Positions 1 through 64,000 of a DNA stretch of 64,000 nucleotides are shown piece after piece; the stretch's first letter is position 1, and every line of letters starts with the position of its first letter. A program made the translations under genes and the position numbers. The notes beneath the pieces were generated by a model. It had not been told where the DNA came from, did no database searches, and was given only the letters and a program-made list of their open reading frames with translations. Origin of the DNA: Mesostigma viride (lineage: Eukaryota > Streptophyta > Mesostigmatophyceae > Mesostigmatales > Mesostigmataceae); contig RPFO01000418.1 of the NCBI GenBank assembly GCA_009746045.1, positions 653,756-717,755 on the forward strand. The letters are read 5' to 3'.

Positions 1-727
1 ATTTATTTCCTCTTTTAATTCCCAAGAACTTGTCTAAACAATTATGCGAAGGGGGTGTGGTCTTCGCGCGCTTGAGCGCCTGTGAACGCGGTACTGCGGT
101 TTCAGACGCGGTCCGCTTCTTTTTTGATTCCGTCGGCTCTTGGTCGCTTTTTGTGTGCTGAGTCTTCATGGACCTCTGTTGCTCGTTGATGGCGTTAACG
201 CAGTGCACTTGCTTCATGATCTCGATGCTAAATGGCGGATCTAATAAGAGGTGTTCCTCGTTCGAAAGTACATTTCTAAACTCCTCGATGGTCATGTCCC
301 CTCCAAACATCTTGAGCGCCATCCTTGGTGGCGCTGCTCTGATCCCGCGAAAACTGAATTTCTCTCGAGACGGGTTCGATTTCCAAAGCTTGAAGGCCAT
401 CTGGAACAGCATCACATTACGCAGCTCTTGGTGAGCCGTATTAGAGCTCAGATTAAACGCCTTTGCGCACGGAAACGAGCAAAAAACTCCGCGGACCAAG
501 AAACCGCTGCCTTCTTTGTACTTGATAGGGAGTGGAACAGGGACCGTATCAAAGGGGTGACAGCAGTGCCAACAGCACACGTCGGTTTTCGCAGGCCATT
601 TCCCTCGAGCGTCTTTCTGAAGCGTCGCGAGCAAAGGGGCCGCTCGCAGAACCTTTAACGATGATGTCAGAGGGACGAAACTTTGCGCTTCCGAGTCTTC
701 AGGATCTATACTATCATGGTCTTCCAT
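1..727 (-). CDS. VLTF2-like late transcription factor, cut by window edge
   Basis: The frame is open from an ATG at 727 to the window start (242 codons, no stop), so the C-terminus is missing. Near residue 50 lies a Cys/His cluster (CCWHCCHPF) followed by a Pro/Leu-rich stretch and a second Cys pair (FCSFPC). This spacing is that of the zinc-binding core of poxvirus A1L/VLTF2-like factors, which switch on late viral genes. A middle segment with AAPPRMALKMFGG also fits the family. The tail is Lys/Arg/Ser rich and probably disordered. The start codon lies 8 bp beyond the stop of the upstream gene, giving a tight co-directional pair. The family call rests on the Cys pattern and context. The plus-strand reading frames here are shadows. 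Confidence 0.72.
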   Translation of the reverse strand, partial: MEDHDSIDPEDSEAQSFVPLTSSLKVLRAAPLLATLQKDARGKWPAKTDVCCWHCCHPFDTVPVPLPIKYKEGSGFLVRGVFCSFPCAKAFNLSSNTAHQELRNVMLFQMAFKLWKSNPSREKFSFRGIRAAPPRMALKMFGGDMTIEEFRNVLSNEEHLLLDPPFSIEIMKQVHCVNAINEQQRSMKTQHTKSDQEPTESKKKRTASETAVPRSQALKRAKTTPPSHNCLDKFLGIKRGNK

Positions 728-735
728 GATATCAC

Positions 736-1385
736 TCACTCACGCGAGCAAAGAATATCTTCCTCTGCTGACGAAAAGGTTGTTAAATTTCCGTCCCCAA
801 AAATGACCCGCAGCGTTCTCACAGGCTCGTTCTCGACAAGAGGGAACTGCAGATTCGAGTCCGTGTCACTGCCAGAGTCGTAGTCGTCACTGTTATCGTC
901 GAGAGGTGGGTGATACACGAGACCACATGTGGGTCGCTTTCCGATTAGACGGAACGTTTCCTTGTTTTGGCGGCGGATTTCAAGATACCGTATTACCGTC
1001 CACACGGGCTGGAAAGCTCCGACGCCGTCATAGAAATCTCTGTCTGGACCCTGGCAAAGAGCGAGGTCGTTCGTAACGTCCGTCTCCTCTCCGGTGCTCT
1101 CCACAAGACGGGCGGATAGAATGCGGTTGCCGATAGCGTCTCTCGAATTTATGTTGTTGGAAGACGGAGGGGGAAACGTGACAGGCCGGCTAAGAGGATA
1201 CGTGATGACGTAATCAACGCCGTTAAGAACATACTCGACGGAAAGGCTGACACGATACTTCTTAATGTCGTCAGAGAGAAGTTCGCAATCGACGCCGCTC
1301 AGGACATCCAACGCGGTCTCTTCAACGATCTTCCCTCCGCATTTGCGAAGATACTCGCGGAATTTCTTCCCCACATAGAACCAAT
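736..1385 (-). pseudogene. 3' part of a viral gene split by the copia-like element
   Basis: This is the C-terminal 214 codons of a protein whose first 62 codons lie at 9243-9428. The reading frame runs uninterrupted up to the retrotransposon boundary, and both copies of the target duplication carry the same Trp codon in phase, so the two parts were one gene of about 276 residues. The visible part has a beta-rich look, a PPPSS linker, and an acidic Asp/Ser stretch near the C-terminus. I recognise no family. Together with the hydrophobic N-terminus on the other side it looks like a membrane-anchored protein. In place this fragment lacks its native start. Confidence 0.8.
1381..1385. repeat. Target-site duplication CCAAT, left copy
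   Basis: CCAAT directly abuts the first base of the left LTR and recurs at 9243-9247 directly after the right LTR. A 5-bp duplication is normal for Ty1/copia integrases. Confidence 0.9.
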
Positions 1386-1608
1386 AGTTAACGTAAAGGA
1401 TTTACGTTAGATGGATAGAGATTGTTACGCTCTTTCCAACGGCACCTTGAACGCCCCATTTGGTTAAGGAACGTAAAAGTTATGACGTTTCCTAGGCTGT
1501 GCCGACAGTACCCGGCGCGCCACTGTGGGCGCGTACGGACACAGGATGTACAAGTGTCACTTTGATAGTCCGCAGGACGTTGACAGGACTTGTACAGGAC
1601 TTGATGGT

Positions 1609-1757
1609 CAATTGATAGGTAGGCGCACTGTAGCGCGCCAGGACCTATGAGACAATTGATGCTGACTAGTGTACGGATAGGTCCACAGGACTAGCCGTAT
1701 GGACAATTGATAGATCTGCGCGCCAAAGGCGTGCCAGAGTCTGTGTAATCAATTGAT
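1609..1757 (+). promoter_or_regulatory. Four CAATTGAT motifs in U3 of the LTR
   Basis: CAATTGAT occurs at 1609, 1653, 1704 and 1750, upstream of the TATA-like box, and again at the matching places in the right LTR. Recurrence of one octamer at 44-51 bp spacing suggests a factor-binding array controlling the element; this is inference. Confidence 0.5.
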
Positions 1758-1810
1758 TGACAGTTCAGCTGTGACAGTGCAGCTGAATACTTGGACGCGT
1801 CCCTAGTAAG

Positions 1811-1818
1811 CTATATGA
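1811..1818 (+). promoter_or_regulatory. TATA-like box of the LTR
   Basis: CTATATGA sits about 130 bp upstream of the AATAAA signal, a normal U3/R arrangement. The same sequence is at 9039-9046 in the right LTR. Confidence 0.5.
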
Positions 1819-1941
1819 GTGACTTGGTCACACCGGGACGCTAGTTCTTGCGTGCACGTTCTCTTGGCACTGCGACCCTGTCGTCTGTGCTGCGTGCAGT
1901 CTTGGAAGTGACGTGACTTACGTCTGTGTTTCCTGATTGTT

Positions 1942-1947
1942 AATAAA
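1942..1947 (+). terminator. AATAAA polyadenylation signal in the LTR
   Basis: AATAAA in the R region context of the 5' LTR; the matching copy in the right LTR (9170-9175) would end the genomic transcript. Confidence 0.55.
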
Positions 1948-2044
1948 GGCAACTTCCTGCAAGAACCATGGCGGAATTCGTGGCATTCTTACCCTCACAA
2001 CTCGTATTACAACTCGTATTCGTATTACACGCTCTGTCAAAAAG

Positions 2045-2755
2045 ATGCCAAATTCGGAAGAATTTCGGATTCCGGACGATGAGGAAATAGCCGCTCCGCC
2101 GGCTGGTTCTTCGTCAAGACCAACTGTGCCGTCGTGGCAACAATTGCTCGACGAAGTTACAGTTTCGCTCGACGAGCTTCATCGTCAGCAGCGTGCAGCT
2201 CACGCATTGCTCGGGGATAACCCCGAGGACCCCGATTTGCCAGCACTGGTGCCGGCAATCCGCAACCTGTTGGACCAGATTCGAAACATTTTATCGACAT
2301 TTACGGTCCAGGTGCGGGGAGGTTTGCGGTCGGTGACCGAAGTCACGACTGCCATTGAGGAGTTGGACAACGTCCTCTCTTCACTCACCGGTTACCAGAG
2401 AAACCTGCAAAACTGGGCATCGCTTCGCACGGGGGGCGCGCCGGCGGTGTCAACAAATTTGTTTCAGGATCTCGCGCTGTTATCGCTGCTCACTCGCGGC
2501 GTACGCAGTCGCGAGCGCCAGGTTTTAATTAACCTGGTGGCATTTCTCGCCTCTGTGCGAGAGTGGATTCCCGCGGGGTGGGAATTATTGACGATCTTTA
2601 CACATCCTCTGCGCCTCGTCGCGCGTCGGCGCGTCGCAACTTACGCGGCGGGGAGCACGCCGGTTTTAATTCATACCGGTGCAGGTCCGGAGCTGGATAT
2701 GGAGGATCGTGAGTTCGTATACACGTACTGCGACTTCAGGGGCCTTGACTACTAG
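2045..2755 (+). CDS. Extra ORF between 5' LTR and gag of the copia-like element
   Basis: 237 codons from an ATG 30 bp past the LTR. The frame is also open upstream into the LTR but the first sensible ATG is 2045. The product has an acidic Pro/Ser-rich N-terminus and then long Leu/heptad-rich helices (roughly residues 40-190), giving a helical, possibly coiled-coil protein. It has no zinc knuckle and no enzyme motif that I recognise. Its position before gag is unusual for Ty1/copia elements. It could be the capsid-forming part of Gag made as a separate protein, or an envelope-independent accessory protein; neither is shown. Confidence 0.65.
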   Translation: MPNSEEFRIPDDEEIAAPPAGSSSRPTVPSWQQLLDEVTVSLDELHRQQRAAHALLGDNPEDPDLPALVPAIRNLLDQIRNILSTFTVQVRGGLRSVTEVTTAIEELDNVLSSLTGYQRNLQNWASLRTGGAPAVSTNLFQDLALLSLLTRGVRSRERQVLINLVAFLASVREWIPAGWELLTIFTHPLRLVARRRVATYAAGSTPVLIHTGAGPELDMEDREFVYTYCDFRGLDY

Positions 2756-2924
2756 TCGGCCTAATTTTCTTCTGCAGTACTTGTCGACATTTTTTTTGTC
2801 GAATTTCGGCGGCAATTCGCGGGGCGGCAGCGACACCGGCGCAGGCGGCAGAGGCGACACAAAAATTTTGTACATATTTTCTGCTGCTTCGTTAAGGTGT
2901 TCTTTGAATAGCTGGTAGTGCAGG

Positions 2925-4037
2925 ATGGCTGAGGGACGCCGTAGCAAGGGTCCAGCCAGTGGGAATAATAATGGGGGTGCTGGTAGTGGAACCGCTCACG
3001 TAGATGACGTGGGGCTTACCGGAGAGATTACCAACCTTCCTCACAATAATAATAATGCACAAGCTATTCATGGCTTTGATCTTACCACACAGGGTCTTTT
3101 AATTGTCAATCAGTTGCAGCCTGTAACCTCAGACTCCAAGCCTAAGCAGGCTGAAGAGTTTGTGGAGGGATTGGAAGGGTTCCCTAGCTTGTACGGTGGT
3201 ACAAATTACTATCAAATCTGGATAGGCAGTAGCACTTTTGGCAAGTGTACTGACCAGATTAAGGACCTAACCAGGGAGTGCAAAAAGGCCAATAAAGCCT
3301 GGGCACTGTACGTGGCTGAGCTGAAGGAGCTGCTGGAGGATCAGAGGAAGAAGTGGGGATCCATTGGCAGGACAAATACCAGGGTGGGAGGTCAAGGGGG
3401 ACCTGATCCAGAACTTTCTCAACTATTGTAAGATGGTTGAGGAGGGCAGGGCTCACGGCTTTAATGTCGCTGATAACATAGCCCTAACCAACTGGCTCAA
3501 GGTTTCTGGGCTGGATAAGGCGACACGTGGCTCCTTAAAGTCATGTGTGCCCCACACTCTACCCTGAAGGCCTACAAGGTCATAATCAAACAAGCACTCG
3601 AGGCAGAGGAGCTGTTTGAGGGTGGAGTGCCAGCAGTGAAGGCTACCCAGGCAGGCGGGCGTACCCAGGGTGGCTCCAAGACGTCTGAGGCTGACCGAAG
3701 CCAAGGAGGGCGTAGGGGCAACCATCACAAGCGCAAGGGAGATCATTCACCTGATTCTGACAGGAGGTCACACTCCAAGTCGGTGTTCAGGCGGGTGGGT
3801 GGTCAGCCCAAGCAGGGCAACGCGTCTGACAATGGGGGCAGTGGCCAGGGCAAGTCCAAGATACAATGCTACCTGTGCAAGGGGTGGGGGCACATCAAGA
3901 AGGAGTGTCCCAGCTTCAAGAAGTCCCAGGGCCAGGGCAGCAACAAGAATAACAACAACAACAAGAAGAACAACAACAAGTCCCAGGCAGGCCAGCCTTC
4001 AAAGGGCAGTCAGCAAGAAGACAACAAGGAGCAGTGA
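2925..4037 (+). pseudogene. Copia-like gag with two frame breaks
   Basis: The gag region starts at ATG 2925 and ends with a single CCHC zinc knuckle (CYLCKGWGHIKKEC, near 3868-3910) followed by Asn/Lys-rich repeats, the nucleocapsid part that binds RNA. The coding signal moves from the first frame (2925-3360) to a second (about 3360-3545, containing NFLNYCKMVEEG) and back to the first (3545-4037). Two compensating one-base changes therefore interrupt it. Read as it stands, the first frame ends at 3431. The N-terminus is Gly/Asn rich. The element may need another copy for Gag, or the breaks are sequencing errors. Confidence 0.8.
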
Positions 4038-4178
4038 CTGTCTGAGGCAACCCCTACACACCTTAATTCACCCAAGGGGGAGGCCAGGTGCTCCAATGCA
4101 GATTTTATATCTGGGCAACAAGAGGGTGATCTCCAGGTTCAGTGTGGCCCCAGGTCACCTGGAGAGGTACAGGTTCCT

Positions 4179-7100
4179 ATGAAGACGTCCTTGACAGCTG
4201 ATGCAGCTGTAAGTATGTCTGACCCTATGCATCCTCGTGCTGGGCACGAGGGTGGACCTCTCATTTTGAGAGAAACCAATGTACAACCACAGAGGGGTGT
4301 GAAGGCCTCTGGTGGTATGCATGTGGTCCCTGCTGGCGGTCCAGGTGTTGGGCATGAGCAGGGTGACTCAGGCTCTGAGTCAGAACAGGATGGAAGTCAG
4401 CATGGTGATGCTGGACAACCTGACAGCACAGTCCTGACTGTGCCAGGGACTGCTTCCTCTGTGTACCAGGAGTTGGGTGCCCGAATCCACAACATGTTTG
4501 GGCATGCCACTTCTCTGTCAAACAACTTTGCCTTCCGTATGGGCAGGGCACCCCTTCTTAAGGCGTGTCAGCAAGCTGCCTCACGGTGTAAGTGCCAGTT
4601 GTCCTCCAACAAGCCCAGGAAATCACATGCCAAAGCTCTACCTCAGAGCATTGGTGATCTGCAGTGTGATATCCAACACATCAGGGGCATGCAACTGTTG
4701 GTGTGCGTGGACAGGTACACGAAATACAAGGTGCTAGAGCATTTACCTTCTATGAAGAACAGGTACTTGCTGGCTGCCCTGCAGAATGTAAGAGCCAAGT
4801 TTCCTACCACAAGGATCCAGGTGGACATGCAGTTTCAGCATCTCAAGGGTGATCCTACCCTTCCTGAGTTGCTGGTTACACCTAGGGAGGCTCATGGGCA
4901 GCAGGGTGCTATCGAGAGGGCAATCCAGGAGGTCAAGAAATTGATCATCTCTGAAGACTGGGTACCCTTGTCTGCACCTGCACTTGTCAGGAGTGCATGG
5001 CTGAGGAACGTGGAGCAGCAGCTGAACAGCAGGGTTAACTTCTACTATGATGGAGTTGCTGTCAGCCCAATGGGTCTATATCATGGCCTGTGCCCACCAC
5101 ATGTGCTGGAGGGCTGGAAACATGCTGCACATGTCACCTTTGCCAAGCTGAGGGAGAAGGACCGGGGTTGGAAGATGCTGGAGCCACAAGTGGGTCAGAA
5201 GGTCCTAGCTTGGAAGGAACCTAGCCTTTATGGCAAACGTGGTAGCTGGAGTCCTGGGGTGGTTACCCAGGTTGATGAAGCTAGCCACGCATGCTTGGTC
5301 AGCATGGAGGACGAACCAAAGCATGTACACCGGCTGAGTTGGTCATATGTCAAGCCTAACCTGATGAATGAGGGCAGTCAGGCACAAGGCTCACAGGATC
5401 TGCAGGATTTTCAGGTCCCAGGTGACATCACTGACGCAACGACCACATCTGTTGCAGGGGAATCTGTCAGCCCTGGCCAGGTTGCAGAGGTACTTGTTGA
5501 ACAGGCTGCAAGGTCAACAGCTGGGGAGTCAACTGTCAAGCCCAAGGCACTAACCAAGCCCAGGGGGACAAGTTTGGCTGGATTGATTGGGGCTCTACAA
5601 AGGGCCAAGAAGCAGCCCAAGGTAGCCAAGCTCAGGTGGCATGGCAATCTGGGGCTGGACACTGCCTTAGAGGTAGACACTAATTCTCAGGTCTCCATTA
5701 TTGGGACCAGGGCTGCAGCAGGGTACAGCATGTCTGAACCCAGCTATCAGTTTGTGTCTGACTTCAGTGGCGGGGTACACGTGAAGGTACTGGGTGAGGT
5801 ATTCATTCCTATCCTTGGACAGGACACTGCTTTTTGTGTCTTGGAGGGCTATCAAGGACCTGCTCTTCTGGGGCAGAATTTCCTATGCCAGGATGGGGTA
5901 GTGATCACGTCCTCTCTCCTGACTAAGGAAGGGGCTGGTCAGGTCCCACTGATTAATTTCAGGACCACTCACCTATCACGTGCAGTAACCAGGACGGTTA
6001 AGCGTGTGCAAGTGTGCCAGGGGCAGGAGCCCTTGGTTGATGACCTCATACTGCCAGCTGCTAGTCATCCAAGCAGTTTGGGCATTGGTCCTCACTCACT
6101 TGCTGGACACAGCCCTATCAACTACCAAGGCCTGGTGAAGCTCATGTCCTCTCCCATTATGTGTCCCCAGGTCACACTGGGTCTCATTAAATCTGGGGAG
6201 GATTGGATCTCCAAGAAATGCGTGGAACCTGTCAATGACCTGCCTCCTGCACGACGTCTACTCAAGCTCAAGTTTGTCATCAAGATGAAGGAGGTGGACG
6301 GGGTCAAGGTACCACATGTCAGGCCAGTGCTGAATGAGTTCAAGGGTACTGGTGAGTGCACTGCTGAGGAGTTGTATACCCCTGGCATGCTGCATGATAC
6401 TTGGAGGCTGCTGCTGTGTGTCTTTCTAGGCCTTCTCAACAAGGGCTTGGACTATGGCTCAGTGGTGATAGACTTCAAGAGGGCATTTCTGGAGGGTGAT
6501 GCAGATGTGGCACAGGAAAAGTGGGAGGGCAAGACGCCTTTCTATGTTAGGGTGCCTGCTGTATGGAAAAGGGACATCCACACGGAGTTCCTTAAAATCC
6601 TCAAGGGCCTGGAGGGCCTGAGGTCAAGTCCAATAATCTGGAGGGAGACTCTCAACCGTTTCCTGAAGGAGCATTGCAACTTGAAGGTCTCTCCTGTAGA
6701 CCCCTGTCTGTTTCTGGGGCAATGGGAAGGCCTGCCAGTGTATGCTTCGCTGCACGGGGATGACCTACATCTGATAGCTCCCACGTCGTGGCTTAAGGAG
6801 CTGATCACCATCATTAAGTCCAAGTTTCCTCTGGGTAGGGAGCAATGGCAGGTGGAGAATGAGCCTCTGCTGTTTGTGGGCATGGAGGCCACACTGGTGA
6901 AGAAGGGAGGGGAGTGGCGTATGCTGCTGGTGGGGGGCAATGACTATCAAGAGACCCTCATTAGCAAGCTTCCTCCAACCATCACACAGGCACTGTGTCC
7001 CATGGTGAGGGGCATGGTTGCTTGGGTGGCAGGCATTTCCAGGCCAGACCTTATGGTCATAGCCAGGTTGCCTGATGACATGCTGGTGGAGCTAGGGTCT

Positions 7101-7664
7101 GCCAAGGTGGCTGATCAGGTCAGGGCTTCATCTGGCATTCTGTTGTCTGCAGTGGATTTATCACAACCCATTTGCATGGAGCTGTATGTGGATAGCTCAA
7201 TGGACAGCAGGCAGGTCTCCAAGGTCAGGGGCAGGGCTGCAGGGCTCTTTGTGCTCAGACAGGAAGGCCTGGGGAGTTTGGTGAGCTGGTTTAGTCGCCT
7301 GCACAAACGGGTGGCTGTCAGCAGTGATGTGGCAGAATGCAGGGCTATTTGTGAAGGCATTCACACAAGCCTTTATCTGAAGGAGTTGCTTCATCAGATG
7401 ACTTCTAACACTCCTTGGCCACTTCAGGTTACCACTCTTCTAAAAACAGACTCCATGGGGATGGTGCAGTTTGTGCACAGGCAGATGGCCAGAAGTAGGG
7501 ACTTGGATTATCTCCTTCTTAAGGAGTTGTCCTCCTTGGCCAATATTGAGCATATCCCTGGGGTTGACAATCCTGCTGATGCTTTGACCAAGCTAGTGCA
7601 GAAGGCAGCAGTGCAATACAAGGTTCTTCAGTCTCTGATGGACCCATCTCAGCAAGCTGTCTAA
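4179..7664 (+). CDS. pol: Copia-like polyprotein: integrase, protease, RT, RNase H
   Basis: 1,161 codons. After a low-complexity leader, an integrase begins near residue 100: a zinc domain (HNMFGH, then a CKC pair), a catalytic core with VDMQF and a Glu in QQGAIERAIQEVKK. A retropepsin follows near residue 495 (ALEVDTNSQVSIIG, then LLGQNFL). RT starts near residue 670, with VVIDFKRAFLEG and an active site read as LHGDDL instead of YVDD. RNase H has YVDSS, AECRAI, LKTDS and a terminal HIPGVDNPADALTK. RT and RNase H are clearly Ty1/copia-type, but that superfamily normally reads PR-IN-RT-RH. Here the protease is after the integrase. The frame is intact. Confidence 0.92.
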   Translation: MKTSLTADAAVSMSDPMHPRAGHEGGPLILRETNVQPQRGVKASGGMHVVPAGGPGVGHEQGDSGSESEQDGSQHGDAGQPDSTVLTVPGTASSVYQELGARIHNMFGHATSLSNNFAFRMGRAPLLKACQQAASRCKCQLSSNKPRKSHAKALPQSIGDLQCDIQHIRGMQLLVCVDRYTKYKVLEHLPSMKNRYLLAALQNVRAKFPTTRIQVDMQFQHLKGDPTLPELLVTPREAHGQQGAIERAIQEVKKLIISEDWVPLSAPALVRSAWLRNVEQQLNSRVNFYYDGVAVSPMGLYHGLCPPHVLEGWKHAAHVTFAKLREKDRGWKMLEPQVGQKVLAWKEPSLYGKRGSWSPGVVTQVDEASHACLVSMEDEPKHVHRLSWSYVKPNLMNEGSQAQGSQDLQDFQVPGDITDATTTSVAGESVSPGQVAEVLVEQAARSTAGESTVKPKALTKPRGTSLAGLIGALQRAKKQPKVAKLRWHGNLGLDTALEVDTNSQVSIIGTRAAAGYSMSEPSYQFVSDFSGGVHVKVLGEVFIPILGQDTAFCVLEGYQGPALLGQNFLCQDGVVITSSLLTKEGAGQVPLINFRTTHLSRAVTRTVKRVQVCQGQEPLVDDLILPAASHPSSLGIGPHSLAGHSPINYQGLVKLMSSPIMCPQVTLGLIKSGEDWISKKCVEPVNDLPPARRLLKLKFVIKMKEVDGVKVPHVRPVLNEFKGTGECTAEELYTPGMLHDTWRLLLCVFLGLLNKGLDYGSVVIDFKRAFLEGDADVAQEKWEGKTPFYVRVPAVWKRDIHTEFLKILKGLEGLRSSPIIWRETLNRFLKEHCNLKVSPVDPCLFLGQWEGLPVYASLHGDDLHLIAPTSWLKELITIIKSKFPLGREQWQVENEPLLFVGMEATLVKKGGEWRMLLVGGNDYQETLISKLPPTITQALCPMVRGMVAWVAGISRPDLMVIARLPDDMLVELGSAKVADQVRASSGILLSAVDLSQPICMELYVDSSMDSRQVSKVRGRAAGLFVLRQEGLGSLVSWFSRLHKRVAVSSDVAECRAICEGIHTSLYLKELLHQMTSNTPWPLQVTTLLKTDSMGMVQFVHRQMARSRDLDYLLLKELSSLANIEHIPGVDNPADALTKLVQKAAVQYKVLQSLMDPSQQAV

Positions 7665-8594
7665 GCTGGTGCATGGTTATAGGGCATTGGAGAGCAGATT
7701 GTGTGGTAGTGTCAGCATTGTGACTGGCATAATACCTGTATTTTAGTCTGTACTAAGGCTCATGGACCATGGTACACTCACTCTGATTTTAATCAGGATA
7801 CAGCCAGGTTTTGGCTGGGGTTCATGCTGTTGACTACACAAGGTTGACAGGTCCATTACAGACCATGTATTCTATTTTAAAAGAAATGTATATTTGTACA
7901 TACTTCTCACAATGGTCTGGGAACCTTTATTCTGGGGTTTATAGGGCGGGGTTCGATTCCCTGGTATTATGTTTCTACAAGCTGGCCTGTTCAGGTGTTT
8001 GCCTGTTCAGACTTCCCTAGTTCCCCAGGGCAGGATTTAATTGTTGCCTATGTGTTTCATTTTGTCATTTGTTTGCTGTGGCAGTTTACCATCTGGCAAG
8101 TAGACGGGCGCCGTAAGACGGGCGCCAATAGACCCCTGTTGAGAGAATGACAGGCAAACTATTGTAATACGCCTTACTTTGTCAAGTGGTATTTTAATTG
8201 TCATGGATTTATTGTACTTATATTGAATATGTACTGGGTTTTATGGGATTAGTATCTGGGATTAATGTAACTCACCGCCAGAAGGTCATTGTACTGGAGG
8301 CTCTACCGAGGTGATGGGATTAATTCCTGGAGAAGACCTCATAGAATTAACCTGTATGTATTTAATTTTGTGTGCTTCTAATATCTGGTGGTACTCTGTA
8401 ATGCCACTTCCATAGGTTTTCTCCATTTCTCATGAAATGGTTTTCCCTGTGGCAGATCTGTTTCTTTTCCAGTTCCTTAAAAGAAAGGGCTGGGGGAATG
8501 GCATTGGCCATTAAAGACATCTGTTCAAGCTTCAAGCTGGAGTGAAGGACATTTCAAGCTACTTCAAGGGTCCCTGGCAGGGGATGTGACCCCT
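7665..8594 (+). other. Non-coding 3' region of the copia-like element
   Basis: About 930 bp without a convincing reading frame. It holds a short direct repeat of AGACGGGCGCC at about 8102-8127, and at 7947-7963 a GGTTCGATTCC segment whose flanks pair as a 5-bp stem like a tRNA T-arm. No complete tRNA fold is visible. I see nothing else supported. Confidence 0.6.
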
Positions 8595-8609
8595 AAAGAA
8601 AAGAAGGGA
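8595..8609 (+). other. Polypurine tract next to the 3' LTR
   Basis: AAAGAAAAGAAGGGA, all purine, ends four bases before the right LTR. It is the expected primer site for plus-strand DNA synthesis by the element's reverse transcriptase. Confidence 0.75.
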
Positions 8610-8613
8610 TTGG

Positions 8614-9242
8614 AGTTAACGTAAAGGATTTACGTTAGATGGATAGAGATTGTTACGCTCTTTCCAACGGCACCTTGAACGCCTCATTTGGTTAAGGAAC
8701 GTAAAAGTTATGACGTTTCCTAGGCTGTGCCGACAGTACCCGGCGCGCCACTGTGGGCGCGTACGGACACAGGATGTACAAGTGTCACTTTGATAGTCCG
8801 CAGGACGTTGACAGGACTTGTACAGGACTTGATGGTCAATTGATAGGTAGGCGCACTGTAGCGCGCCAGGACCTATGAGACAATTGATGCTGACTAGTGT
8901 ACGGATAGGTCCACAGGACTAGCCGTATGGACAATTGATAGATCTGCGCGCCAAAGGCGTGCCAGAGTCTGTGTAATCAATTGATTGACAGTTCAGCTGT
9001 GACAATGCAGCTGAATACTTGGACGCGTCCCTAGTAAGCTATATGAGTGACTTGGTCACACCGGGACGCTAGTTCTTGCGTGCACGTTCTCTTGGCACTG
9101 AGACCCTGTCGTCTGTGCTGCGTGCAGTCTTGGAAGTGACGTGACTTACGTCTGTGTTTCCTGATTGTTAATAAAGGCAACTTCCTGCAAGAACCATGGC
9201 GGAATTCGTGGCATTCTTACCCTCACAACTCGTATTACAACT
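8614..9242 (+). repeat. 3' LTR of copia-like element
   Basis: 629 bp, same ends and same internal signals as the 5' LTR, followed directly by the CCAAT duplication. Confidence 0.95.
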
Positions 9243-9247
9243 CCAAT
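9243..9247. repeat. Target-site duplication CCAAT, right copy
   Basis: Right-hand copy of the 5-bp duplication flanking the LTR retrotransposon; it lies inside a codon pair of the interrupted viral gene. Confidence 0.9.
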
Positions 9248-9428
9248 CCGTGCGATCCGATACGTACACTCGACGGACGGTAAGGTCGTCCTCTTCAAGT
9301 GGCGCGAGTCTGTAGTCTCGCGAGGGGACGGGTGCGACATAACGGGCGAATCTGGTGAACAGAGAGGCGATTTTCAAAGATGCGTAAATTACCCCGTACA
9401 TGAATGTCGCTAAGAACGAGCTATACAT
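9243..9428 (-). pseudogene. 5' part of the viral gene split by the copia-like element
   Basis: The ATG at 9428 opens a frame whose first 30 residues are hydrophobic (FLATFMYGVIYASLKIASLF), a likely signal anchor or membrane segment, followed by a charged segment. The viral sequence stops at the target duplication 9243-9247. Beyond it the frame runs meaninglessly into the LTR. The remainder of the protein is at 736-1385 in the same phase. Confidence 0.8.
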
Positions 9429-9442
9429 GTCTCGTTCATGGA

Positions 9443-9736
9443 CTACTTCTTCACAAGAACATCTTTCAACGCCTGTGAACGAAGCGACCCAGCATCCGTT
9501 CTGTACGTCGTTCTAACGTACGATCCGACTTTGTCATCTGAAATGTATTTTTTCAACTCTTCCTTATTTTTCTTCATCTCTTCCTCATCGGACCAATTTC
9601 GGATCTCCTCTTCCTCGTCATCTGGATGGTCCAAGTGATGAACTTTGTTAGCCGGGGCAATGGACTTGCTCGTCCTCACCTTCTTCTGCAAGGTTTCGGG
9701 AACAATCATGTCCTTATACCAGTTGTTGGAATCCAT
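9443..9736 (-). CDS. Small acidic hypothetical protein
   Basis: 97 residues from ATG 9736. The middle carries a run of acidic residues (DDEEEEIRNWSDEEE) flanked by Lys-rich helices, with no membrane segment and no known motif. It ends 15 bp before the start of the next gene downstream (the split gene at 9428), so the two read as a tandem pair. The serine-rich plus-strand frame across it is a shadow of the acidic run. Confidence 0.6.
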   Translation of the reverse strand: MDSNNWYKDMIVPETLQKKVRTSKSIAPANKVHHLDHPDDEEEEIRNWSDEEEMKKNKEELKKYISDDKVGSYVRTTYRTDAGSLRSQALKDVLVKK

Positions 9737-9906
9737 TTCATGTACGACACATTGGAATGATATTTTTTCACTTCTTGGTAACGAGCTAACAAATAAAATT
9801 TCCGTATATAATACATTCTAGACATGACAACCGTGAGAGACGCATTCGTAACGATCATGACACCGATATCACCTTTTTCCGAGCGCCGGAATGGCCAGAC
9901 CGGCAT
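9706..9906 (-). CDS. Possible 66-residue basic protein
   Basis: ATG 9906, overlapping the 97-residue gene by 31 bp and the plus-strand gene by 16 bp. It has one weakly hydrophobic stretch (DIGVMIVTNASLTVVM) and a Tyr/Lys-rich tail. It fills an otherwise empty gap, but an AT-rich promoter region could equally explain it. Weak call. Confidence 0.3.
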   Translation of the reverse strand: MPVWPFRRSEKGDIGVMIVTNASLTVVMSRMYYIRKFYLLARYQEVKKYHSNVSYMKWIPTTGIRT

Positions 9907-10295
9907 TTTCTTGGAAAAACATGACCAGTTCGTGTCATCTTAAATTGGAATCGATCACATATGACAACCTAGAGGGTTCTTTGTCTGTCCCTCCTGATTG
10001 TCCGATCGTTTTCAAATGGAAATACTCTCCATCACCTGCAGATCAACGCGCCATGGAGTTTCTTGGTCGAGTCCTCACTAAAACCGTAACTCTTAGTCCC
10101 GATACGGCCATTACAGTGATCACACCAAGCTTGACTCCGGACGACGTTGAAAAAGGGAAATACCTCATAATAACAAATCAGGGTAGGCCGTTTTTTATGA
10201 AAGATTTTGAGAATATGAACGAAGATTTATGGTCGTTCAAAGTCGTACAAGATAGCAACGAAAACACGACGACCGCAACCTTCATCAGGCCTTGA
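9891..10295 (+). CDS. Hypothetical protein, 134 residues
   Basis: Two in-frame starts are possible (9891 and 9921). The second gives MTSSCHLKLESITYD and avoids overlap with the minus-strand frame. The protein is beta-rich (LKLESITYDNLEGSLSV, TVTLSPDTAITVITPS) with no membrane segment; I do not recognise it. Its 3' end overlaps the convergent lipase gene by 11 bp. Confidence 0.6.
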   Translation: MARPAFSWKNMTSSCHLKLESITYDNLEGSLSVPPDCPIVFKWKYSPSPADQRAMEFLGRVLTKTVTLSPDTAITVITPSLTPDDVEKGKYLIITNQGRPFFMKDFENMNEDLWSFKVVQDSNENTTTATFIRP

Positions 10296-10983
10296 TCACC
10301 TTGTACTCCTCTCTTCCTTCTACCGCGGCTTGTAGCCGTCCGAGATATCCTTTGCGCACGTCGTTGACCATATGGGTTCGCAGACCGAGCCATTTAGGAC
10401 CTTCACCTTTCAAGACCAAGGCGTTCCCTACTGACTTGTACAGATACGGGTTAGGGAAATGACATATCGGGTCGTCTTCGTCTTCAACGCGCCAGTAGAT
10501 TTTTGAACTACTTTGGGAAAGACGGGAGCGACCTTCGTCGTCCGTAAACCTAGGCGCTCCGAACGCAAAGACGCGAAGTTGTTTCGCGTCGTTGTCGGGC
10601 AGGAGAGCTAAGAGACACGAAGCGACCGCCCCGCCCATCGAATGTCCCGTAATATCCAGATCAAACCCCGAACACAGACGAGGTGACACTAGCTTCTGTA
10701 ATGCGGTCGCGGATTCCAAGTATCCTGAATGGATTTTACATCCCGCGGCATCCGAGTGCACGAGATTCCACTCGGTGCTGAGTTTGTAACTTTCGAAGGA
10801 CCGAGGATCGGTCCCTCGAACGACAACAACTTGCCTTCTCTTGCTTAGGTCCGTAATCACCGCCGCTTTTCCCTTGCGAGGCCACTCTACAACGTCCCAC
10901 GACGATGGAAGGAAGGAATTCGAGTACACGAGTGTCGAGTAAAATGCGTAATCTCGAAGAGTTTTGAGAATCGCCGGATCCAT
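10285..10983 (-). CDS. Class-3 (alpha/beta-hydrolase) lipase-like protein
   Basis: 232 residues from ATG 10983, preceded by an A-rich leader. The nucleophile elbow GHSMGGA is near residue 114, the likely acid residue lies in VEDEDDPICHFP near 170, and the likely catalytic His in LRTHMV near 205, in the order Ser-Asp-His of fungal-type class-3 lipases. VVVRGTD near residue 55 matches the oxyanion-side strand. There is no signal peptide. Lipases of this fold occur sporadically in giant viruses and probably act on host lipids or the virion membrane. Divergent from the membrane protein gene at 11021, with a shared AT-rich promoter. Confidence 0.85.
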   Translation of the reverse strand: MDPAILKTLRDYAFYSTLVYSNSFLPSSWDVVEWPRKGKAAVITDLSKRRQVVVVRGTDPRSFESYKLSTEWNLVHSDAAGCKIHSGYLESATALQKLVSPRLCSGFDLDITGHSMGGAVASCLLALLPDNDAKQLRVFAFGAPRFTDDEGRSRLSQSSSKIYWRVEDEDDPICHFPNPYLYKSVGNALVLKGEGPKWLGLRTHMVNDVRKGYLGRLQAAVEGREEYKVIKA

Positions 10984-11020
10984 TTTTTTTTTGTTCTTTT
11001 AAAGTATACTCTCTTTTTTC
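10984..11020. promoter_or_regulatory. Divergent AT-rich promoter
   Basis: 37 bp between the lipase ATG and the next plus-strand ATG, with TTTTAAAGTATACTC in the centre. Both starts must be driven from here; TATACT-like sequence can be read on both strands. Confidence 0.45.
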
Positions 11021-11362
11021 ATGGAGATTGTCCAGGTTTGGAAGAATTTGAAGACGGCCGGGAACCTTTCAAGCGACATCAAGTACGCGATGAGCACCAA
11101 CTTGTTCACGTACATGCTTTTGCTTACGTTCCCTCTGACAGCGACGGCCGTGAAGAAGAAGTTTAAGCAGATCGATCAGATGGGAGATGTCGACTTGAAG
11201 AAGGTCAAAATTAACAGCGGCGTCCTTGCCCTGTCTATACTTGCAGGAGCGATCGATACGTACCTTAAGACGCGCTTTAATTCTTGGAAGATCGGCATTG
11301 TGAATACTGTGGTGTTAGCTGCATTGATGTATTCGTCTTGGTTGATTGCTATTAAGATTTAA
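11021..11362 (+). CDS. Small membrane protein, about three membrane segments
   Basis: 113 residues. Hydrophobic stretches: FTYMLLLTFPLTATAV (residues 27-43), VLALSILAGAI (about 67-78) and IGIVNTVVLAALMYSSWLIAI (about 90-111), separated by Lys-rich loops. No family recognised; the window holds several such short membrane proteins, likely of the inner virion membrane. Confidence 0.65.
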   Translation: MEIVQVWKNLKTAGNLSSDIKYAMSTNLFTYMLLLTFPLTATAVKKKFKQIDQMGDVDLKKVKINSGVLALSILAGAIDTYLKTRFNSWKIGIVNTVVLAALMYSSWLIAIKI

Positions 11363-11388
11363 TTGTGGCGTCATTTTAATAAACAAAA

Positions 11389-11661
11389 ATGCCTTTTGAG
11401 TTTGATAAGTGGACAGAACGGTTCGTTTCCGACCTCACGCGCTTGATGAACTTTGTGAAACTTGCGATTTTTGCAGTAAGCGTTTTCATAATCCATAAAA
11501 TTTCTCAACAAAATAACGACGATCATCATCAGCCTACTGTACAAAACTCCATGTTTTTCGCAACCTTTGGAAGACCGATAAAAGAAGACGAGGACGCTGT
11601 CGTGACACGTCCCATGCAATGGACGGCCGTGGCAAATATGATGCTAATGGCTGTGTTGTAG
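11389..11661 (+). CDS. Small membrane protein
   Basis: 90 residues, starting 26 bp after the previous stop. A single strong hydrophobic segment (VKLAIFAVSVFIIH, residues 23-36) follows an amphipathic N-terminus, and the last 15 residues are hydrophobic again. Function unknown. Confidence 0.6.
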   Translation: MPFEFDKWTERFVSDLTRLMNFVKLAIFAVSVFIIHKISQQNNDDHHQPTVQNSMFFATFGRPIKEDEDAVVTRPMQWTAVANMMLMAVL

Positions 11662-11697
11662 ATTGGACGCTTTTTTTGATTGCCTTTATTAGCACCT

Positions 11698-13836
11698 ATG
11701 CCTAGAAGCGGTTTACGTTGCGGATATAGACATTCCACGAGAGGTTCTACGGAAGAAGATTGCCAAAAAGCGGGACAAGTGCGTTTGTACGGCCTTCGGC
11801 AGATTGCAAAGGGGCCAAGAAATAAACCTGACTTTCAAGGTGTACCGGAAAAGGGCCCAATCTATTGCGGGGCAGGATATGGCAGAAACAGGGGGTCGGT
11901 TACGCAGTGCAAATCGAAAGGCCAACTACGACTCTGGGGTCGATACTCCGTAGTTGTCGGAAAAAAGGAATTGAAACCAAACCAGACGGCTAAAACGGCG
12001 CCTAGATCGCGTTTATCACAAGCAGAACTCTGGAGACAAGAAAAAGAGCGATGGGAAAAGGAAATTGCACAAAAGAGAGCGGCTGAACAAAAAATGCGGA
12101 TGGAGAGGGCGCACAAAAGGGGGTATGAACCTATCAAACCGCATCCGCCTCGTAAGGAAACACAATCTAAGCAACAAATTGTAGAAGATAACCAACAACT
12201 CGTTTCAGAGATGAAGCATCATGAACACAATTTGGAAAGAGACTTGCGTTATGTAAAACGAGAAATACTGAAAGTGGAATCGAGCAATCCCGAACAAACA
12301 AAACCCCAAACTGTAAAAGATGCAAAACCGGCTAGTTCTGAGCCAACAAAAGCCGAAACCAGCAAGGAAGAAAGAAAGGCAACGGAAAATAAGAACAAGT
12401 CCATCGATTTGACCCTCGATGACTCAACATCAGAGAAACAAGTCAAACCTAAGGGAAAAAATACACCTCTTCCGCCTAATGCGACCTCTCATGATCTCAC
12501 AACCGATGATCCACTCGACGATGTAATTACCGAGAACATGGTAAGAACCGTCAAGGCGCCCGCTCTTCGCATTGTAAGAACACCGAATCAGTATCCGAGA
12601 ATAACATACCCCCCTCACTGGTTCGAACTCGACTCGATGTACAGTCTCACAAACCCAGATTTGCCCGACGACACCATCTTGTTTTATCGCGGAACTCCTG
12701 GTGACGGACATTGTTTTTTCAATTCTTTTTACATCTGCCAAGCTTGGCGACGAAGAGAAACCATAACAACGGAGGAACTACTTTCGAAAGCACGCGACAT
12801 GAGGAAGAAAATACTAGAAGGTTGGGACAAGGTCTACGAACCTCTCCTCATAAGAGTTTGGGGTGCAAAGGACAAAAATGGCGAGATGTCGAAATCCGTG
12901 AAAGAAACGCTTCCAGGGAATAAATGGATCGAAGTGAACGCGTCTTACATTATGGCGGAGATAACAAACACTCCTATTGTGGTAGTAACTCGTGGAAAGT
13001 CGTCCAAAAATTATCCTAACGGAAACGTAACGTTTTATCGGTTCGACCCTCGTACAGAAAAAAGCACATGGAACCCGGCGGTCTACATGGATCACCTCAA
13101 TCATCACTACACTGCTCTACTACCTCGTCGCGACTCCAACGATTATGCTGCAATGCGACCATCGTTCCCGTTAGAGGTGGACCCAAGTCGCTTGAAAGGA
13201 CTACATTATGAACCAGGTAAAACTGTCGATAGAAAAGATTTCGTGTATCAAAGCAAACCGGAGGAATACATCGATTCGAGTTTTAGGTTCTCGCATCACG
13301 AACTGCCAGGTTTAGTAGTCACTCACGTGCGAAAACTCTCTTCTGGCGGGACTTACAACGTCTTTGAGGCTGTCGTGGTGGCGCGGAGTTTCCATGGAAC
13401 TGGGTTTACGGGCGGAAACTCTATCAAAGTGAGCCAAATCTTGCCGCGGGCGGATAGACTAAGGAAAAAATGCAAGGAGTTGCTTAGATCGGACGCAAAT
13501 CGCCTTTTTTCACCGTCCGGCCCAGCTGGTCTACAAGGTCAACAAGAAGCAGTCGAAAGAGATTTTAGACAGTTTACTCAGCCGAATTCTAGAGTAATGG
13601 CTGTGATATCCGAGGCAGTGGAAGCAGAGATTGTTGTATTAGAAATTGATACAGTCAGGAAGACAGCCACACCTTGGGTGGTGTCCATGAAGATTCATTT
13701 CTATGCACCTACAAAACCGAAGCATCAGCGGTTGTACTTGTTAAACCACGGAGGGCATTTGGACGTGTTGCTGCCTTCGTATAATTCTTTGTGGTCGAGT
13801 TACACCCAATGGATGTTCAACGATCTTCAAACATGA
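11698..13836 (+). CDS. OTU-like cysteine protease with long charged linker
   Basis: 712 residues from ATG 11698 (the frame is open a little further up, but only from TTG). The N-terminal part carries a motif AGQVRLYGLRQI and a second related KGQLRLWGRY. Residues about 90-290 are Lys/Glu/Gln-rich and disordered. An OTU fold begins near 320: GDGHCFFNSFY has the catalytic Asp and Cys, and HHYTALLPR near 470 the catalytic His. OTU enzymes remove ubiquitin, and in viruses they counter ubiquitin-dependent control. A 240-residue C-terminal part is unassigned. Confidence 0.85.
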   Translation: MPRSGLRCGYRHSTRGSTEEDCQKAGQVRLYGLRQIAKGPRNKPDFQGVPEKGPIYCGAGYGRNRGSVTQCKSKGQLRLWGRYSVVVGKKELKPNQTAKTAPRSRLSQAELWRQEKERWEKEIAQKRAAEQKMRMERAHKRGYEPIKPHPPRKETQSKQQIVEDNQQLVSEMKHHEHNLERDLRYVKREILKVESSNPEQTKPQTVKDAKPASSEPTKAETSKEERKATENKNKSIDLTLDDSTSEKQVKPKGKNTPLPPNATSHDLTTDDPLDDVITENMVRTVKAPALRIVRTPNQYPRITYPPHWFELDSMYSLTNPDLPDDTILFYRGTPGDGHCFFNSFYICQAWRRRETITTEELLSKARDMRKKILEGWDKVYEPLLIRVWGAKDKNGEMSKSVKETLPGNKWIEVNASYIMAEITNTPIVVVTRGKSSKNYPNGNVTFYRFDPRTEKSTWNPAVYMDHLNHHYTALLPRRDSNDYAAMRPSFPLEVDPSRLKGLHYEPGKTVDRKDFVYQSKPEEYIDSSFRFSHHELPGLVVTHVRKLSSGGTYNVFEAVVVARSFHGTGFTGGNSIKVSQILPRADRLRKKCKELLRSDANRLFSPSGPAGLQGQQEAVERDFRQFTQPNSRVMAVISEAVEAEIVVLEIDTVRKTATPWVVSMKIHFYAPTKPKHQRLYLLNHGGHLDVLLPSYNSLWSSYTQWMFNDLQT

Positions 13837-14569
13837 GGCAGGGCCGGAACGTAAACACGGGCTGTCCCCTCTTTTCGACATATTGCAGACTTCTCCTGAT
13901 ATGTTCGCAAAAGACGCCGTGGGCTTCCCGATCTTCATCACGACACTCGCGGCTGCAATACGTCGGATCGCTGCATTTCTCGCAACGGTACACACAGCGT
14001 CCTCTGTATACGCAATTGAAGTTCATGCAACCTTCAAAGAAACTCACGGAGGACCCTATTCCTACATCGATAGACTCGGGGACGAAAAGGGGGTTCTGAG
14101 CCCACTTCGGATCCTTCTCGGGTCCTTCTTCGGCCGATACCGTAAAGGCGTGAGACATCTTTGGGGTGTAGTAGTCCGCGGAAAGCCCTCTCGCTTTGGC
14201 CATGTACACGATGGCGATCGCTACTTCCCGTGTTGTGTCCACGTTGAACATGAGCAGAGGGCTTATGAGTCCCGAAAAACGCGCATCGTCTTCTGCGACC
14301 AGTTGTAGGTCGAGCGTCCGCCGGCTGATCTCTGTAAAAGATCGGACCCGTGCGACGAACAAACATCGCTTTGAATAGTTGGCCCGAGACCAGCGGTCTG
14401 CTTCCTCTTTGAGATCTTTCACACGCAAGGTAGGCTGCTCGGAGATTGCTTTTCCCTGCGCAAACAGAATCACGCTGGCTTTGTTGTCCTTTTCCCATCT
14501 TCGATACGACTGAGTCGTTTTTCCCGGTCTGGGGCGCTTTCTCGCTATCCAGGATCGCAGGCGCGCCAT
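13817..14569 (-). CDS. MYND-type zinc finger protein
   Basis: 250 residues from ATG 14569; an upstream TTG is a weaker start. The C-terminal third holds a MYND pattern, C-x7-C-x2-C with YCSRECRDEDREAHG and a final Cys (about residues 185-222). MYND fingers bind proline-rich peptides. The N-terminus is Arg/Lys rich. The 3' end overlaps the OTU gene by 20 bp (convergent). The start is 11 bp from that of the divergent oxygenase gene. Confidence 0.8.
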   Translation of the reverse strand: MARLRSWIARKRPRPGKTTQSYRRWEKDNKASVILFAQGKAISEQPTLRVKDLKEEADRWSRANYSKRCLFVARVRSFTEISRRTLDLQLVAEDDARFSGLISPLLMFNVDTTREVAIAIVYMAKARGLSADYYTPKMSHAFTVSAEEGPEKDPKWAQNPLFVPESIDVGIGSSVSFFEGCMNFNCVYRGRCVYRCEKCSDPTYCSRECRDEDREAHGVFCEHIRRSLQYVEKRGQPVFTFRPCLMFEDR

Positions 14570-14580
14570 GAAAGCGTCAA

Positions 14581-15432
14581 ATGTTTTCAAAACCCGCGTT
14601 ATGGATGTCGTCTTCCGTAGAAGAGGGCGTGCGTGACGCTTTTCGGATGATTCAGTGCGCCGTTCGTCGAGGTCGGAAGCGCGCTGCGAACGATTTGATG
14701 TCGAACGAGGAGGAACTCGTTTTTGCTTCTGAGTTCGTTCGTGACGCTCTCGCGGCCGAACGAAACCCCGTGATTCGAGACGTATTTAAAGGCTTGGCGA
14801 TGACCGGGTACGCCGTCGTCCGTGGAGCCGCGCCAGAGGAAGAGGTTCAAAGAATCTTCGCGTTGTCGCAAGACAGGCGGTCTCTCGCTACAACGATATT
14901 TCAAAGAGAAGACGAACGCGGCCGATCGGATAAAGGGGACGGAAGGAGGAGCCAATACAACTTGACAAAATCTTGGTCCAATGGCGAACTCAACACGTGG
15001 AAAACCTGCGTCCGTCTGATGTGGGATCTCGTTTCAGAACAATATCGGACGATCGAAGCGAGCTTCTTGTACTCTGATCCGGGATGCGACGTTCAGTCTG
15101 CGCATCGCGATTTTTCGCCGGACGTTATGCGCTGGAGAACAGGATTTCCCGTATCTTGTATGCTCGCGTTAGAGGATGACACGCGTTTCATATTGTTCTT
15201 ATCGAAACATCACTCTAATCCGATCGATGAGACGGGCGACGATCTCACGGGCCGCGTGTACCCTTTAGAAATCTCGTTGAACGCCGGGGACCTTCTGATT
15301 TGGCACGCGCACCTCGTTCACGCCGGCGCAGGATATCCTGACAAGTCGAATTCGCGCCTTTTTTTTGCCGGCGTGGCGCTAGGCGACATTGAGTCGATAC
15401 CAGTGGATTACACGTTCCATGTGAAGACCTAA
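14581..15432 (+). CDS. 2-oxoglutarate/Fe(II) oxygenase, PhyH-like
   Basis: 283 residues from ATG 14581; ATG 14605 is an alternative. The double-stranded beta-helix iron site is visible: SAHRDFSP (HxD, about residue 174), HLVHAG (distal His, about 247) and SNSRLFF (the Arg that binds 2-oxoglutarate, about 258). This arrangement is that of phytanoyl-CoA-dioxygenase-like enzymes; the substrate cannot be told. No signal peptide. Divergent from the MYND gene with almost no spacer, so promoter elements must lie inside coding sequence. Confidence 0.75.
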   Translation: MFSKPALWMSSSVEEGVRDAFRMIQCAVRRGRKRAANDLMSNEEELVFASEFVRDALAAERNPVIRDVFKGLAMTGYAVVRGAAPEEEVQRIFALSQDRRSLATTIFQREDERGRSDKGDGRRSQYNLTKSWSNGELNTWKTCVRLMWDLVSEQYRTIEASFLYSDPGCDVQSAHRDFSPDVMRWRTGFPVSCMLALEDDTRFILFLSKHHSNPIDETGDDLTGRVYPLEISLNAGDLLIWHAHLVHAGAGYPDKSNSRLFFAGVALGDIESIPVDYTFHVKT

Positions 15433-15443
15433 AAAATACTAAT

Positions 15444-15469
15444 AAAGATTGTCAAAACATATGAAGCCC
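15444..15469 (+). repeat. Duplicated gene-start remnant, copy 1
   Basis: AAAGATTGTCAAAACATATG and the next codons closely match 15836-15860, which contains the real start of the 68-residue membrane protein. Copy 1 opens only a 20-codon frame, so it looks like a duplicated promoter/start with a lost gene body. Confidence 0.5.
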
Positions 15470-15492
15470 GGGCGTAGGGCGTCAGTTCGCGT

Positions 15493-15503
15493 GCCATATA
15501 AAA
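15493..15503 (+). promoter_or_regulatory. TATA-like box before the 95-residue gene
   Basis: CCATATAAAAC lies about 25-35 bp upstream of ATG 15527, followed by a T-rich stretch; similar TATA-like sequence precedes several other genes here. Confidence 0.45.
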
Positions 15504-15526
15504 CTTATTTTTTTAATAGGTAAGAA

Positions 15527-15814
15527 ATGACAAAGTCCAGCGTGCCATTGGTTGACGCGCAGGAGATGCACCGCCTACACCCGCGCACTTTTAAAGTGCC
15601 GTCAAAGAACAGGTTGTCGTCTATAAAGAAGGGCGATTTCGTTCAGATATGTAACACTAAAGATCGTTTTTGGGTGCAGGTAACGCGCGTTCGCCGCCCC
15701 CACCTGGAGGGCATAATCGACAACTACCTTGTACATACGCAAAACTACGATGCCGGCGACACTATAATCTTTCACCAAGCCAACGTGTATGACATCATAA
15801 AAAAGCGGACATAA
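15527..15814 (+). CDS. Small protein resembling DUF2314
   Basis: 95 residues. GDFVQICNTKDRFWVQVTRV followed by EGIIDNYLV and AGDTIIFHQANVYDI follows the layout of the small DUF2314-like domain (FWV-V, G-I-DN, GD-I-F, V-DI). The biochemical role of that domain is unknown. Weak family assignment, sound gene call. Confidence 0.55.
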   Translation: MTKSSVPLVDAQEMHRLHPRTFKVPSKNRLSSIKKGDFVQICNTKDRFWVQVTRVRRPHLEGIIDNYLVHTQNYDAGDTIIFHQANVYDIIKKRT

Positions 15815-15835
15815 GCCTTGAAAAAAAATGCAGTC

Positions 15836-15860
15836 AAAGATTATCAAAACACATGAAGCC
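15836..15860 (+). repeat. Duplicated gene-start sequence, copy 2
   Basis: Copy with the functional start of the 68-residue gene; see 15444-15469. Confidence 0.5.
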
Positions 15861-16059
15861 GTGGGTCATATATCTTTTAATCGGTATTGTATTGTCCGGT
15901 GCAGCTGCATCCGGTGGGTATGGAGGCTACAAAGTTCACGAGGGTCGACAAAAGAATGATACCAAGTCTACGCAACTTGGAACGTTTCTGATCGCACTAT
16001 GTATTGCGATCTTAGCAATAATGATAAACATTGCGTTTATCATTAAGTTTACTCCTTAG
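15853..16059 (+). CDS. Small membrane protein, two membrane segments
   Basis: 68 residues. Segments WVIYLLIGIVLSGAAASGG (3-21) and FLIALCIAILAIMINIAFII (46-65) separated by a charged Lys/Asp loop, giving a hairpin topology. No family recognised. Confidence 0.65.
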   Translation: MKPWVIYLLIGIVLSGAAASGGYGGYKVHEGRQKNDTKSTQLGTFLIALCIAILAIMINIAFIIKFTP

Positions 16060-16120
16060 TGACACGAACACCACTCGCCTACCGAGACCGGTAAAATTTG
16101 CGTTTCTATAGTGGGTCGAG

Positions 16121-16638
16121 ATGGCGAACGCGGTAAAACTTCTCGCGTGTCTCCCTGCGAGATGCGATTCTGTTCCGGACAAATGGGTCTGCGTCGGACG
16201 CAAACCGTCCTGTGTCAAAGTGACAAAAATATATAACGAAGAAATCCTCATGTACCCGCACCGTGAGCGCAACGAGACCCTCGCCGTTCGCAACGTGTGT
16301 CCTCACCGCGGTGCGCGTCTTTCTCACAAGGCGAGAGTCGAGGACGGGTGCATTCGTTGTGCCTACCACGGCATGTATTGGGGAAAACAGAACAACCCAA
16401 ACGGATACCTTGACACGAAACAAGACGAGGATTTGGTGTGGGTCAACACAGGGATAGGAGATGGCGACTCGGCCTTTCCTTCGATTCCGGAGTTCACAGA
16501 TCCATTGTTTCGGACTTTTTCATACACGGGGGCGGTAGCCGGTCACCCGATGATCGTGATGGAAAATCTGCTAGACCACGCGCACTTGGAGCACGTGCAT
16601 CGCGTAAAGATCGTCGAGTCCAAGCAAACAGAAGTGAC
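16121..16638 (+). pseudogene. Rieske oxygenase 1, N-terminal part, interrupted
   Basis: Residues 1-171 of a Rieske non-haem iron oxygenase of the pheophorbide-a-oxygenase/vanillate-demethylase type. The [2Fe-2S] ligands are in CPHRGARLS and CAYHG (about residues 67-92). The mononuclear iron motif is in ENLLDHAHLEHVH (about 148-160). The coding sequence stops at the GTGAC duplication, where an 867-bp palindromic element is inserted. The remaining 157 residues follow at 17506 in the same phase. The intact enzyme, about 328 residues, would be a normal length for the family. The substrate is unknown. A paralogue lies at 32824-33770. Confidence 0.88.
16634..16638. repeat. Target-site duplication GTGAC, left copy
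   Basis: GTGAC abuts the first base of the palindromic element and recurs at 17506-17510 immediately after it. Confidence 0.85.
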
Positions 16639-16845
16639 AGTTAGGTTAAATAGTGCCGGAACCTTTTGCCGCCTGAGGCAAATCGGTCCGTCACACTATT
16701 TTGCCCGGAATAACCACTTCCGAGCACCCAAGTTCATTCGGCCGAATTAACTTTGGGTGCTCGGAAGTGGTTATTCCGGGCAAAATAGTGTGACGGACCG
16801 ATTTGCCTCAGGCGGCAAAAGGTTCCGGCACTATTTAACCTAACT

Positions 16846-16969
16846 AAAACCTGGCCTCGTGGAGGGTGGGTTGAATATGAGACATCCGCCTAGGCCACTG
16901 AGCACGCACCACTAAATGCGCCGGAGCTGTCCGGATTCGAACCCCTGACCTCCAAGGTGCACGGGTTTT
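16846..16969 (-). repeat. 124-bp spacer of the foldback element, inverted copy
   Basis: Reverse complement of 17176-17299. On the minus strand it contains GGTTCGAATCC, a match to a tRNA gene B box, but no complete tRNA fold. Confidence 0.8.
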
Positions 16970-17175
16970 AGTTAGGTTAAATAGTGCCGGAACCTTTTGC
17001 CGCCTGAGGCAAATCGGTCCGTCACACTATTTTGCCCGGAATAACCACTTCCGAGCACCCAAGTTAATTCGGCCGAATGAACTTGGGTGCTCGGAAGTGG
17101 TTATTCCGGGCAAAATAGTGTGACGGACCGATTTGCCTCAGGCGGCAAAAGGTTCCGGCACTATTTAACCTAACT

Positions 17176-17299
17176 AAAACCCGTGCACCTTGGAGGTCAG
17201 GGGTTCGAATCCGGACAGCTCCGGCGCATTTAGTGGTGCGTGCTCAGTGGCCTAGGCGGATGTCTCATATTCAACCCACCCTCCACGAGGCCAGGTTTT
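17176..17299 (+). repeat. 124-bp spacer of the foldback element, forward copy
   Basis: Contains GGTTCGAATCC (B-box-like) followed downstream, not preceded, by TGGCCTAGGCGG (A-box-like). The order is reversed relative to a standard tRNA gene. Possibly a captured tRNA-derived sequence. Confidence 0.6.
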
Positions 17300-17505
17300 A
17301 GTTAGGTTAAATAGTGCCGGAACCTTTTGCCGCCTGAGGCAAATCGGTCCGTCACACTATTTTGCCCGGAATAACCACTTCCGAGCACCCAAGTTAATTC
17401 GGCCGAATGAACTTGGGTGCTCGGAAGTGGTTATTCCGGGCAAAATAGTGTGACGGACCGATTTGCCTCAGGCGGCAAAAGGTTCCGGCACTATTTAACC
17501 TAACT

Positions 17506-17510
17506 GTGAC
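17506..17510. repeat. Target-site duplication GTGAC, right copy
   Basis: Right-hand copy of the duplication that flanks the foldback element. Confidence 0.85.
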
Positions 17511-17979
17511 CACAGAGAAGTCATCCCTCTATAGCGGGAAGAGCGTGTACACGTATCCTATCACGAACGCGTGGATTAATCGATGGATCCGGAAGATGTT
17601 CTCGGTTCCAGATACAGGCCCGTTGTCCCTTTCTGTTGACAACGAGTTCTTTTTGCCCTATACCGCGAGTCTGCGGTTCAAGGTCTCTGGACAAAGCCGT
17701 GCTGTGTTCGTGCTGTGGTTCAGCTTGCAGCCGTTCGAGGAACGCAAGTCTCTGTTGACTTGCCGCGTTTCTCGCAGTGTCATGGTTGATCCGCGGTGGG
17801 ATTGGATCTTTTACGGGCTGAACGCCCTTCCTTTGTTCGAAGACGACGAAATCATCGCGAACGTGGTTGTCGGCGATTGGTGGCGCAACCGGTTGACGCC
17901 TAACGATGCGTTGGTAAAGATGTATAGAGACAAGATGTGGTCGGTGTACGGGATCTCGTTTCCCGAACCATTTTCGTGA
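17506..17979 (+). pseudogene. Rieske oxygenase 1, C-terminal part
   Basis: 157 codons continuing the frame of 16121-16638. Sequence such as PITNAWINRWIRKMF and a C-terminal WWRNRLTPNDALVKMYRDKM is typical of the catalytic-domain tail of Rieske oxygenases. A GTG opens the frame only because the duplication supplies it; it is not a natural start. Confidence 0.82.
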
Positions 17980-18052
17980 AGTGTGCACGAACATTGTACA
18001 GTCCCAGTTAGAAGATTCTATTTTCGATCGAGGTCGGGTGACGGACGCGCAT

Positions 18053-18140
18053 TCCTCTACACTGGTGGTCATACGGATGTGTTCCCGTACACACCAGTGG
18101 CGGTACGGACGTGTATCCGTACACACTGGTGGTGGTACGG
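18053..18140. repeat. Tandem 24-bp palindrome array, left
   Basis: Units with CCGTAC...GTACGG ends at 18085-18108 and 18117-18140 (32-bp period) and a degenerate unit at 18053-18075. This is the inverted counterpart of the arrays at 18963 and 19181. Each unit can fold into a small hairpin. Confidence 0.8.
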
Positions 18141-18170
18141 ACATGGGTTCCGTCTGTGTTGATACATACT

Positions 18171-18254
18171 TCAATCCAATGTTATTAGTATATTAGTGTA
18201 CGGAGAGGTCACCAATCCATCCCGAAATGGGTCTCGAAAAAACTTTTTGTCCAT
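18171..18254 (-). pseudogene. 27-codon copy of a repeated peptide module
   Basis: ATG 18254 to TGA 18171. The peptide contains DKKFFRDPFRDGLVTSPYT and ends NILITLD. It matches the C-terminus of the 209-residue gene (18853-18930) and the piece at 19070-19150. It is followed on the same strand by a palindrome array, as the other copies are. It may be a gene remnant or a true micro-gene. Confidence 0.6.
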
Positions 18255-18315
18255 GGGCTTGACAGACATGCTCGGCTGACGACCTTATACTTATCTCTTT
18301 TGTTTATAATGAATC

Positions 18316-18945
18316 ATGAATTTACACGAGTTAATAAAAGACTTTCCTGCGTACGACGCTGGACAGGTTCACTCGCCAATGACAGCACTGCGTTTTATTT
18401 CCGAACCTCCATTTTGTGGTGCAGTCGAATATGAAATTTTCGATCACGTGGTAATACACGATCCATCTTCTCTTGAATTTGATAAAAAGAGTAACAAGTT
18501 GATGTACGTAGTTGACAAGCTTCCTTATTCGGATATTATACGCGAAATTACCAGCGATAAGGATATCCGTGTCCGCCTTGGAAACGAAGAACTGCATCCG
18601 GAAGGCTTGCTGATCGCTAACTGCCTCGGACAGTATGCTCGCAAGGGGGTTGTTGTATATCTTGATTTCTTTAACAACACTCCTGTGTCGTTCTTTATCA
18701 AATATCGTTGTTATTTGTTTCAATTAGACCTGGTTAAAAGAATAAGGATGTGTGAAGAAGTCAGCACGAACACGCATGTGTATAGACACGGCATGATTTT
18801 GCCAAAGTCAGAGAAGTCGCCTGAAAGCTCTCCGGAGCCACTCTTCAGCAGCAATGGAAAGTTTTTTCAAGGTCTGTTTCGGGATGGATCGGTGACCTCT
18901 CCGTACCATAACATACTCATTACATTGGATGATAGTAAACGATAA
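18316..18945 (+). CDS. Hypothetical protein bearing the repeated C-terminal module
   Basis: 209 residues from ATG 18316, soluble, with no known domain. The last 30 residues (GKFFQGLFRDGSVTSPYHN then ILITLDD) are the module also found at 18171-18254 and 19070-19150. The gene is bracketed by inverted module-plus-array units, which resembles a cassette. The plus-strand frame is clean; the minus-strand alternative is a shadow. Confidence 0.65.
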   Translation: MNLHELIKDFPAYDAGQVHSPMTALRFISEPPFCGAVEYEIFDHVVIHDPSSLEFDKKSNKLMYVVDKLPYSDIIREITSDKDIRVRLGNEELHPEGLLIANCLGQYARKGVVVYLDFFNNTPVSFFIKYRCYLFQLDLVKRIRMCEEVSTNTHVYRHGMILPKSEKSPESSPEPLFSSNGKFFQGLFRDGSVTSPYHNILITLDDSKR

Positions 18946-18962
18946 CATGTACAAACACATGT

Positions 18963-19046
18963 CCGTACCACCACCAGTGTGGACGGTTGCATGTCCGTAC
19001 CACCACCAGTGTGGACGGTGGCATTTCCGTACAACCTCGTGGTATA
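18963..19046. repeat. Tandem 24-bp palindrome array, middle
   Basis: Two identical units, CCGTACCACCACCAGTGTGG plus ACGG, at 18963-18986 and 18995-19018 (32-bp period), then a decayed third unit from 19027. It lies directly downstream of the stop at 18945. Confidence 0.85.
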
Positions 19047-19069
19047 AACAGGTGTCTCAAGACCACGGG

Positions 19070-19150
19070 GACAAAAAGTTTTTCCGATGCCCTTTCTGGG
19101 AAGGAATGGTGACCTATCCGTACCTTAACATACTAACTATAGTGGACGTA
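19070..19150 (+). pseudogene. Third copy of the repeated peptide module
   Basis: Reads DKKFFRCPFWEGMVTYPYLN then ILTIVDVS in one plus frame, closely similar to the tail of the 209-residue gene, but without its own start. Followed by another palindrome array. Most likely a truncated duplicate gene end. Confidence 0.6.
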
Positions 19151-19180
19151 AGTACCTGTCGCCATATACGAAAACCGAGT

Positions 19181-19252
19181 CCGTACCACCTCCAGTATGT
19201 ACGGCGTCGCGTCCGTACCACGACGGGTGTGTACGGGTACCACGACCGTACG
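19181..19252. repeat. Tandem 24-bp palindrome array, right
   Basis: Units at 19181-19204 and 19213-19236 (32-bp period) plus a partial unit; the central bases have diverged while the CCGTACCAC and GTACGG arms are kept, suggesting that the hairpin shape matters. Confidence 0.75.
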
Positions 19253-19270
19253 TCTAAAGACGCCGCCTGC

Positions 19271-19318
19271 CACGCTTCGACTTGGAGCGGACGGAGCGAT
19301 GAGCACTCGAAGCGTGCG
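19271..19318. repeat. Inverted repeat, possible terminator hairpin
   Basis: CCACGCTTCGA and TCGAAGCGTG face each other across about 25 bp, between the repeat cluster and the 3' end of the next minus-strand gene. The rest of 19253-19378 shows no gene. Confidence 0.45.
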
Positions 19319-19378
19319 AACCTAATTTAGTCCCTTCCCGTTTAGAACGTCGTTCCTTGTCGTTCCAAAACATCTTCG

Positions 19379-20098
19379 CTAGCCTGAAAGATTGATCATC
19401 CAGCCGACGAGTGGCGTCGTCATCTGCGCGTAAACGCTCCCTGTCGCGTTCGTTCGCGTTCTTTTTGATCGCGATACCGTCGCTGATAGCCTTTTCCGTG
19501 GACGTGGGAGCACCAGCCCCCGTAGAGCTCTTAACAAGTGCAAATCATTGGTGTCACGTATTATCGAGTCTGTCCGATCGTTGATCGCATCAAACGTCTT
19601 CGAGCCATTGTTGTTATTTATCGAGATCTTCTCTTTAATCGCGTTTCTCCACACGTCAGGGACAAGCTCGCTCGTATCGCGATTCACAAGGCGAAGAGCT
19701 GCCCCGGAACGATCGCTGTCTGTTCCTTGCGCGACTTTCTTAAGTATAAGTCGTTGTACGTCGGCGGGGATATCATTCCATGTAGCGGCGGAGTCAGATG
19801 ATGAAGATTTCTGCATTTTTTGAAAAGCGTCGCGTGTCTCGTTGGACTGACCTACTTCGCGCTGGTTCGGAGTGCCGAGTTTCTGCGGTCGCTTTTCCGC
19901 CTCTCCCTCGTCCGTATTTCCTGATTTCGCGAAAATGGTTCGGAGGGGCGGACGTTGCTCCGTAGTCGTTTCTTCCATTCGGTGTCTTCCGCGCTTCCGA
20001 GATTGACACGCGGCATGCGTTCCGCACAACTTCCGGCCTGGACGGACGTCGTTTCGACATTCGCGTCCTTGTTTCGTCTTACGGCAACACTTTGTCAT
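19379..20098 (-). CDS. Cys-motif and F-box-like protein
   Basis: 239 residues from ATG 20098 (an upstream in-frame start is less likely). The N-terminus has a short Cys/His motif, CCRKTKQGRECRND then LCGTH, related to those at 20310 and 28677. After a polar linker, TWNDIPADVQRLILKKV and ALRLVNRDTSELV (about 106-145) resemble an F-box, which would recruit host SCF ubiquitin ligase. The C-terminus is basic. F-box proteins are common giant-virus accessories. The F-box call is by pattern only. Confidence 0.65.
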   Translation of the reverse strand: MTKCCRKTKQGRECRNDVRPGRKLCGTHAACQSRKRGRHRMEETTTEQRPPLRTIFAKSGNTDEGEAEKRPQKLGTPNQREVGQSNETRDAFQKMQKSSSSDSAATWNDIPADVQRLILKKVAQGTDSDRSGAALRLVNRDTSELVPDVWRNAIKEKISINNNNGSKTFDAINDRTDSIIRDTNDLHLLRALRGLVLPRPRKRLSATVSRSKRTRTNATGSVYAQMTTPLVGWMINLSG

Positions 20099-20142
20099 TG
20101 TACTGATAATACAAAGGCATAAAAATCCCAAACCTCTTTTAG

Positions 20143-20163
20143 TGTACGGTATCTTGACCGTAC
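20143..20163. repeat. Single palindrome related to the 24-bp arrays
   Basis: GTACGGT and ACCGTAC pair exactly around a six-base loop; the flank continues CACCACG as in the array units. It lies in the promoter region between 20098 and 20310. Confidence 0.5.
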
Positions 20164-20246
20164 CACCACGTCATTCTCGTCTTGGTCGAAGTTCTAGAAG
20201 GTTCTTGCGATAAGGTTGTAACCTCCCATCGCCGAATCTACCGACA

Positions 20247-20256
20247 CATATAAATA
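20247..20256 (+). promoter_or_regulatory. TATA box before the 235-residue gene
   Basis: CATATAAATA lies about 54-63 bp upstream of ATG 20310, followed by a CT-rich leader and a GCCATGGC start context, a strikingly eukaryote-like arrangement. Confidence 0.55.
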
Positions 20257-20309
20257 CCTGTCGCCCTCTCTCTCTCTGTCTCGTTGCACTCTCTTCCTCA
20301 CCAGCTGCC

Positions 20310-21017
20310 ATGGCTTCCTCCCGCGTCATCGGCTGTTTTGTCACCGTGTCTCGGAACGAGATCGCTGCTTTCGAAAGTCTGCCAGTCACCATGGTCATCG
20401 AGTGCAGCGCCCCTTTGTGCTCGTGCAAGGCGGCGTTCTCCGACCCAAAGACGCCACAAATCGGACTGTGCGGAAGACACAAGAACAGGTTTTGCATCCC
20501 CTTCGAGGATCCTGTATTCCGAGCCTCGGTGGTTTGTCTCGACCAACCAGGATGGGAAGGAAGAAAGGGACTTCGCGTGCTCGTCGACGGAAAACCATAC
20601 GAACCGTTCGGCCCTTGTCGTCCTCTCGTTGGTTCCGCAGATCGGTGCGATCAACACCCTCTTGGCTGCTTTCGATCGCCTGTGTGCGCTCAAAGCCTTG
20701 AACTCAAGAACAACAAAAACCGGATCACCGTGCACCGGTTTCGAGCGATGGAAAAAGAAATCGCGATTCTTCGGGAAGCTCTTGTGAGGCTCGAAAAACG
20801 CGTCGCAGATCTGCAACCGGTGTCAAAAAAAAACACCGCGGACTCGGACGACTTTCTTCGCGAACTTCTTTCATCGCAGAGAGTCGTCGAGACTACGGCG
20901 TTTGAAGAAGAGGATGAATTTACTGCGGGACTCACCGCTCCGACTCAAACACCGACGGAGCTGGAAAATCGGGACGAAGAACGAGGAACAAAAAGACTAA
21001 AAGCAAGCTTGCTGTGA
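20310..21017 (+). CDS. Cys-motif protein with coiled-coil C-terminus
   Basis: 235 residues. An early CSAPLCSCKAAF segment followed by LCGRHKN (about residues 32-57) is a third version of the short Cys/His motif seen at 19379 and 28677. Residues about 145-170 (MEKEIAILREALVRLEKRV) form a coiled coil, and the tail is acidic. No enzymatic signature. The 3' end overlaps the convergent membrane-protein gene by 86 bp. Confidence 0.65.
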   Translation: MASSRVIGCFVTVSRNEIAAFESLPVTMVIECSAPLCSCKAAFSDPKTPQIGLCGRHKNRFCIPFEDPVFRASVVCLDQPGWEGRKGLRVLVDGKPYEPFGPCRPLVGSADRCDQHPLGCFRSPVCAQSLELKNNKNRITVHRFRAMEKEIAILREALVRLEKRVADLQPVSKKNTADSDDFLRELLSSQRVVETTAFEEEDEFTAGLTAPTQTPTELENRDEERGTKRLKASLL

Positions 21018-21273
21018 TTCCCCAGCCGAATGCGAGAGCGTACGATAATCTATTTTTCACTCGACGGTACTTTTTCGCTCTGTTCTCCGCCTCGCGTTGG
21101 ACAGACAAAGGATCGTTCGTTTCTTCGCCTAAGTTGCGCATTTCTACAGCTATATCGTCTGTCTCGGAACGCATGTTTTTCAGACGACGATTGAAATGAG
21201 AGAACAGAATTGTGAGTACGGTGGACACGATTGCACCCGCTGCGGCGGCAGTCAAAACAAGTTTGTGTTGCAT
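20932..21273 (-). CDS. Membrane protein, two membrane segments
   Basis: 113 residues from ATG 21273. LVLTAAAAGAIVSTVLTILF (5-24) and ALAFGWGITASLLLVFLFLVL (about 78-98) flank a charged helical region with a possible coiled coil. Function unknown. Confidence 0.6.
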   Translation of the reverse strand: MQHKLVLTAAAAGAIVSTVLTILFSHFNRRLKNMRSETDDIAVEMRNLGEETNDPLSVQREAENRAKKYRRVKNRLSYALAFGWGITASLLLVFLFLVLRPDFPAPSVFESER

Positions 21274-21302
21274 GGTCTTACTTTGATGAATGAATAAAAT
21301 AT

Positions 21303-21980
21303 TCAAATAAGCTCGTTTTTAACTGGCAACTTGCCGTTCCATTTGTCAAATGCACTCTTCATGATAGGAATATCGCGAGTGAAGTACAATTTGTACCCGT
21401 CCGCACGCAAGGGCGGAGGGTGCCCTCGCTTTTCGATGAACTCGCTGTACACCATGCCACCGAAAGTCATTAGATGGACGGCGTCAAAAAGATTGTGGCC
21501 GTAGACACTTTTTAAAAAATCCACGCAGCGATAGGGGATCGTGTTTTCCTTATCGTCCGTGTCGATCTCCCCGCGAATTTCTTGCATGCTTTGCACGGTC
21601 TCCCCGAAAGCGTCTCGTAGAGGTCGGAGTTTCTTGTTCGAGGTCATTGCAGCCATGACGTCCGAAATCCTGACCCAGGCCGTGTCGCTTGCAAAAACGT
21701 CCCGGGGGCTGCTGTTCATGGCAGAACAAAGCGCTCCGACGTTCACTGTGCCGTCGGGACGAACAAGAAATTCGATAAAGCTCTCTGCTAGCGTGTTCGG
21801 GATGGAAAATCGATCAGGTGGAGAGAGATTCGTCGTTGTCTCCGTCGCAATCGACCGCCTCGCCATCGCTTTGTTTTCCTCGGTCTCTTCCGGGACTTCC
21901 GGGAGCTTGCGCAGCGCGCGCTTGCTCCTTTTGCGAGAAGGGGCGGACTGACCGGGTTCGAGCATATTTATCTTCCCCAT
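21303..21980 (-). CDS. Hypothetical protein, 225 residues
   Basis: Start placed at ATG 21980, because the in-frame extension further up runs antisense through the cysteine desulfurase gene. Basic N-terminus (SRKRSKRALRKLPEVPEE), then a globular part with WVRISDVMAAM and a C-terminal aromatic stretch. Residues about 60-180 recall the KilA-N/BRO-type layout of viral proteins only loosely, so I leave it unassigned. An AAATAAATATCT stretch 15-30 bp upstream is its probable promoter. Confidence 0.6.
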   Translation of the reverse strand: MGKINMLEPGQSAPSRKRSKRALRKLPEVPEETEENKAMARRSIATETTTNLSPPDRFSIPNTLAESFIEFLVRPDGTVNVGALCSAMNSSPRDVFASDTAWVRISDVMAAMTSNKKLRPLRDAFGETVQSMQEIRGEIDTDDKENTIPYRCVDFLKSVYGHNLFDAVHLMTFGGMVYSEFIEKRGHPPPLRADGYKLYFTRDIPIMKSAFDKWNGKLPVKNELI

Positions 21981-22067
21981 GGTGTGTCTTGTGGAGATAT
22001 TTATTTCGCGAATCGTTGAACGAACCGATTTTGTGCAGAATTGTATTCCCTGCTGATAACAGAACAC

Positions 22068-23186
22068 ATGAGAGAGATCTACCTCGACAACAATAGCACG
22101 ACGAAGCCGCATCCAGAGGTAGTCAAGGTGATGACGTCCGTGTCGAAAGATCTGTACGGAAACCCCTCTTCTTCGCACGAGATTGGTAAGAGGGCGAGGA
22201 ATGTGGTAGAAAAGGCGCGCGCCATGATAGCAAAATATCTCAAGGAGCCATGCAAGTCGATCGTGTTTACATCCGGCGCCACAGAATCGATGAACATCGT
22301 ACTTAATGGCGTTATGGAAAGAAACGGGTACGAAGGTGTCGTCATCACTTCTGAAATCGAACATCCCGCTGGTATCAAGCCGCTTGAACATCTTGCAGAC
22401 AAACACAAAGTAGAGATTGTTCGGATCCCGGTAGACAGAAACGGATTCGTTTCGCTAGAGAAGATCCAAGAGGCGATGAAAAAGTATGGGAAGCGCGTCA
22501 AACTAGTGAGCATTATTTACGCCAATAACGAAATCGGAACGTTACAAGATCTCGGCGCTATCCGAAAAATTGTCGGAAAGCGAGTCCACTTTCATTCAGA
22601 TACCACCCAGGCCGCGGGTAAATTTAAGATCCGAGGCGTGCACAATCTTGACAGTTACGTATTGTCCGGACACAAAATCCATTCCGTGAAAGGTGTCGGG
22701 GCGTTGATCATGAGAAAAGACCCTTCTTGTCTTTCCCCGCTCGCTTGGGGAGGTGGACAGGAACGTGCCGTAAGGCCAGGTACGGAATCACCGCCCCTCA
22801 TATGCGCGTTAGCCGAAGCTGTAAAGTTGAACTGCGTTAGAGGCCGGTCGGACGTTGCGCGAATCAGGAAAATGCGCAAATATCTAGTCCAGCGTCTTGT
22901 GGCTAGAGGTGGCGTCATGAACGGTCCTGAAAATCCCGAGGACGTGTTGCCGAACTTGGTATCCGTGTCACTTCCTGTCCGTAGTTCGCGCGCGCTCGTC
23001 AAGCGGTTGGCGGCAAAGGGGATTGCGGTCTCGACAGGTTCTGCCTGTCACTTGTTGAAACGGAGCGAGACTCTTAAAGCCATTGGTCTTCCTATCGAGA
23101 AAGAGAAGGGGACAGTGCGCATCGGGTTAAGTTCCCAGACGACAAAAGAGGAACTAGACGAGTTTGTTACTTATGCCTTTCTTTGA
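22068..23186 (+). CDS. NifS/IscS-like cysteine desulfurase
   Basis: 372 residues from ATG 22068 (MREIYLDNNSTT; the earlier in-frame start is not needed). It is a PLP enzyme of fold type I: LDNNSTTKPHPEV at the N-terminus, TSGATESMN, SDTTQAAGKF, the PLP lysine in LSGHKIHSVKG (about residue 203), RPGTES, and the persulfide cysteine in STGSACHLL (about 328). All catalytic positions are present. The reaction takes sulfur from cysteine for Fe-S clusters or tRNA thiolation. NifS-like genes are known in some Nucleocytoviricota. Co-occurrence with two Rieske Fe-S proteins is suggestive. Confidence 0.95.
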   Translation: MREIYLDNNSTTKPHPEVVKVMTSVSKDLYGNPSSSHEIGKRARNVVEKARAMIAKYLKEPCKSIVFTSGATESMNIVLNGVMERNGYEGVVITSEIEHPAGIKPLEHLADKHKVEIVRIPVDRNGFVSLEKIQEAMKKYGKRVKLVSIIYANNEIGTLQDLGAIRKIVGKRVHFHSDTTQAAGKFKIRGVHNLDSYVLSGHKIHSVKGVGALIMRKDPSCLSPLAWGGGQERAVRPGTESPPLICALAEAVKLNCVRGRSDVARIRKMRKYLVQRLVARGGVMNGPENPEDVLPNLVSVSLPVRSSRALVKRLAAKGIAVSTGSACHLLKRSETLKAIGLPIEKEKGTVRIGLSSQTTKEELDEFVTYAFL

Positions 23187-25243
23187 TATTGGTCGCGTAG
23201 AAACTTTAGTTGTCCTACTATATAATCTCCTGTATTTCCCAGTGTTCCGAGAGAAGCAGCATTCATAGGCGCATTGTCAGCTAAACGTTTTGAAAGTTCT
23301 CTCATCAATCTTTCTTGTTCTTTCGTCGGCGGATTGTACTCATAATTCGTTCTCAAAAACACCAAGTCGTCAGTTTCTAACAAGTTTTTGAGTCTCTTTA
23401 TCTCTACTTCGTTATCGTTTATAGTCTCTGAGAGAATCGAGATTTTTTTATTTAATTCGTATGAAGCTTGGGACCTTTGTAAGCTTTGTTGTTCGTATAA
23501 ACCGTTTTTTTCTTGTAGTTGTGTCAATTGTGACCCTATATTTTTAATTTCCTTCAAAGCTTTATCTCGTTCTTCGGTTGCTTTTATGAGTTTCTGTTCC
23601 CAAGTAAGTCTTTCTTCGAGGTTTTGTTTATCCCATTTTAGCTTCTGTTCGTTTAGTTTTGCGTCGATAGCGTTATTCCGCCGTTTTTCTTTATTTTTCT
23701 GTAACTCTTTTTCGAGTTGTTGTAGAACGTCTGTTTTTCCGTTTCCAAACCAGCTTCGAAAGGCATCAACAGTCTTCCACGTGTCGGCCACATACGTGTT
23801 AGCAAGCTTTTCTAATAGCTCCTTGTCTTGATCGTCGGGAGGGTTAAACTTTTGCATCGCTTCAAGATATCTGTTTTGTTTTTCTAGTTTCTCTCGCATC
23901 GTTACTTCAATTGTATATTGTTCAGTTTTCGCGCTTATTTCCCCGTTTAATTCCGCTAATTGTGTTTTCAACGAAGCGATTGTATTCGTTAGCGCCCCAT
24001 TCTCTTTTCGTAGCGTAATTGCCTCTGTGGCGTCATTGCCATTTCTGTCGAATTTTTGTTTATTTTCTAACAATTCCTTACTTGCCTGTTTAAGCTGATC
24101 CTCCAGGTTTTGCTTCTCATATTTGAGCCCCTCAATTTGATCCTCTAACCCTTTGCTTTTCCCTAAAGACGCTTTAATTTCGCTCAACTGTTCCGCAGTA
24201 CTGTCATTGTCCGCGATGAGTCGTGCAATGTTTTCTTCTTTTTCAGCAACAATTCGTCTTTGTTTTGCAAGCTTTACACTGAAATCCTCGCTCAATCCTT
24301 CAAGCTCTTTAATTCGATTCAAAAAGACCTGTCGCTCACGACCAAAAGTGCCTCGCTCTCTTTCGATGGTCTCTGTGATCTGTGTGGCGACTTCGCTTCT
24401 CATGGTCTGCATTTCTGCTAATTTGCGAACAGCTTCGTCCCGCTCTTTTACGACAACCGCCATTTCACTTTTGCCTCCCGCCTCTCTCTGTTTAATTTCT
24501 AAAAGTTCAACATTTGCTTTCTCGAGTTCTTGTGTGACTACTTGTTTGCTGTCTCGTAGTTCTGCGACTTCATCCCTTAGTTTACTTACCTCAGTCTCCA
24601 ATTGTGTCGTCGAGTCTGAATCGATTCTAAGTGTTTTCAGAGTGTTTAACTCCATTTCTCGCTTGTAGAGTTGATCGAGAGTTTCTTTAAGCAGATTTTG
24701 AATACCCTCCTTATCCATCGAAAGCAATTCGATGTCTTTTTCAAGTCTTTTAGATTGTTCCTTCTGTTCGTCTGCTAGCTTTTTGAGTTCTTCATTCTCG
24801 AGTTTGATTTTGTCAATTTCTTGTGACTGTATCAAGATTTTTTGGTTATATTCTTCCTCTGTACGGCTACTTATCAAATCAGTTAGCCGTTCTTCAATGT
24901 ACGTTCGCAGCGAGGCTTTCAATTCATCAGATGCTGCAAAATCCTTTAGCGTACGGTCGGACAAAATATCCTCGATAATTTCTCCCCGCAATCGCCCGCC
25001 GAATAAAGAGGAGTACGCAGACTTAAACAATTCCATAAGACGTGTGAAGACCTCGGCCGGCGCGTCGACTAACTTAGCAAGCATCGTTCGAAGAAAACCT
25101 GGACGCGTCCCCACATCAGGACCGACACTCACGACCTCGAAGGGAATTTTACGAGCGTCCATCCACGGGTTATACGCCTGGAGACCCGTGACGACGTTGT
25201 TGATTATGGTTTCTTCGGATGGTCCGAACAGAGCGTTATTCAT
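23171..25243 (-). CDS. Long coiled-coil protein
   Basis: 690 residues from ATG 25243. An N-terminal globular segment (about 1-115, MNNALFGPSEETIINNVV) is followed by about 500 residues of nearly continuous heptad-rich, Glu/Lys/Gln-rich coiled coil, ending in a short non-coil tail (about 640-690). This is the layout of a structural or tethering protein. No motor or enzyme motif. It overlaps the 3' end of the NifS gene by 16 bp (convergent). Confidence 0.8.
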   Translation of the reverse strand: MNNALFGPSEETIINNVVTGLQAYNPWMDARKIPFEVVSVGPDVGTRPGFLRTMLAKLVDAPAEVFTRLMELFKSAYSSLFGGRLRGEIIEDILSDRTLKDFAASDELKASLRTYIEERLTDLISSRTEEEYNQKILIQSQEIDKIKLENEELKKLADEQKEQSKRLEKDIELLSMDKEGIQNLLKETLDQLYKREMELNTLKTLRIDSDSTTQLETEVSKLRDEVAELRDSKQVVTQELEKANVELLEIKQREAGGKSEMAVVVKERDEAVRKLAEMQTMRSEVATQITETIERERGTFGRERQVFLNRIKELEGLSEDFSVKLAKQRRIVAEKEENIARLIADNDSTAEQLSEIKASLGKSKGLEDQIEGLKYEKQNLEDQLKQASKELLENKQKFDRNGNDATEAITLRKENGALTNTIASLKTQLAELNGEISAKTEQYTIEVTMREKLEKQNRYLEAMQKFNPPDDQDKELLEKLANTYVADTWKTVDAFRSWFGNGKTDVLQQLEKELQKNKEKRRNNAIDAKLNEQKLKWDKQNLEERLTWEQKLIKATEERDKALKEIKNIGSQLTQLQEKNGLYEQQSLQRSQASYELNKKISILSETINDNEVEIKRLKNLLETDDLVFLRTNYEYNPPTKEQERLMRELSKRLADNAPMNAASLGTLGNTGDYIVGQLKFLRDQYQRKA

Positions 25244-25305
25244 TCCCTTATATTGCGTCAGTTTATTATCCGAGAAAATGCACAATTCAATATGAAAAAC
25301 GCGTT

Positions 25306-25719
25306 ATGAAACGATGTCTCTCGTGTCTCAGAAAATTATCCGCCATTCTCGACGATTTTAAGCGGATCGGGATTTGTCGCGTCTGTGCGATCTCGTGTGC
25401 AAAAACGGTAGATGACACAATGACCGGATTCGTCGACAAGGAACTGGTGGTCGCGTGTCTTGTGCGTCATCTAGCGTTTGAAAAGGGACGAGACAGCGCC
25501 TCCGGAACTCTGAGAGCATACCGTGAAGCCGTGAACTGGATGGGATGTTATAGTGAAGTGAGGCGGACGACAGAGTGGATACAAAGAAAAATTCTCGCTG
25601 AACTTGCGAGGTCTTGCGCTTTGAAAGCGAAAGGCTCGTTTTCGTTATTGTCAATGTCCTTCTTCGCTGTACCTACTAGCGAAATTCCCTCTGCGATATT
25701 TTTGTTGAGAACATACTAA
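25306..25719 (+). CDS. Small protein with N-terminal Cys cluster
   Basis: 137 residues from ATG 25306. CLSCLRKL and CRVCAISC in the first 35 residues suggest a four-Cys zinc site. The rest is helical. Its stop TAA is immediately followed by the ATG of the next gene, so the two are probably read together. Confidence 0.6.
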   Translation: MKRCLSCLRKLSAILDDFKRIGICRVCAISCAKTVDDTMTGFVDKELVVACLVRHLAFEKGRDSASGTLRAYREAVNWMGCYSEVRRTTEWIQRKILAELARSCALKAKGSFSLLSMSFFAVPTSEIPSAIFLLRTY

Positions 25720-25956
25720 ATGTCACAATTCGGAGTCGTGCTTATCGAGGCCGCGGTCGTAGCGGCCGCCATGGCGGGTGTCATGACGCTCGTGCATTCG
25801 GTCCACATGCACTATGACGGGGAAAGGGCGATGACGCATGCGGGGATTCTCATACAGGTCGCTATATCGGCGTCTATTTTGCATGTGTTGTTCGAATTGA
25901 TCGGTTGGAATCGGAAGTTTTGTTTGAGAATGCAGAAAACTGCGAGAATGGGCTAG
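25720..25956 (+). CDS. Small membrane protein
   Basis: 78 residues starting on the base after the previous stop. Two hydrophobic segments, VVLIEAAVVAAAMAGVMTLV (5-24) and ILIQVAISASILHVLFELI (about 43-61). Function unknown. Confidence 0.65.
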   Translation: MSQFGVVLIEAAVVAAAMAGVMTLVHSVHMHYDGERAMTHAGILIQVAISASILHVLFELIGWNRKFCLRMQKTARMG

Positions 25957-25965
25957 ACTTTGTTA

Positions 25966-26286
25966 TTAGTTATTCACGCGCGCCTTCGCCATCATATGGT
26001 ACAAGGACAGGCCAAGCAAAGTAGAAAGTAGGGCCGATGTACCAAAGATAGACCAGCCGATGACCGGTTTCTGATCCTTGTTCAGCAAGTCGTTTGCACG
26101 GGCGCTCATCGACATGTGCAAATTCAGAGCGAGGAATCCGGCGATGATCGCCGCAAACGGAGGAAACACGTTCCCGTCGGAAGTAATAAACTTGAACTTT
26201 TTAGCAGCGTCGGTCCCTAACTTAGCCGCTGTCTCTGGCAACTTTGCCGCCATATCTGCCACTGCGTCAGCTGCACTTTTCACCAT
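25966..26286 (-). CDS. Membrane protein, two membrane segments
   Basis: 106 residues, convergent with the previous gene (9 bp apart). An Ala/Lys-rich amphipathic N-terminus precedes PFAAIIAGFLALNLHM (about 43-58) and IGWSIFGTSALLSTLLGLSL (about 75-95). Function unknown. Confidence 0.62.
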   Translation of the reverse strand: MVKSAADAVADMAAKLPETAAKLGTDAAKKFKFITSDGNVFPPFAAIIAGFLALNLHMSMSARANDLLNKDQKPVIGWSIFGTSALLSTLLGLSLYHMMAKARVNN

Positions 26287-26335
26287 TGTGTTCGTATAAT
26301 GTATTGCATTCGAAAAAATATTTAGTCCCAGTACG

Positions 26336-26344
26336 GTATATATC
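26336..26344 (+). promoter_or_regulatory. TATA-like box before the 87-residue gene
   Basis: GGTATATATC ends five bases before ATG 26349. This is closer than a eukaryotic TATA box would be, so it may be an AT-rich viral initiator element. Confidence 0.35.
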
Positions 26345-26348
26345 TGAC

Positions 26349-26612
26349 ATGTACGGTCTGCAAGCCGTCAACGAAGTTCCCCAGCATCTCAGATGCTCTC
26401 TCAACGACGGAACCTGTGTCTACGTGGACAAGGAGAAACCGCATCTCATCGTGGAGTACGTGTACGACGACCAGCCGACATGGACCCCGCGCCCCCTCTT
26501 ATGCGTCATCATCGTCCTCTTCTTATTCGCTCTCGTCGCCCTCGTCCTTCGTTGGAAAGCTTCGTCCAACTCTTCCGCACCCGCGTACCAGCAAAACAAT
26601 CTCGTAGGATAA
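26349..26612 (+). CDS. Single-span membrane protein
   Basis: 87 residues from ATG 26349. A soluble N-terminal half with two Cys residues (RCSLNDGTC) is followed by one membrane segment, LLCVIIVLFLFALVALVL (about 52-69), and a short polar tail. It is followed after 2 bp by the next ATG (26615). Confidence 0.62.
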   Translation: MYGLQAVNEVPQHLRCSLNDGTCVYVDKEKPHLIVEYVYDDQPTWTPRPLLCVIIVLFLFALVALVLRWKASSNSSAPAYQQNNLVG

Positions 26613-26614
26613 CC

Positions 26615-26908
26615 ATGTCCTACGGATGCGCCAAGCCCGAGTTCGTCGTACAGAGGGAACGGGAGGAAATCATCAATGCTAAAAAACGTGCTGCCAGGGC
26701 TGACAGAGTCGCACAACTCGAAGCCATGGAGGATCAGAAACACGAATCGTGCGCGTACTGCCACAGTCCTGTTTCCGAAGACGGGTGGAAGTTCGAAGGC
26801 CGATGGATGACGAGACCGGCAATGGAAAAACAACCAGAACCATGGATCTTGTGTTGCAAGTCTTGCTACGATACCAAGTTCGGTGTGGGAGAAACGAGTC
26901 CGACATGA
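26615..26908 (+). CDS. Small zinc-ribbon-like protein
   Basis: 97 residues. An acidic/basic helix is followed by CAYCHSP and CCKSCYD, two Cys pairs about 33 residues apart that would make a zinc ribbon. No further signature. Overlaps the convergent gene by 43 bp. Confidence 0.6.
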   Translation: MSYGCAKPEFVVQREREEIINAKKRAARADRVAQLEAMEDQKHESCAYCHSPVSEDGWKFEGRWMTRPAMEKQPEPWILCCKSCYDTKFGVGETSPT

Positions 26909-27483
26909 TGAAGGTTTTTAAGAACGCGTATTCCCCGCATCTTACGTATCACACCACCGTCAACGAGCACGCCTGTTTCGCGACGAACCGCGTCACGCCG
27001 TTCTGTCATCCCAATAGCGTATGCGAACAGACGCACGCCTTGCGTTTCGATGACGAGAGTGATTCCCCATCCGTCCATGTCGAAATGGGTTATCATCCGT
27101 GTTGGAAACCGGTTCCGGAATCGGTTCACGATGTCGCAGCGTCGAATCGCCTGAAGCCAGCTCTTGCTTGTGTACACGTCGTCAAGAGTGCGTATAAGAC
27201 GTTCTCTGTCCCAAGGTGTTGGCTCTTGCTCCAAGATCAATTCGTTAGATGATGGAGTCGCGTCACGAACGACGATGAATCCGTTGGCAGCCTCCATGAC
27301 GAAAATGCCTTGACGAACTCCGTCGTCTGATGGAGTTTTGATAACCTTGGTAACCGTGAAGGGACCTGCGTTCAAATCTTTTGATACCCGTTCTGCATCG
27401 ACACGTCTTACTTCAGGCTGCTTGCCGTCTGGAATCGAGTAGCCTATGTAGGAAGACGGCGAGAGACACATCTTGTTTGCCAT
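26866..27483 (-). CDS. Hypothetical protein, 205 residues
   Basis: Start placed at ATG 27483. Mixed alpha/beta sequence (FTVTKVIKTPSDDG, GIFVMEAANGFIVVRDAT, WGITLVIETQGVRLF) with no membrane segment. No family recognised. Its start lies inside the last codons of the small membrane gene at 27444. Confidence 0.6.
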   Translation of the reverse strand: MANKMCLSPSSYIGYSIPDGKQPEVRRVDAERVSKDLNAGPFTVTKVIKTPSDDGVRQGIFVMEAANGFIVVRDATPSSNELILEQEPTPWDRERLIRTLDDVYTSKSWLQAIRRCDIVNRFRNRFPTRMITHFDMDGWGITLVIETQGVRLFAYAIGMTERRDAVRRETGVLVDGGVIRKMRGIRVLKNLHHVGLVSPTPNLVS

Positions 27484-27638
27484 CGAGCTTTTTTGCAAAC
27501 GTCGAGAACCGACTTGGTTTCCTGTTCCTCATGATTTTCTGGATCAGTTTCTGATTGTAGCGCATATTGAGAAGCAGCATACGCTACAAGTAGTCCAGCT
27601 CCTGTAGCAGCTGCTATTTTGACCAATGTGTCTGACAT
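27444..27638 (-). CDS. Small N-anchored membrane protein
   Basis: 64 residues. LVKIAAATGAGLLVAYAASQ (5-24) is a membrane anchor followed by a polar tail. A strongly AT-rich stretch (AAAAATATCGCATTTTATTA on the minus strand) just upstream is its likely promoter. Confidence 0.55.
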   Translation of the reverse strand: MSDTLVKIAAATGAGLLVAYAASQYALQSETDPENHEEQETKSVLDVCKKARWQTRCVSRRLPT

Positions 27639-27936
27639 GATATCTAATAAAATGCGATATTTTTAGGGTAGCACTGGGCTCGGAAACCAATGCGTATGAT
27701 CCCCCGAACGTGATCACATGCAGCAAAGCGTGCATCGTGTTGCTATCTTTCGACAATCGAAAAATCCAATAAGCGAGCAGTGCGTACATTAAAGAAGCGT
27801 ACATCATGATAACGCGCCACGAGATTATACCGCACACGATCCCCGCGTACGCTCCGTACAGAGCCATGTAGTTTGCGACGACCATATCGATCTTTCGCAC
27901 GACGCGTTCGTTTAAAGAATGATTGATTTGAGACAT
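27544..27936 (-). CDS. Membrane protein, about three membrane segments
   Basis: 130 residues from ATG 27936; the in-frame extension to 27990 is possible. Hydrophobic runs at YMALYGAYAGIVCGII, MMYASLMYALLAYWIF and LLHVITFGGSYALV. The last 30 residues overlap the next gene's promoter and start in another frame, so the true end may be earlier. Confidence 0.5.
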   Translation of the reverse strand: MSQINHSLNERVVRKIDMVVANYMALYGAYAGIVCGIISWRVIMMYASLMYALLAYWIFRLSKDSNTMHALLHVITFGGSYALVSEPSATLKISHFIRYHVRHIGQNSSCYRSWTTCSVCCFSICATIRN

Positions 27937-28076
27937 CACTACAAGTGCAACGTATCCATACCTGAACGTGACCGTATGTGTACGGCCCACACATGAATCA
28001 TAGGGATCGCGTACAACATAGACGAAACGTTCAAAATACTCATCGTTACCATCTGCGCTACAAATCCAGAGAACGA

Positions 28077-28538
28077 CTAATTTTTTATAAACGGAAGCGC
28101 GTGGCCAGATGCCAGCATCACTTCGTTTACAGTTACCCCGTCTTCAATGACGAGTGTCCCTAAAACGCGACCGAACGCGTCATTCTGATGGCAACGAAGT
28201 GTAATGATCTTCGTGTTTGTATCCACTAACTCTTGTATATCCTTGGGGCTGAACGTTGTGTCGGACGGGTCAAACTTGCAATCGGTCGCTAGCTTTATGA
28301 GTGCGTTGCGAGAAAGACACGCTGATTTCTTGACCGTGTCTCGGTTCCAAGTAAAGGCTGGCGGGTGCATTTCCGGTGCGTTGATACCGGCTAGGCGGAC
28401 GTTGAGTTTGACGCAAAGTTCCGTCCAAGGAACATTCGCGGCAACACGGACGGTATCGCCGTCATGACAGCTTACGACTTTACAGGCAGTTCGAGGCCAT
28501 CTAATGATAAAAGTGGCAGATCGGAGTCTTTCATTGTT
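28077..28538 (-). CDS. SNase-like (thermonuclease fold) protein, 5' end uncertain
   Basis: The frame carries staphylococcal-nuclease-fold landmarks: VVSCHDGDTVRV, then KLNVRLAGINAPE with the catalytic Arg and Glu, and a C-terminal VNEVMLASGHALPF. SNase enzymes cut DNA and RNA using Ca2+. The frame has no ATG before the motif; the first one (28370) would remove the active site. An ATG at 28552 lies in another frame 11 bp upstream of the open region, so a one-base indel near 28500-28540 probably separates it from the body. A non-ATG start is the alternative. Confidence 0.65.
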   Translation of the reverse strand, partial: NNERLRSATFIIRWPRTACKVVSCHDGDTVRVAANVPWTELCVKLNVRLAGINAPEMHPPAFTWNRDTVKKSACLSRNALIKLATDCKFDPSDTTFSPKDIQELVDTNTKIITLRCHQNDAFGRVLGTLVIEDGVTVNEVMLASGHALPFIKN

Positions 28539-28676
28539 TTAAGAGAATCCATTTCATTAAATCATATATTACATAAAATCACTTCTTCTTCTGCCGAACC
28601 TTTACAGTTTTTTTTTCTAACTCTTCTTAGTCTTTTGCGTTTCTGTCCCGCCCCGTGGCCATCAGCATCAGATGGT

Positions 28677-28949
28677 TCAGGAGCGGAAGGCTCGGATGCA
28701 GCTGGAGGGGCGACACTGCCCGCAGTAGCAACGTGGATGGCGCAGGGGGGTGGGTCGCTCGATGTATCTTCGTTCGACGATGTAGACAGGTGGGCGGGTG
28801 TAGACGCGAGGAAAAACGCCTCGAGATGGGGCGGAGGCTGCGTCCTTCATTCTTCGAATATGTGTTCTGCACTTGGACTTTGAAGAGACCGTCTTGCAGG
28901 ACATTTTCCCGTCCTTTGTTGCGGCACAGCAGCGGATTTTCGACACCAT
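28677..28949 (-). CDS. Small Cys-motif protein
   Basis: 90 residues from ATG 28949. CCAATKDGKMSCKTV then KCRTHIRRMK is the same short Cys/His motif as in the proteins at 19379 and 20310. The tail is Arg/Pro/Tyr rich with a further CYCGQC. The plus-strand frames across it are shadows. The 28553-28676 gap holds no gene I can support. Confidence 0.55.
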   Translation of the reverse strand: MVSKIRCCAATKDGKMSCKTVSSKSKCRTHIRRMKDAASAPSRGVFPRVYTRPPVYIVERRYIERPTPLRHPRCYCGQCRPSSCIRAFRS

Positions 28950-29030
28950 TGTTACTACGAGGACCGAAAAAAACGACGATGTCGTTTCGTTGTCGTAGCT
29001 TTTTGCAGGCGTCGAGAGCCTCCATAGCTT

Positions 29031-29624
29031 TCAATACGACACAGAGGTCGCCTTTTTTGATCGCAAGATCTCGGCGGCGGATCGAGCCCTTGCCCATGCG
29101 ATCATCTGGTTGTGAGGAGGCAGTGAGCGAAACCTCGTCTCTGCTTCGTGCAGAGTACCGATTTCCTTCCTCAACGCTCGACCCCAAACAGTGACGCACA
29201 CGCTTAGGTTTGAAACATCGATCAACTCTCGTGTCAAATCGGCGAATGTGTCGCCGAATACTTTCTGAGAGCTCGTTGGGGAAACGCCGCGTCCGTATAC
29301 CCGCTGCACAACGTCGAAGAGCTGACTGGCACATTCAGAGGCGTCTTGGTTCTTGTCTGGATGCACGACGAGACAGAGGTCGAGATAGTGCTTCCGCTTG
29401 ATCGGCTGTTTTCCGATCTGGCTCTGCTCCTTTACGCGCTTGAAATCGCGCAACACGCACTCAGAAAGAGAAACGGAACCTTCCATTAAACAAGTCGCCA
29501 ACAGCTCTTGTTCTGAAGCGGGCATTGATAGACATTCGCAGAAAATGTCTTGGCGTTGAAAGGAAGGAAGGTTGCCCATTTCCGTGGAAGGAGAGAGACT
29601 GTCTTCGAAGGATGACCTGGACAT
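29031..29624 (-). CDS. J-domain-like protein
   Basis: 197 residues from ATG 29624; ATG 29579 (MGNLPS) is an alternative. KHYLDLCLVVHPDKNQDASE then LFDVVQRVYGRG (about 79-115) gives the HPD tripeptide and following helix of a DnaJ J domain, the part that stimulates Hsp70 ATPase. The usual long helix before HPD is present but short. Zinc-finger and G/F regions are absent. Likely a type-III J protein or a J-like remnant. Confidence 0.65.
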   Translation of the reverse strand: MSRSSFEDSLSPSTEMGNLPSFQRQDIFCECLSMPASEQELLATCLMEGSVSLSECVLRDFKRVKEQSQIGKQPIKRKHYLDLCLVVHPDKNQDASECASQLFDVVQRVYGRGVSPTSSQKVFGDTFADLTRELIDVSNLSVCVTVWGRALRKEIGTLHEAETRFRSLPPHNQMIAWARARSAAEILRSKKATSVSY

Positions 29625-29742
29625 TTATCCGTCCTGACAAAATATCTGGAGCGCCGCGCCGTTGATGACGTTTGTAACCGGCTTTCGGTGATACTTTTGT
29701 CATCAAGTTTGCACGCGCCGTGGTAGAGTCGCCTCGACTACC

Positions 29743-30581
29743 ATGGCCTCCAGCACTGCCTTGGCCCTCGTGGGCGTCTCTACCGAACAATTCAAGGAGG
29801 TTTTCGCGCAAGGAAAACTCGTTTCGAAACAACAGTTCGACGGAAAACTTCCCTGCCCTCTAAAGACGATGTCGAGGCAGACCAGTGCGAATTCTGCGGG
29901 ATCTGACTGCAAAAAGTGCGGGACAGATCGTTCCGTTTATACCCGAGAAAGTCGTCAGCGGGAGGCGTTTGTTTCATCTGCTCAACTTCTTGCGGTTCAT
30001 TCTCGAGAAATGGACGACCAACATTCCCTCTTCGTTCGTCGATTTCGTCCACCAATCCGGAGGGACGATACTGAAGGTCGAAAAGACTGCGTACGCCTGC
30101 CCTGTGGTCTTGGCGAATCTCGCTCGTGCGGTCTCGTGCCCCGTTGGGAGCGGGAAAAGCGTAGCGCGCTCGTGAACGAATGGTTCAAGTCTCACAGGAT
30201 TTCCATCACCGTCTCTGTCGAGGAAATCGTCATCGACAACGCTCCTGTCGAGAAGACTGCCGTATTCAGGGAAATGACGAGACGGACGCTTTTCTTCGTT
30301 TCGAGATTCAGAGACTCGAGGACGTCTGGGCTAAATACAACGAGGCATTTCGCGACTACGAGAAAGATCACCGCGCAAGAGAGCAGTTTCAGAAACTCTG
30401 CGAGGATTCAAACCACGCCATGCGGCGTCTACCAGTCGCTAGGCACGAGCTGGATGTCGTTTCAACAGTCCTCGCAACCCCAGAGTTGCTCAGGAGTCTC
30501 GAGACCATCTCTATTCCTGCCGCTTTTGAATACGATCCTAGAATGGTAGTTTCTTCAAGCAAATCGCTGGGGCGTTGTTGA
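29743..30581 (+). pseudogene. Hypothetical gene broken by several frame changes
   Basis: ATG 29743 opens a plausible N-terminus (VSTEQFKEVFAQGKLVSKQQ). The protein-like signal then moves between frames: roughly 29743-29880 in the first, 29885-30165 in a second (KVVSGRRLFHLLNFLRFILE), 30160-30290 again in the first (NEWFKSHRISITVSVEEIVI), and 30270-30581 in a third (RFEIQRLEDVWAKYNEAFRD). At least three indels are needed. No family recognised. Either a decayed gene or a stretch of poor sequence. Confidence 0.6.
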
Positions 30582-30638
30582 GAAATTTGTAAAATAATTA
30601 AATGATTATTTTCATTAATAAATATCATTTACATCAAA

Positions 30639-31470
30639 TCAAGACACATTCTCAGACTTGCTGATCTCGTCTAGGTTGGCCTGGAAAATGGCATCCAAAT
30701 CGAGTTGAAAATCGTCCATGCTAACTTCCGCGGGGCGTGAGCCTAGAACCCCCAACAGCATTTTCTTGATAAGTAGGCTCACTTCTTCCTTTGTCGCGGA
30801 AGCGGTCTCGTCTTGCGTGTTTCGAGAAAGAAAATGAAGAACGCGTTCGCTGAGGCCACATACGTCCATGCATGCCTTGATTTCCAATTCTCGCTTCTTG
30901 ACTTCGAGTTCCGCTCGAAACAGTTCAGAATGTGAAGCCAACAGAGAGCGAACCTCCTCGCTTGCGTTGGAAACCGCCTGGGACGTGTCTTTGATGGTGG
31001 CCGCCATGGCTGCGTATCTCGACTCTGCGTTCAAAATCTCTTGACCGATGCGGTCTTGCGCGTTCTCGAGTTGTCGAGAAAAGCATCCGAGTTCAGCGAG
31101 CCACCTTGAGCGGTCGAAAATACCGGAAGAGACGCTCTCGGCCTCTCTGAGAGCCGCAAACTCCGGCAAGACAACGCTGATAAGCGGCCACAATAAAGCA
31201 GGAGCGATCCAGCACGCGTCGGTGTCCTTGCAAACAAGCGTGGGAGCTTTTGTGAACGCCTCGATGGACTCTGCGAACGTTTTGATATGTTTTAGCTCTG
31301 AAAAAGCCTGGAACGTCTCGAAGGCGTTGTCAAAACCGCAAAGACTCCGCACGACGTCGATTCCTTGAATGAGCGTCGAAGGGAAATGCACGCGTATAAG
31401 ATTTGGACCTTTCAGTGGGACGTGCGGTTTAAAATTGTAGCACTCAGCCCTTTCCCGATAGTAAAATCAT
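30639..31470 (-). CDS. Helical hypothetical protein, 5' end probably frameshifted
   Basis: The main frame (GTG at 31391, at least 250 residues) has long helices around residues 130-200 (AMAATIKDTSQAVSNASEEV, FRAELEVKKRELEIKACMDV) typical of a coiled coil. Protein-like sequence (CYNFKPHVPLKGPNLIRV) continues upstream of the GTG to about 31440 without an ATG. An ATG at 31470 lies in another frame, so one indel near 31445-31455 (a GGGAAAGGG run) is likely. Function unknown. Confidence 0.55.
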
Positions 31471-31656
31471 GGCGAAGGAGGCAGTGTACGTCCGCCATCG
31501 TCTCGTCACCGGGGTAGTTTGAAACGCGAGAGATATTATATGCCTTTCTGGAATCGTAACCGACGCGAAACGATAAGGCGCCGCGCCAGATATTTTCGAC
31601 ATCAAAACAGGATAAATAGACAGCGCTACCCGGCGTTTCTGTTCTCGACACTCGCC

Positions 31657-32817
31657 ATGGAGACCGTCTTTGTCGACAACGAGAGAGGTCTCATAAGCAT
31701 ATTAGACGTTCTCTTTCACGAGCTAAAAGTCGACCGCGTGGAAGACCTCGTTCGTCAATTTCCATCAGTGTTTTCAAAGTGCGAGCGAGTTGTGCGAAAC
31801 GGGCGCGAAGATCTTCTTGCGGACGCTGTGACCGCTTTGCTTATCATTCGAGCCTTATCGTGGGCTTCCAGAGCAAGCGCCCGCCTTTCATGTGCTCGTT
31901 ACGTCTCAAATCGTCTCGGAGCGCATCCGAAACTCGTTTACGCCGTCTTCGATATCGATGCGAGCGACGAACCACACCATGGTGCTTACTCCGACCTTCT
32001 AATAACCCCTCTTCCGGAGGGCATGATGGGAGCGGACAGGAACACGAAAGATCAGTTCAGCGACACGAATCTCGTCGCGGCTGAACGCTACTTGATGCGA
32101 TTTCGCCGAAAGTTCACCATCCCTGACGAGGCATGGAACGATTTTTCCAACGCAGTGAAGGTGATGGCGGGCGTCGACCAAGAACCCGTGAAGCCAGCCA
32201 AGGACTGCGAGCCGCGATGGAGGCTCGTGAACTTGTGTTATGCGTCCGCGGCTAATTCTTTTCGTCTTTTTGGCGAGAAGGCGCATTACTCGCTTATTTT
32301 TCACACCGTCGTGCATCAATTTGATCGCGTGAAGCATTACAACGTTCACGCGGCCCCAGAGACGAAGCGGCATGACATCGATTGGTGCGCTGCCGTTGAT
32401 GACCGGGCCCACTTCATCGTCACGGGCATGACGAAAGAAGAGTTTCGCAAATTGCATCCACAGCTCGCCTCCGACGAGCCAGTGAAGTACGCGTACAATG
32501 GGACTACGTGCGACCTGCACGACTACGTCCTCAGAGTCCTCTTCGCCCTTCAAGATCATTGCCGTCCCAGCGAAATCGACCACGCCGTGTTTGTGGCTCA
32601 TGAGCAGTGGTCAGTCATCGCCCGCCGATTCGGCTGCAGGCTTCTCTGCAGACACCCGAGAACGCGATCTCAGATCGAGTACGTGAAGAGGCTCGAGGAG
32701 GCCAGCCGGCTCAGGCATTTGTATTGGAGCGGGATCAGCAAGGTCGATGCGGCGAAGAAATGGAAGATGACATTTACGAACAGATGTGGACTGACGGGAT
32801 TTTTTAAGTCGTTGTAA
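31657..32817 (+). CDS. Hypothetical protein, 386 residues
   Basis: Start at ATG 31657 in a GCCATGG context; the longer frame upstream has only weak codons. Mostly alpha-helical soluble protein with many Arg/His, including SYASAANSFRLFG-like and HTVVHQFDRVKHYNVHAAPE segments. A C-terminal YWSGISKVDAAKKWKMTFT recalls ankyrin/F-box-linked repeats of giant viruses only faintly. No family assigned. Confidence 0.6.
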   Translation: METVFVDNERGLISILDVLFHELKVDRVEDLVRQFPSVFSKCERVVRNGREDLLADAVTALLIIRALSWASRASARLSCARYVSNRLGAHPKLVYAVFDIDASDEPHHGAYSDLLITPLPEGMMGADRNTKDQFSDTNLVAAERYLMRFRRKFTIPDEAWNDFSNAVKVMAGVDQEPVKPAKDCEPRWRLVNLCYASAANSFRLFGEKAHYSLIFHTVVHQFDRVKHYNVHAAPETKRHDIDWCAAVDDRAHFIVTGMTKEEFRKLHPQLASDEPVKYAYNGTTCDLHDYVLRVLFALQDHCRPSEIDHAVFVAHEQWSVIARRFGCRLLCRHPRTRSQIEYVKRLEEASRLRHLYWSGISKVDAAKKWKMTFTNRCGLTGFFKSL

Positions 32818-32823
32818 ATATAT

Positions 32824-33770
32824 TTAATATGATCGACTTCTTCTTCCTCTCATGTTGTATGCGAATCCAATTTTTTCGCGATATGCTCTGATCAAGGCGT
32901 CTTTTTCGTCCAAATGATCGACCATGTTTCTAGAATTGTCAATATTTCTTGCCCGGAGTGCTTGTCGGAGCCATCGACAACTAAACATAAATAACTTAAG
33001 GCGTGAAATGGCGCTTTTCGATATCCGATAGCTCGCGAGAACAGTGACGCGATTTTTTCCGCATTCGGTCTCGGGCGTGACGCTGGCTAGAAGCGACATT
33101 ACGGGCAAGCGATCGCAATCACTTGCGCGGATCGGATAAACGTGAAGAACAGTAGTATAAGGGACCACGACTTCTTGCTTGACGACAGCTTCCAACGCGT
33201 CGTGAACATAACTTGAAGAAGAACGAAATACCGATTCGTGTGTAATGTTCGCGGCGTTCTGATTGTCGAGTAGACTTTCGAGAATGACTTGTGGAGATCC
33301 CCGAACTCTCATCGAGAAAGAAACCGTTTTAAAATCCGCATACGAACCTAGTCGTGTGGAGGGGGGGAGGTCACGAATTCTTGGCCATGCTCGAGTTTGC
33401 ACCAAACAAGGTTTTCTGATACTCGCGTGTCGAAAAAACCATCTCCTGGACGAACATGTTTTCCGTGGTAAGCGCACACAACTCCGTCTTCTCTTACTCT
33501 TCCTCCACAAGATAGCCTAAAACCTCTATGCGGACACCGGTCCAAGCACGTTGCGATCTTATCGCTGGAAGATCTGTATACAAACAAGTCGGAATCGTTC
33601 ACCCGAATCACTTTGGGTCGTTTGAACATTTCGACATGTCCTAAACAAACCCATTTGTCGCAAAAACTCGAGACAATTGGAATCGCGGGTTTCGGTTTGC
33701 GACAGAGCCTTTGAATATGTTCTGCGCAAAATAACGTTGAAAGGTTCGGCCGCCTGATACTTATTTTCAT
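32824..33770 (-). pseudogene. Rieske oxygenase 2, frameshifted in a G run
   Basis: From ATG 33770: CDKWVCLGH, then the Rieske [2Fe-2S] ligands in CPHRGFRLS and CAYHGKHV. The frame ends at 33348, and the coding signal continues in another frame from about 33360 to 32824 (STRLGSYADFKTVSF onward). The break falls on a seven-G run (33359-33365). The two pieces together equal the length of Rieske 1. In the mononuclear iron region this copy reads LLDNQNAANITH where Rieske 1 has LLDHAHLEHVH, so one His ligand is replaced. Possibly non-catalytic. Confidence 0.8.
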
Positions 33771-33844
33771 CTCCGTGTGAAGGTATCTGTGAAAAACAGT
33801 CAAGTGGTGGTGACGAACCTTTATTTTGTATTATTATAACACAA

Positions 33845-34453
33845 ATGCGCGCCTTCACAAGTTTTTTGCCTCGCCCGGCTCCTGTCCCTATCCCAATACC
33901 AATCCCGCTGCCTGTTCCTGTTCCTCGACCAAGGCCGCGTCCACGACCGAGAGTTTTGGCCGGAAACCAGAGTCCGTGGGATCGCGACGTGTATATCGTG
34001 AATAAAAACCACCCGTTCCAATCTCTTCTGGCGGTTTGCGACATTGAACGCGATCGAAAAACTAACGTTATGCGGCCCATGACACACGTTCTTGGCTTCA
34101 ACGATGAGAAAATGGCGCTTCTCATGGAAAAGATTGCGCAAGATGATGAGAAAACGGGGCGTCTTAACGAATGGGCGATCGACGACGACAAAGTCGAGTC
34201 TTTCTTGAAAACAAAACTTGAAGACTTTGTCATGTCTATTCAAGAAGAAGAAACACCACAGGTTTCTATAAGCCATGAAACTCACATCGAAGTCCGACAG
34301 ATGCCATTTCGGGACTTGATCAATTGGACTGGTTTGTCCGGAATGGTACTTAGAATTATAGAGATACAAAACGGAAAAGTCGTGATTTCTTCACATTATC
34401 CCAGGGATGATTGCATGTATTTCATTCCATTTATTAAGATGTGTTTACGGTAG
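33845..34453 (+). CDS. Hypothetical protein with alternating proline repeat
   Basis: 202 residues from ATG 33845. Residues 9-36 alternate proline with Val, Ile or Arg (PVPIPIPIPLPVPVPRPRPR), an extended rigid segment as in TonB-type spacers. The rest is a mixed alpha/beta domain (about 50-202) with no known family. It abuts the 3' end of the convergent membrane gene exactly. Confidence 0.65.
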   Translation: MRAFTSFLPRPAPVPIPIPIPLPVPVPRPRPRPRPRVLAGNQSPWDRDVYIVNKNHPFQSLLAVCDIERDRKTNVMRPMTHVLGFNDEKMALLMEKIAQDDEKTGRLNEWAIDDDKVESFLKTKLEDFVMSIQEEETPQVSISHETHIEVRQMPFRDLINWTGLSGMVLRIIEIQNGKVVISSHYPRDDCMYFIPFIKMCLR

Positions 34454-34954
34454 TCATGATTCGTTGAATCGGACGCTTCTGTCCACAGGCTCTATGGCCT
34501 TGAATGGCTGTGTATGATTCTGCTGCCCAAGTTTCCAGTGGGCGAAACAAAATGGCAATGAAACAAGAACAGCTACTGCTATTCCCATGACGGAATAAAA
34601 AGGGACCACTCGGAACAATGAATCTTTCCCGAGATATTTATAGGTTTGAAACGTAAGAGCGCTCCAGATGGCTGCACCAATGATCTGGGCCGCAATTCCC
34701 GTCCAATTTCGTTTTTTATCAGTTCCTGATGACGTCATTCTTGCCGTCGCGTATATGATGCCGGACATTGCGAGAAGGGCGACATAATTGACGTTCTTCG
34801 TCACGCTTGTCTGCCATATCCACATTTTGCTCAAGGGGTCTTGCGTCTGATATTGAAAGAGCTGCCGAAAGAGTGTCGGACGCAGGATTTTTGTTTCACG
34901 TCCTCTGAGTTCGTTACTATCGACGAAGTCAGAATTCTCGTTACGAGTTTGCAT
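34454..34954 (-). CDS. Membrane protein, three or four membrane segments
   Basis: 166 residues. Polar N-terminus (1-50), then VNYVALLAMSGIIYATA (about 57-73), WTGIAAQIIGAAIWSALTF (about 83-101) and VPFYSVMGIAVAVLVSLPFC (about 117-137). Likely a virion or host membrane protein; not recognised. Confidence 0.65.
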   Translation of the reverse strand: MQTRNENSDFVDSNELRGRETKILRPTLFRQLFQYQTQDPLSKMWIWQTSVTKNVNYVALLAMSGIIYATARMTSSGTDKKRNWTGIAAQIIGAAIWSALTFQTYKYLGKDSLFRVVPFYSVMGIAVAVLVSLPFCFAHWKLGQQNHTQPFKAIEPVDRSVRFNES

Positions 34955-35004
34955 GGTTCGTTACCATACGCAAACGATTTTTTAATCCGAGTGGTCTGAC
35001 TTCT

Positions 35005-35450
35005 TCACTGCGGGGTGTAGCTCCCGAGGACATACTTCAGACAGAAATCGCCGGCGGTCCATCCGTTGTGGAGTTTGTGATCTACTGTGGCGCTCGCTCC
35101 CAGCTTCCGTAGCTCGTTTAACGTCTTTCGAACGTCTCCGACAGACATATCCGGAATCGACGTGCTCATAATAGGAGCACGCTTCCTCTTCTTCCCACTG
35201 TCGTCCGAGTCGCCGCCCGAGTCCTCCATATTGACATCCGCGTCAGTCTTGGGCGGATCCGGGTCCGATACGACCACCTCGGTCTTTGGCGGCTCGGTCT
35301 TTGGCAACTCAGCCTTTGGCGGCTCGGCTTAGACGGCTCGGACTTGGACGGCTCGGCCTTAGACGGCTCGGCCTTAGACGGCTCGGCCTTAGACGGCTCG
35401 GCCTTAGACGGCTCGGCCTTGGAAGCTTTCTCGGAAGTCTTGGCAGGCAT
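35005..35450 (-). pseudogene. Lys/Ala/Glu/Pro-repeat protein with a frame break in the repeat
   Basis: ATG 35450 begins a protein with tandem SKAEP pentapeptides (15-bp DNA repeat). At about 35328 one repeat unit reads CTCGGCTTAG where the others read CTCGGCCTTAG, and the frame is lost. The true continuation is in the next frame: KTEPPKTEVVVSDPDP, an acidic stretch, KKRKRAP (a nuclear-localisation-like signal) and a compact C-terminal domain with VGDVRKTLNELRKLGAS and WTAGDFCLKYVLGS, ending at 35005. Confidence 0.7.
35328..35420 (-). repeat. 15-bp tandem repeat coding SKAEP
   Basis: About six near-identical units of GACGGCTCGGCCTTA (plus strand). One unit lacks a C, which causes the frame break in the host gene. 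Such arrays gain and lose units easily. Confidence 0.8.
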
Positions 35451-35534
35451 GTTGTGTAGGAAAGTTTGTTGATACTGATGCTCGACTTTTTTTTCTCGCC
35501 TGTTGAACGAACGGAGTAAAACTACGTCAACACT

Positions 35535-36671
35535 ATGGACAAGACCACAGTCGAGGCCAAGTACAAGGAGTGCATGAAGTGGTTCGATGATAACGAAGAA
35601 ACCCACGGCAAGTTCCGGAACGACTTTATTCTAGACGTGATCCCAGTGTACATGCGGTACTGTCACTCTGTTCAGCGCAGAAAACCGGTGTCTTCCAAGT
35701 CGAGCGTCTGGACCAAAACAAAGCACGGCGAGCTCGTCGAGGTCACATTCCTCGAAAACGAGTGGGCGACGATCAAACAACAGAACAAAGAGACGACGCT
35801 CCCCTTCTCTGAGGCAGTCGAGAAAGGGCTGGTCAGCGAGCGTCTGAAGTACCGTCCACCTGTATCGGACAACGGGGATTTGGTGACTCGAGACAAGGGC
35901 TATCTTTACGACGAGTTTATGCTGGCGCTGTCGAAGTGGAGTTTCCTTCCATCTAAGATCACCGCTTGCTCAACTCCAGTGATGCTCTATGATTTATACG
36001 GCTTCTGTCCCGAATGCAAGGTCAACATGGTCGAGGACGTCTCGAGAGGCGACTTGATGTGCAGCAAATGCGGTCTCGCGACTCCGGCTACTAACCAGGG
36101 CGTAGAGTCCGTGCCATACGGCACTCAAATCGACACCACAGACTACTGCTACAAGCGCATCAATCATTTCAACGAGTGCATCGCGCAATTCAATGCTCGC
36201 GAAAAATCGAGCATTCCTGACGACATTCTGGACTCGATTCGCCTGGACTTCAAGAAGATGCGGCTTAGCAACAAGAACGACATCACCGTCAAGCACGTCC
36301 GCAAAGTGCTCAGAAAGCTGCGACTTTCTAAATATTTCGAGCATTCTGTTCAGATCACCCACATCCTCCACGGATCCACGCCGCCTACTATGACAATGGA
36401 GCAAGAGGAAAAGCTGCGTAACATGTTCCGAATGATTCAGAAGCCTTTTGAGGATGTGTGTCCCAAGAACCGAAAGAACTTTTTGAATTACTCGTATACA
36501 ATTCACAAAATGTGCCAGTTGTTGGGGTATGACAAATTCATTCAGTACTTTCCGCTGTTAAAGAGCAGAGAAAAGCTGTGGGGTCAGGATGTCATGTGGA
36601 AAGGCATCTGTAACAAGCTCAACTGGCAGTTCATCCCATCCACATTTATTCCTCCTGGTTCTCATCCATAG
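35535..36671 (+). CDS. VLTF3-like late transcription factor
   Basis: 378 residues. Zinc ligands FCPECKV and CSKCGLA (about residues 157-178) are followed by the conserved C-terminal domain: YKRINHFNECIAQFNAREKS, VRKVLRKLRLSKYFEH, a methionine-rich MFRMIQKPFE, RKNFLNYSYTIHKM and FPLLKSREKL, then a Trp-rich end. These are the signature blocks of poxvirus A2-like/VLTF3 proteins, core markers of Nucleocytoviricota that direct late gene transcription. Overlaps the 3' end of the PCNA gene by 26 bp (convergent). Confidence 0.93.
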   Translation: MDKTTVEAKYKECMKWFDDNEETHGKFRNDFILDVIPVYMRYCHSVQRRKPVSSKSSVWTKTKHGELVEVTFLENEWATIKQQNKETTLPFSEAVEKGLVSERLKYRPPVSDNGDLVTRDKGYLYDEFMLALSKWSFLPSKITACSTPVMLYDLYGFCPECKVNMVEDVSRGDLMCSKCGLATPATNQGVESVPYGTQIDTTDYCYKRINHFNECIAQFNAREKSSIPDDILDSIRLDFKKMRLSNKNDITVKHVRKVLRKLRLSKYFEHSVQITHILHGSTPPTMTMEQEEKLRNMFRMIQKPFEDVCPKNRKNFLNYSYTIHKMCQLLGYDKFIQYFPLLKSREKLWGQDVMWKGICNKLNWQFIPSTFIPPGSHP

Positions 36672-37386
36672 CTTCTCGCTCGCCTTCTCCTTCCTCGGTC
36701 TCTTCGCCGACCTGAGGTGCGAGTGCGAACATCAATGATCCGAGATCGCCTATCTTGTATTTAACTATCATCGGATATTCTGGCATAATAAAAATATCAA
36801 CTGTGTTGCATAGCCCCGAAGCTTTGGAAAATGTGCACAAGTAGCGGACAGAGTAAGTCTCGTCGATCCTGTCTCCGTTGACTGCATTCAGCGTCATTTC
36901 GGGGTGATTCTTTCCGATCTCCAGTTGGCAGTTTCCGATGTCGCCCGAACCGCTCAACACGATGTTATCTCCCCCGCATTCGATCCTGACCTTGTCGGCC
37001 ACAATGGAAATGTCGCGACAAATTTTCTGGAACTCGGAGCTGACCATGGTGATGCAAGTCATGTACTCCTTTTCGGGGATCTCGATCATTTCCTCGTCGA
37101 TGTCCATAAGTTTCATCTCGTAAGTCCATCGGGTGTTCTTCACGCGGTTGAGAATTGTGATCTGCAAAACGTCCAGGTTAGCGTCGTCAAGACGAAGTTC
37201 CAACTCGTCGTTGACGGTGACGTTTTTAAGAAGCTTGAACAGGTTGACGAGGCTGATACCGATCGTGTACTGCTTGTTGCATTTGTATTCCTCGATCTTG
37301 GACGCCTCGAGAAACGCGTGAAAGAGTGCGCAGTGAGCGAGGTCGAAAGAAACAATCCGGACACCTTTCTGATCGAAAAAGAAGTT
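36646..37386 (-). pseudogene. PCNA sliding clamp, residues 26 to end, interrupted
   Basis: 246 codons of a PCNA clamp, the ring that tethers DNA polymerase. GVRIVSFDLAHCALFH matches the conserved first-domain segment, followed by the inter-domain region (MSISFIS side) and a C-terminal domain ending in an acidic tail (EETEEGEGERE). The first 25 codons are at 42886-42960. The split lies exactly between codons, with Ngaro-like element 1 in between. The whole clamp would be 271 residues, normal for the family. In this copy no full-length clamp can be translated. Confidence 0.88.
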
Positions 37387-37522
37387 TCTATTAACCGTGG
37401 AACTCCAGGGTAACCAGACTCTTTATTAAAACAATGAGTGGAGCACATACAAAAGGCAGGCCACATCCCGGCCGCCGATGCTCATGGGAACACTTATTGC
37501 TTGGCAAAGGCTAGCCTTACCC
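37387..37522 (-). repeat. Element 1 split repeat B, terminal copy
   Basis: 136 bp identical by eye to 37982-38117; begins TCTATTAACCGTGG at the viral junction. Confidence 0.9.
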
Positions 37523-37547
37523 CCAAACACGCAGGGAGGGTGGGCGG

Positions 37548-37980
37548 GAAAAGAAAAGAGGCCGACCTTAGCTAGGTGGGTTTGTTTTTGTCCTTTTTTG
37601 CGTGTCATGCGGCCTTGGCCCGGACGGCATTTTTTCGCCACGCAAATGTTGCGTCTGAACAAATGACGCCATGTGGCGTTCTAATTGCCGGCAGCTTACG
37701 TAAGGCTGCCGGGGCTATTAGGTCACATATTGCGTGAGAGAAAGAATCTAGATCTAGTTAATCACTACGCCATGAGCCAAGAAACCTAGACAGTGGCAGG
37801 TTTATATCTCAACGTAGCTCCTGCCACCTGGCCAAGAAAAAACTGGCCAAAGCTTTGGCCACGACTGATCCGGATCAGGCCGCACCGGCCTCAAAAGGTT
37901 TGTCACGTGAACCCAATAACCTAGCTATAGCGGCTACCCTTCCATCTCACTATAAAGAAACTATGTTCAGAGAACCACGA
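37548..37980 (-). repeat. Element 1 split repeat A, internal copy
   Basis: 433 bp identical by eye to 42452-42884. Contains several palindromes, for example CTGATCCGGATCAG and CCGGCAGC facing GCTGCCGG around TTACGTAA, and TGGCC/GGCCA inverted repeats. Confidence 0.9.
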
Positions 37981-37981
37981 T

Positions 37982-38117
37982 TCTATTAACCGTGGAACTC
38001 CAGGGTAACCAGACTCTTTATTAAAACAATGAGTGGAGCACATACAAAAGGCAGGCCACATCCCGGCCGCCGATGCTCATGGGAACACTTATTGCTTGGC
38101 AAAGGCTAGCCTTACCC
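37982..38117 (-). repeat. Element 1 split repeat B, internal copy
   Basis: Second copy of the 136-bp repeat, joined to repeat A by a single T as in the presumed circular intermediate. Confidence 0.9.
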
Positions 38118-38189
38118 TTATATCCCTCCCTGGCGATCCATGCCAGGGGCAAAGAACCTAGCATAATGACAGAGAAATGAACAACCAAA

Positions 38190-41100
38190 TTAGGTGGAGG
38201 GCAATTTCAAAATAGCCCGCCAGGCCCGAGGGGGGCAGGCGGCCATGGCCCGAAGAATAACCTCAGGCAGCTGCACCTCCAAACTGCGGTGCAAGCCCAC
38301 ATAATGGGCAACCGTGGAGCTGCTAAGCCAGCGCCCCCGGCCCTGGATGTCCCCCATGCTGCGACCCGCGAGGAAATCGTGAGTGGCACCTCCATGCCGC
38401 AGCCCGTGAATGGTGAAAATCTGGGCGACCCCCAAGGCCTGACTCGCAGCCTGCCAAATGCGCCGGAATTGCGGGTAGGTGAAAGGGAACACGGCCTCCC
38501 AAGCGTGCTTACCCGCGATGCAGTGACGGAGGATGGTTTCAGACATCACATCTTCTACCACCACTGACTGAGTCTTGCCCTTAGAGGTCTTGGTAGACCT
38601 CAGCAGTAGGGCGCCCCGTTGAGCCGGCCCAAGCCGAACGTCAGGCTGGAGGCGCACATGGCCAACACGGAGGTTCAGCGCCTCCGAGATTCGCAGGTAA
38701 TGGCGGAACACGATGACAACCAGCAGGCCCGCAAGGCGCTGACCTTGCATGACCATCGTGCTGGCAAGTGCAAACGCCGCCTCCCATGGAATGGGAGGAG
38801 GGGCACGGGGGGGCACAAGTGTTTTCCACCCAGCGAGGACGCCACGGGCCAAGTCCCACCGCTTCACCATACCGGGATAATAAAGTTGCAACCCCATCAA
38901 GGCATTGACACACACTTGGCGGCTGTACCCCCGAAAATGAGCCCAGGCGACATACGCACAAAATGTCTCCTCAAGGGTGTCAGCTCGTGACGATGACCCG
39001 TCCGCCCGCCCACCAGCCTCCCACCAAGTCAAGAGGGAATCAAGACCACGACGGTAGGCCAGCAAAGTAGCCGGCTTTACTTTCCCCTCTAGCAATGGAA
39101 GGTAGCTAACAGGTGCAGGGGGCCCCGGGTTAGGATGGATGCCTTCCGCGGTCAGGTCGCGCACCCAGCCTGCCAAGAAAGTCGCCATGGATTGGCCGCG
39201 AGAAACGCCATCGGCTGGTTGAAGTGCACTCGGCGTCCACACCCACTGGGAACGACTCCCCGTGGCGAGGGTCAGCGCGCACAAGCGGCGGCACTGCTTG
39301 TTGAGCTTGTGGGATGAGGACCGCCCCTTAGCCAAGCAGCCCAACGCCGCGGTGGAGTCCACCAACCTCACCACCCGCTTGCCTCGGTTTGCCAAGCTGC
39401 GCGCACTCCTCTCCACGCCCTTCACTGCAGCCCGCACCTCCTTCTCGTTGATGTGCATCCCCGGATCCCGCCAACGACTCCGGACCCCAACCCGCCATTG
39501 CTGGCTAGTGATTGCTTGTTGCGCCCGCGCGCTCAGTGGCCTAGGGCCAGCGTAGGCCACCTCACTTGGTATGAGCAAAGTCGGGTACCCCCGCACCTCT
39601 CGTGCCCTCGCCAGCTCCGTCACATCGCCCGGCTCCATGGTTGCGTACACGACACCTTGCCCGTAGGTGGACGCGTCAGATGCAACCACCTCACGGGCCA
39701 AAGGTGCGCTTCGGTCAACCCTTAGCATGGGAGCCAAGGCCAGGGCACACTCTAACTCCTCCCGCACCCCGGCCCACAGCACCCAGGATCGCTGCCCCCA
39801 CCCTTGCAGGCTGATGAATTTGAAACATTGCTGCCAAATGGACAAGCAGCTGCGGCTTAACATCTGCAGCCACAACCACCGCCCCAAGACGGCAGCCAGC
39901 CCCTCGGCCGTAGCTCGGCCTCGAGTGAGTATAGCCTGCGTGTGGGCGATCACAAGGTTGAGCTGCTTGACCGTTGGTTCCAGCACGCCGTTCCGTCGGT
40001 GCACCACCCCTAGGGCTTCTAGCTCGTCCCCTTCCAGGCTCGCCATCTTAGTCTTCTCCTTAGACGGCACAAGGTTGTTAGGGAGGTAGCCTTCCTCAAT
40101 AGCGCGCGTGATGAGCTGGTTCACCGCCTCGCAGGTCCGCCCGTTGCTGGCCACCAAGTCATCAATAGTGATGGACAGCATGGGGGCAGGGGGGTTTTCC
40201 AGGTCAATCTGAAGCTCCCCGGCGCGCTCCTCCTTGTACTCGATGGCCAAGCGCAGTGGCTGGCCACACTCGTCGCGCACCAAGGTGAGCTCACCTGCGC
40301 TTGAGAGGTAGTTGACCTGGCGCCTCGGATCCAGGGCACCGGTCATGTAGAGCACCATCTCATGGATGGCCTCCCCCAGCGCCACCGCATGGGAATGTCC
40401 CATGGCCAGCACCTTGAGCACGGGCCACACCTTCCGCCTGGGCCCTGCCAGACCTACGCTAGTCGACCACACACTAGGAAGCCCTTGGTAGTCCCACCAC
40501 CACTCGGGCACCTCGATGGAATAGTAGTATGACACGAGGTCGCTCTTGGCGCAGTAGCACCAGCCTTTGATGTAGACCTCCACGAGGATGCCCAGGTGGG
40601 GTAGCAGGATCTTGGGGGGGTCCACCCACAGCAGGTTGCCCAGCTTCCTGTTGACGATGAACCGAAGCTCACCCACCCCCTTGGCCACTCCAAAGCAGCC
40701 ATCCACCCACTTGGGCCGCCTCTCCCGGAACGCCACCATGCCCACGCCCGCTGCCCGGCTCATGAGCTTGCCCCATTCAGCCATGGAGCATCCCCGGCTG
40801 GGCTTGGGCACATTCCAATACTTTGCGCTCGCCACGACCGCTGGCTTGATGCAGTTCTCTTCGCTGGCATATATCTCCCGCCAGCTCGGCCGCATAGCCA
40901 ACAGGTCGAGCAGCCGTGCCTTCCCCGCCACCTCCGCCTTTGGTAGACTCACCGCGTCCGCGCGCAGTTGTTCATACTTATTCTGCTTCCCATATATTGC
41001 ATCAGCACCTTCTTGCTCCTGGCCTGTCGCAACGCCCCCTACGCGGCGACTGTGCCAGGTGCAGTGCCTCTTGACCCTCGCAAGGGCCTCCTCCCTCCCC

Positions 41101-41633
41101 TTAGAGCACGCCCCTCTAGGGTTAGGAGGAGGGTCTTGCCCCCCTCCCCACAGCCAATTAAGCCAACGCACTACCTTGCATTGCAGTGTGTACTCGCGGT
41201 GGCGGCGCGTGGCACGCTGTCGCCGGCGTGCCGATCTCACCCTGCCCCACGCGGTGTACGCTGGCCTAAGTGGGTATGGCAGCGGGAAAAGGGAGCGGTC
41301 CCGCTGGGATTCTATTTCCCTACTTGTTGAGCCTTGCTGAGCTTGTCCAAGAGGATGGCAGTTTGGAGAGCTGCCTTGACAGCCGGGGTGGCTGACAGTG
41401 CAGCCTCCTCCCCCAATGGCAGGAGGTGGCTGGCCACCTTCCACCCCCCCCCTCCTTGCCCTTCCACCTGCAGCAAGGCCGCCACCACCCTCATTAGGTA
41501 CTCCATGCCCACAAGCTCCCCGGCTGCTGAGCCCAGCTCCTTGAGAAGGGTGTCCATGGCCAATGCAATGTTCATGACAATTTTCCTGTTCTCCATGTTC
41601 CGCCAATTTCCAGGCTTTACCGTCATGACCCAC
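38190..41633 (-). CDS. Element 1 polyprotein: RT, RNase H, tyrosine recombinase
   Basis: 1,147 codons open, but the first 107 overlap gag in the -1 frame, so translation probably enters by recoding after gag. RT (about 330-560) has KSDLVSYYYSIEVP, HSHAVALGEAIHEM and SITIDDL as its catalytic blocks. RNase H (about 650-815) shows VVASDAST, INEKEV, LVDSTAALG and LQPADG. Near residue 830, EGIHPNPGP resembles a 2A ribosome-skipping site. A tyrosine recombinase follows, with the catalytic Arg in YLRISEAL, HGLRHGG, and the Tyr in GRWLSSSTVAHY. Intact frame, so probably active. Confidence 0.93.
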   Translation of the reverse strand: MGHDGKAWKLAEHGEQENCHEHCIGHGHPSQGAGLSSRGACGHGVPNEGGGGLAAGGRARRGGVEGGQPPPAIGGGGCTVSHPGCQGSSPNCHPLGQAQQGSTSREIESQRDRSLFPLPYPLRPAYTAWGRVRSARRRQRATRRHREYTLQCKVVRWLNWLWGGGQDPPPNPRGACSKGREEALARVKRHCTWHSRRVGGVATGQEQEGADAIYGKQNKYEQLRADAVSLPKAEVAGKARLLDLLAMRPSWREIYASEENCIKPAVVASAKYWNVPKPSRGCSMAEWGKLMSRAAGVGMVAFRERRPKWVDGCFGVAKGVGELRFIVNRKLGNLLWVDPPKILLPHLGILVEVYIKGWCYCAKSDLVSYYYSIEVPEWWWDYQGLPSVWSTSVGLAGPRRKVWPVLKVLAMGHSHAVALGEAIHEMVLYMTGALDPRRQVNYLSSAGELTLVRDECGQPLRLAIEYKEERAGELQIDLENPPAPMLSITIDDLVASNGRTCEAVNQLITRAIEEGYLPNNLVPSKEKTKMASLEGDELEALGVVHRRNGVLEPTVKQLNLVIAHTQAILTRGRATAEGLAAVLGRWLWLQMLSRSCLSIWQQCFKFISLQGWGQRSWVLWAGVREELECALALAPMLRVDRSAPLAREVVASDASTYGQGVVYATMEPGDVTELARAREVRGYPTLLIPSEVAYAGPRPLSARAQQAITSQQWRVGVRSRWRDPGMHINEKEVRAAVKGVERSARSLANRGKRVVRLVDSTAALGCLAKGRSSSHKLNKQCRRLCALTLATGSRSQWVWTPSALQPADGVSRGQSMATFLAGWVRDLTAEGIHPNPGPPAPVSYLPLLEGKVKPATLLAYRRGLDSLLTWWEAGGRADGSSSRADTLEETFCAYVAWAHFRGYSRQVCVNALMGLQLYYPGMVKRWDLARGVLAGWKTLVPPRAPPPIPWEAAFALASTMVMQGQRLAGLLVVIVFRHYLRISEALNLRVGHVRLQPDVRLGPAQRGALLLRSTKTSKGKTQSVVVEDVMSETILRHCIAGKHAWEAVFPFTYPQFRRIWQAASQALGVAQIFTIHGLRHGGATHDFLAGRSMGDIQGRGRWLSSSTVAHYVGLHRSLEVQLPEVILRAMAACPPRAWRAILKLPST
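39120..39146 (-). other. 2A-like peptide between RNase H and recombinase, element 1
   Basis: EGIHPNPGP keeps the invariant NPGP of 2A peptides and lies in the linker between two domains that related elements encode separately. The usual Asp six residues before the final Pro is Gly, so activity is uncertain. Confidence 0.5.
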
Positions 41634-42364
41634 GACCGGATTCCCATCCCATTGTCGCTGGCGTCCTCCAACACCCCCGGCAGCACCCGCTCCGAAACCC
41701 GATATTTCACGCTCTTGGCTCGGCTTGGCAGCGCCACCCCTTTCGAGGCCTTGAAGTGGCTTCCCGCCCCCTCCATTCCTCCCAGCGCTGCCTTCAAACC
41801 TTGCATGAATTTCTCGGCTGCGACCTCCCCCTCCTCGTCCTCCTCGTCGTCCTGATTTTCGGTTTCCGGAGGTGCCCCAACGAATGTCGCCAACCTCGCC
41901 CTCATTTCCTTTCCGACAGCCCCCCCACCTGCCGAAACCTTGGCCGCGCCTTTCGGCTTGGCCATTTTTCGCTGCGCAGGTGTCGTTGGTGGCAGCGCCT
42001 GATCCTCCTCGTCCGCCGCGAGATCTGCCACGGCCAGCAGTTTTGCCACCAACGTTCCGTTTGGGTCACGTGCGTCCAACACGTCGCCAACATCAACGTG
42101 ATCGGCCAGCAACTGCACGACAGACTTCAGCTGGCTCGAGCTCCACGAGCTGGCGTCCGTCACCCAGTCCTCGGCACCGAAGACCTGCTCGACTGCCCCC
42201 ACCGCCTCTGCGGGGCTGATGCACTTGGCGAGCAGAGTGGCGAGCTGCTTCTTTTTGGCGCTGAAGGCGACTGGCGCGTGACTGGCGGCAGCAGCCCGCG
42301 GTGTGGGCGTCCCGTCCTCCCCGCGCGCTGCCTGCCCTCCTGTAGCTTTGCGCCCCTTCGGCAT
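41312..42364 (-). CDS. Element 1 Gag-like protein
   Basis: 350 residues from ATG 42364, first gene of the element. Basic Gly/Lys-rich N-terminus, acidic DEEDEEGEV stretch near residue 165, then a helical domain with NGMGIRSWVMTVKPGNWRN and MNIALAMDTLLKELGSAAGEL that is strongly conserved in element 2. No zinc knuckle. The position and the conserved helical domain point to a capsid-type Gag. Confidence 0.82.
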   Translation of the reverse strand: MPKGRKATGGQAARGEDGTPTPRAAAASHAPVAFSAKKKQLATLLAKCISPAEAVGAVEQVFGAEDWVTDASSWSSSQLKSVVQLLADHVDVGDVLDARDPNGTLVAKLLAVADLAADEEDQALPPTTPAQRKMAKPKGAAKVSAGGGAVGKEMRARLATFVGAPPETENQDDEEDEEGEVAAEKFMQGLKAALGGMEGAGSHFKASKGVALPSRAKSVKYRVSERVLPGVLEDASDNGMGIRSWVMTVKPGNWRNMENRKIVMNIALAMDTLLKELGSAAGELVGMEYLMRVVAALLQVEGQGGGGWKVASHLLPLGEEAALSATPAVKAALQTAILLDKLSKAQQVGK

Positions 42365-42451
42365 TGCTGCTCAGGGCCAAAAATGGCTCCGACAGTACAG
42401 GTTCGTCAAACCAGAGGTTCGTTTCCCCTGGCTTGCTGTCGCCGCCCTCGT

Positions 42452-42884
42452 GAAAAGAAAAGAGGCCGACCTTAGCTAGGTGGGTTTGTTTTTGTCCTTT
42501 TTTGCGTGTCATGCGGCCTTGGCCCGGACGGCATTTTTTCGCCACGCAAATGTTGCGTCTGAACAAATGACGCCATGTGGCGTTCTAATTGCCGGCAGCT
42601 TACGTAAGGCTGCCGGGGCTATTAGGTCACATATTGCGTGAGAGAAAGAATCTAGATCTAGTTAATCACTACGCCATGAGCCAAGAAACCTAGACAGTGG
42701 CAGGTTTATATCTCAACGTAGCTCCTGCCACCTGGCCAAGAAAAAACTGGCCAAAGCTTTGGCCACGACTGATCCGGATCAGGCCGCACCGGCCTCAAAA
42801 GGTTTGTCACGTGAACCCAATAACCTAGCTATAGCGGCTACCCTTCCATCTCACTATAAAGAAACTATGTTCAGAGAACCACGA
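42452..42884 (-). repeat. Element 1 split repeat A, terminal copy
   Basis: 433 bp, 5' end of the element in its own orientation. Identical by eye to 37548-37980. Confidence 0.9.
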
Positions 42885-42885
42885 T

Positions 42886-42960
42886 CACATCGTTCGTGAG
42901 TTCCTTCAAAACCTCCACGAGCATCTTGATGGAAGAACCTTGCACGGTTCGGAATTCCAT
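42886..42960 (-). pseudogene. PCNA sliding clamp, first 25 codons
   Basis: ATG 42960 and 25 codons (FRTVQGSSIKMLVEVLKEL...) form the N-terminal strand and helix of a PCNA domain. They are followed by the end of Ngaro-like element 1, where the frame reads into a stop a few codons later. The remainder is at 36646-37386 in phase. Confidence 0.85.
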
Positions 42961-42963
42961 GAT

Positions 42964-43215
42964 TTAGGCCGCGACGGACCCTAGGTACGTGTACCCTATA
43001 AAGTTGACGTCTGTGTCTTTCGTGATCGGGTTTTTACCTCCTTTTTCGAGAAAAAAAATCACTCGCTGACCCTGAATCACGGTTGAGTATATGCGATGGT
43101 TGCCGATATCGAACGGGTTCACGCGAGAAAGAGTCTCTCCGCTTTGAGAAAACCGCAAAAACTTGTGGATGTTGACGATGTTCGCTTCCAATACCTTGGC
43201 TTTCTGCGCGTTCAT
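42964..43215 (-). CDS. Small hypothetical protein, 83 residues
   Basis: ATG 43215; ends three bases before the PCNA start, so it would be co-transcribed with the clamp. Beta-rich (HRIYSTVIQGQRVIFFLE) with a Lys/Gly loop. Not recognised. Confidence 0.6.
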   Translation of the reverse strand: MNAQKAKVLEANIVNIHKFLRFSQSGETLSRVNPFDIGNHRIYSTVIQGQRVIFFLEKGGKNPITKDTDVNFIGYTYLGSVAA

Positions 43216-43293
43216 CGAAGTCTGACCATTTCCAACAATCTTTATGTTCGTTCTAGAACGAAGGTGGAAAATATCAGTTACAATTATCCCAAA

Positions 43294-43590
43294 ATGCCGT
43301 CCTCTTCTACAACCGGATCTATCGCCGATATCTTATATGACGGCGTGCGTCGTGGTTGGTCGGTGTCCATGAACAAGGACGGACACGTCGTTTTCGAGGT
43401 CCCAAGCGACGAAGACGATGACGTAAGCTTGCCCGTTGCAGATATTATAGATGCTGTGCCGATACTTGACGAAACCACTACGTGCAAGCGACGCAGAAGC
43501 GTTCACAAGACATCTCAATACGTACCATTGGCTTCCGGAAAGAGACTCCGCGTGCAAGTCAAAGTGACCGAGGAGGAAGATCCAAATTAA
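43294..43590 (+). CDS. Small acidic hypothetical protein, 98 residues
   Basis: ATG 43294, an ATG in AAAATGCC context; the longer frame upstream overlaps the minus-strand gene and is rejected. Two acidic patches (PSDEDDDVS and EEEDPN) flank a basic CKRRRSVHK. No domain recognised. Confidence 0.6.
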   Translation: MPSSSTTGSIADILYDGVRRGWSVSMNKDGHVVFEVPSDEDDDVSLPVADIIDAVPILDETTTCKRRRSVHKTSQYVPLASGKRLRVQVKVTEEEDPN

Positions 43591-43649
43591 ATCTTTGAAC
43601 ATTATAGAAACTCAAACTGGATCTTCCAAGAGCACCGTCCAGCGGAAAC

Positions 43650-45611
43650 ATGGTTGCCGTCCCTCAAGATTTACTAGAGCGGATGGTTCGCATGTTTCCG
43701 GATCAGTCAACACTCAAATCTGAACCTGCCAATCCGGAAACGCATCCGGATACGATTATAAAGAACGCGTATGAGCGAAATATTTTGCCAGCATACGCGA
43801 TCGAAGGTAATGGACTGTACGGTAACAAAAACGGTCACGTGACTGAAGAAGGGGACACGTGGAAGTCTATCTCAGAAAAATTCGGGGTATCTGTGGATGA
43901 CCTTATTATCGCAAATCCTCATCTTTCTCCCCTCGTTTTGGCGCCGAATAGTTTTATTCTTCTACCCAAGCGGTTCACGTTTCCTGACTTTGTCGAAGGC
44001 GTCATTCATCAGGACAACAACATGGACTTGTGGTCCGGAGTCGGCGAAGATAAAGGAGAAGACCCTGGTGGAAAAGGGATGGGAATGATAGAGGCACTTA
44101 AATACGCTTGGAACAACCCTAGACAAGCCGCGCAATCTGCAGTCGGTATCGCTAGACAGACAGCGAACAACCCATGGAAAGCTGCCACGCTTGGAATGAC
44201 GGGTGCGGCAACGTTTCTTAATCCCATGAACGCTGCTAATCTCGTCGCAGTTGCCAACGCAAATCGAAACAACGACTGGAAAACTTCGCTCGCTTACGCT
44301 ATTCCCAGTCTTCTTGGCGGAGTGGGTGCCGCCGCAGGTTTCATACCGGGTATGAAGGGTGTTGGGAACGCTTTGACGTACGCTTCTGGTCTTTCAAACA
44401 CATCCATGGGCAGGTACGGAACAATGGCCGCTTTGGACGCGGGTCACGCGTACTCCAACTCGAGAGCAGGACAAGGTCTACGTGCTGCTGGCATGTCCCT
44501 CGCGAACAACGCTGCCGGAGCTGCGTTGCAGATGGCCGCTACGGATGAACGAATCGGATCAATGCTGAACACGTTCGGCATAACGAATGTGTCGCCCTCG
44601 AAGCTGTCTGCATACATCAATATGTACGGACCCGCTGTTGTTGAACGATTCTTGCCACGCGACATGCATCAAATGGACAAGCGCGATGCCATGACAAAGC
44701 TAATGACAGCATTCACAAAGCGGTCTTCTTTAATGGAATACATGAACCCTGACATGGCTGTCGAGTCTCTGGGCGATGCGTGGAACTTGTACGGTCTCGG
44801 AAACGGGCCGACTCAGCGGCAACAACGTGCATTTGATGAAAGGTTGAAAAACCAGGTACAAGACCAAGGTGTAGTTGACGTCGATTTTCAAGAACGCAAT
44901 ACACCAGAAAATCTGAGAGACCTTGTAATCGCTGCTAAAAAATATAGGGTTCCTGGAGGGACCATCGATCAAATCATGAGCGGTAGTGGTGATAAAGCGT
45001 ACAATCTAACGCAAGCAATTGATCGACGGTATGCAATTGATGACTTGAAAGAGGACTGGGCACGCGTGTCCGATCCAGTACACGACCATCCGGATAACGT
45101 CAAACGACTAGTCGATGAAGCTAGAAGTTATGGGATTTCAGAGAAAGATATTAATGACGCTCTTCAGATCCAGACCGGTGGACAAGGTGGTAACCTCACC
45201 AGCTTGATCGATGAAAATTATAGAGGCCCGGGACAATCTCCTTATGACCCTCTGAATCTTAATAATGGATTCACAGAGTTGCCATGGGACGGAACCGATC
45301 TTCTTACACAACTCGAAAAAGACCGGCTGTTCCGCAAGAGGGACGGGAAGTTATACGAAATGTACCGTGACATGACTAACAAACTCGGACCGCAAGATGC
45401 TAGAAAGCTCGATGCTTGGTATGACAAGCTTATAGACAGTGACAAAAACACGTGGTCGTCTATGATGACGGAGCCTGGCAACTTCATTGGTCGACAGAAT
45501 CGGGCGTTTGAAGCAAATCGAAACATTAACAATTACAAGGGTTCTGTAGATCCCGCGTATTATCGAAAGCTCCGTGACCTTATTGCACAGAGAGGACAAT
45601 TCCGTCGCTAG
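43650..45611 (+). CDS. LysM-domain protein, probable virion protein
   Basis: 653 residues. A LysM-like domain (about 66-112: EEGDTWKSISEKFGVSVDD, LIIANPHL, NSFILLPKRF) binds glycans such as chitin or peptidoglycan. Residues about 145-330 are Gly/Ala/Asn-rich helices of low complexity, and the C-terminal half is charged. There is no signal peptide. Its place beside the MCP genes suggests a virion role, perhaps cell-wall contact. The 3' end overlaps MCP1 by four bases. Confidence 0.8.
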   Translation: MVAVPQDLLERMVRMFPDQSTLKSEPANPETHPDTIIKNAYERNILPAYAIEGNGLYGNKNGHVTEEGDTWKSISEKFGVSVDDLIIANPHLSPLVLAPNSFILLPKRFTFPDFVEGVIHQDNNMDLWSGVGEDKGEDPGGKGMGMIEALKYAWNNPRQAAQSAVGIARQTANNPWKAATLGMTGAATFLNPMNAANLVAVANANRNNDWKTSLAYAIPSLLGGVGAAAGFIPGMKGVGNALTYASGLSNTSMGRYGTMAALDAGHAYSNSRAGQGLRAAGMSLANNAAGAALQMAATDERIGSMLNTFGITNVSPSKLSAYINMYGPAVVERFLPRDMHQMDKRDAMTKLMTAFTKRSSLMEYMNPDMAVESLGDAWNLYGLGNGPTQRQQRAFDERLKNQVQDQGVVDVDFQERNTPENLRDLVIAAKKYRVPGGTIDQIMSGSGDKAYNLTQAIDRRYAIDDLKEDWARVSDPVHDHPDNVKRLVDEARSYGISEKDINDALQIQTGGQGGNLTSLIDENYRGPGQSPYDPLNLNNGFTELPWDGTDLLTQLEKDRLFRKRDGKLYEMYRDMTNKLGPQDARKLDAWYDKLIDSDKNTWSSMMTEPGNFIGRQNRAFEANRNINNYKGSVDPAYYRKLRDLIAQRGQFRR

Positions 45612-47230
45612 TTTAAGAATGTCTTTCGAGCGTGTCCGTTTGAAATCTCAAAAATGTTCAAAACGCGAGCGTACACATGAACGCGCCCGTTCGACATGAT
45701 TGGACCCTCTCTAACTCCTGGCAAGTTTTTAAAAAACAAACGAAGGGTCGCCCTGTCCACTTTGCTGAAGTTAATGCTTCCCGTGGGCTGGTCTTCTTCA
45801 GGCTTTAGCGAAAACGGAATAAAGTACACCATCTCAAAGTTGTTTTCGACAGGTATGCGTCGATGGAACTCGGCAGGCAAAAAAAAGTTGAACCAAAGAG
45901 GGTCCCTCGGAGGTGAGAACAGATCGCCGTTATTAAGAGTCAGCGTCGCGCGGTCAAAAAAAGCATTGTCAATGTGCACCATCTGCTTTCCGTACGTGCG
46001 CACAAAATAACGACCACGATCGATCATGTCGTTTTTCGCAAATGGACGATTTCCTTCAAAGTTCCAGTATTCTTCGTTTGCGTTCTTTTCATCGCTGCCT
46101 TCTAGACGACGATGGTCGGCCCTGAAGAAAAATATGAGCTCTTTACACGCTCCCGAAATCGGGTCTAACGAAAGGTCCTTGATTAGCTTGTCTCGTTTGG
46201 TGAGCGGGAACTCGAGGTGCTTTGTCTCCGTTATCAGGTACGAATGCGTGCCTTTGTTGAATTGAGCTCGTTCGAAATCGTCCAAAAGTATGTAGCGCGT
46301 GACGAGGCGTACTGCGCGCAGGTCACCTCCTAATTCTGATCGCATCAACTGTTCGCCAGTGTCTGTAAGGCCAGAGTTCACGTCGCCCTCAAAAATCGTC
46401 ACGGGTTTCCGCACAAACCGCTCTGGATCGACTGAAGGGGCAGTCTTGAACGGGATTTTCTCCATGTAGCTCAAATAGTCTTGACGGAGCGGCTTTGCAC
46501 TCATCTTTAACACGACTTCCACGTCGTGATACTGAATCGCAGCAATCGGTAGTGCGTATCCCGCCTCTTTGTTGAAAAAGAAACGCAGAGGGACGTAAAC
46601 ATGTTGATCGTGCATGGTTCCAATGTTACCGACGCCTCCGTGCTCTGAAGGCAGACCCTGTATCACGCTCAAATCTGAATTACGTGTCACGCAATCCCAA
46701 ATGCGTAGAAAATCGCCTGTGTGGCTGTCAATCATGTTTCCGCCGACCCACAATTCGACCGTGTTTGTCAACACGTAACCAAGGTAGTCGATCCAAGCGG
46801 GTTGGAATGACTCGTGTGTGATCCCATCGTAATCCGCATCCGCTAACAACGGATAATTAGACGCCTTGAACGCCGCGAGTGTCCTCGTAGTCACAGTTTC
46901 GAGGCCTGGATTCGTCGGAGTGACTCCGTCCTCATCCACAGCGTTCTTGTCTACGTGAACTTGCATAACCCCGTAGTTAAGTTTTGTGATATTGAAGTAA
47001 AGATACATCTGCGTCACTAAATCGCCAATCCTCGGTATCTTGAACTTAACTTGGCCTCCGTACATGGGAACCACGTCGGGCAAAATTTCGACATCGGTCC
47101 AGCTAAAATTTGTGTGACGGGAAAACACGGACTTGAAAAAAGTCTTCTCTGGATCGACTGTGAGGAAGGTGTCAAAAGCCCCCTTGGCTTTCAGCCAAGT
47201 CAGATGGGCCGTAATGTTTTGAGAAGCCAT
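45608..47230 (-). CDS. Major capsid protein paralogue 1 (double jelly-roll)
   Basis: 540 residues. The N-terminus has the family opening (FLTVDPEKTFFKSVFSRHTN, then KFKIPRIGDLVTQMYLY). The second jelly roll is marked by YILLDDFERAQF, KELIFFFRAD, NGDLFSPPRDPLWFNFFLP and a C-terminal VHVYARVLNIFEISNG. These are the conserved blocks of Nucleocytoviricota MCP, which builds the icosahedral shell as trimers. The C-terminus lacks the SGMGGKR ending shared by the other three copies. Divergent from MCP2, from which element 2 now separates it. Confidence 0.95.
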   Translation of the reverse strand: MASQNITAHLTWLKAKGAFDTFLTVDPEKTFFKSVFSRHTNFSWTDVEILPDVVPMYGGQVKFKIPRIGDLVTQMYLYFNITKLNYGVMQVHVDKNAVDEDGVTPTNPGLETVTTRTLAAFKASNYPLLADADYDGITHESFQPAWIDYLGYVLTNTVELWVGGNMIDSHTGDFLRIWDCVTRNSDLSVIQGLPSEHGGVGNIGTMHDQHVYVPLRFFFNKEAGYALPIAAIQYHDVEVVLKMSAKPLRQDYLSYMEKIPFKTAPSVDPERFVRKPVTIFEGDVNSGLTDTGEQLMRSELGGDLRAVRLVTRYILLDDFERAQFNKGTHSYLITETKHLEFPLTKRDKLIKDLSLDPISGACKELIFFFRADHRRLEGSDEKNANEEYWNFEGNRPFAKNDMIDRGRYFVRTYGKQMVHIDNAFFDRATLTLNNGDLFSPPRDPLWFNFFLPAEFHRRIPVENNFEMVYFIPFSLKPEEDQPTGSINFSKVDRATLRLFFKNLPGVREGPIMSNGRVHVYARVLNIFEISNGHARKTFLN

Positions 47231-47244
47231 AGGAGATGTATGTC

Positions 47245-47253
47245 TATATAATT
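47245..47253 (-). promoter_or_regulatory. TATA-like box of MCP1
   Basis: AATTATATA (minus strand) lies 15-23 bp upstream of the MCP1 ATG. Similar AT-rich boxes precede MCP3 and MCP4. Confidence 0.5.
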
Positions 47254-47321
47254 CTACGATCGTTTATTTTCTTTCTAGGCCGCGTAGAAACTTTTTTTTT
47301 CGGGAACAATACTATATCCAT

Positions 47322-47381
47322 TCTATTAACCACATCCTTACCCATGGGAACACTTTATGTCCAAAAAGGCTAGCCTTACCC
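47322..47381 (-). repeat. Element 2 split repeat B, terminal copy (shortened)
   Basis: 60 bp; keeps the first ten and last 50 bases of the 133-bp internal copy, lacking about 73 bp in between. Confidence 0.85.
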
Positions 47382-47414
47382 CCAAACAGGCAACACACAG
47401 GGAGGGCGGGTGGG

Positions 47415-47793
47415 AAAACAAAAGAGACCGCCATGAGCTAGGTGAGCAAGCTTTTATCGTGTTTCAAGGCCAACGGCTCTCTACCAACGGCCAGATCCGG
47501 CAACGGCCTCTAAACAGTTTTAGCCGTCAAGTTTTACTTCAGATATTGCCTGTTGCAAACCCGTCCGCAATCACAGATCTGCTAGGAGAACCTAGACGCA
47601 AAAATCCGTCGTCAAGGTACTCAGCACACCGTCAAGGTATGGGCCGCAACAATTAGGCCATATCTTCCGTAATACTCGTACACTAGAAGCCTAATCAACC
47701 TTATTACGATCACATCACCCAGCTCTATTTCACCTAGCATCAGCGGCTCCCCTTCCGTATCACTATAAAGAAACTATGTTCAGAGAACCCCGA
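47415..47793 (-). repeat. Element 2 split repeat A, internal copy
   Basis: 379 bp identical by eye to 52258-52636. Confidence 0.9.
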
Positions 47794-47794
47794 T

Positions 47795-47927
47795 TCTATT
47801 AACCGTGGAACTCCAGGGTAACCAGACTCTTTATTAAAACAATAAGTAGAGCACATCGGGAAGTGGCCCTCAACTGGCCATCCTTACCCATGGGAACACT
47901 TTATGTCCAAAAAGGCTAGCCTTACCC
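47795..47927 (-). repeat. Element 2 split repeat B, internal copy
   Basis: 133 bp; starts TCTATTAACCGTGGAACTCC, the same as repeat B of element 1, then diverges in the middle. Confidence 0.9.
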
Positions 47928-48003
47928 TTACATCCCTCCCTGGCGACCCAAGCCAGGGGCAAAACAAAAACCGGTGGACGCATAAGACAAGAATGAAGGG
48001 AAC

Positions 48004-51000
48004 TTAAGAGGAAGGCAGAGAAAAGACGCTCCGCCAAATGCGCGGGGGGCAGGCGGCGATAGCCCGAACCAGGGCGTCAGGAAGGGTGAGGGCCAAGCTC
48101 CGGTGCAATCCCACATAGTGGGCGACAGTTTTGCTGCTGCGCCAGCGACCCCGATGCTGAATATCAGCCATGCTGCGCTGCCGCAAAAAATCATAGGTAG
48201 CCCCCCCATGCCGCAGCCCGTGAATGGTAAACACCGTGTCGACCCCCAAAGCTTGCGTGGCCTGATGCCAAACCCGGCTGAACTGGGCATAATCGTAAGG
48301 GAACACCCGCTCCCAGGCCGCCTTGCCACGCATACAAGCCCGCAAGAGGGTCTCAGTCATGACATCCTCGATCACCACAGACTGCACCTCCCCCTTAGCC
48401 GTCTTAGCTGACATCAACAACAAGGCGCCCCGCTGCGAACCCCGCAACCGAACATCAGGCTGCAAGCGCACATGGCCGACCAACAGGTTGAGCGCCTCCG
48501 ATACCCGCAGGTATTGTTGGAAAATAACGATGACCATCATAGCCGCACGAGGCTGCCGCTGGAGCACCATAGTACAAGCAAGCGCAAACGCAGCCTCCCA
48601 TGGAATGGGGGGGGGGCACGAGGGGGTGCCAACGTGCGCCAGCCAGCCAAAACACTTCGTGCCAAGGCCCAATCCCGCACCTCCCGGGGGAAGTACAAAT
48701 TCAGGCCCATAAGCGCATTGACACACAACTGGCGGCTGTAACACCGTGAGTGCGCCCAAGCGACATACTCGCAATAGTATTCCTCTATCGTCAAGCCGCG
48801 CAACAAGCTGCCAACCCGACCCCGCCGGCTCGCCCACCATGCGAAAAAGGACCTAAGACCCCGATGGTAAACCATCAAAGTAGCCGGCTTCACCTTGCCC
48901 TCAAGAAGGGTCAAGTAGCTAGCGCCAAGCCGAGGCCCGGGATTGGGATGAACACCCTCGCGAGTCAAATCGCGGACCCACCCGGCCACCGAGGCAGCCA
49001 TGGAAAGCCCCCGCGAAGGCCCATCCGCAGGCTGAAGCTCACTTGGCGTCCAGACCCATTGTGAGCGGCTGCCGGTGACCAACGTAAGAGCGCACAACCG
49101 GCGGCATTGCTTGTTTAACCGGTAAGAAGAGGAACGCCCTTTAGCCAAGCAGCCCAAAGCGGCAGTGGAGTCCACTAACCTCACCACCCGCTTACCCCAT
49201 GTTCCGAGGTTCCGGGCCGAGCGCTCCACCCCCTTCACAGCGGCCCGCACTTCCTTCTCGTTGATGTGCATGGTCGAATCGCGCCAGCGACTCTTGATCC
49301 CGACGCGCCATCGCCCGTGGATGATGGCTTTTTCCGCGGCCTTGGTCAAGGGTCTAGGCCCGGCATACATGGCCTCACCTGGGGTGAGGAGGGTTGGGTA
49401 ACCCCGCACCTCCCGGGCCCGAGCTAATTCCGTCACCTCAGCTGGGGCCATCTCAGCGTAGACAACCCCCTGCCCAAAACTAGACGCATCCGAGGCCACC
49501 ACCACCGGAGCCAGGGCAGCCCCCCGGTCCACACGGAGCATGGGGGCCAACGCCATGGCACACTCGAGCTCATCGCGCACACCTTGCCACAAAGGTCGCG
49601 TTCGCTGGCCCCACCCCTTGAGGTTGATGAACTTAAAACTCTGCTGCCATATGGACAAGCAAGTGCGGCTGAGCATCTGCAGCCACACCCACCGGCCCAC
49701 GACGGCCGCCAGCGCCTCAGCGGTAGCGCGTCCCCTCTCGAGGAGTACACGAGTGTGCGCAACCACAAGGGTGAGCTGCTTAGCTGTCGGCTCCAACACC
49801 CCATCCCGCCGGTGAACAACACCCAGAGCTTCTAGCTCGTCCTCCCCCTCCGGGCTAGCCATGATCGTCTTGTCCTTGGAGGGCACAAGGTTGTTAGGCG
49901 CGTACCCGTCTTCAATAGCACTCGCGATTAAGCGATTCACCGCCTCGCACGTGCGCCCATTGCTGACCACCAGGTCATCAATAGTGATGGATACCATAGG
50001 GGCAGGGGGGTCCTCAAGGTCGATTTGCATCTCCCTCGTGCTCTCCTCCTTGTACTCGATGGCTAGGGCGGTTGGGTTACCCCATGCATTCCGAAGCACG
50101 GTCAGCTCCCCTACACTTGTGAGGCGGTTCACCTGCCGTCTAGGATCCAAAGCGCCCGTGGCATAGAGGACCATCTCATGGATGGCTTCCCCTAGCGCTA
50201 CAGCGTGGGAGTGCCCCATGGCCAGCACTTTCAGCACTGGCCACACCCTCCTCCGCCGCCCCGGCAGCCCGACATCGGTGGACCACACATCAGGTAGCCC
50301 TTGATAATCCCACCACCACTCCGGCACTTGGATGGTATAGTAATACGAGACCAGATCGCTCTTGGCCGTGTAGCACCGACCCTTGATATAGACCTCCGAG
50401 TATATGCCCAGGTGGGGTAACACCGTCTTAGGGGGGTCCACCCACAGTGCGTTCCCCAACTTCTTATTCACAATGAGCCTTAACTCCCCCACTCCTTTGG
50501 CCACCCCAAAACATCCGTCTACCCACTTTGGCCGCGTCTCTCGGAACTCCACCATCCCCACGTCCGCTGCCCTCCCCATCAACTTGCCCCACTCCGCCAT
50601 GGTGCACCCTCGGCTGGGGGCAGGTACATTCCAATACCTCGCACTGGCAGCCACCTCCGGCTTGATGCAGTTGGCTTCGCTCGCGTACACCTCTCGCCAA
50701 CTAGGTCGTAGCGCCAGCAAATCCAGCAGCTTCGCCTTTCCTGCCACCTCGCGCTTCGGCAGACTCACCCGCTCCGCCACAAGTTGTTCATACTTATTAC
50801 ATTTCCCATAGATTAGATCACTTCCTTCTGCGGGGCCTGTCGCAACGCCGGTTACGCGGCGACTGTACCACTCGCAGTGCTTCTTGACCCTTTTCAGGGC
50901 CTCCGCCGTTCCTCTGGAGCACGCGCCTCCAGATTTAGGCGGAGGGTCTGCCCCCCCGTGCCATAGCCAATTCAACCACGTAATCACCTTGTGTTGTAGA

Positions 51001-51518
51001 GTGAAGGTCCGGCGGCGGCGAGTTGCACGCTGGCGTCTGCGTGCTGACCTCACTCTCCCCCACGTAGTGCTTAGAGGCATTGTAGGAAGAGGCAGTGGGA
51101 AGGGGGAGCGGTTTACCCTTTCGGTGTTTACTTGGTTTGCTGGGCCTTGCCCAGCTTCTCCATCATCGTGGCGCTTTGCAGGGCCATCTTCATGGCCGGG
51201 TTGCTCACCAAGGAGGCATCTTCCTTGAGAGCAAGGAGGTGGCCAGCCACCTTCCACCCTCCTGACCCCTGGCTCTCCACTAGGAGCATGGCTGCCACCA
51301 CCCTCATGAGATACTCTACCCCAGCCAACTCCCCGGCTGCCGGCCCCAACTCCTTGAAGAGTGTGTCCATGGCCAGGGCGATGTTCATGACCACCTTCCT
51401 GCTTTCCTGGTTCCTCCACCCCCCTTGGCGAGTAGCCATGATCCAACTCTTTATCCCCCCTCCATTGTCGTTGGCATCCTCGAGCACCTCGGGGAGCACT
51501 CTCTCTTGCACCCTCCAA
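48004..51518 (-). pseudogene. Element 2 polyprotein: RT, RNase H, recombinase, frameshifted
   Basis: RT (KSDLVSYYYTIQVP, SITIDDL) and RNase H (VVASDASS, INEKEV, LVDSTAALG, LQPADG) match element 1. A 2A-like EGVHPNPGP precedes the tyrosine recombinase. The frame breaks on a G run at about 48607-48616: the first part ends at 48537 and the recombinase continues in another frame to 48004, with YLRVSEAL, HGLRHGG and GRWRSSKTVAHY intact. Element 1 has no break here. The first part again overlaps gag in the -1 frame. Confidence 0.88.
48933..48962 (-). other. 2A-like peptide between RNase H and recombinase, element 2
   Basis: EGVHPNPGP at the same domain boundary as in element 1, embedded in TREGVHPNPGP; conserved while the surrounding linker has changed. 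Confidence 0.5.
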
Positions 51519-52186
51519 TTCACCACTTGTGCTCGAGTGGGCAGCGTCACCCCTTTGGTCTTTTTCGGCTTCCTGGAAGCCCCATCTGCCCCGGCCAGCG
51601 CATCCTTCAATTTCGTCAGGAAATCCTCTTCCTCGGACTCCTCCTCCTCCTCCTCTTCTTTGCCCGCCTGCCCCTGCTTGCCAATAATAGCCGCCAGCTC
51701 CAAGAGCTGCTCCCTCACATCCCCCGCGGCCTTTCCCTTGCTCGGGGCTGGGCTTCCGACTTTTTTCGTCCCCTTTTTCGCCCCTTTCGTGGGCCGGCGT
51801 GGTGGCTGCATCTCCTCTTCGTCCGAGTCCGCCAAGTCCCGGGCGCTTTGGAGGGCTGCCACTAGCGCTTCGTTTGGGTCCGCTGCTGCCAGAATTTCAG
51901 GCCCGTCCACGTGGTCGACCAGCAGTCCAACGACGGACTCCAGCTGGGCCGCAGACCACCGGCTGACAGTAGTTACCCAGTCGGTCCCGAGGACCGCCTC
52001 AAAGGCAGCGCACACTTCAGGCAGGCCCGAGCAAGTGGAGAGCTCCTGATGGAGCCTTTTCTTCTGCGTCGGCCAGCCTAGTCGGCCCTTTCCCGTCTGT
52101 TTAGTAGCTGTCGGCACCTCGGGATTAGCTTTCGGTAATTGCTTCCCAGCACCTGTCGAACCTGGCTTCCGCCCGGGCTTCGGCAT
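51128..52186 (-). CDS. Element 2 Gag-like protein
   Basis: 352 residues from ATG 52186. Basic N-terminus, a Lys/Gly-rich stretch, an acidic run (KEEEEEEESEEEDF) and a helical C-terminal domain (NGGGIKSWIMATRQGGWRN, MNIALAMDTLFKELGPAAGE) aligned with that of element 1. The last 130 codons overlap the polyprotein in the -1 frame. Confidence 0.82.
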   Translation of the reverse strand: MPKPGRKPGSTGAGKQLPKANPEVPTATKQTGKGRLGWPTQKKRLHQELSTCSGLPEVCAAFEAVLGTDWVTTVSRWSAAQLESVVGLLVDHVDGPEILAAADPNEALVAALQSARDLADSDEEEMQPPRRPTKGAKKGTKKVGSPAPSKGKAAGDVREQLLELAAIIGKQGQAGKEEEEEEESEEEDFLTKLKDALAGADGASRKPKKTKGVTLPTRAQVVNWRVQERVLPEVLEDANDNGGGIKSWIMATRQGGWRNQESRKVVMNIALAMDTLFKELGPAAGELAGVEYLMRVVAAMLLVESQGSGGWKVAGHLLALKEDASLVSNPAMKMALQSATMMEKLGKAQQTK

Positions 52187-52257
52187 CCCAGCCGCTTTGC
52201 AGAAAGGAATTCTGGGCGTCAGCTACGCTGCCCCTGACCCCTGTCGCCGCCTTCGTT

Positions 52258-52636
52258 AAAACAAAAGAGACCGCCATGAGCTAGGTGAGCAAGCTTTTAT
52301 CGTGTTTCAAGGCCAACGGCTCTCTACCAACGGCCAGATCCGGCAACGGCCTCTAAACAGTTTTAGCCGTCAAGTTTTACTTCAGATATTGCCTGTTGCA
52401 AACCCGTCCGCAATCACAGATCTGCTAGGAGAACCTAGACGCAAAAATCCGTCGTCAAGGTACTCAGCACACCGTCAAGGTATGGGCCGCAACAATTAGG
52501 CCATATCTTCCGTAATACTCGTACACTAGAAGCCTAATCAACCTTATTACGATCACATCACCCAGCTCTATTTCACCTAGCATCAGCGGCTCCCCTTCCG
52601 TATCACTATAAAGAAACTATGTTCAGAGAACCCCGA
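52258..52636 (-). repeat. Element 2 split repeat A, terminal copy
   Basis: 379 bp, 5' end of element 2 in its own orientation. Identical by eye to 47415-47793. Confidence 0.9.
52607..52613 (+). promoter_or_regulatory. TATAAAG in the element 2 terminus, upstream of MCP2
   Basis: TATAAAG ends 30 bp before the MCP2 ATG and points towards it. It belongs to the transposon end, not to the original viral promoter, which stays 5.3 kb away on the other side. Whether it drives MCP2 is unknown. Confidence 0.4.
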
Positions 52637-52643
52637 TTTATCC

Positions 52644-54323
52644 ATGGCTTCATCTTCCGGCGCCCAAATGATGATGCTTAAGGCTCGCGGTCCCCAGGAC
52701 ATCGCGACCATTGGCAACCCCGAGGTAACTTTTTTCAAGTCCGTGTTTCCTAGGCACACCAACTATGCATGGGAGGACCTCGAAATTACGCAATCAACCG
52801 GGTCCTCTGGGTACGGTCAGAACTTGGAGTTCAAGATGTCTCGCGTGGGAGACCTCATCACTAAGATGATGTTAGTCATAAACATGTCCGCTGTTCCTGG
52901 ATGGGACGGTTCTTTCGCCCCTTTCATCTGGGACTTCCCTCGCGCGCTGATCGAGTACGTCGAGTTTATAGTTGGAGGATACATGATTGAACGAATCACG
53001 GGTGACATGCTCCATATCTGGGACGTCATTAATCGCCCGGATTACGCCAGTTGGGTAGAAAACATGCCAACTAGTCACGGAGGCAGCGTCAAGTTTAACA
53101 AGGCTGGAAAGATGACCGAGTTCTTCGACGGCAGGTCTCCTCAGTACATTTACATCCCTCTCGAGTTCGCGTTCACGTGCGAGCCGGGCACTTGTTTCCC
53201 CATGATTGCTTTGTCTTTCCACGAAGTCCGCGTGAAGGTAAAGTTTGCCACGGCCGACAAGATCTTCACTAGCTACTCAAAGTCCGACCCAGTTTACGAC
53301 ACAGTCCCCGGAGTGATCGGAGCGACCGTAAAGTCAAGTCTGAACACCTCTGCAACCCCTGACTACAACTTGATCCGTTCCATTATCCGGTCGAGGTATT
53401 TGGACCAGTCATATGGTAACCAAATGGCGCAGCTCATCTCGGAGACCGGAGATCGCAAGTGGGTTAAGCACGTGATCGAGAACGCAATGTATACCGACAA
53501 GATTACAAACGTGTTAGCTACTGCCACTCCTCCCAACGGGACTTCTGACGGAAAGCTGGAGATTTCTTTCGAGATCGCCGACTACAATTCGGCGACGGGG
53601 ACGACTCGGAAGTTTGTTATCACCGATTCGATGATTCCTCCCGCCGAAAAGTTTGTGCCTATGTTTACTTCCGTCGCCCCAAATCAGCGTCAGGTGTGGG
53701 CTAGCAACCCACCCACGTTCACAACTCGACTTGTCGGTCGGTATGTCTTTTTGGACGACTACGAGAGGCAACAGTTTGCCAGTGAGTCGCATGAGTTTCT
53801 GATGACTGAGAACCAGTTGCACACTCAGTATGTGGGCGGGCAAGAGCAGGTGACGATCGACCTCAAGTTCAACCATCCCGTAAAGGAGCTGCTGTTTTTC
53901 TATCGACCTGACAACTGGGCAGAGCCCGAGACAACGGTAAAGGGCTACTATAAGGGCTATTGGTCGTTTCGCAACCCGAACAGCAGCTTTGGAGAGGGGC
54001 ACCTCTTCCGTTCCGCGAATCTCATTTTGAACTCCCAAAATATGTACGGAGACGGCAAGGATCCTGTTTACTTTTCATACGTGATCCCAACCCAGTTCCA
54101 TAAGCGCGTTGACTCGGATCACAACATTTACATCATCCCCTTTTGTTTGGACCCTGGCAGCTGCAAGCCTACCGGTTCCGTGAATATGTCTCGTTTGGAC
54201 GATGTGAAGTTGGTCCTGACTGGTCTCGGCGGCGTGCCACCTGGTACCATTCACGTCTATGCTCGGAACTTCAACTTGCTTTCTATCCAGTCCGGCATGG
54301 GAGGCAAGCGTTACGCGTCGTAA
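52644..54323 (+). CDS. Major capsid protein paralogue 2
   Basis: 559 residues in a CCATGGC context. Opening blocks: ARGPQDIATIGNPEVTFFKS, VFPRHTNYAWED and KMSRVGDLITKMMLVI. Second jelly roll: YVFLDDYERQQFAS, FNHPVKELLFFYRPDNW, GEGHLFRSANLILNSQNMYG and DPVYFSYVIPTQFHK, ending SGMGGKRYAS. All family blocks are present. The region between the two jelly rolls (about 210-360) is of ordinary length. The original promoter has been displaced by element 2. Confidence 0.96.
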   Translation: MASSSGAQMMMLKARGPQDIATIGNPEVTFFKSVFPRHTNYAWEDLEITQSTGSSGYGQNLEFKMSRVGDLITKMMLVINMSAVPGWDGSFAPFIWDFPRALIEYVEFIVGGYMIERITGDMLHIWDVINRPDYASWVENMPTSHGGSVKFNKAGKMTEFFDGRSPQYIYIPLEFAFTCEPGTCFPMIALSFHEVRVKVKFATADKIFTSYSKSDPVYDTVPGVIGATVKSSLNTSATPDYNLIRSIIRSRYLDQSYGNQMAQLISETGDRKWVKHVIENAMYTDKITNVLATATPPNGTSDGKLEISFEIADYNSATGTTRKFVITDSMIPPAEKFVPMFTSVAPNQRQVWASNPPTFTTRLVGRYVFLDDYERQQFASESHEFLMTENQLHTQYVGGQEQVTIDLKFNHPVKELLFFYRPDNWAEPETTVKGYYKGYWSFRNPNSSFGEGHLFRSANLILNSQNMYGDGKDPVYFSYVIPTQFHKRVDSDHNIYIIPFCLDPGSCKPTGSVNMSRLDDVKLVLTGLGGVPPGTIHVYARNFNLLSIQSGMGGKRYAS

Positions 54324-54338
54324 AAAAAAAAAAGACTG

Positions 54339-54348
54339 TATTATATTA
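54339..54348 (+). promoter_or_regulatory. TATA-like box of MCP3
   Basis: TATTATATTA lies 17-26 bp upstream of ATG 54365 after an A12 run that follows the MCP2 stop. Confidence 0.5.
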
Positions 54349-54364
54349 GAATCTACACCAAACC

Positions 54365-57300
54365 ATGTCTTCGTGCGCAGTTATGTGGATCCGTAGCAAG
54401 GGAAGTCAAGATGTGATGTTGGTCGTGGACCCAGAGATCACTTTTTGGAAGTCCACGTGGAGCCGTCATACGAACTACGCGATGGAGGATGCCGAGATCA
54501 CTCAAACTGCGGGTGTTGTGACGTACGGCCAGCTTATCGAGTTCAAAATCCCGCGCTCCGGAGACCTTCTTCACAAGGTCATGCTTTACTTGGACGTCGA
54601 GGAGTTTCCGAATCTAAAGTACTCTCCTTTTGCAAAGGACTTTGCGCGCATCCTCATCAAGTACGTTGAGCTTGTGATTGGCGGGTTTAGCATCGAGCGG
54701 CTTACCGGTGATTTCTTGCACGTGATGGACATCCTGTCGCGCAAGAGTCACAAGAGTAGCGTTGATAACTTGCCAACCAACCACGGTGGTAGCGTTAAGT
54801 TTGACGAGTTTGGCGATGTGTATGAGTATTGCAACGGTACCCGGCGGCAGCACATTTACATCCCTATCGAGTTTGCTTTTACAATGGACCCTGGCCTGGC
54901 CCTTCCTATGATCGCGATTCAGCATCACGATGTGGTAATTCGCGTCCAATTCGCCGACCCTGATGACATTTTCACGTATTACGCAAACGATTTCCCCGTA
55001 GACACCGCGACCAGCGCTCCGATCGACTACTCCAAGTTCCCTTATAACCAGACTACCGCGGACAACGCAGCTGCTGGGTACTGGGACTTCGACGGTGACC
55101 TAGACAACACTGGCAGTCGTCAGCCGACTGCTCTGATGCCCAAGTTCCAGCTGTTTAATTATACTAATAGCGAGAACGCGATAAAGTCGTCTGGGGGCGT
55201 CTACGGCGCCACTTCTAATCACGCAATGGTTGATCTGAGTGATGCCGGGTTTAACGGTGGGGACGATACTTTCACCGTTGCGACAACGGTTACTTGTCCA
55301 GCAACCAATCAGCAGGGTGTCGGGCAGAACATCTTGACGTACGGAAGTGCCACGGACAACATTTCACTCCAGACCGGGTCGTCCGGAGACTTGAAGCTGT
55401 GGGTCGAGACGGGCGGGGTTAGGACTCAGATGGAGACCTTTCCTCAGGACCAACTTTACATCGGAGACGGCCAGAGCCACGCGCTCGTGCTCACCCGCGT
55501 CGAGACGATCACGGCCGGTTCAGTCCCTGGTACAGTTCCCGGGCGATGGGAGTTTGCGGGCGGATCGCCTGCAAACACCGGTACCGGGTCAGCGGCTGCC
55601 CAGGTGATCGGTTCTCAAGTTTCGATCGCCGGCGGCGAGATCGTATGGTCGAATACGGCTGCTGATTACACGACAGCGGTGAACTCTCATGACCGAGTCC
55701 AGATTCCTCTGACAGACGGGGATAAGACTGGCTTGAACCTTTTTTCAGTCTCGTTCGAGTTCTATTTGTCAAGTGCCGCTCTTAACTCAAACCCCATTCC
55801 CTTGTTCAATATTGGCCCGGCGACAACGTCCGACATGGCCGCAAACCGCAAGAACAGGATGTCTCTCTACCTCTCACCTAATGCAACTGAGATGTACATC
55901 GTGACTCAGGGCGATAATGCAACCACGGACCGTAGGATGCGCGTTAACGTTTCTGCCGTTTCGTTGAACGCGTGGCACACGTTTACGGTCACTCGTCTAC
56001 CATATCCGAAGTTCGGCACCTCTACTGGTACTTCTGCCCAGAGCATCAACTCCGTGGGTATTTTCATCGACGGCGTTCAGTGCCCGCTTCTGCTAATTGA
56101 TGGTTCTTTGGGCGGTTTTGAGGCAAGCGCTGTTTTTGGAAACATCCTCACTTTCGGTCCTAGCGGGATCAGTGGTGTTGCATATTCCCCGAAGACAAAG
56201 CTCAAGATCCGCGGTGTGGATTTCTGGAACGGCCACTATCGCAATAACAACGACGTCTATCAGCTGTATGTTGATGGGCAGAATAAGGAGATCCATCCTC
56301 TGTGGCCAAAGATGTCACAGCCAACGATTGTTGACAAGAAGCTGTATCTCGGTAACAGTCCCGACACTGCAACCACGTTTGCGGCTAAGAACAATGTCAA
56401 GTGGGAGTACGTCTGGTTCTACAATCTGGCGGTCACGCCTAACGATATCGGTGCGACTTCAGGCGTGGTTTCCAGCTCGGCACGCTTGCCAGTCGTTCGG
56501 CAGATTTTCGCTCTCCAACCCACGACGATGTTCGCAGCCACCAAGGGGTCGGACGTAGTTACCAACAACGGAGCGTATTGGGCGAACCTGGTTGACACGC
56601 AAGGGACGTCGCGTTTCTCTGTGGACACATGGACAACGGGAACGGGCGGTATCCTGACTGCGGCAGTCGTCCGTGTTAAGGCGCTCGGAAATGGCGATCT
56701 TTTTGGCAATTCAGGTGACTGGGTTATCGCTATCGACTCTTTCAAGATTCCTCAATCCATTAACTACACCGTCGGAGAGTCTCAGGTGTTTGTTCATCCG
56801 CGTGCAGGATGGATTGCTAGGCCGCCAAAGTTCGAGTGCAAGCTGGTGGCCCGGTTTTTCTACCTTGACGACTTTGAGAGGAAGCAGTTTGCTCTTAACG
56901 GTCACGAGTACCTTATAACGGAAACGCAGTACTTCCAGCAGCACGTCGGGGGGGAGAACGAGGTCGACCTCGACCTTCGTTTTAACCATCCCGTGAAGGA
57001 ACTTTTGTTCTGGTATAAGCCTGCGGATTTGTCTTTTGTGGCAAACAAGTTCCGCTCCGACGCGGATTTCGGATACAACGCGTATTGGAAGTTTTACAAT
57101 GACAATAGCGAGTTCGGAGACGGACACCTTTTCACCCGGGCGAACTTGTATATGAACTCGCAGAGCCTTTACGGAGATGGTCGCGATCCTATTTATTTCT
57201 CTTACCTCGTCCCCGCCGATTTCCATACGCGCGTGGAGAAGAACTCCCGCGTGTACTGCATCCCGTTTTGTTTGAGGCCGGAGTCGTGGAAGCCGTCAGG

Positions 57301-57462
57301 GAGCGTCAACATGTCCCGCCTAGATAGCGTGAAGCTGGCTCTTAAGGGGCTAGGGTCTTCCTCTAAGGGAGGAATCCCGCCGGCACTATCGACGTATATG
57401 CGCGTAGTTTCAACCTTGTTCGAATTCAGTCTGGTATGGGAGGCAAGCGGTTCGCCTCGTAA
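54365..57462 (+). CDS. Major capsid protein paralogue 3 with large LamG-like insert
   Basis: As read the frame runs to 57577 (1,070 codons), but the natural end is 57462 in another frame. First jelly roll about residues 1-208 (EITFWKSTWSRHTNYAMEDA, IPRSGDLLHKVML). An insert of about 600 residues (210-805) replaces the 150 seen in MCP2. It holds one or two beta-sandwich domains of the concanavalin/laminin-G type (SVSFEFYLSSAAL, LNAWHTFTVTRL, VGIFIDGVQCPLLL, WEYVWFYNLAVTPNDIG). The second jelly roll follows (FFYLDDFERKQFA, NHPVKELLFWYKP). Near 57385 one base is missing relative to MCP2 and MCP4, losing the SGMGGKRFAS ending in frame. Probably a minor capsid form bearing surface lectin-like domains. 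Confidence 0.9.
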
Positions 57463-57500
57463 TTGCATGCTTAACTCAGTAATAAAAATTCTTTCCATTC

Positions 57501-57512
57501 ATATAAGTATAT
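57501..57512 (+). promoter_or_regulatory. TATA-like box of MCP4
   Basis: ATATAAGTATAT lies 8-19 bp upstream of ATG 57520 and downstream of the natural MCP3 stop at 57462. Confidence 0.5.
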
Positions 57513-57519
57513 CAACACG

Positions 57520-58896
57520 ATGTCGGGCTGCCCTGTCCTTATTTTGCGAGCCAAGGGTCCTCAGGACGCTTCCTTGACGGTCGCGCCCACGAAGACGTTT
57601 TTTAAGGCTATCTATCCTCGCCACACTAATTTTTCGTTCGAAGACATGGAGGTTGTTTCCGTCGCTGGAAACCAGGGGTTCGGGCGTGAAGTGACTTTTC
57701 AGCTCCCAAAGAGCGGCGATCTTGTCACCCGCGCGTTTCTGTACATGGAAATCCCTCCCATCATCGAATGGGGCAATCCAGAATTTGGGAAGGCTTGGTG
57801 GAAGATCTTTGACCCGTTTCTAGACGACATTGCTCGTATCATGATCAAAAAGATCGAGTTCAAGGTTGGCGGGACAACCATCGAAGAAATGACGGGAGAG
57901 TTTATGCACGTGTACGACCAGCTTAGCCGTGACCCTTCCACTTCTTACGTCGACAACACTCCGACGCGCCACGGCGGCACTATCCTCGTGGACAACGGAG
58001 GACAGACTGGAATGACCAAGTCGCACATCTACGTCCCTCTCCAGTTTTCATTCTGTCTGGAGGACGGCATGGCTTTTCCCATGATCGCCCTTCAGTACCA
58101 CGATGCCAAGATTGTCGTGACTCTTAACACGAAGGAAGCCATTTTCACCCAGGTTGTTGGTGGGCCTAACTATCCAGGGACGAGTTTAGCAAAGGGCGTA
58201 GTCTCGTGGGACCATCCGACATTGGAGGCCTGGGATATCGCGAGGCATGATGAACGCTATGCCAGACATCACAAAGTTGCGCCTTTTGTGCCGGTTTGTT
58301 TACCTGACGACTTTGAACGCAAGCAGTTCGCAGAGGAAAAGCACCAGTATCTTATCACAGAGACTCAGCACTACTCCCACTACGTTAGCGAGGGATCTGG
58401 TCTAGAGACCATCGGCCTCTCGTTTAGCCATCCAGTGAAGGAGTTGATCTTCTACTACAAGGCCGATAACCGTATGATCGACCCTGCGCTGGCAACGGAC
58501 CCCACTGCCGCGTATTGGAACTTTACCAACAAGAATAGCAAGTTTGGAGACGGTCATCTTTTTGAGCGTTGCAACTTGTCTCTCAACTCGCAACAGATGT
58601 TTGGAGAAGGCCGTGACCCCATTTACTTCAGTTATGTCCTTCCTTTGCAATTCCACACTCGTCTTCCGAGCAACAAGCACGTATACGTGATCCCCTTTGC
58701 TCTGGAGCCTGAAAACTGGAAGCCAACGGGATCTCTGAACTTTAGTCGCATGGACACCGTAAAACTGTTGCTGCTAGGCCTTCAGAAGAACAGCGTGACA
58801 CATCGACTCCCGAAGGGCGTCATCGAGATTTACGCCCGGTCTTTCAATGTCCTTGCAATCAGTTCTGGGATGGGAGGAAAGCGTTTTGCTTCGTAA
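57520..58896 (+). CDS. Major capsid protein paralogue 4
   Basis: 458 residues, the shortest copy. LRAKGPQDASLTVAPTKTFF, YPRHTNFSFEDMEV and FQLPKSGDLVTRAFLY open the first jelly roll. DDFERKQFAEEKHQYLIT, SHPVKELIFYYKAD, GDGHLFERCNLSLNSQQMFG and a final SGMGGKRFAS mark the second. The connector between jelly rolls is short. Its compact size is that of a classic hexon-forming MCP such as chlorovirus Vp54, so this may be the main shell protein. Confidence 0.96.
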   Translation: MSGCPVLILRAKGPQDASLTVAPTKTFFKAIYPRHTNFSFEDMEVVSVAGNQGFGREVTFQLPKSGDLVTRAFLYMEIPPIIEWGNPEFGKAWWKIFDPFLDDIARIMIKKIEFKVGGTTIEEMTGEFMHVYDQLSRDPSTSYVDNTPTRHGGTILVDNGGQTGMTKSHIYVPLQFSFCLEDGMAFPMIALQYHDAKIVVTLNTKEAIFTQVVGGPNYPGTSLAKGVVSWDHPTLEAWDIARHDERYARHHKVAPFVPVCLPDDFERKQFAEEKHQYLITETQHYSHYVSEGSGLETIGLSFSHPVKELIFYYKADNRMIDPALATDPTAAYWNFTNKNSKFGDGHLFERCNLSLNSQQMFGEGRDPIYFSYVLPLQFHTRLPSNKHVYVIPFALEPENWKPTGSLNFSRMDTVKLLLLGLQKNSVTHRLPKGVIEIYARSFNVLAISSGMGGKRFAS

Positions 58897-58921
58897 ATGT
58901 TTTATTTATCAACATGTATAC

Positions 58922-59227
58922 ATGGACAGGAGGCCAAAAAAGATCGATCAATCTTCTGTGTTGGTCGTTAAAAAACCTTTGATAACCCATGTTGGTCGTC
59001 TTCCACCAGAAACGCCTCCAGCTTCCAAAGAAGAGTTAAAGCCGCGACGAGAAGTGTTCGAAATGATCACATGTCCTTCTTGTCAATCCCAGATCGCTCT
59101 GCGTCCAGTTTCTTCACCCGAGTATTCACGGCCTTTTTCGGGCCCATCATCTCGTCGTCGGAATCGCTCGCGTAATCTTTGTTATAATTCAGCCTCGCGT
59201 AGTTCCAAAATCGGGAAGACCCGATAG
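58922..59227 (+). CDS. Possible small basic protein
   Basis: 101 codons from ATG 58922. The first half (MDRRPKKIDQSSVLVVKKPL) occupies the gap after MCP4 and reads like protein, with a single ITCPSCQ pair. The second half overlaps the end of the packaging ATPase gene by 160 bp on the other strand and looks like a shadow. The true extent is unclear. Confidence 0.3.
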   Translation: MDRRPKKIDQSSVLVVKKPLITHVGRLPPETPPASKEELKPRREVFEMITCPSCQSQIALRPVSSPEYSRPFSGPSSRRRNRSRNLCYNSASRSSKIGKTR

Positions 59228-59882
59228 TAAACCGGTCGTGTGGGACAGCCTTGTACCAAAAAATGACGTCTTCAATACGATTTGACTCGCTTGTATGATC
59301 CACGACCAAGCATTCGTAATTGCGAGTGCATTGGTCCAAGATCTCACAAAACGCCTCAAAGGTAGGAATGACGCCGAAATAATTGCGATAGAGGCGTTCT
59401 CTGTTCATTATAATGTTTTCGCGGAGAGCAAACACGTAATCGATGTTGCTTCGAATATCCGGAGTCACGTCCATACTGTACTGGCTGATGAACAGCAGAA
59501 AAATCTTATAGTGCCGACCGTTTAACGCGATTTCACGCATGCACGGGTCGCGCATTACGCTTCGGTCATAAACGCAATCATCCATGATAACGAAACAGTT
59601 TTGAGCTTTGCCGAGTTTGCAAAGTTTTTTTTGGTTTTTGATCAGCGCTCGTAGTGCCGGTTTATTAAAGGATTCGTACACAAAGAGTTCGGGGACGAAT
59701 TTTTGCCAATGCCGATTTGAACCTTCGGTCCCTGACATAACGATCCCCGAAGGTATGTCACGCTTGTGGTACATTATGTCCGTCGCGAGCGTTGTTTTAC
59801 CCCCGCCTCGCTTTGAAACGATGCATACTACTTTGTCATTGCCCATTTTAGATGGGTCGAATTTCTTCAACTGAAGATCCAT
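59067..59882 (-). CDS. A32-like DNA-packaging ATPase
   Basis: 271 residues. Walker A SKRGGGKTTL (Lys 29), Walker B CFVIMDDC (about 96-103), then FLLFISQYSMDVTPDIRSNI and the arginine-containing LRENIIMNRERLYRNYFG of the FtsK/HerA-type A32 family. This motor fills the capsid with DNA and is one of the core Nucleocytoviricota proteins. All motifs intact. Lies next to the MCP cluster, as virion genes often do. Confidence 0.95.
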   Translation of the reverse strand: MDLQLKKFDPSKMGNDKVVCIVSKRGGGKTTLATDIMYHKRDIPSGIVMSGTEGSNRHWQKFVPELFVYESFNKPALRALIKNQKKLCKLGKAQNCFVIMDDCVYDRSVMRDPCMREIALNGRHYKIFLLFISQYSMDVTPDIRSNIDYVFALRENIIMNRERLYRNYFGVIPTFEAFCEILDQCTRNYECLVVDHTSESNRIEDVIFWYKAVPHDRFTIGSSRFWNYARLNYNKDYASDSDDEMMGPKKAVNTRVKKLDAERSGIDKKDM

Positions 59883-59951
59883 GTCCCAAACGTGCTATAT
59901 CATGACATGAACAAAATCAAACTAGTTTCAGACGAGCTAGGTCTTACATTT

Positions 59952-60662
59952 CTAAATGCGCACAATAATGTCCTGATCGTAACGATAAAATGACACGTTT
60001 AAACCGCTCGAAAGCGCAGTTCGCATCCATTCTCTTTGGTGCCATTCCTCCGCGTTGTCTTTTGATGTTTCGTCACGCGTTTTGTTGTACTTTCTAGCGA
60101 ATTCGTCTTGAAGCATTGTGAATTTTTTAATAATTGCATTAGAAATCCGTTTAGTTTGAGACCGCAAAAGTAACAAAAGTCGAGGAGATAAAGACATCAC
60201 GAACACTCCGTCGTGATTAAACACCATGTGAGAGATGTTCTCAGTCTTCGCGTCGTTCACCAATATTCCTACATCTGTGTCGCTCGGACTCGACAAGGAA
60301 CAATCTGTCATGCCGCACTTCTGAGGGTGCGTGTGCCACTCAAATGTTCCGTGCGGTATCTCCACGTCATTCGAGTGACCAAAAGGAGTCGTTGTAAACC
60401 GATGTAGAACGCCTTGCGAGTCAGGAACAAATGTCCCTCCGATTTCTTTTCCCGATTGTAAACTCGAACGTATGAACTGAACATCCGATTTTGAAACTAC
60501 AAAAACATTACGCGAGTTACCGGAAATTATTTTTCGACCGTCCGGTAACATTTGAACTGGCAGAAGCTCTCCTGCACGAGGCATTACAACGTATAGATTC
60601 TGCGGACATTTTATAACGTTAAAAACCGTCGTCGACGACGTCCGCCTCTTCGTCCTCGTCAT
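59952..60662 (-). CDS. JAB/JAMM-type metalloprotease-like protein
   Basis: 236 residues from ATG 60662. GKEIGGTFV (Glu 73) and the zinc motif WHTHP (His 110, 112) followed by SSPSDTD match the JAMM motif E...HxHP...SxxD of MPN-domain isopeptidases, which remove ubiquitin-like modifiers. The 75 residues after the motif are charged and helical. With the OTU protease this makes a second possible deubiquitinase. The first codons overlap the end of the next minus-strand gene. Confidence 0.75.
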   Translation of the reverse strand: MTRTKRRTSSTTVFNVIKCPQNLYVVMPRAGELLPVQMLPDGRKIISGNSRNVFVVSKSDVQFIRSSLQSGKEIGGTFVPDSQGVLHRFTTTPFGHSNDVEIPHGTFEWHTHPQKCGMTDCSLSSPSDTDVGILVNDAKTENISHMVFNHDGVFVMSLSPRLLLLLRSQTKRISNAIIKKFTMLQDEFARKYNKTRDETSKDNAEEWHQREWMRTALSSGLNVSFYRYDQDIIVRI

Positions 60663-61396
60663 CAAACTGCACTCTGTTACCGCTTGGTTTCATGTTGCGC
60701 TTTGCAACTGAAACACTCCGCAGTGCATCCTCTCCTTCGTCCGCCTTGTCCTCTAGTTCCGCGCAAACGTCGTCTTCGAGTTCCTCCCTCCGCGGAAAGT
60801 GTCTCTCTCCAGCATATCACCCATGTACTCCTTCAAAATGTCGTCGATTGGCATCAGAGTGTGAACTGCATTCCGGACCGCCTCGCGAATGTAGCCGCAA
60901 AGATTCGGCGATGAAGTTTGTACGTACTATCTCCTGTATCTGTTACAAAAAAGTCCATGTCGTCCAAAATGTCCGATCCTATGTTCTTCATCACAAGATG
61001 GACAAATTTTGTCGCAGACGGTACTCTGACCTTCATTGTTTGGTTTGGATCCTTTGACATTCGAATCGACCCCATTATCATGCTCGTGCATACAAAGTAG
61101 GCTTTCAGGAGATCACGAAAGTACGGCATCGCGTCCATGACGTTCTCGGTCTCCTCTTCGACGACATCGGGCGTCCATTCGGTAATCTCGTTCAAAAGTT
61201 GTTCGAAGGCGTCCAAAGGGTCCATGCCGAGTTTTTCTGACGCTTCCATGGCATCGTTGAGAATTTGTTTGAGGGACTCAAAAATTGGTTCCGTGAGACC
61301 CCTTTCCAGCTGATCGACATACTCTTTCTTGCTATCGACTAGCACGTTAATATTCACAACGGGGTCCGAAGACGACTGCGCCGGGCGATGACTCAT
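60619..61396 (-). pseudogene. Hypothetical protein broken by two frame changes
   Basis: ATG 61396 starts a helical, acidic protein (VDSKKEYVDQLERGLTEPIF). Its frame ends at 60854 but protein-like sequence goes on in a second frame from about 60895 (YIREAVRNAVHTLMPIDDIL, KEYMGDMLERDTF) and in a third from about 60795 (EELEDDVCAELEDKADEGED) to a stop at 60619. About 258 residues in all. No family recognised. Decay or sequencing indels. Confidence 0.65.
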
Positions 61397-61724
61397 GGTT
61401 TAGAGTTTGCGAACAAAATTTAACATCACTTCGAGACGAACGAGATAAATAACGACATCTCAATTCCTCTGCTTCTTTCTCCGCGCGAAGGGCTCGATCC
61501 TCGAGAGACAATAGAGTCTTTCTCATTCGTTCAGATGGATTCGAGTAGTGTGAAAAGTTCGGAAAATCTCCGTGGTGCATAGTTGGCAAGTTCAACAGAG
61601 AACGATAATACCTACACTCCTCGCGAGATTTGCCGATTCGAGAAATGTAATGATGCCTGGCCGTTTGAAAGTCCTCGTACATGCCCATTGTCAACGTTGT
61701 TTTCGCCAACGAATGTTTTTTCAT
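61347..61724 (-). CDS. Small hypothetical protein, 125 residues
   Basis: ATG 61724; ATG 61682 is an alternative. Tyr/Arg-rich N-terminal half (RHHYISRIGKSREECRYYRS) and a coiled-coil segment (MRKTLLSLEDRALRAEKEAE). Overlaps the start of the next gene by 50 bp in another frame; its own end may be earlier. Not recognised. Confidence 0.55.
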   Translation of the reverse strand: MKKHSLAKTTLTMGMYEDFQTARHHYISRIGKSREECRYYRSLLNLPTMHHGDFPNFSHYSNPSERMRKTLLSLEDRALRAEKEAEELRCRYLSRSSRSDVKFCSQTLNHESSPGAVVFGPRCEY

Positions 61725-61727
61725 GTA

Positions 61728-61919
61728 TCATGACGAACATCTACTTTCGAAAGTCAGCGCGAGCTGAACAAGACCCCAAACAACGACCCCTGAGACAGCT
61801 CCTGCAAGATGAACCCTCATCTTGCTGATCTCTCCCGACTTCTTGTCCTCGAACCAACGGGGCTGATACTTAGGGACTAACTTGATGACGCCAATCGCGG
61901 CGATAACACCAGCGCACAA
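61728..61919 (-). CDS. Small membrane protein, start uncertain
   Basis: Two hydrophobic segments, FSIPALCAGVIAAIGVIKLV (partly upstream of the first near-cognate codon) and LAGAVSGVVVWGLVQLALTF, around a charged loop. The frame is open further up to about 61960 without an ATG. An ATG at 61964 is in another frame across a GGGG run, so a one-base indel there may hide the real start. Confidence 0.5.
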   Translation of the reverse strand: MCAGVIAAIGVIKLVPKYQPRWFEDKKSGEISKMRVHLAGAVSGVVVWGLVQLALTFESRCSS

Positions 61920-61942
61920 TGCCGGAATAGAAAAACCGCGTT

Positions 61943-62182
61943 TTACGCCCCACCCGCGGTGGCATGATTCGTCAGCAGAGGTTCTTTCGCAGTAGTGATA
62001 TCCATCACGTCCGAATCGTATCTTTCTGGAATCCGAGCCGCTGGACGTTCGCGAATCATAGCAGGTACCGATGGTTCGATGATCGATTCCCTCATCGCGG
62101 GTGCAGGAGTGGGAACAACTACCGGGTCTGCGGCAATCGCAGTGCCCCGTCGAGCAGCGCGGGTCATTTCGGTGAGACTCAT
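61943..62182 (-). CDS. Small disordered hypothetical protein
   Basis: 79 residues, Ala/Pro/Arg-rich (VVVPTPAPAMRESIIEPSVP), no membrane segment or domain. Lies between two better-supported genes with short spacers. Confidence 0.5.
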   Translation of the reverse strand: MSLTEMTRAARRGTAIAADPVVVPTPAPAMRESIIEPSVPAMIRERPAARIPERYDSDVMDITTAKEPLLTNHATAGGA

Positions 62183-62231
62183 AATGGTATATGTTTACCT
62201 CTGTGGCAAAAAAATGACATTGATAAACGCG

Positions 62232-62779
62232 TCAATCATAACTAGTAAAATCGGGTTTGTCCAGGTCCCATTGAGGGGCCACGTCGTCTGGCGTGGACAC
62301 TTTGTCCTCCGCACACGAACTGCGCTCTTCTTTTGAAGACATGAAAGGATTGTACGGCTCGCGTTTCCAAACGGGACAAGAGACTTTTCGTAGCACTCCC
62401 CGTGATAAAAAGCGAAAAGTCGGGTGTGAGACATGGGTACCATCTCCTGCACCTTCCCACTAGGCATCGGGATTCGACAATATTGACAACCGACCCATCC
62501 GTGACCCGGTTCACTTTCCATCCAATCGCGCATTATGACGCATCCATCAATTATTTCCCCCCCTCCATTTTCTATGTAGTTTCGCAAAATAGTTTTTTCT
62601 TCTTCTGACAGATCGCTTTTTCTCGAAACACCGCGGACAAAACACAAACGCGACAACCCTCCTCGGTCATGCATCAAGCGACTCGAGTGACGCTCTTTGT
62701 ATCTCGCAGTGACGGCAGTCCAATAAGTGTCAGCCGCTTTTTTGTTTTCGGCGAGCTCGTTTACGCGCGTTTCCTTCAT
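62232..62779 (-). pseudogene. Zinc-ligand hypothetical protein with a late frame break
   Basis: ATG 62779. A helical start is followed by GGGEIIDGCVIMRDWME and WVGCQYCRIPM with HGECYE, a possible Cys/His zinc site (about residues 95-135). Near 62370 the natural-looking continuation (REPYNPFMSSKEERSSCAED) shifts frame across a short A run and would end at 62232. As read, the frame runs to 62195. Not recognised. Confidence 0.6.
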
Positions 62780-62816
62780 ACACCACGACGTCTACCGAAG
62801 CCACGAACATATTTTT

Positions 62817-64000
62817 TTACCTCCGCCTAACGGTGCGCTTCCGAACACCTGTCTTGCCGGTTCGCCGACGTACCCTGCGAGCCGCGCCCGAGTGGAAGTT
62901 AGGAAGCGGCATCCCGTTGTTAGAAGGCAATCCACCACCCTCGTAACCAGACGGACCGCCGAACAAGTCTTTTGACATTTTGGACCTTGCGCAAACAGGA
63001 CCGTACACGGCATTCGGATTTTCGACAACGGACCCGTCGGCTGCGACGATATACGGGTCCACGATGCGCAACTTGTCCTGGGCGTTCTTGGTCGCAGGGT
63101 CGACGTTGAAAAAGACGGCGCCGTAACCTGACCCGCAAGACGGCTGGGGAAGACCACTGACACGATAATCAGCGTCGACCAAGTCTGCGAACGCCCTCCA
63201 TGGCTCGGATAAGTGGACGCCCTTGACCAACGCCAACGCCCCCGCATTTCGCCACCATGAGTCGATCTGGTTCAAAATGGAAGTGCGCATACGATTAAAA
63301 GCAAGCAAATCCCTACGGATAAAAGGTTTAAGGTAATTTTTTATATCTGGTGACATGCTGGACCTTGCTGACCAATCGTTCATATTGAGAATCTGTTTCA
63401 GGTGCTTTGGAGCTAGCTGTCGCAAGTCTTCTTTTTTGATTTTATCCTGAAACAAAAGAGGGATTAGCTTTGATGGAAAGGAATCGAGAGAAGGAACATC
63501 TTCAACGGCGCCTGTAACGTTATCATCCGCGTCGGCTGCTTTCTTGTTATACATTGGCAAATAGCTTATCCCGGTTTTCCAGACGGTGATCTGCGTGGCA
63601 TAGCTAGTGGCGTGAGGCCCAGGGGCAAATATTTCGATGCGTCGCTTCCCTTTGTAATCTTTAATAAGATCTGTATCCGTTGTAGTAGTAGTGTTGTCTT
63701 TCATCATAAAATTGTCGCCTTGCAAGCCGACAATTATGTCTTTATTACTATCAGATACTGTAAAGTCAACATCATTACCCTTCGAAGGCGGAACTTCTAA
63801 GGTTAGCTTCGATATGATTCGCAAAGTGTTCAGCGGGATTCGGTGGAGATAAACAGCGTCTGGGGCCCATTGTCCATCCGTCTTCTCAGGTTTTTCACCC
63901 GGAGCGAGTGTCTGTCCCTTGTGTTCGAGAGCTACGAATCCGCGCAAAAGAGTGACGATCTTTCCGATCTGTGCGCGACTTGTATCCGCTAGCAGAGAAG
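62817..64000 (-). CDS. Hypothetical virion-type protein, N-terminus beyond window
   Basis: At least 394 codons; the frame is open past 63947 to the window edge, where LADTSRAQIGKIVTLLRGFV continues upstream, so the start is not seen. Beta-rich N-terminal part (LTLEVPPSKGNDVDFTVSDS), a helical middle, and a strongly basic C-terminus (RRVRRRTGKTGVRKRTVRRR) that could bind DNA. The basic tail and location near the capsid genes suggest a core or DNA-associated protein; this is inference. Confidence 0.65.
   Translation of the reverse strand, partial: SLLADTSRAQIGKIVTLLRGFVALEHKGQTLAPGEKPEKTDGQWAPDAVYLHRIPLNTLRIISKLTLEVPPSKGNDVDFTVSDSNKDIIVGLQGDNFMMKDNTTTTTDTDLIKDYKGKRRIEIFAPGPHATSYATQITVWKTGISYLPMYNKKAADADDNVTGAVEDVPSLDSFPSKLIPLLFQDKIKKEDLRQLAPKHLKQILNMNDWSARSSMSPDIKNYLKPFIRRDLLAFNRMRTSILNQIDSWWRNAGALALVKGVHLSEPWRAFADLVDADYRVSGLPQPSCGSGYGAVFFNVDPATKNAQDKLRIVDPYIVAADGSVVENPNAVYGPVCARSKMSKDLFGGPSGYEGGGLPSNNGMPLPNFHSGAARRVRRRTGKTGVRKRTVRRR

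Follow-up and report, generated by a model that had tools for sequence, protein, structure and literature searches.

Host retrotransposons inside a giant-virus provirus of the streptophyte alga Mesostigma viride

The locus described here raises the question of how transposable elements come to lie among the genes of a giant virus. Within a window of 64,000 nucleotides of the Mesostigma viride genome (the whole stretch of DNA analysed), viral genes stand side by side with three retroelements and one palindromic foldback element. A first-pass annotation had put forward two readings: an endogenised giant virus colonised by host elements, which it considered likely, and a virus acting as a vehicle for host retroelements. 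In many cases it is hard to tell whether a giant-virus genome acquired its host elements prior to endogenisation or only later. Related situations have been described in other protists. Endogenous virophages of Cafeteria burkhardae carry Ngaro retrotransposons (Hackl et al. 2021, PMC8547959), and giant endogenous viral elements of Euglena gracilis were invaded by transposable elements, which according to that study is possibly a common theme of giant-virus proviruses (PMC12455990). For Mesostigma, no paper on giant viruses was found among those listed from the open-licence literature.

The searched assembly comprises 439,911,974 bp in 2,243 contigs and was built from PacBio reads (N50 11.2 kb) and optical maps (PMC6947507). 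The window is located on a host scaffold, C1535, of 2,957,239 bp.

1-64000, no strand: the window, equal to C1535:653,756-717,755, interior of the provirus C1535:572,293-770,744

The provirus measures 198 kb and is bounded by inverted terminal repeats at C1535:572,293-579,978 (7,686 bp) and 763,060-770,744 (7,685 bp), whose two copies exhibit 0 mismatches and one 1-bp indel. A TPR-HSP70 gene is located on the same scaffold outside the left virus end. Host scaffold, TPR-HSP70 gene and defined inverted-repeat ends together identify the locus as a giant-virus provirus integrated in a Mesostigma viride host chromosome. No target duplication is apparent by eye at the virus ends. Viral stretches combine dense ORFs with a CpG O/E of ~1.2-1.4, and most of the outer flank DNA shows ~0.6-0.9. 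Inside the provirus, the stretch at C1535 ~616.8-631.8 kb has host-like composition, mostly low CpG and few ORFs, and probably represents further insertions. A DDE_3 transposase domain is encoded by a 1,188-aa ORF at L020:3082-6645, in a segment of virus-like DNA from the provirus region.

The viral nature of the window is documented by the following genes.

35535-36671, plus strand: VLTF3-like late transcription factor (PF04947, 157 bits)
45608-47230, minus strand: Major capsid protein ORF (Pfam)
52644-54323, plus strand: Major capsid protein ORF (Pfam)
54365-57577, plus strand: Major capsid protein ORF, 1070 aa (Pfam)
57520-58896, plus strand: Major capsid protein ORF (Pfam)

All four capsid-protein ORFs exceed both Pfam capsid cut-offs. 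Thus the window holds double-jelly-roll capsid proteins together with VLTF3, the combination by which a giant endogenous viral element (Nucleocytoviricota) is recognised, and the giant-virus genes reported in the first pass are confirmed. Among solved structures, the best full-length match is a 437-aa capsid (entries 3kk5, 6ncl and 8h2i), and 1m4x (PBCV-1) matches as well; a capsid search of a phage collection gave no match. A candidate for an A32-type packaging ATPase at 59067-59882 scores 24.6 bits for AAA_10, below the cut-off of 27.5.

The leftmost insertion is a Ty1/copia-like element with a complete pair of long terminal repeats.

1386-9242, plus strand: LTR element, delimited by its LTR pair and the target duplication
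1381-1385, plus strand: left copy of the CCAAT target duplication, 5 bp (a single CCAAT at 10 of 10 empty sites)
1386-2014, plus strand: 5' LTR, 629 bp
4179-7664, plus strand: LTR-element ORF, 1161 aa, with a candidate copia-type RT (RVT_2, below cut-off)
8614-9242, plus strand: 3' LTR, 629 bp
9243-9247, plus strand: right copy of the CCAAT target duplication (empty-site comparison)

The assignment is based on LTRs of 629 bp and a short target duplication, the 5-bp CCAAT. The RVT_2 match in the ORF (E = 3.8e-06, 27.1 bits) stays under the cut-off of 31.6. No integrase family matched this ORF, in which an integrase-like stretch before the RT was seen by eye only. The two LTRs differ at 3 of 629 positions. 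The comparison with the family covered two of these three sites in 10 of 14 other elements, with 8 LTRs unreadable at one site. At both sites the base of the window's 3' LTR is private, and the other base occurs in 20 of 20 and 12 of 12 readable LTRs. Polymorphism within the family was therefore rejected as the source of the mismatch at two of the three sites, as the other family LTRs lack the window base, and judged from these alignments the two checked mismatches look like new changes or base errors. Another member of this LTR family, 95-97% identical, lies on the minus strand of the same provirus at C1535:720,879-728,704, with 0 differences in 586 LTR bases compared and, by eye, an apparent 5-bp duplication GTAAT.

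The foldback element interrupts a viral gene.

16639-17505, no strand: foldback (palindromic) element, 867 nt, with the duplication GTGAC at 16634-16638 and 17506-17510
16121-16750, plus strand: Rieske-domain ORF (Pfam) in viral DNA, interrupted by the foldback; 8 of 10 sister copies have a frame that runs through the empty site without a stop

It forms a near-perfect palindrome composed of three 206-nt palindromes and two spacers, and thus unites the long inverted repeats and the flanking target duplication that characterise foldback elements. The spacers appear tRNA-like by eye, and no tRNA was called anywhere in the window. The CpG O/E of the element (0.98) is intermediate between that of the retroelements and that of viral DNA. 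The element is presumably of host origin. There is a resemblance between its ends, AGTTAGG...CCTAACT, and those of the LTRs, AGTTAACG...ACAACT. As both elements are also flanked by 5-bp duplications, a single integrase may move both. In the neighbourhood of the foldback, between the PhyH-like and the Rieske ORFs, the window has ~116 bp (~15957-16072), where the four sister copies C1657, C618, C14 and C1106 have in common a differing stretch of ~316-325 bp.

The two remaining retroelements, A and B, are of the Ngaro type.

37387-42885, minus strand: Ngaro-type element A, 5,499 bp, without target duplication (split repeats, empty sites)
38190-41633, minus strand: element A ORF with RT/RNase H-like motifs (by eye), NPGP peptide and tyrosine recombinase (PF00589)
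41312-42364, minus strand: first ORF of element A, 350 aa, in Gag position, no Pfam match
47322-52637, minus strand: Ngaro-type element B, 5,316 bp, without target duplication (split repeats, empty sites)
48004-48840, minus strand: tyrosine recombinase ORF of element B (PF00589)
48537-51518, minus strand: RT/RNase H-like ORF of element B (motifs by eye)
51128-52186, minus strand: first ORF of element B, 352 aa, in Gag position, no Pfam match

In ORF orientation, element A is arranged as A1 (437 nt), ORFs, B1 (137 nt), A2 and B2, and element B is built alike, its outer B repeat being shorter than in other B copies. The split direct repeats extend over 437 nt in A (99.8% identical) and 385 nt in B (99.7%), and the two elements share 74% identity across ~3.7 kb. 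The recombinase matches to PF00589 reach 29.6 bits in A and 29.2 bits in B, above the cut-off of 27.1. Split repeats of the form A1-[ORFs]-B1-A2-B2, a tyrosine recombinase and insertion without target duplication place both elements in the Ngaro/DIRS order. Ngaro elements are distinguished from DIRS1 by having no methyltransferase domain. In the scanned ORFs of A and B, Pfam returned no match to such a domain, in a scan that missed the RT too. No RT family reached threshold in Pfam, NCBIfam or solved structures; an IDD motif and RNase H-like motifs were seen by eye. The RT/RNase H-like protein of B is 100% identical over 632 aa to the Mesostigma gene model Mv14978, labelled Mesvir1 in another data set. 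The recombinase ORF of B is in a different frame from the RT-like ORF, which corrects the first-pass description of this element. Both Ngaro-type elements encode, between the RNase H-like and recombinase parts, a peptide (I/V)HPNPGP, which by eye we take to resemble 2A peptides; near it, a profile weakly matches a chain of Omono River virus (E = 0.0016). Of the 6 sister copies in which the frame was read at the site of element A, 4 are open across it, and element B ends 6 bp ahead of the capsid start codon at 52644.

Related viral copies elsewhere in the genome allow the insertion sites to be inspected in their empty state. These sister copies were located with viral-only queries, among incomplete lists of matches from one of which the window's own locus is absent. 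The LTR-element site and the foldback site are exactly empty in 10 of 10 sister copies read, each with a single 5-bp target. The sites of A and B are exactly empty in 7 of 7 copies each, counted without the near-identical sister copies C2135 (for A; contig end) and C916 (for B). In three more distant copies, with junctions too diverged for reading at base level, the spacing is too tight to accommodate B. Of the copies read, only the window provirus has any of the four insertions. Conversely, the viral copy on C1668 has a private insertion of element B, with 100% identity across the end pieces read, at a place that is unoccupied in the window, and the copies on C113 and C1668 each contain a further element family at different places. 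The empty sites confirm at base level the junctions of the three retroelements and the foldback, which had been described as lying in or beside viral genes. This inventory of four insertions holds for the window and needs correcting for the provirus, where one or more additional LTR elements of this family lie outside it.

A search of the host assembly for the same elements, a check proposed already in the first-pass annotation, returned near-identical copies of all three retroelements throughout the genome. Besides those in the window, there are at least 14 for the LTR element (2 of them partial), at least 23 for A and at least 24 for B; these numbers are lower bounds, as only the best 15 of 2779, 25 of 1320 and 24 of 1300 candidates, respectively, were scored. 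The CpG O/E amounts to 0.47 for the LTR element, 0.74 for A and 0.77 for B, compared with 1.23-1.35 in viral segments. On account of the near-identical copies and the CpG-poor composition, the three retroelements are host elements. The surroundings of other A and B copies were compared with the window provirus by means of one-sided 1-kb flanks (one of 596 bp) from 40 of the 47 further copies on the lists (A, 20 of 23; B, 20 of 24). The reference consisted of the provirus less segments L016, L019, part of L020, the outermost end repeats and withheld letters: 0 of 40 flanks matched by blastn or tblastx. A virus-like CpG O/E of >=1.2 was found in 4 of the 40. The idea that A and B favour viral DNA, as some Cafeteria types do, was rejected for these 40 flanks, in which other kinds of virus would go unrecognised.

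Concerning the origin of the sister copies, 40 of 64 candidate viral ends were scored, two of which are the window provirus's own, and facing ends occur on five scaffolds. Of the 22 viral ends read, 13 differ from one another in their flanks, and the other 9 have a single flank in common. Among the 13 are ends on C113, C1657 and C1668, scaffolds on which viral copies with empty sites were read, so that these represent separate integrations. Given the 13 distinct flanks over ~98 bp compared, the sister copies cannot all stem from segmental duplication, which may still account for the 9 ends with a common flank and for copies beyond the ends read. The capsid region matches many further places in the genome at ~69-75% DNA identity, and so several related virus lineages have probably been endogenised in Mesostigma.

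A 13.3-kb palindrome (C1535:770,790-784,111; arms 99.7% identical) starts ~45 bp past the right viral end of the window provirus, and the flank on this side is the one common to 9 of the 22 ends, over ~95 bp compared. Its own ends, TACTAC...GTAGTA, are like the viral ends. It may be a viral telomere, a concatemer junction or a separate element.

We consider it very probable that an endogenous giant virus was colonised afterwards by active host transposable elements. Host scaffold, genome-wide copies, empty sites and the private element B elsewhere all support what the first-pass annotation had regarded as the likely course. Insertion after integration is the simplest reading, and we infer this order as well as the insertion enzymology. 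A giant virus with terminal inverted repeats, its capsid nearest to PBCV-1 among solved structures, integrated into the nuclear genome of Mesostigma viride, the window provirus being presumably one of many integrations of related viruses in this host. The LTR retroelement would have been inserted by an integrase with a 5-bp staggered cut, the two Ngaro/DIRS-type retroelements via a tyrosine recombinase without target duplication, and the foldback element with a 5-bp duplication. To these host elements the provirus would be just one of many targets, and their insertion breaks or separates viral genes.

One comparison stands against insertion after integration: the LTR pair has 3 mismatches in 629 bp, versus 0 substitutions in the 7,685-bp end repeats. 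Under equal clocks, the probability that all three changes fall in the LTRs is (629/8314)^3, or ~4e-4, and the LTR element may therefore be older than the most recent homogenisation of the end repeats. Any one of three things would explain the discrepancy: end repeats smoothed by gene conversion or during assembly, erroneous bases in the LTRs, or an insertion that preceded integration. The last of these leads to the virus as a vehicle: one or more elements, the LTR element being the likeliest candidate, would have inserted into viral DNA first and reached this host locus with the integrating virus. We regard this as improbable. Shared insertions lend it no support, as none of the four is found in any sister copy read, and what speaks for it is the clock mismatch, to which it can add that the LTR changes are private rather than family variants at two of three sites tested, and that with separate integrations (13 of 22 distinct flanks) private insertions could in principle precede integration. 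Yet the retroelements are CpG-poor like host repeats and common outside the window provirus, and the end repeats have possibly been evened out by gene conversion or assembly. Relatives of the LTR-element and element A proteins were not found in viral contigs, but the same search also missed the capsid protein control.

That the elements were joined to viral DNA only through repeat misassembly is highly unlikely, even though the retroelements are high-copy and many viral copies reside on contigs of ~26-121 kb: misjoins would not be expected to yield target duplications of exactly 5 bp or empty sites that agree to the base, and the read N50 and optical maps of the assembly (PMC6947507) exceed each window element. 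Hardly any credence can be given to the idea that the elements are genes native to this virus lineage. They do sit among dense viral genes, but their absence from every sister copy read refutes it, and the retroelements are spread genome-wide and differ in composition.

Endogenous giant viruses invaded by transposable elements are already known, and colonisation of the Mesostigma provirus is an unusually well-resolved instance. As in Cafeteria (PMC8547959), GC-rich elements with split repeats A1-[ORFs]-B1-A2-B2 and a tyrosine recombinase reside in genes and intergenic DNA of protist endogenous dsDNA viruses, but the target is a giant-virus provirus here and virophage there. Some Cafeteria Ngaro types, moreover, prefer viral loci (type 1, 91%; PMC8547959), in contrast to the 40 flanks of other A and B copies, none of which matches the window provirus, other kinds of virus being unrecognisable in them. 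With Euglena gracilis (PMC12455990) the locus shares host-wide selfish elements in or beside giant-virus proviruses; what that study describes are mainly transposase and recombinase genes near the edges, whereas here retroelements are mapped to the base and accompanied by empty sites in sister copies. From Amoebidium, too, giant viruses are reported to have integrated repeatedly into a host genome rich in transposable elements (PMC11244446), in work centred on methylation, while our data concern CpG content alone.

The present case extends the record to a streptophyte alga that harbours several large proviruses with inverted repeats at their ends. Should the LTR element have entered before integration, a giant virus would have transported an active host retroelement from cell to cell. 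Because a single genome offers ~40 related viral ends along with sites resolved to the base in both the empty and the filled state, the question of whether host elements enter before or after endogenisation becomes directly testable.
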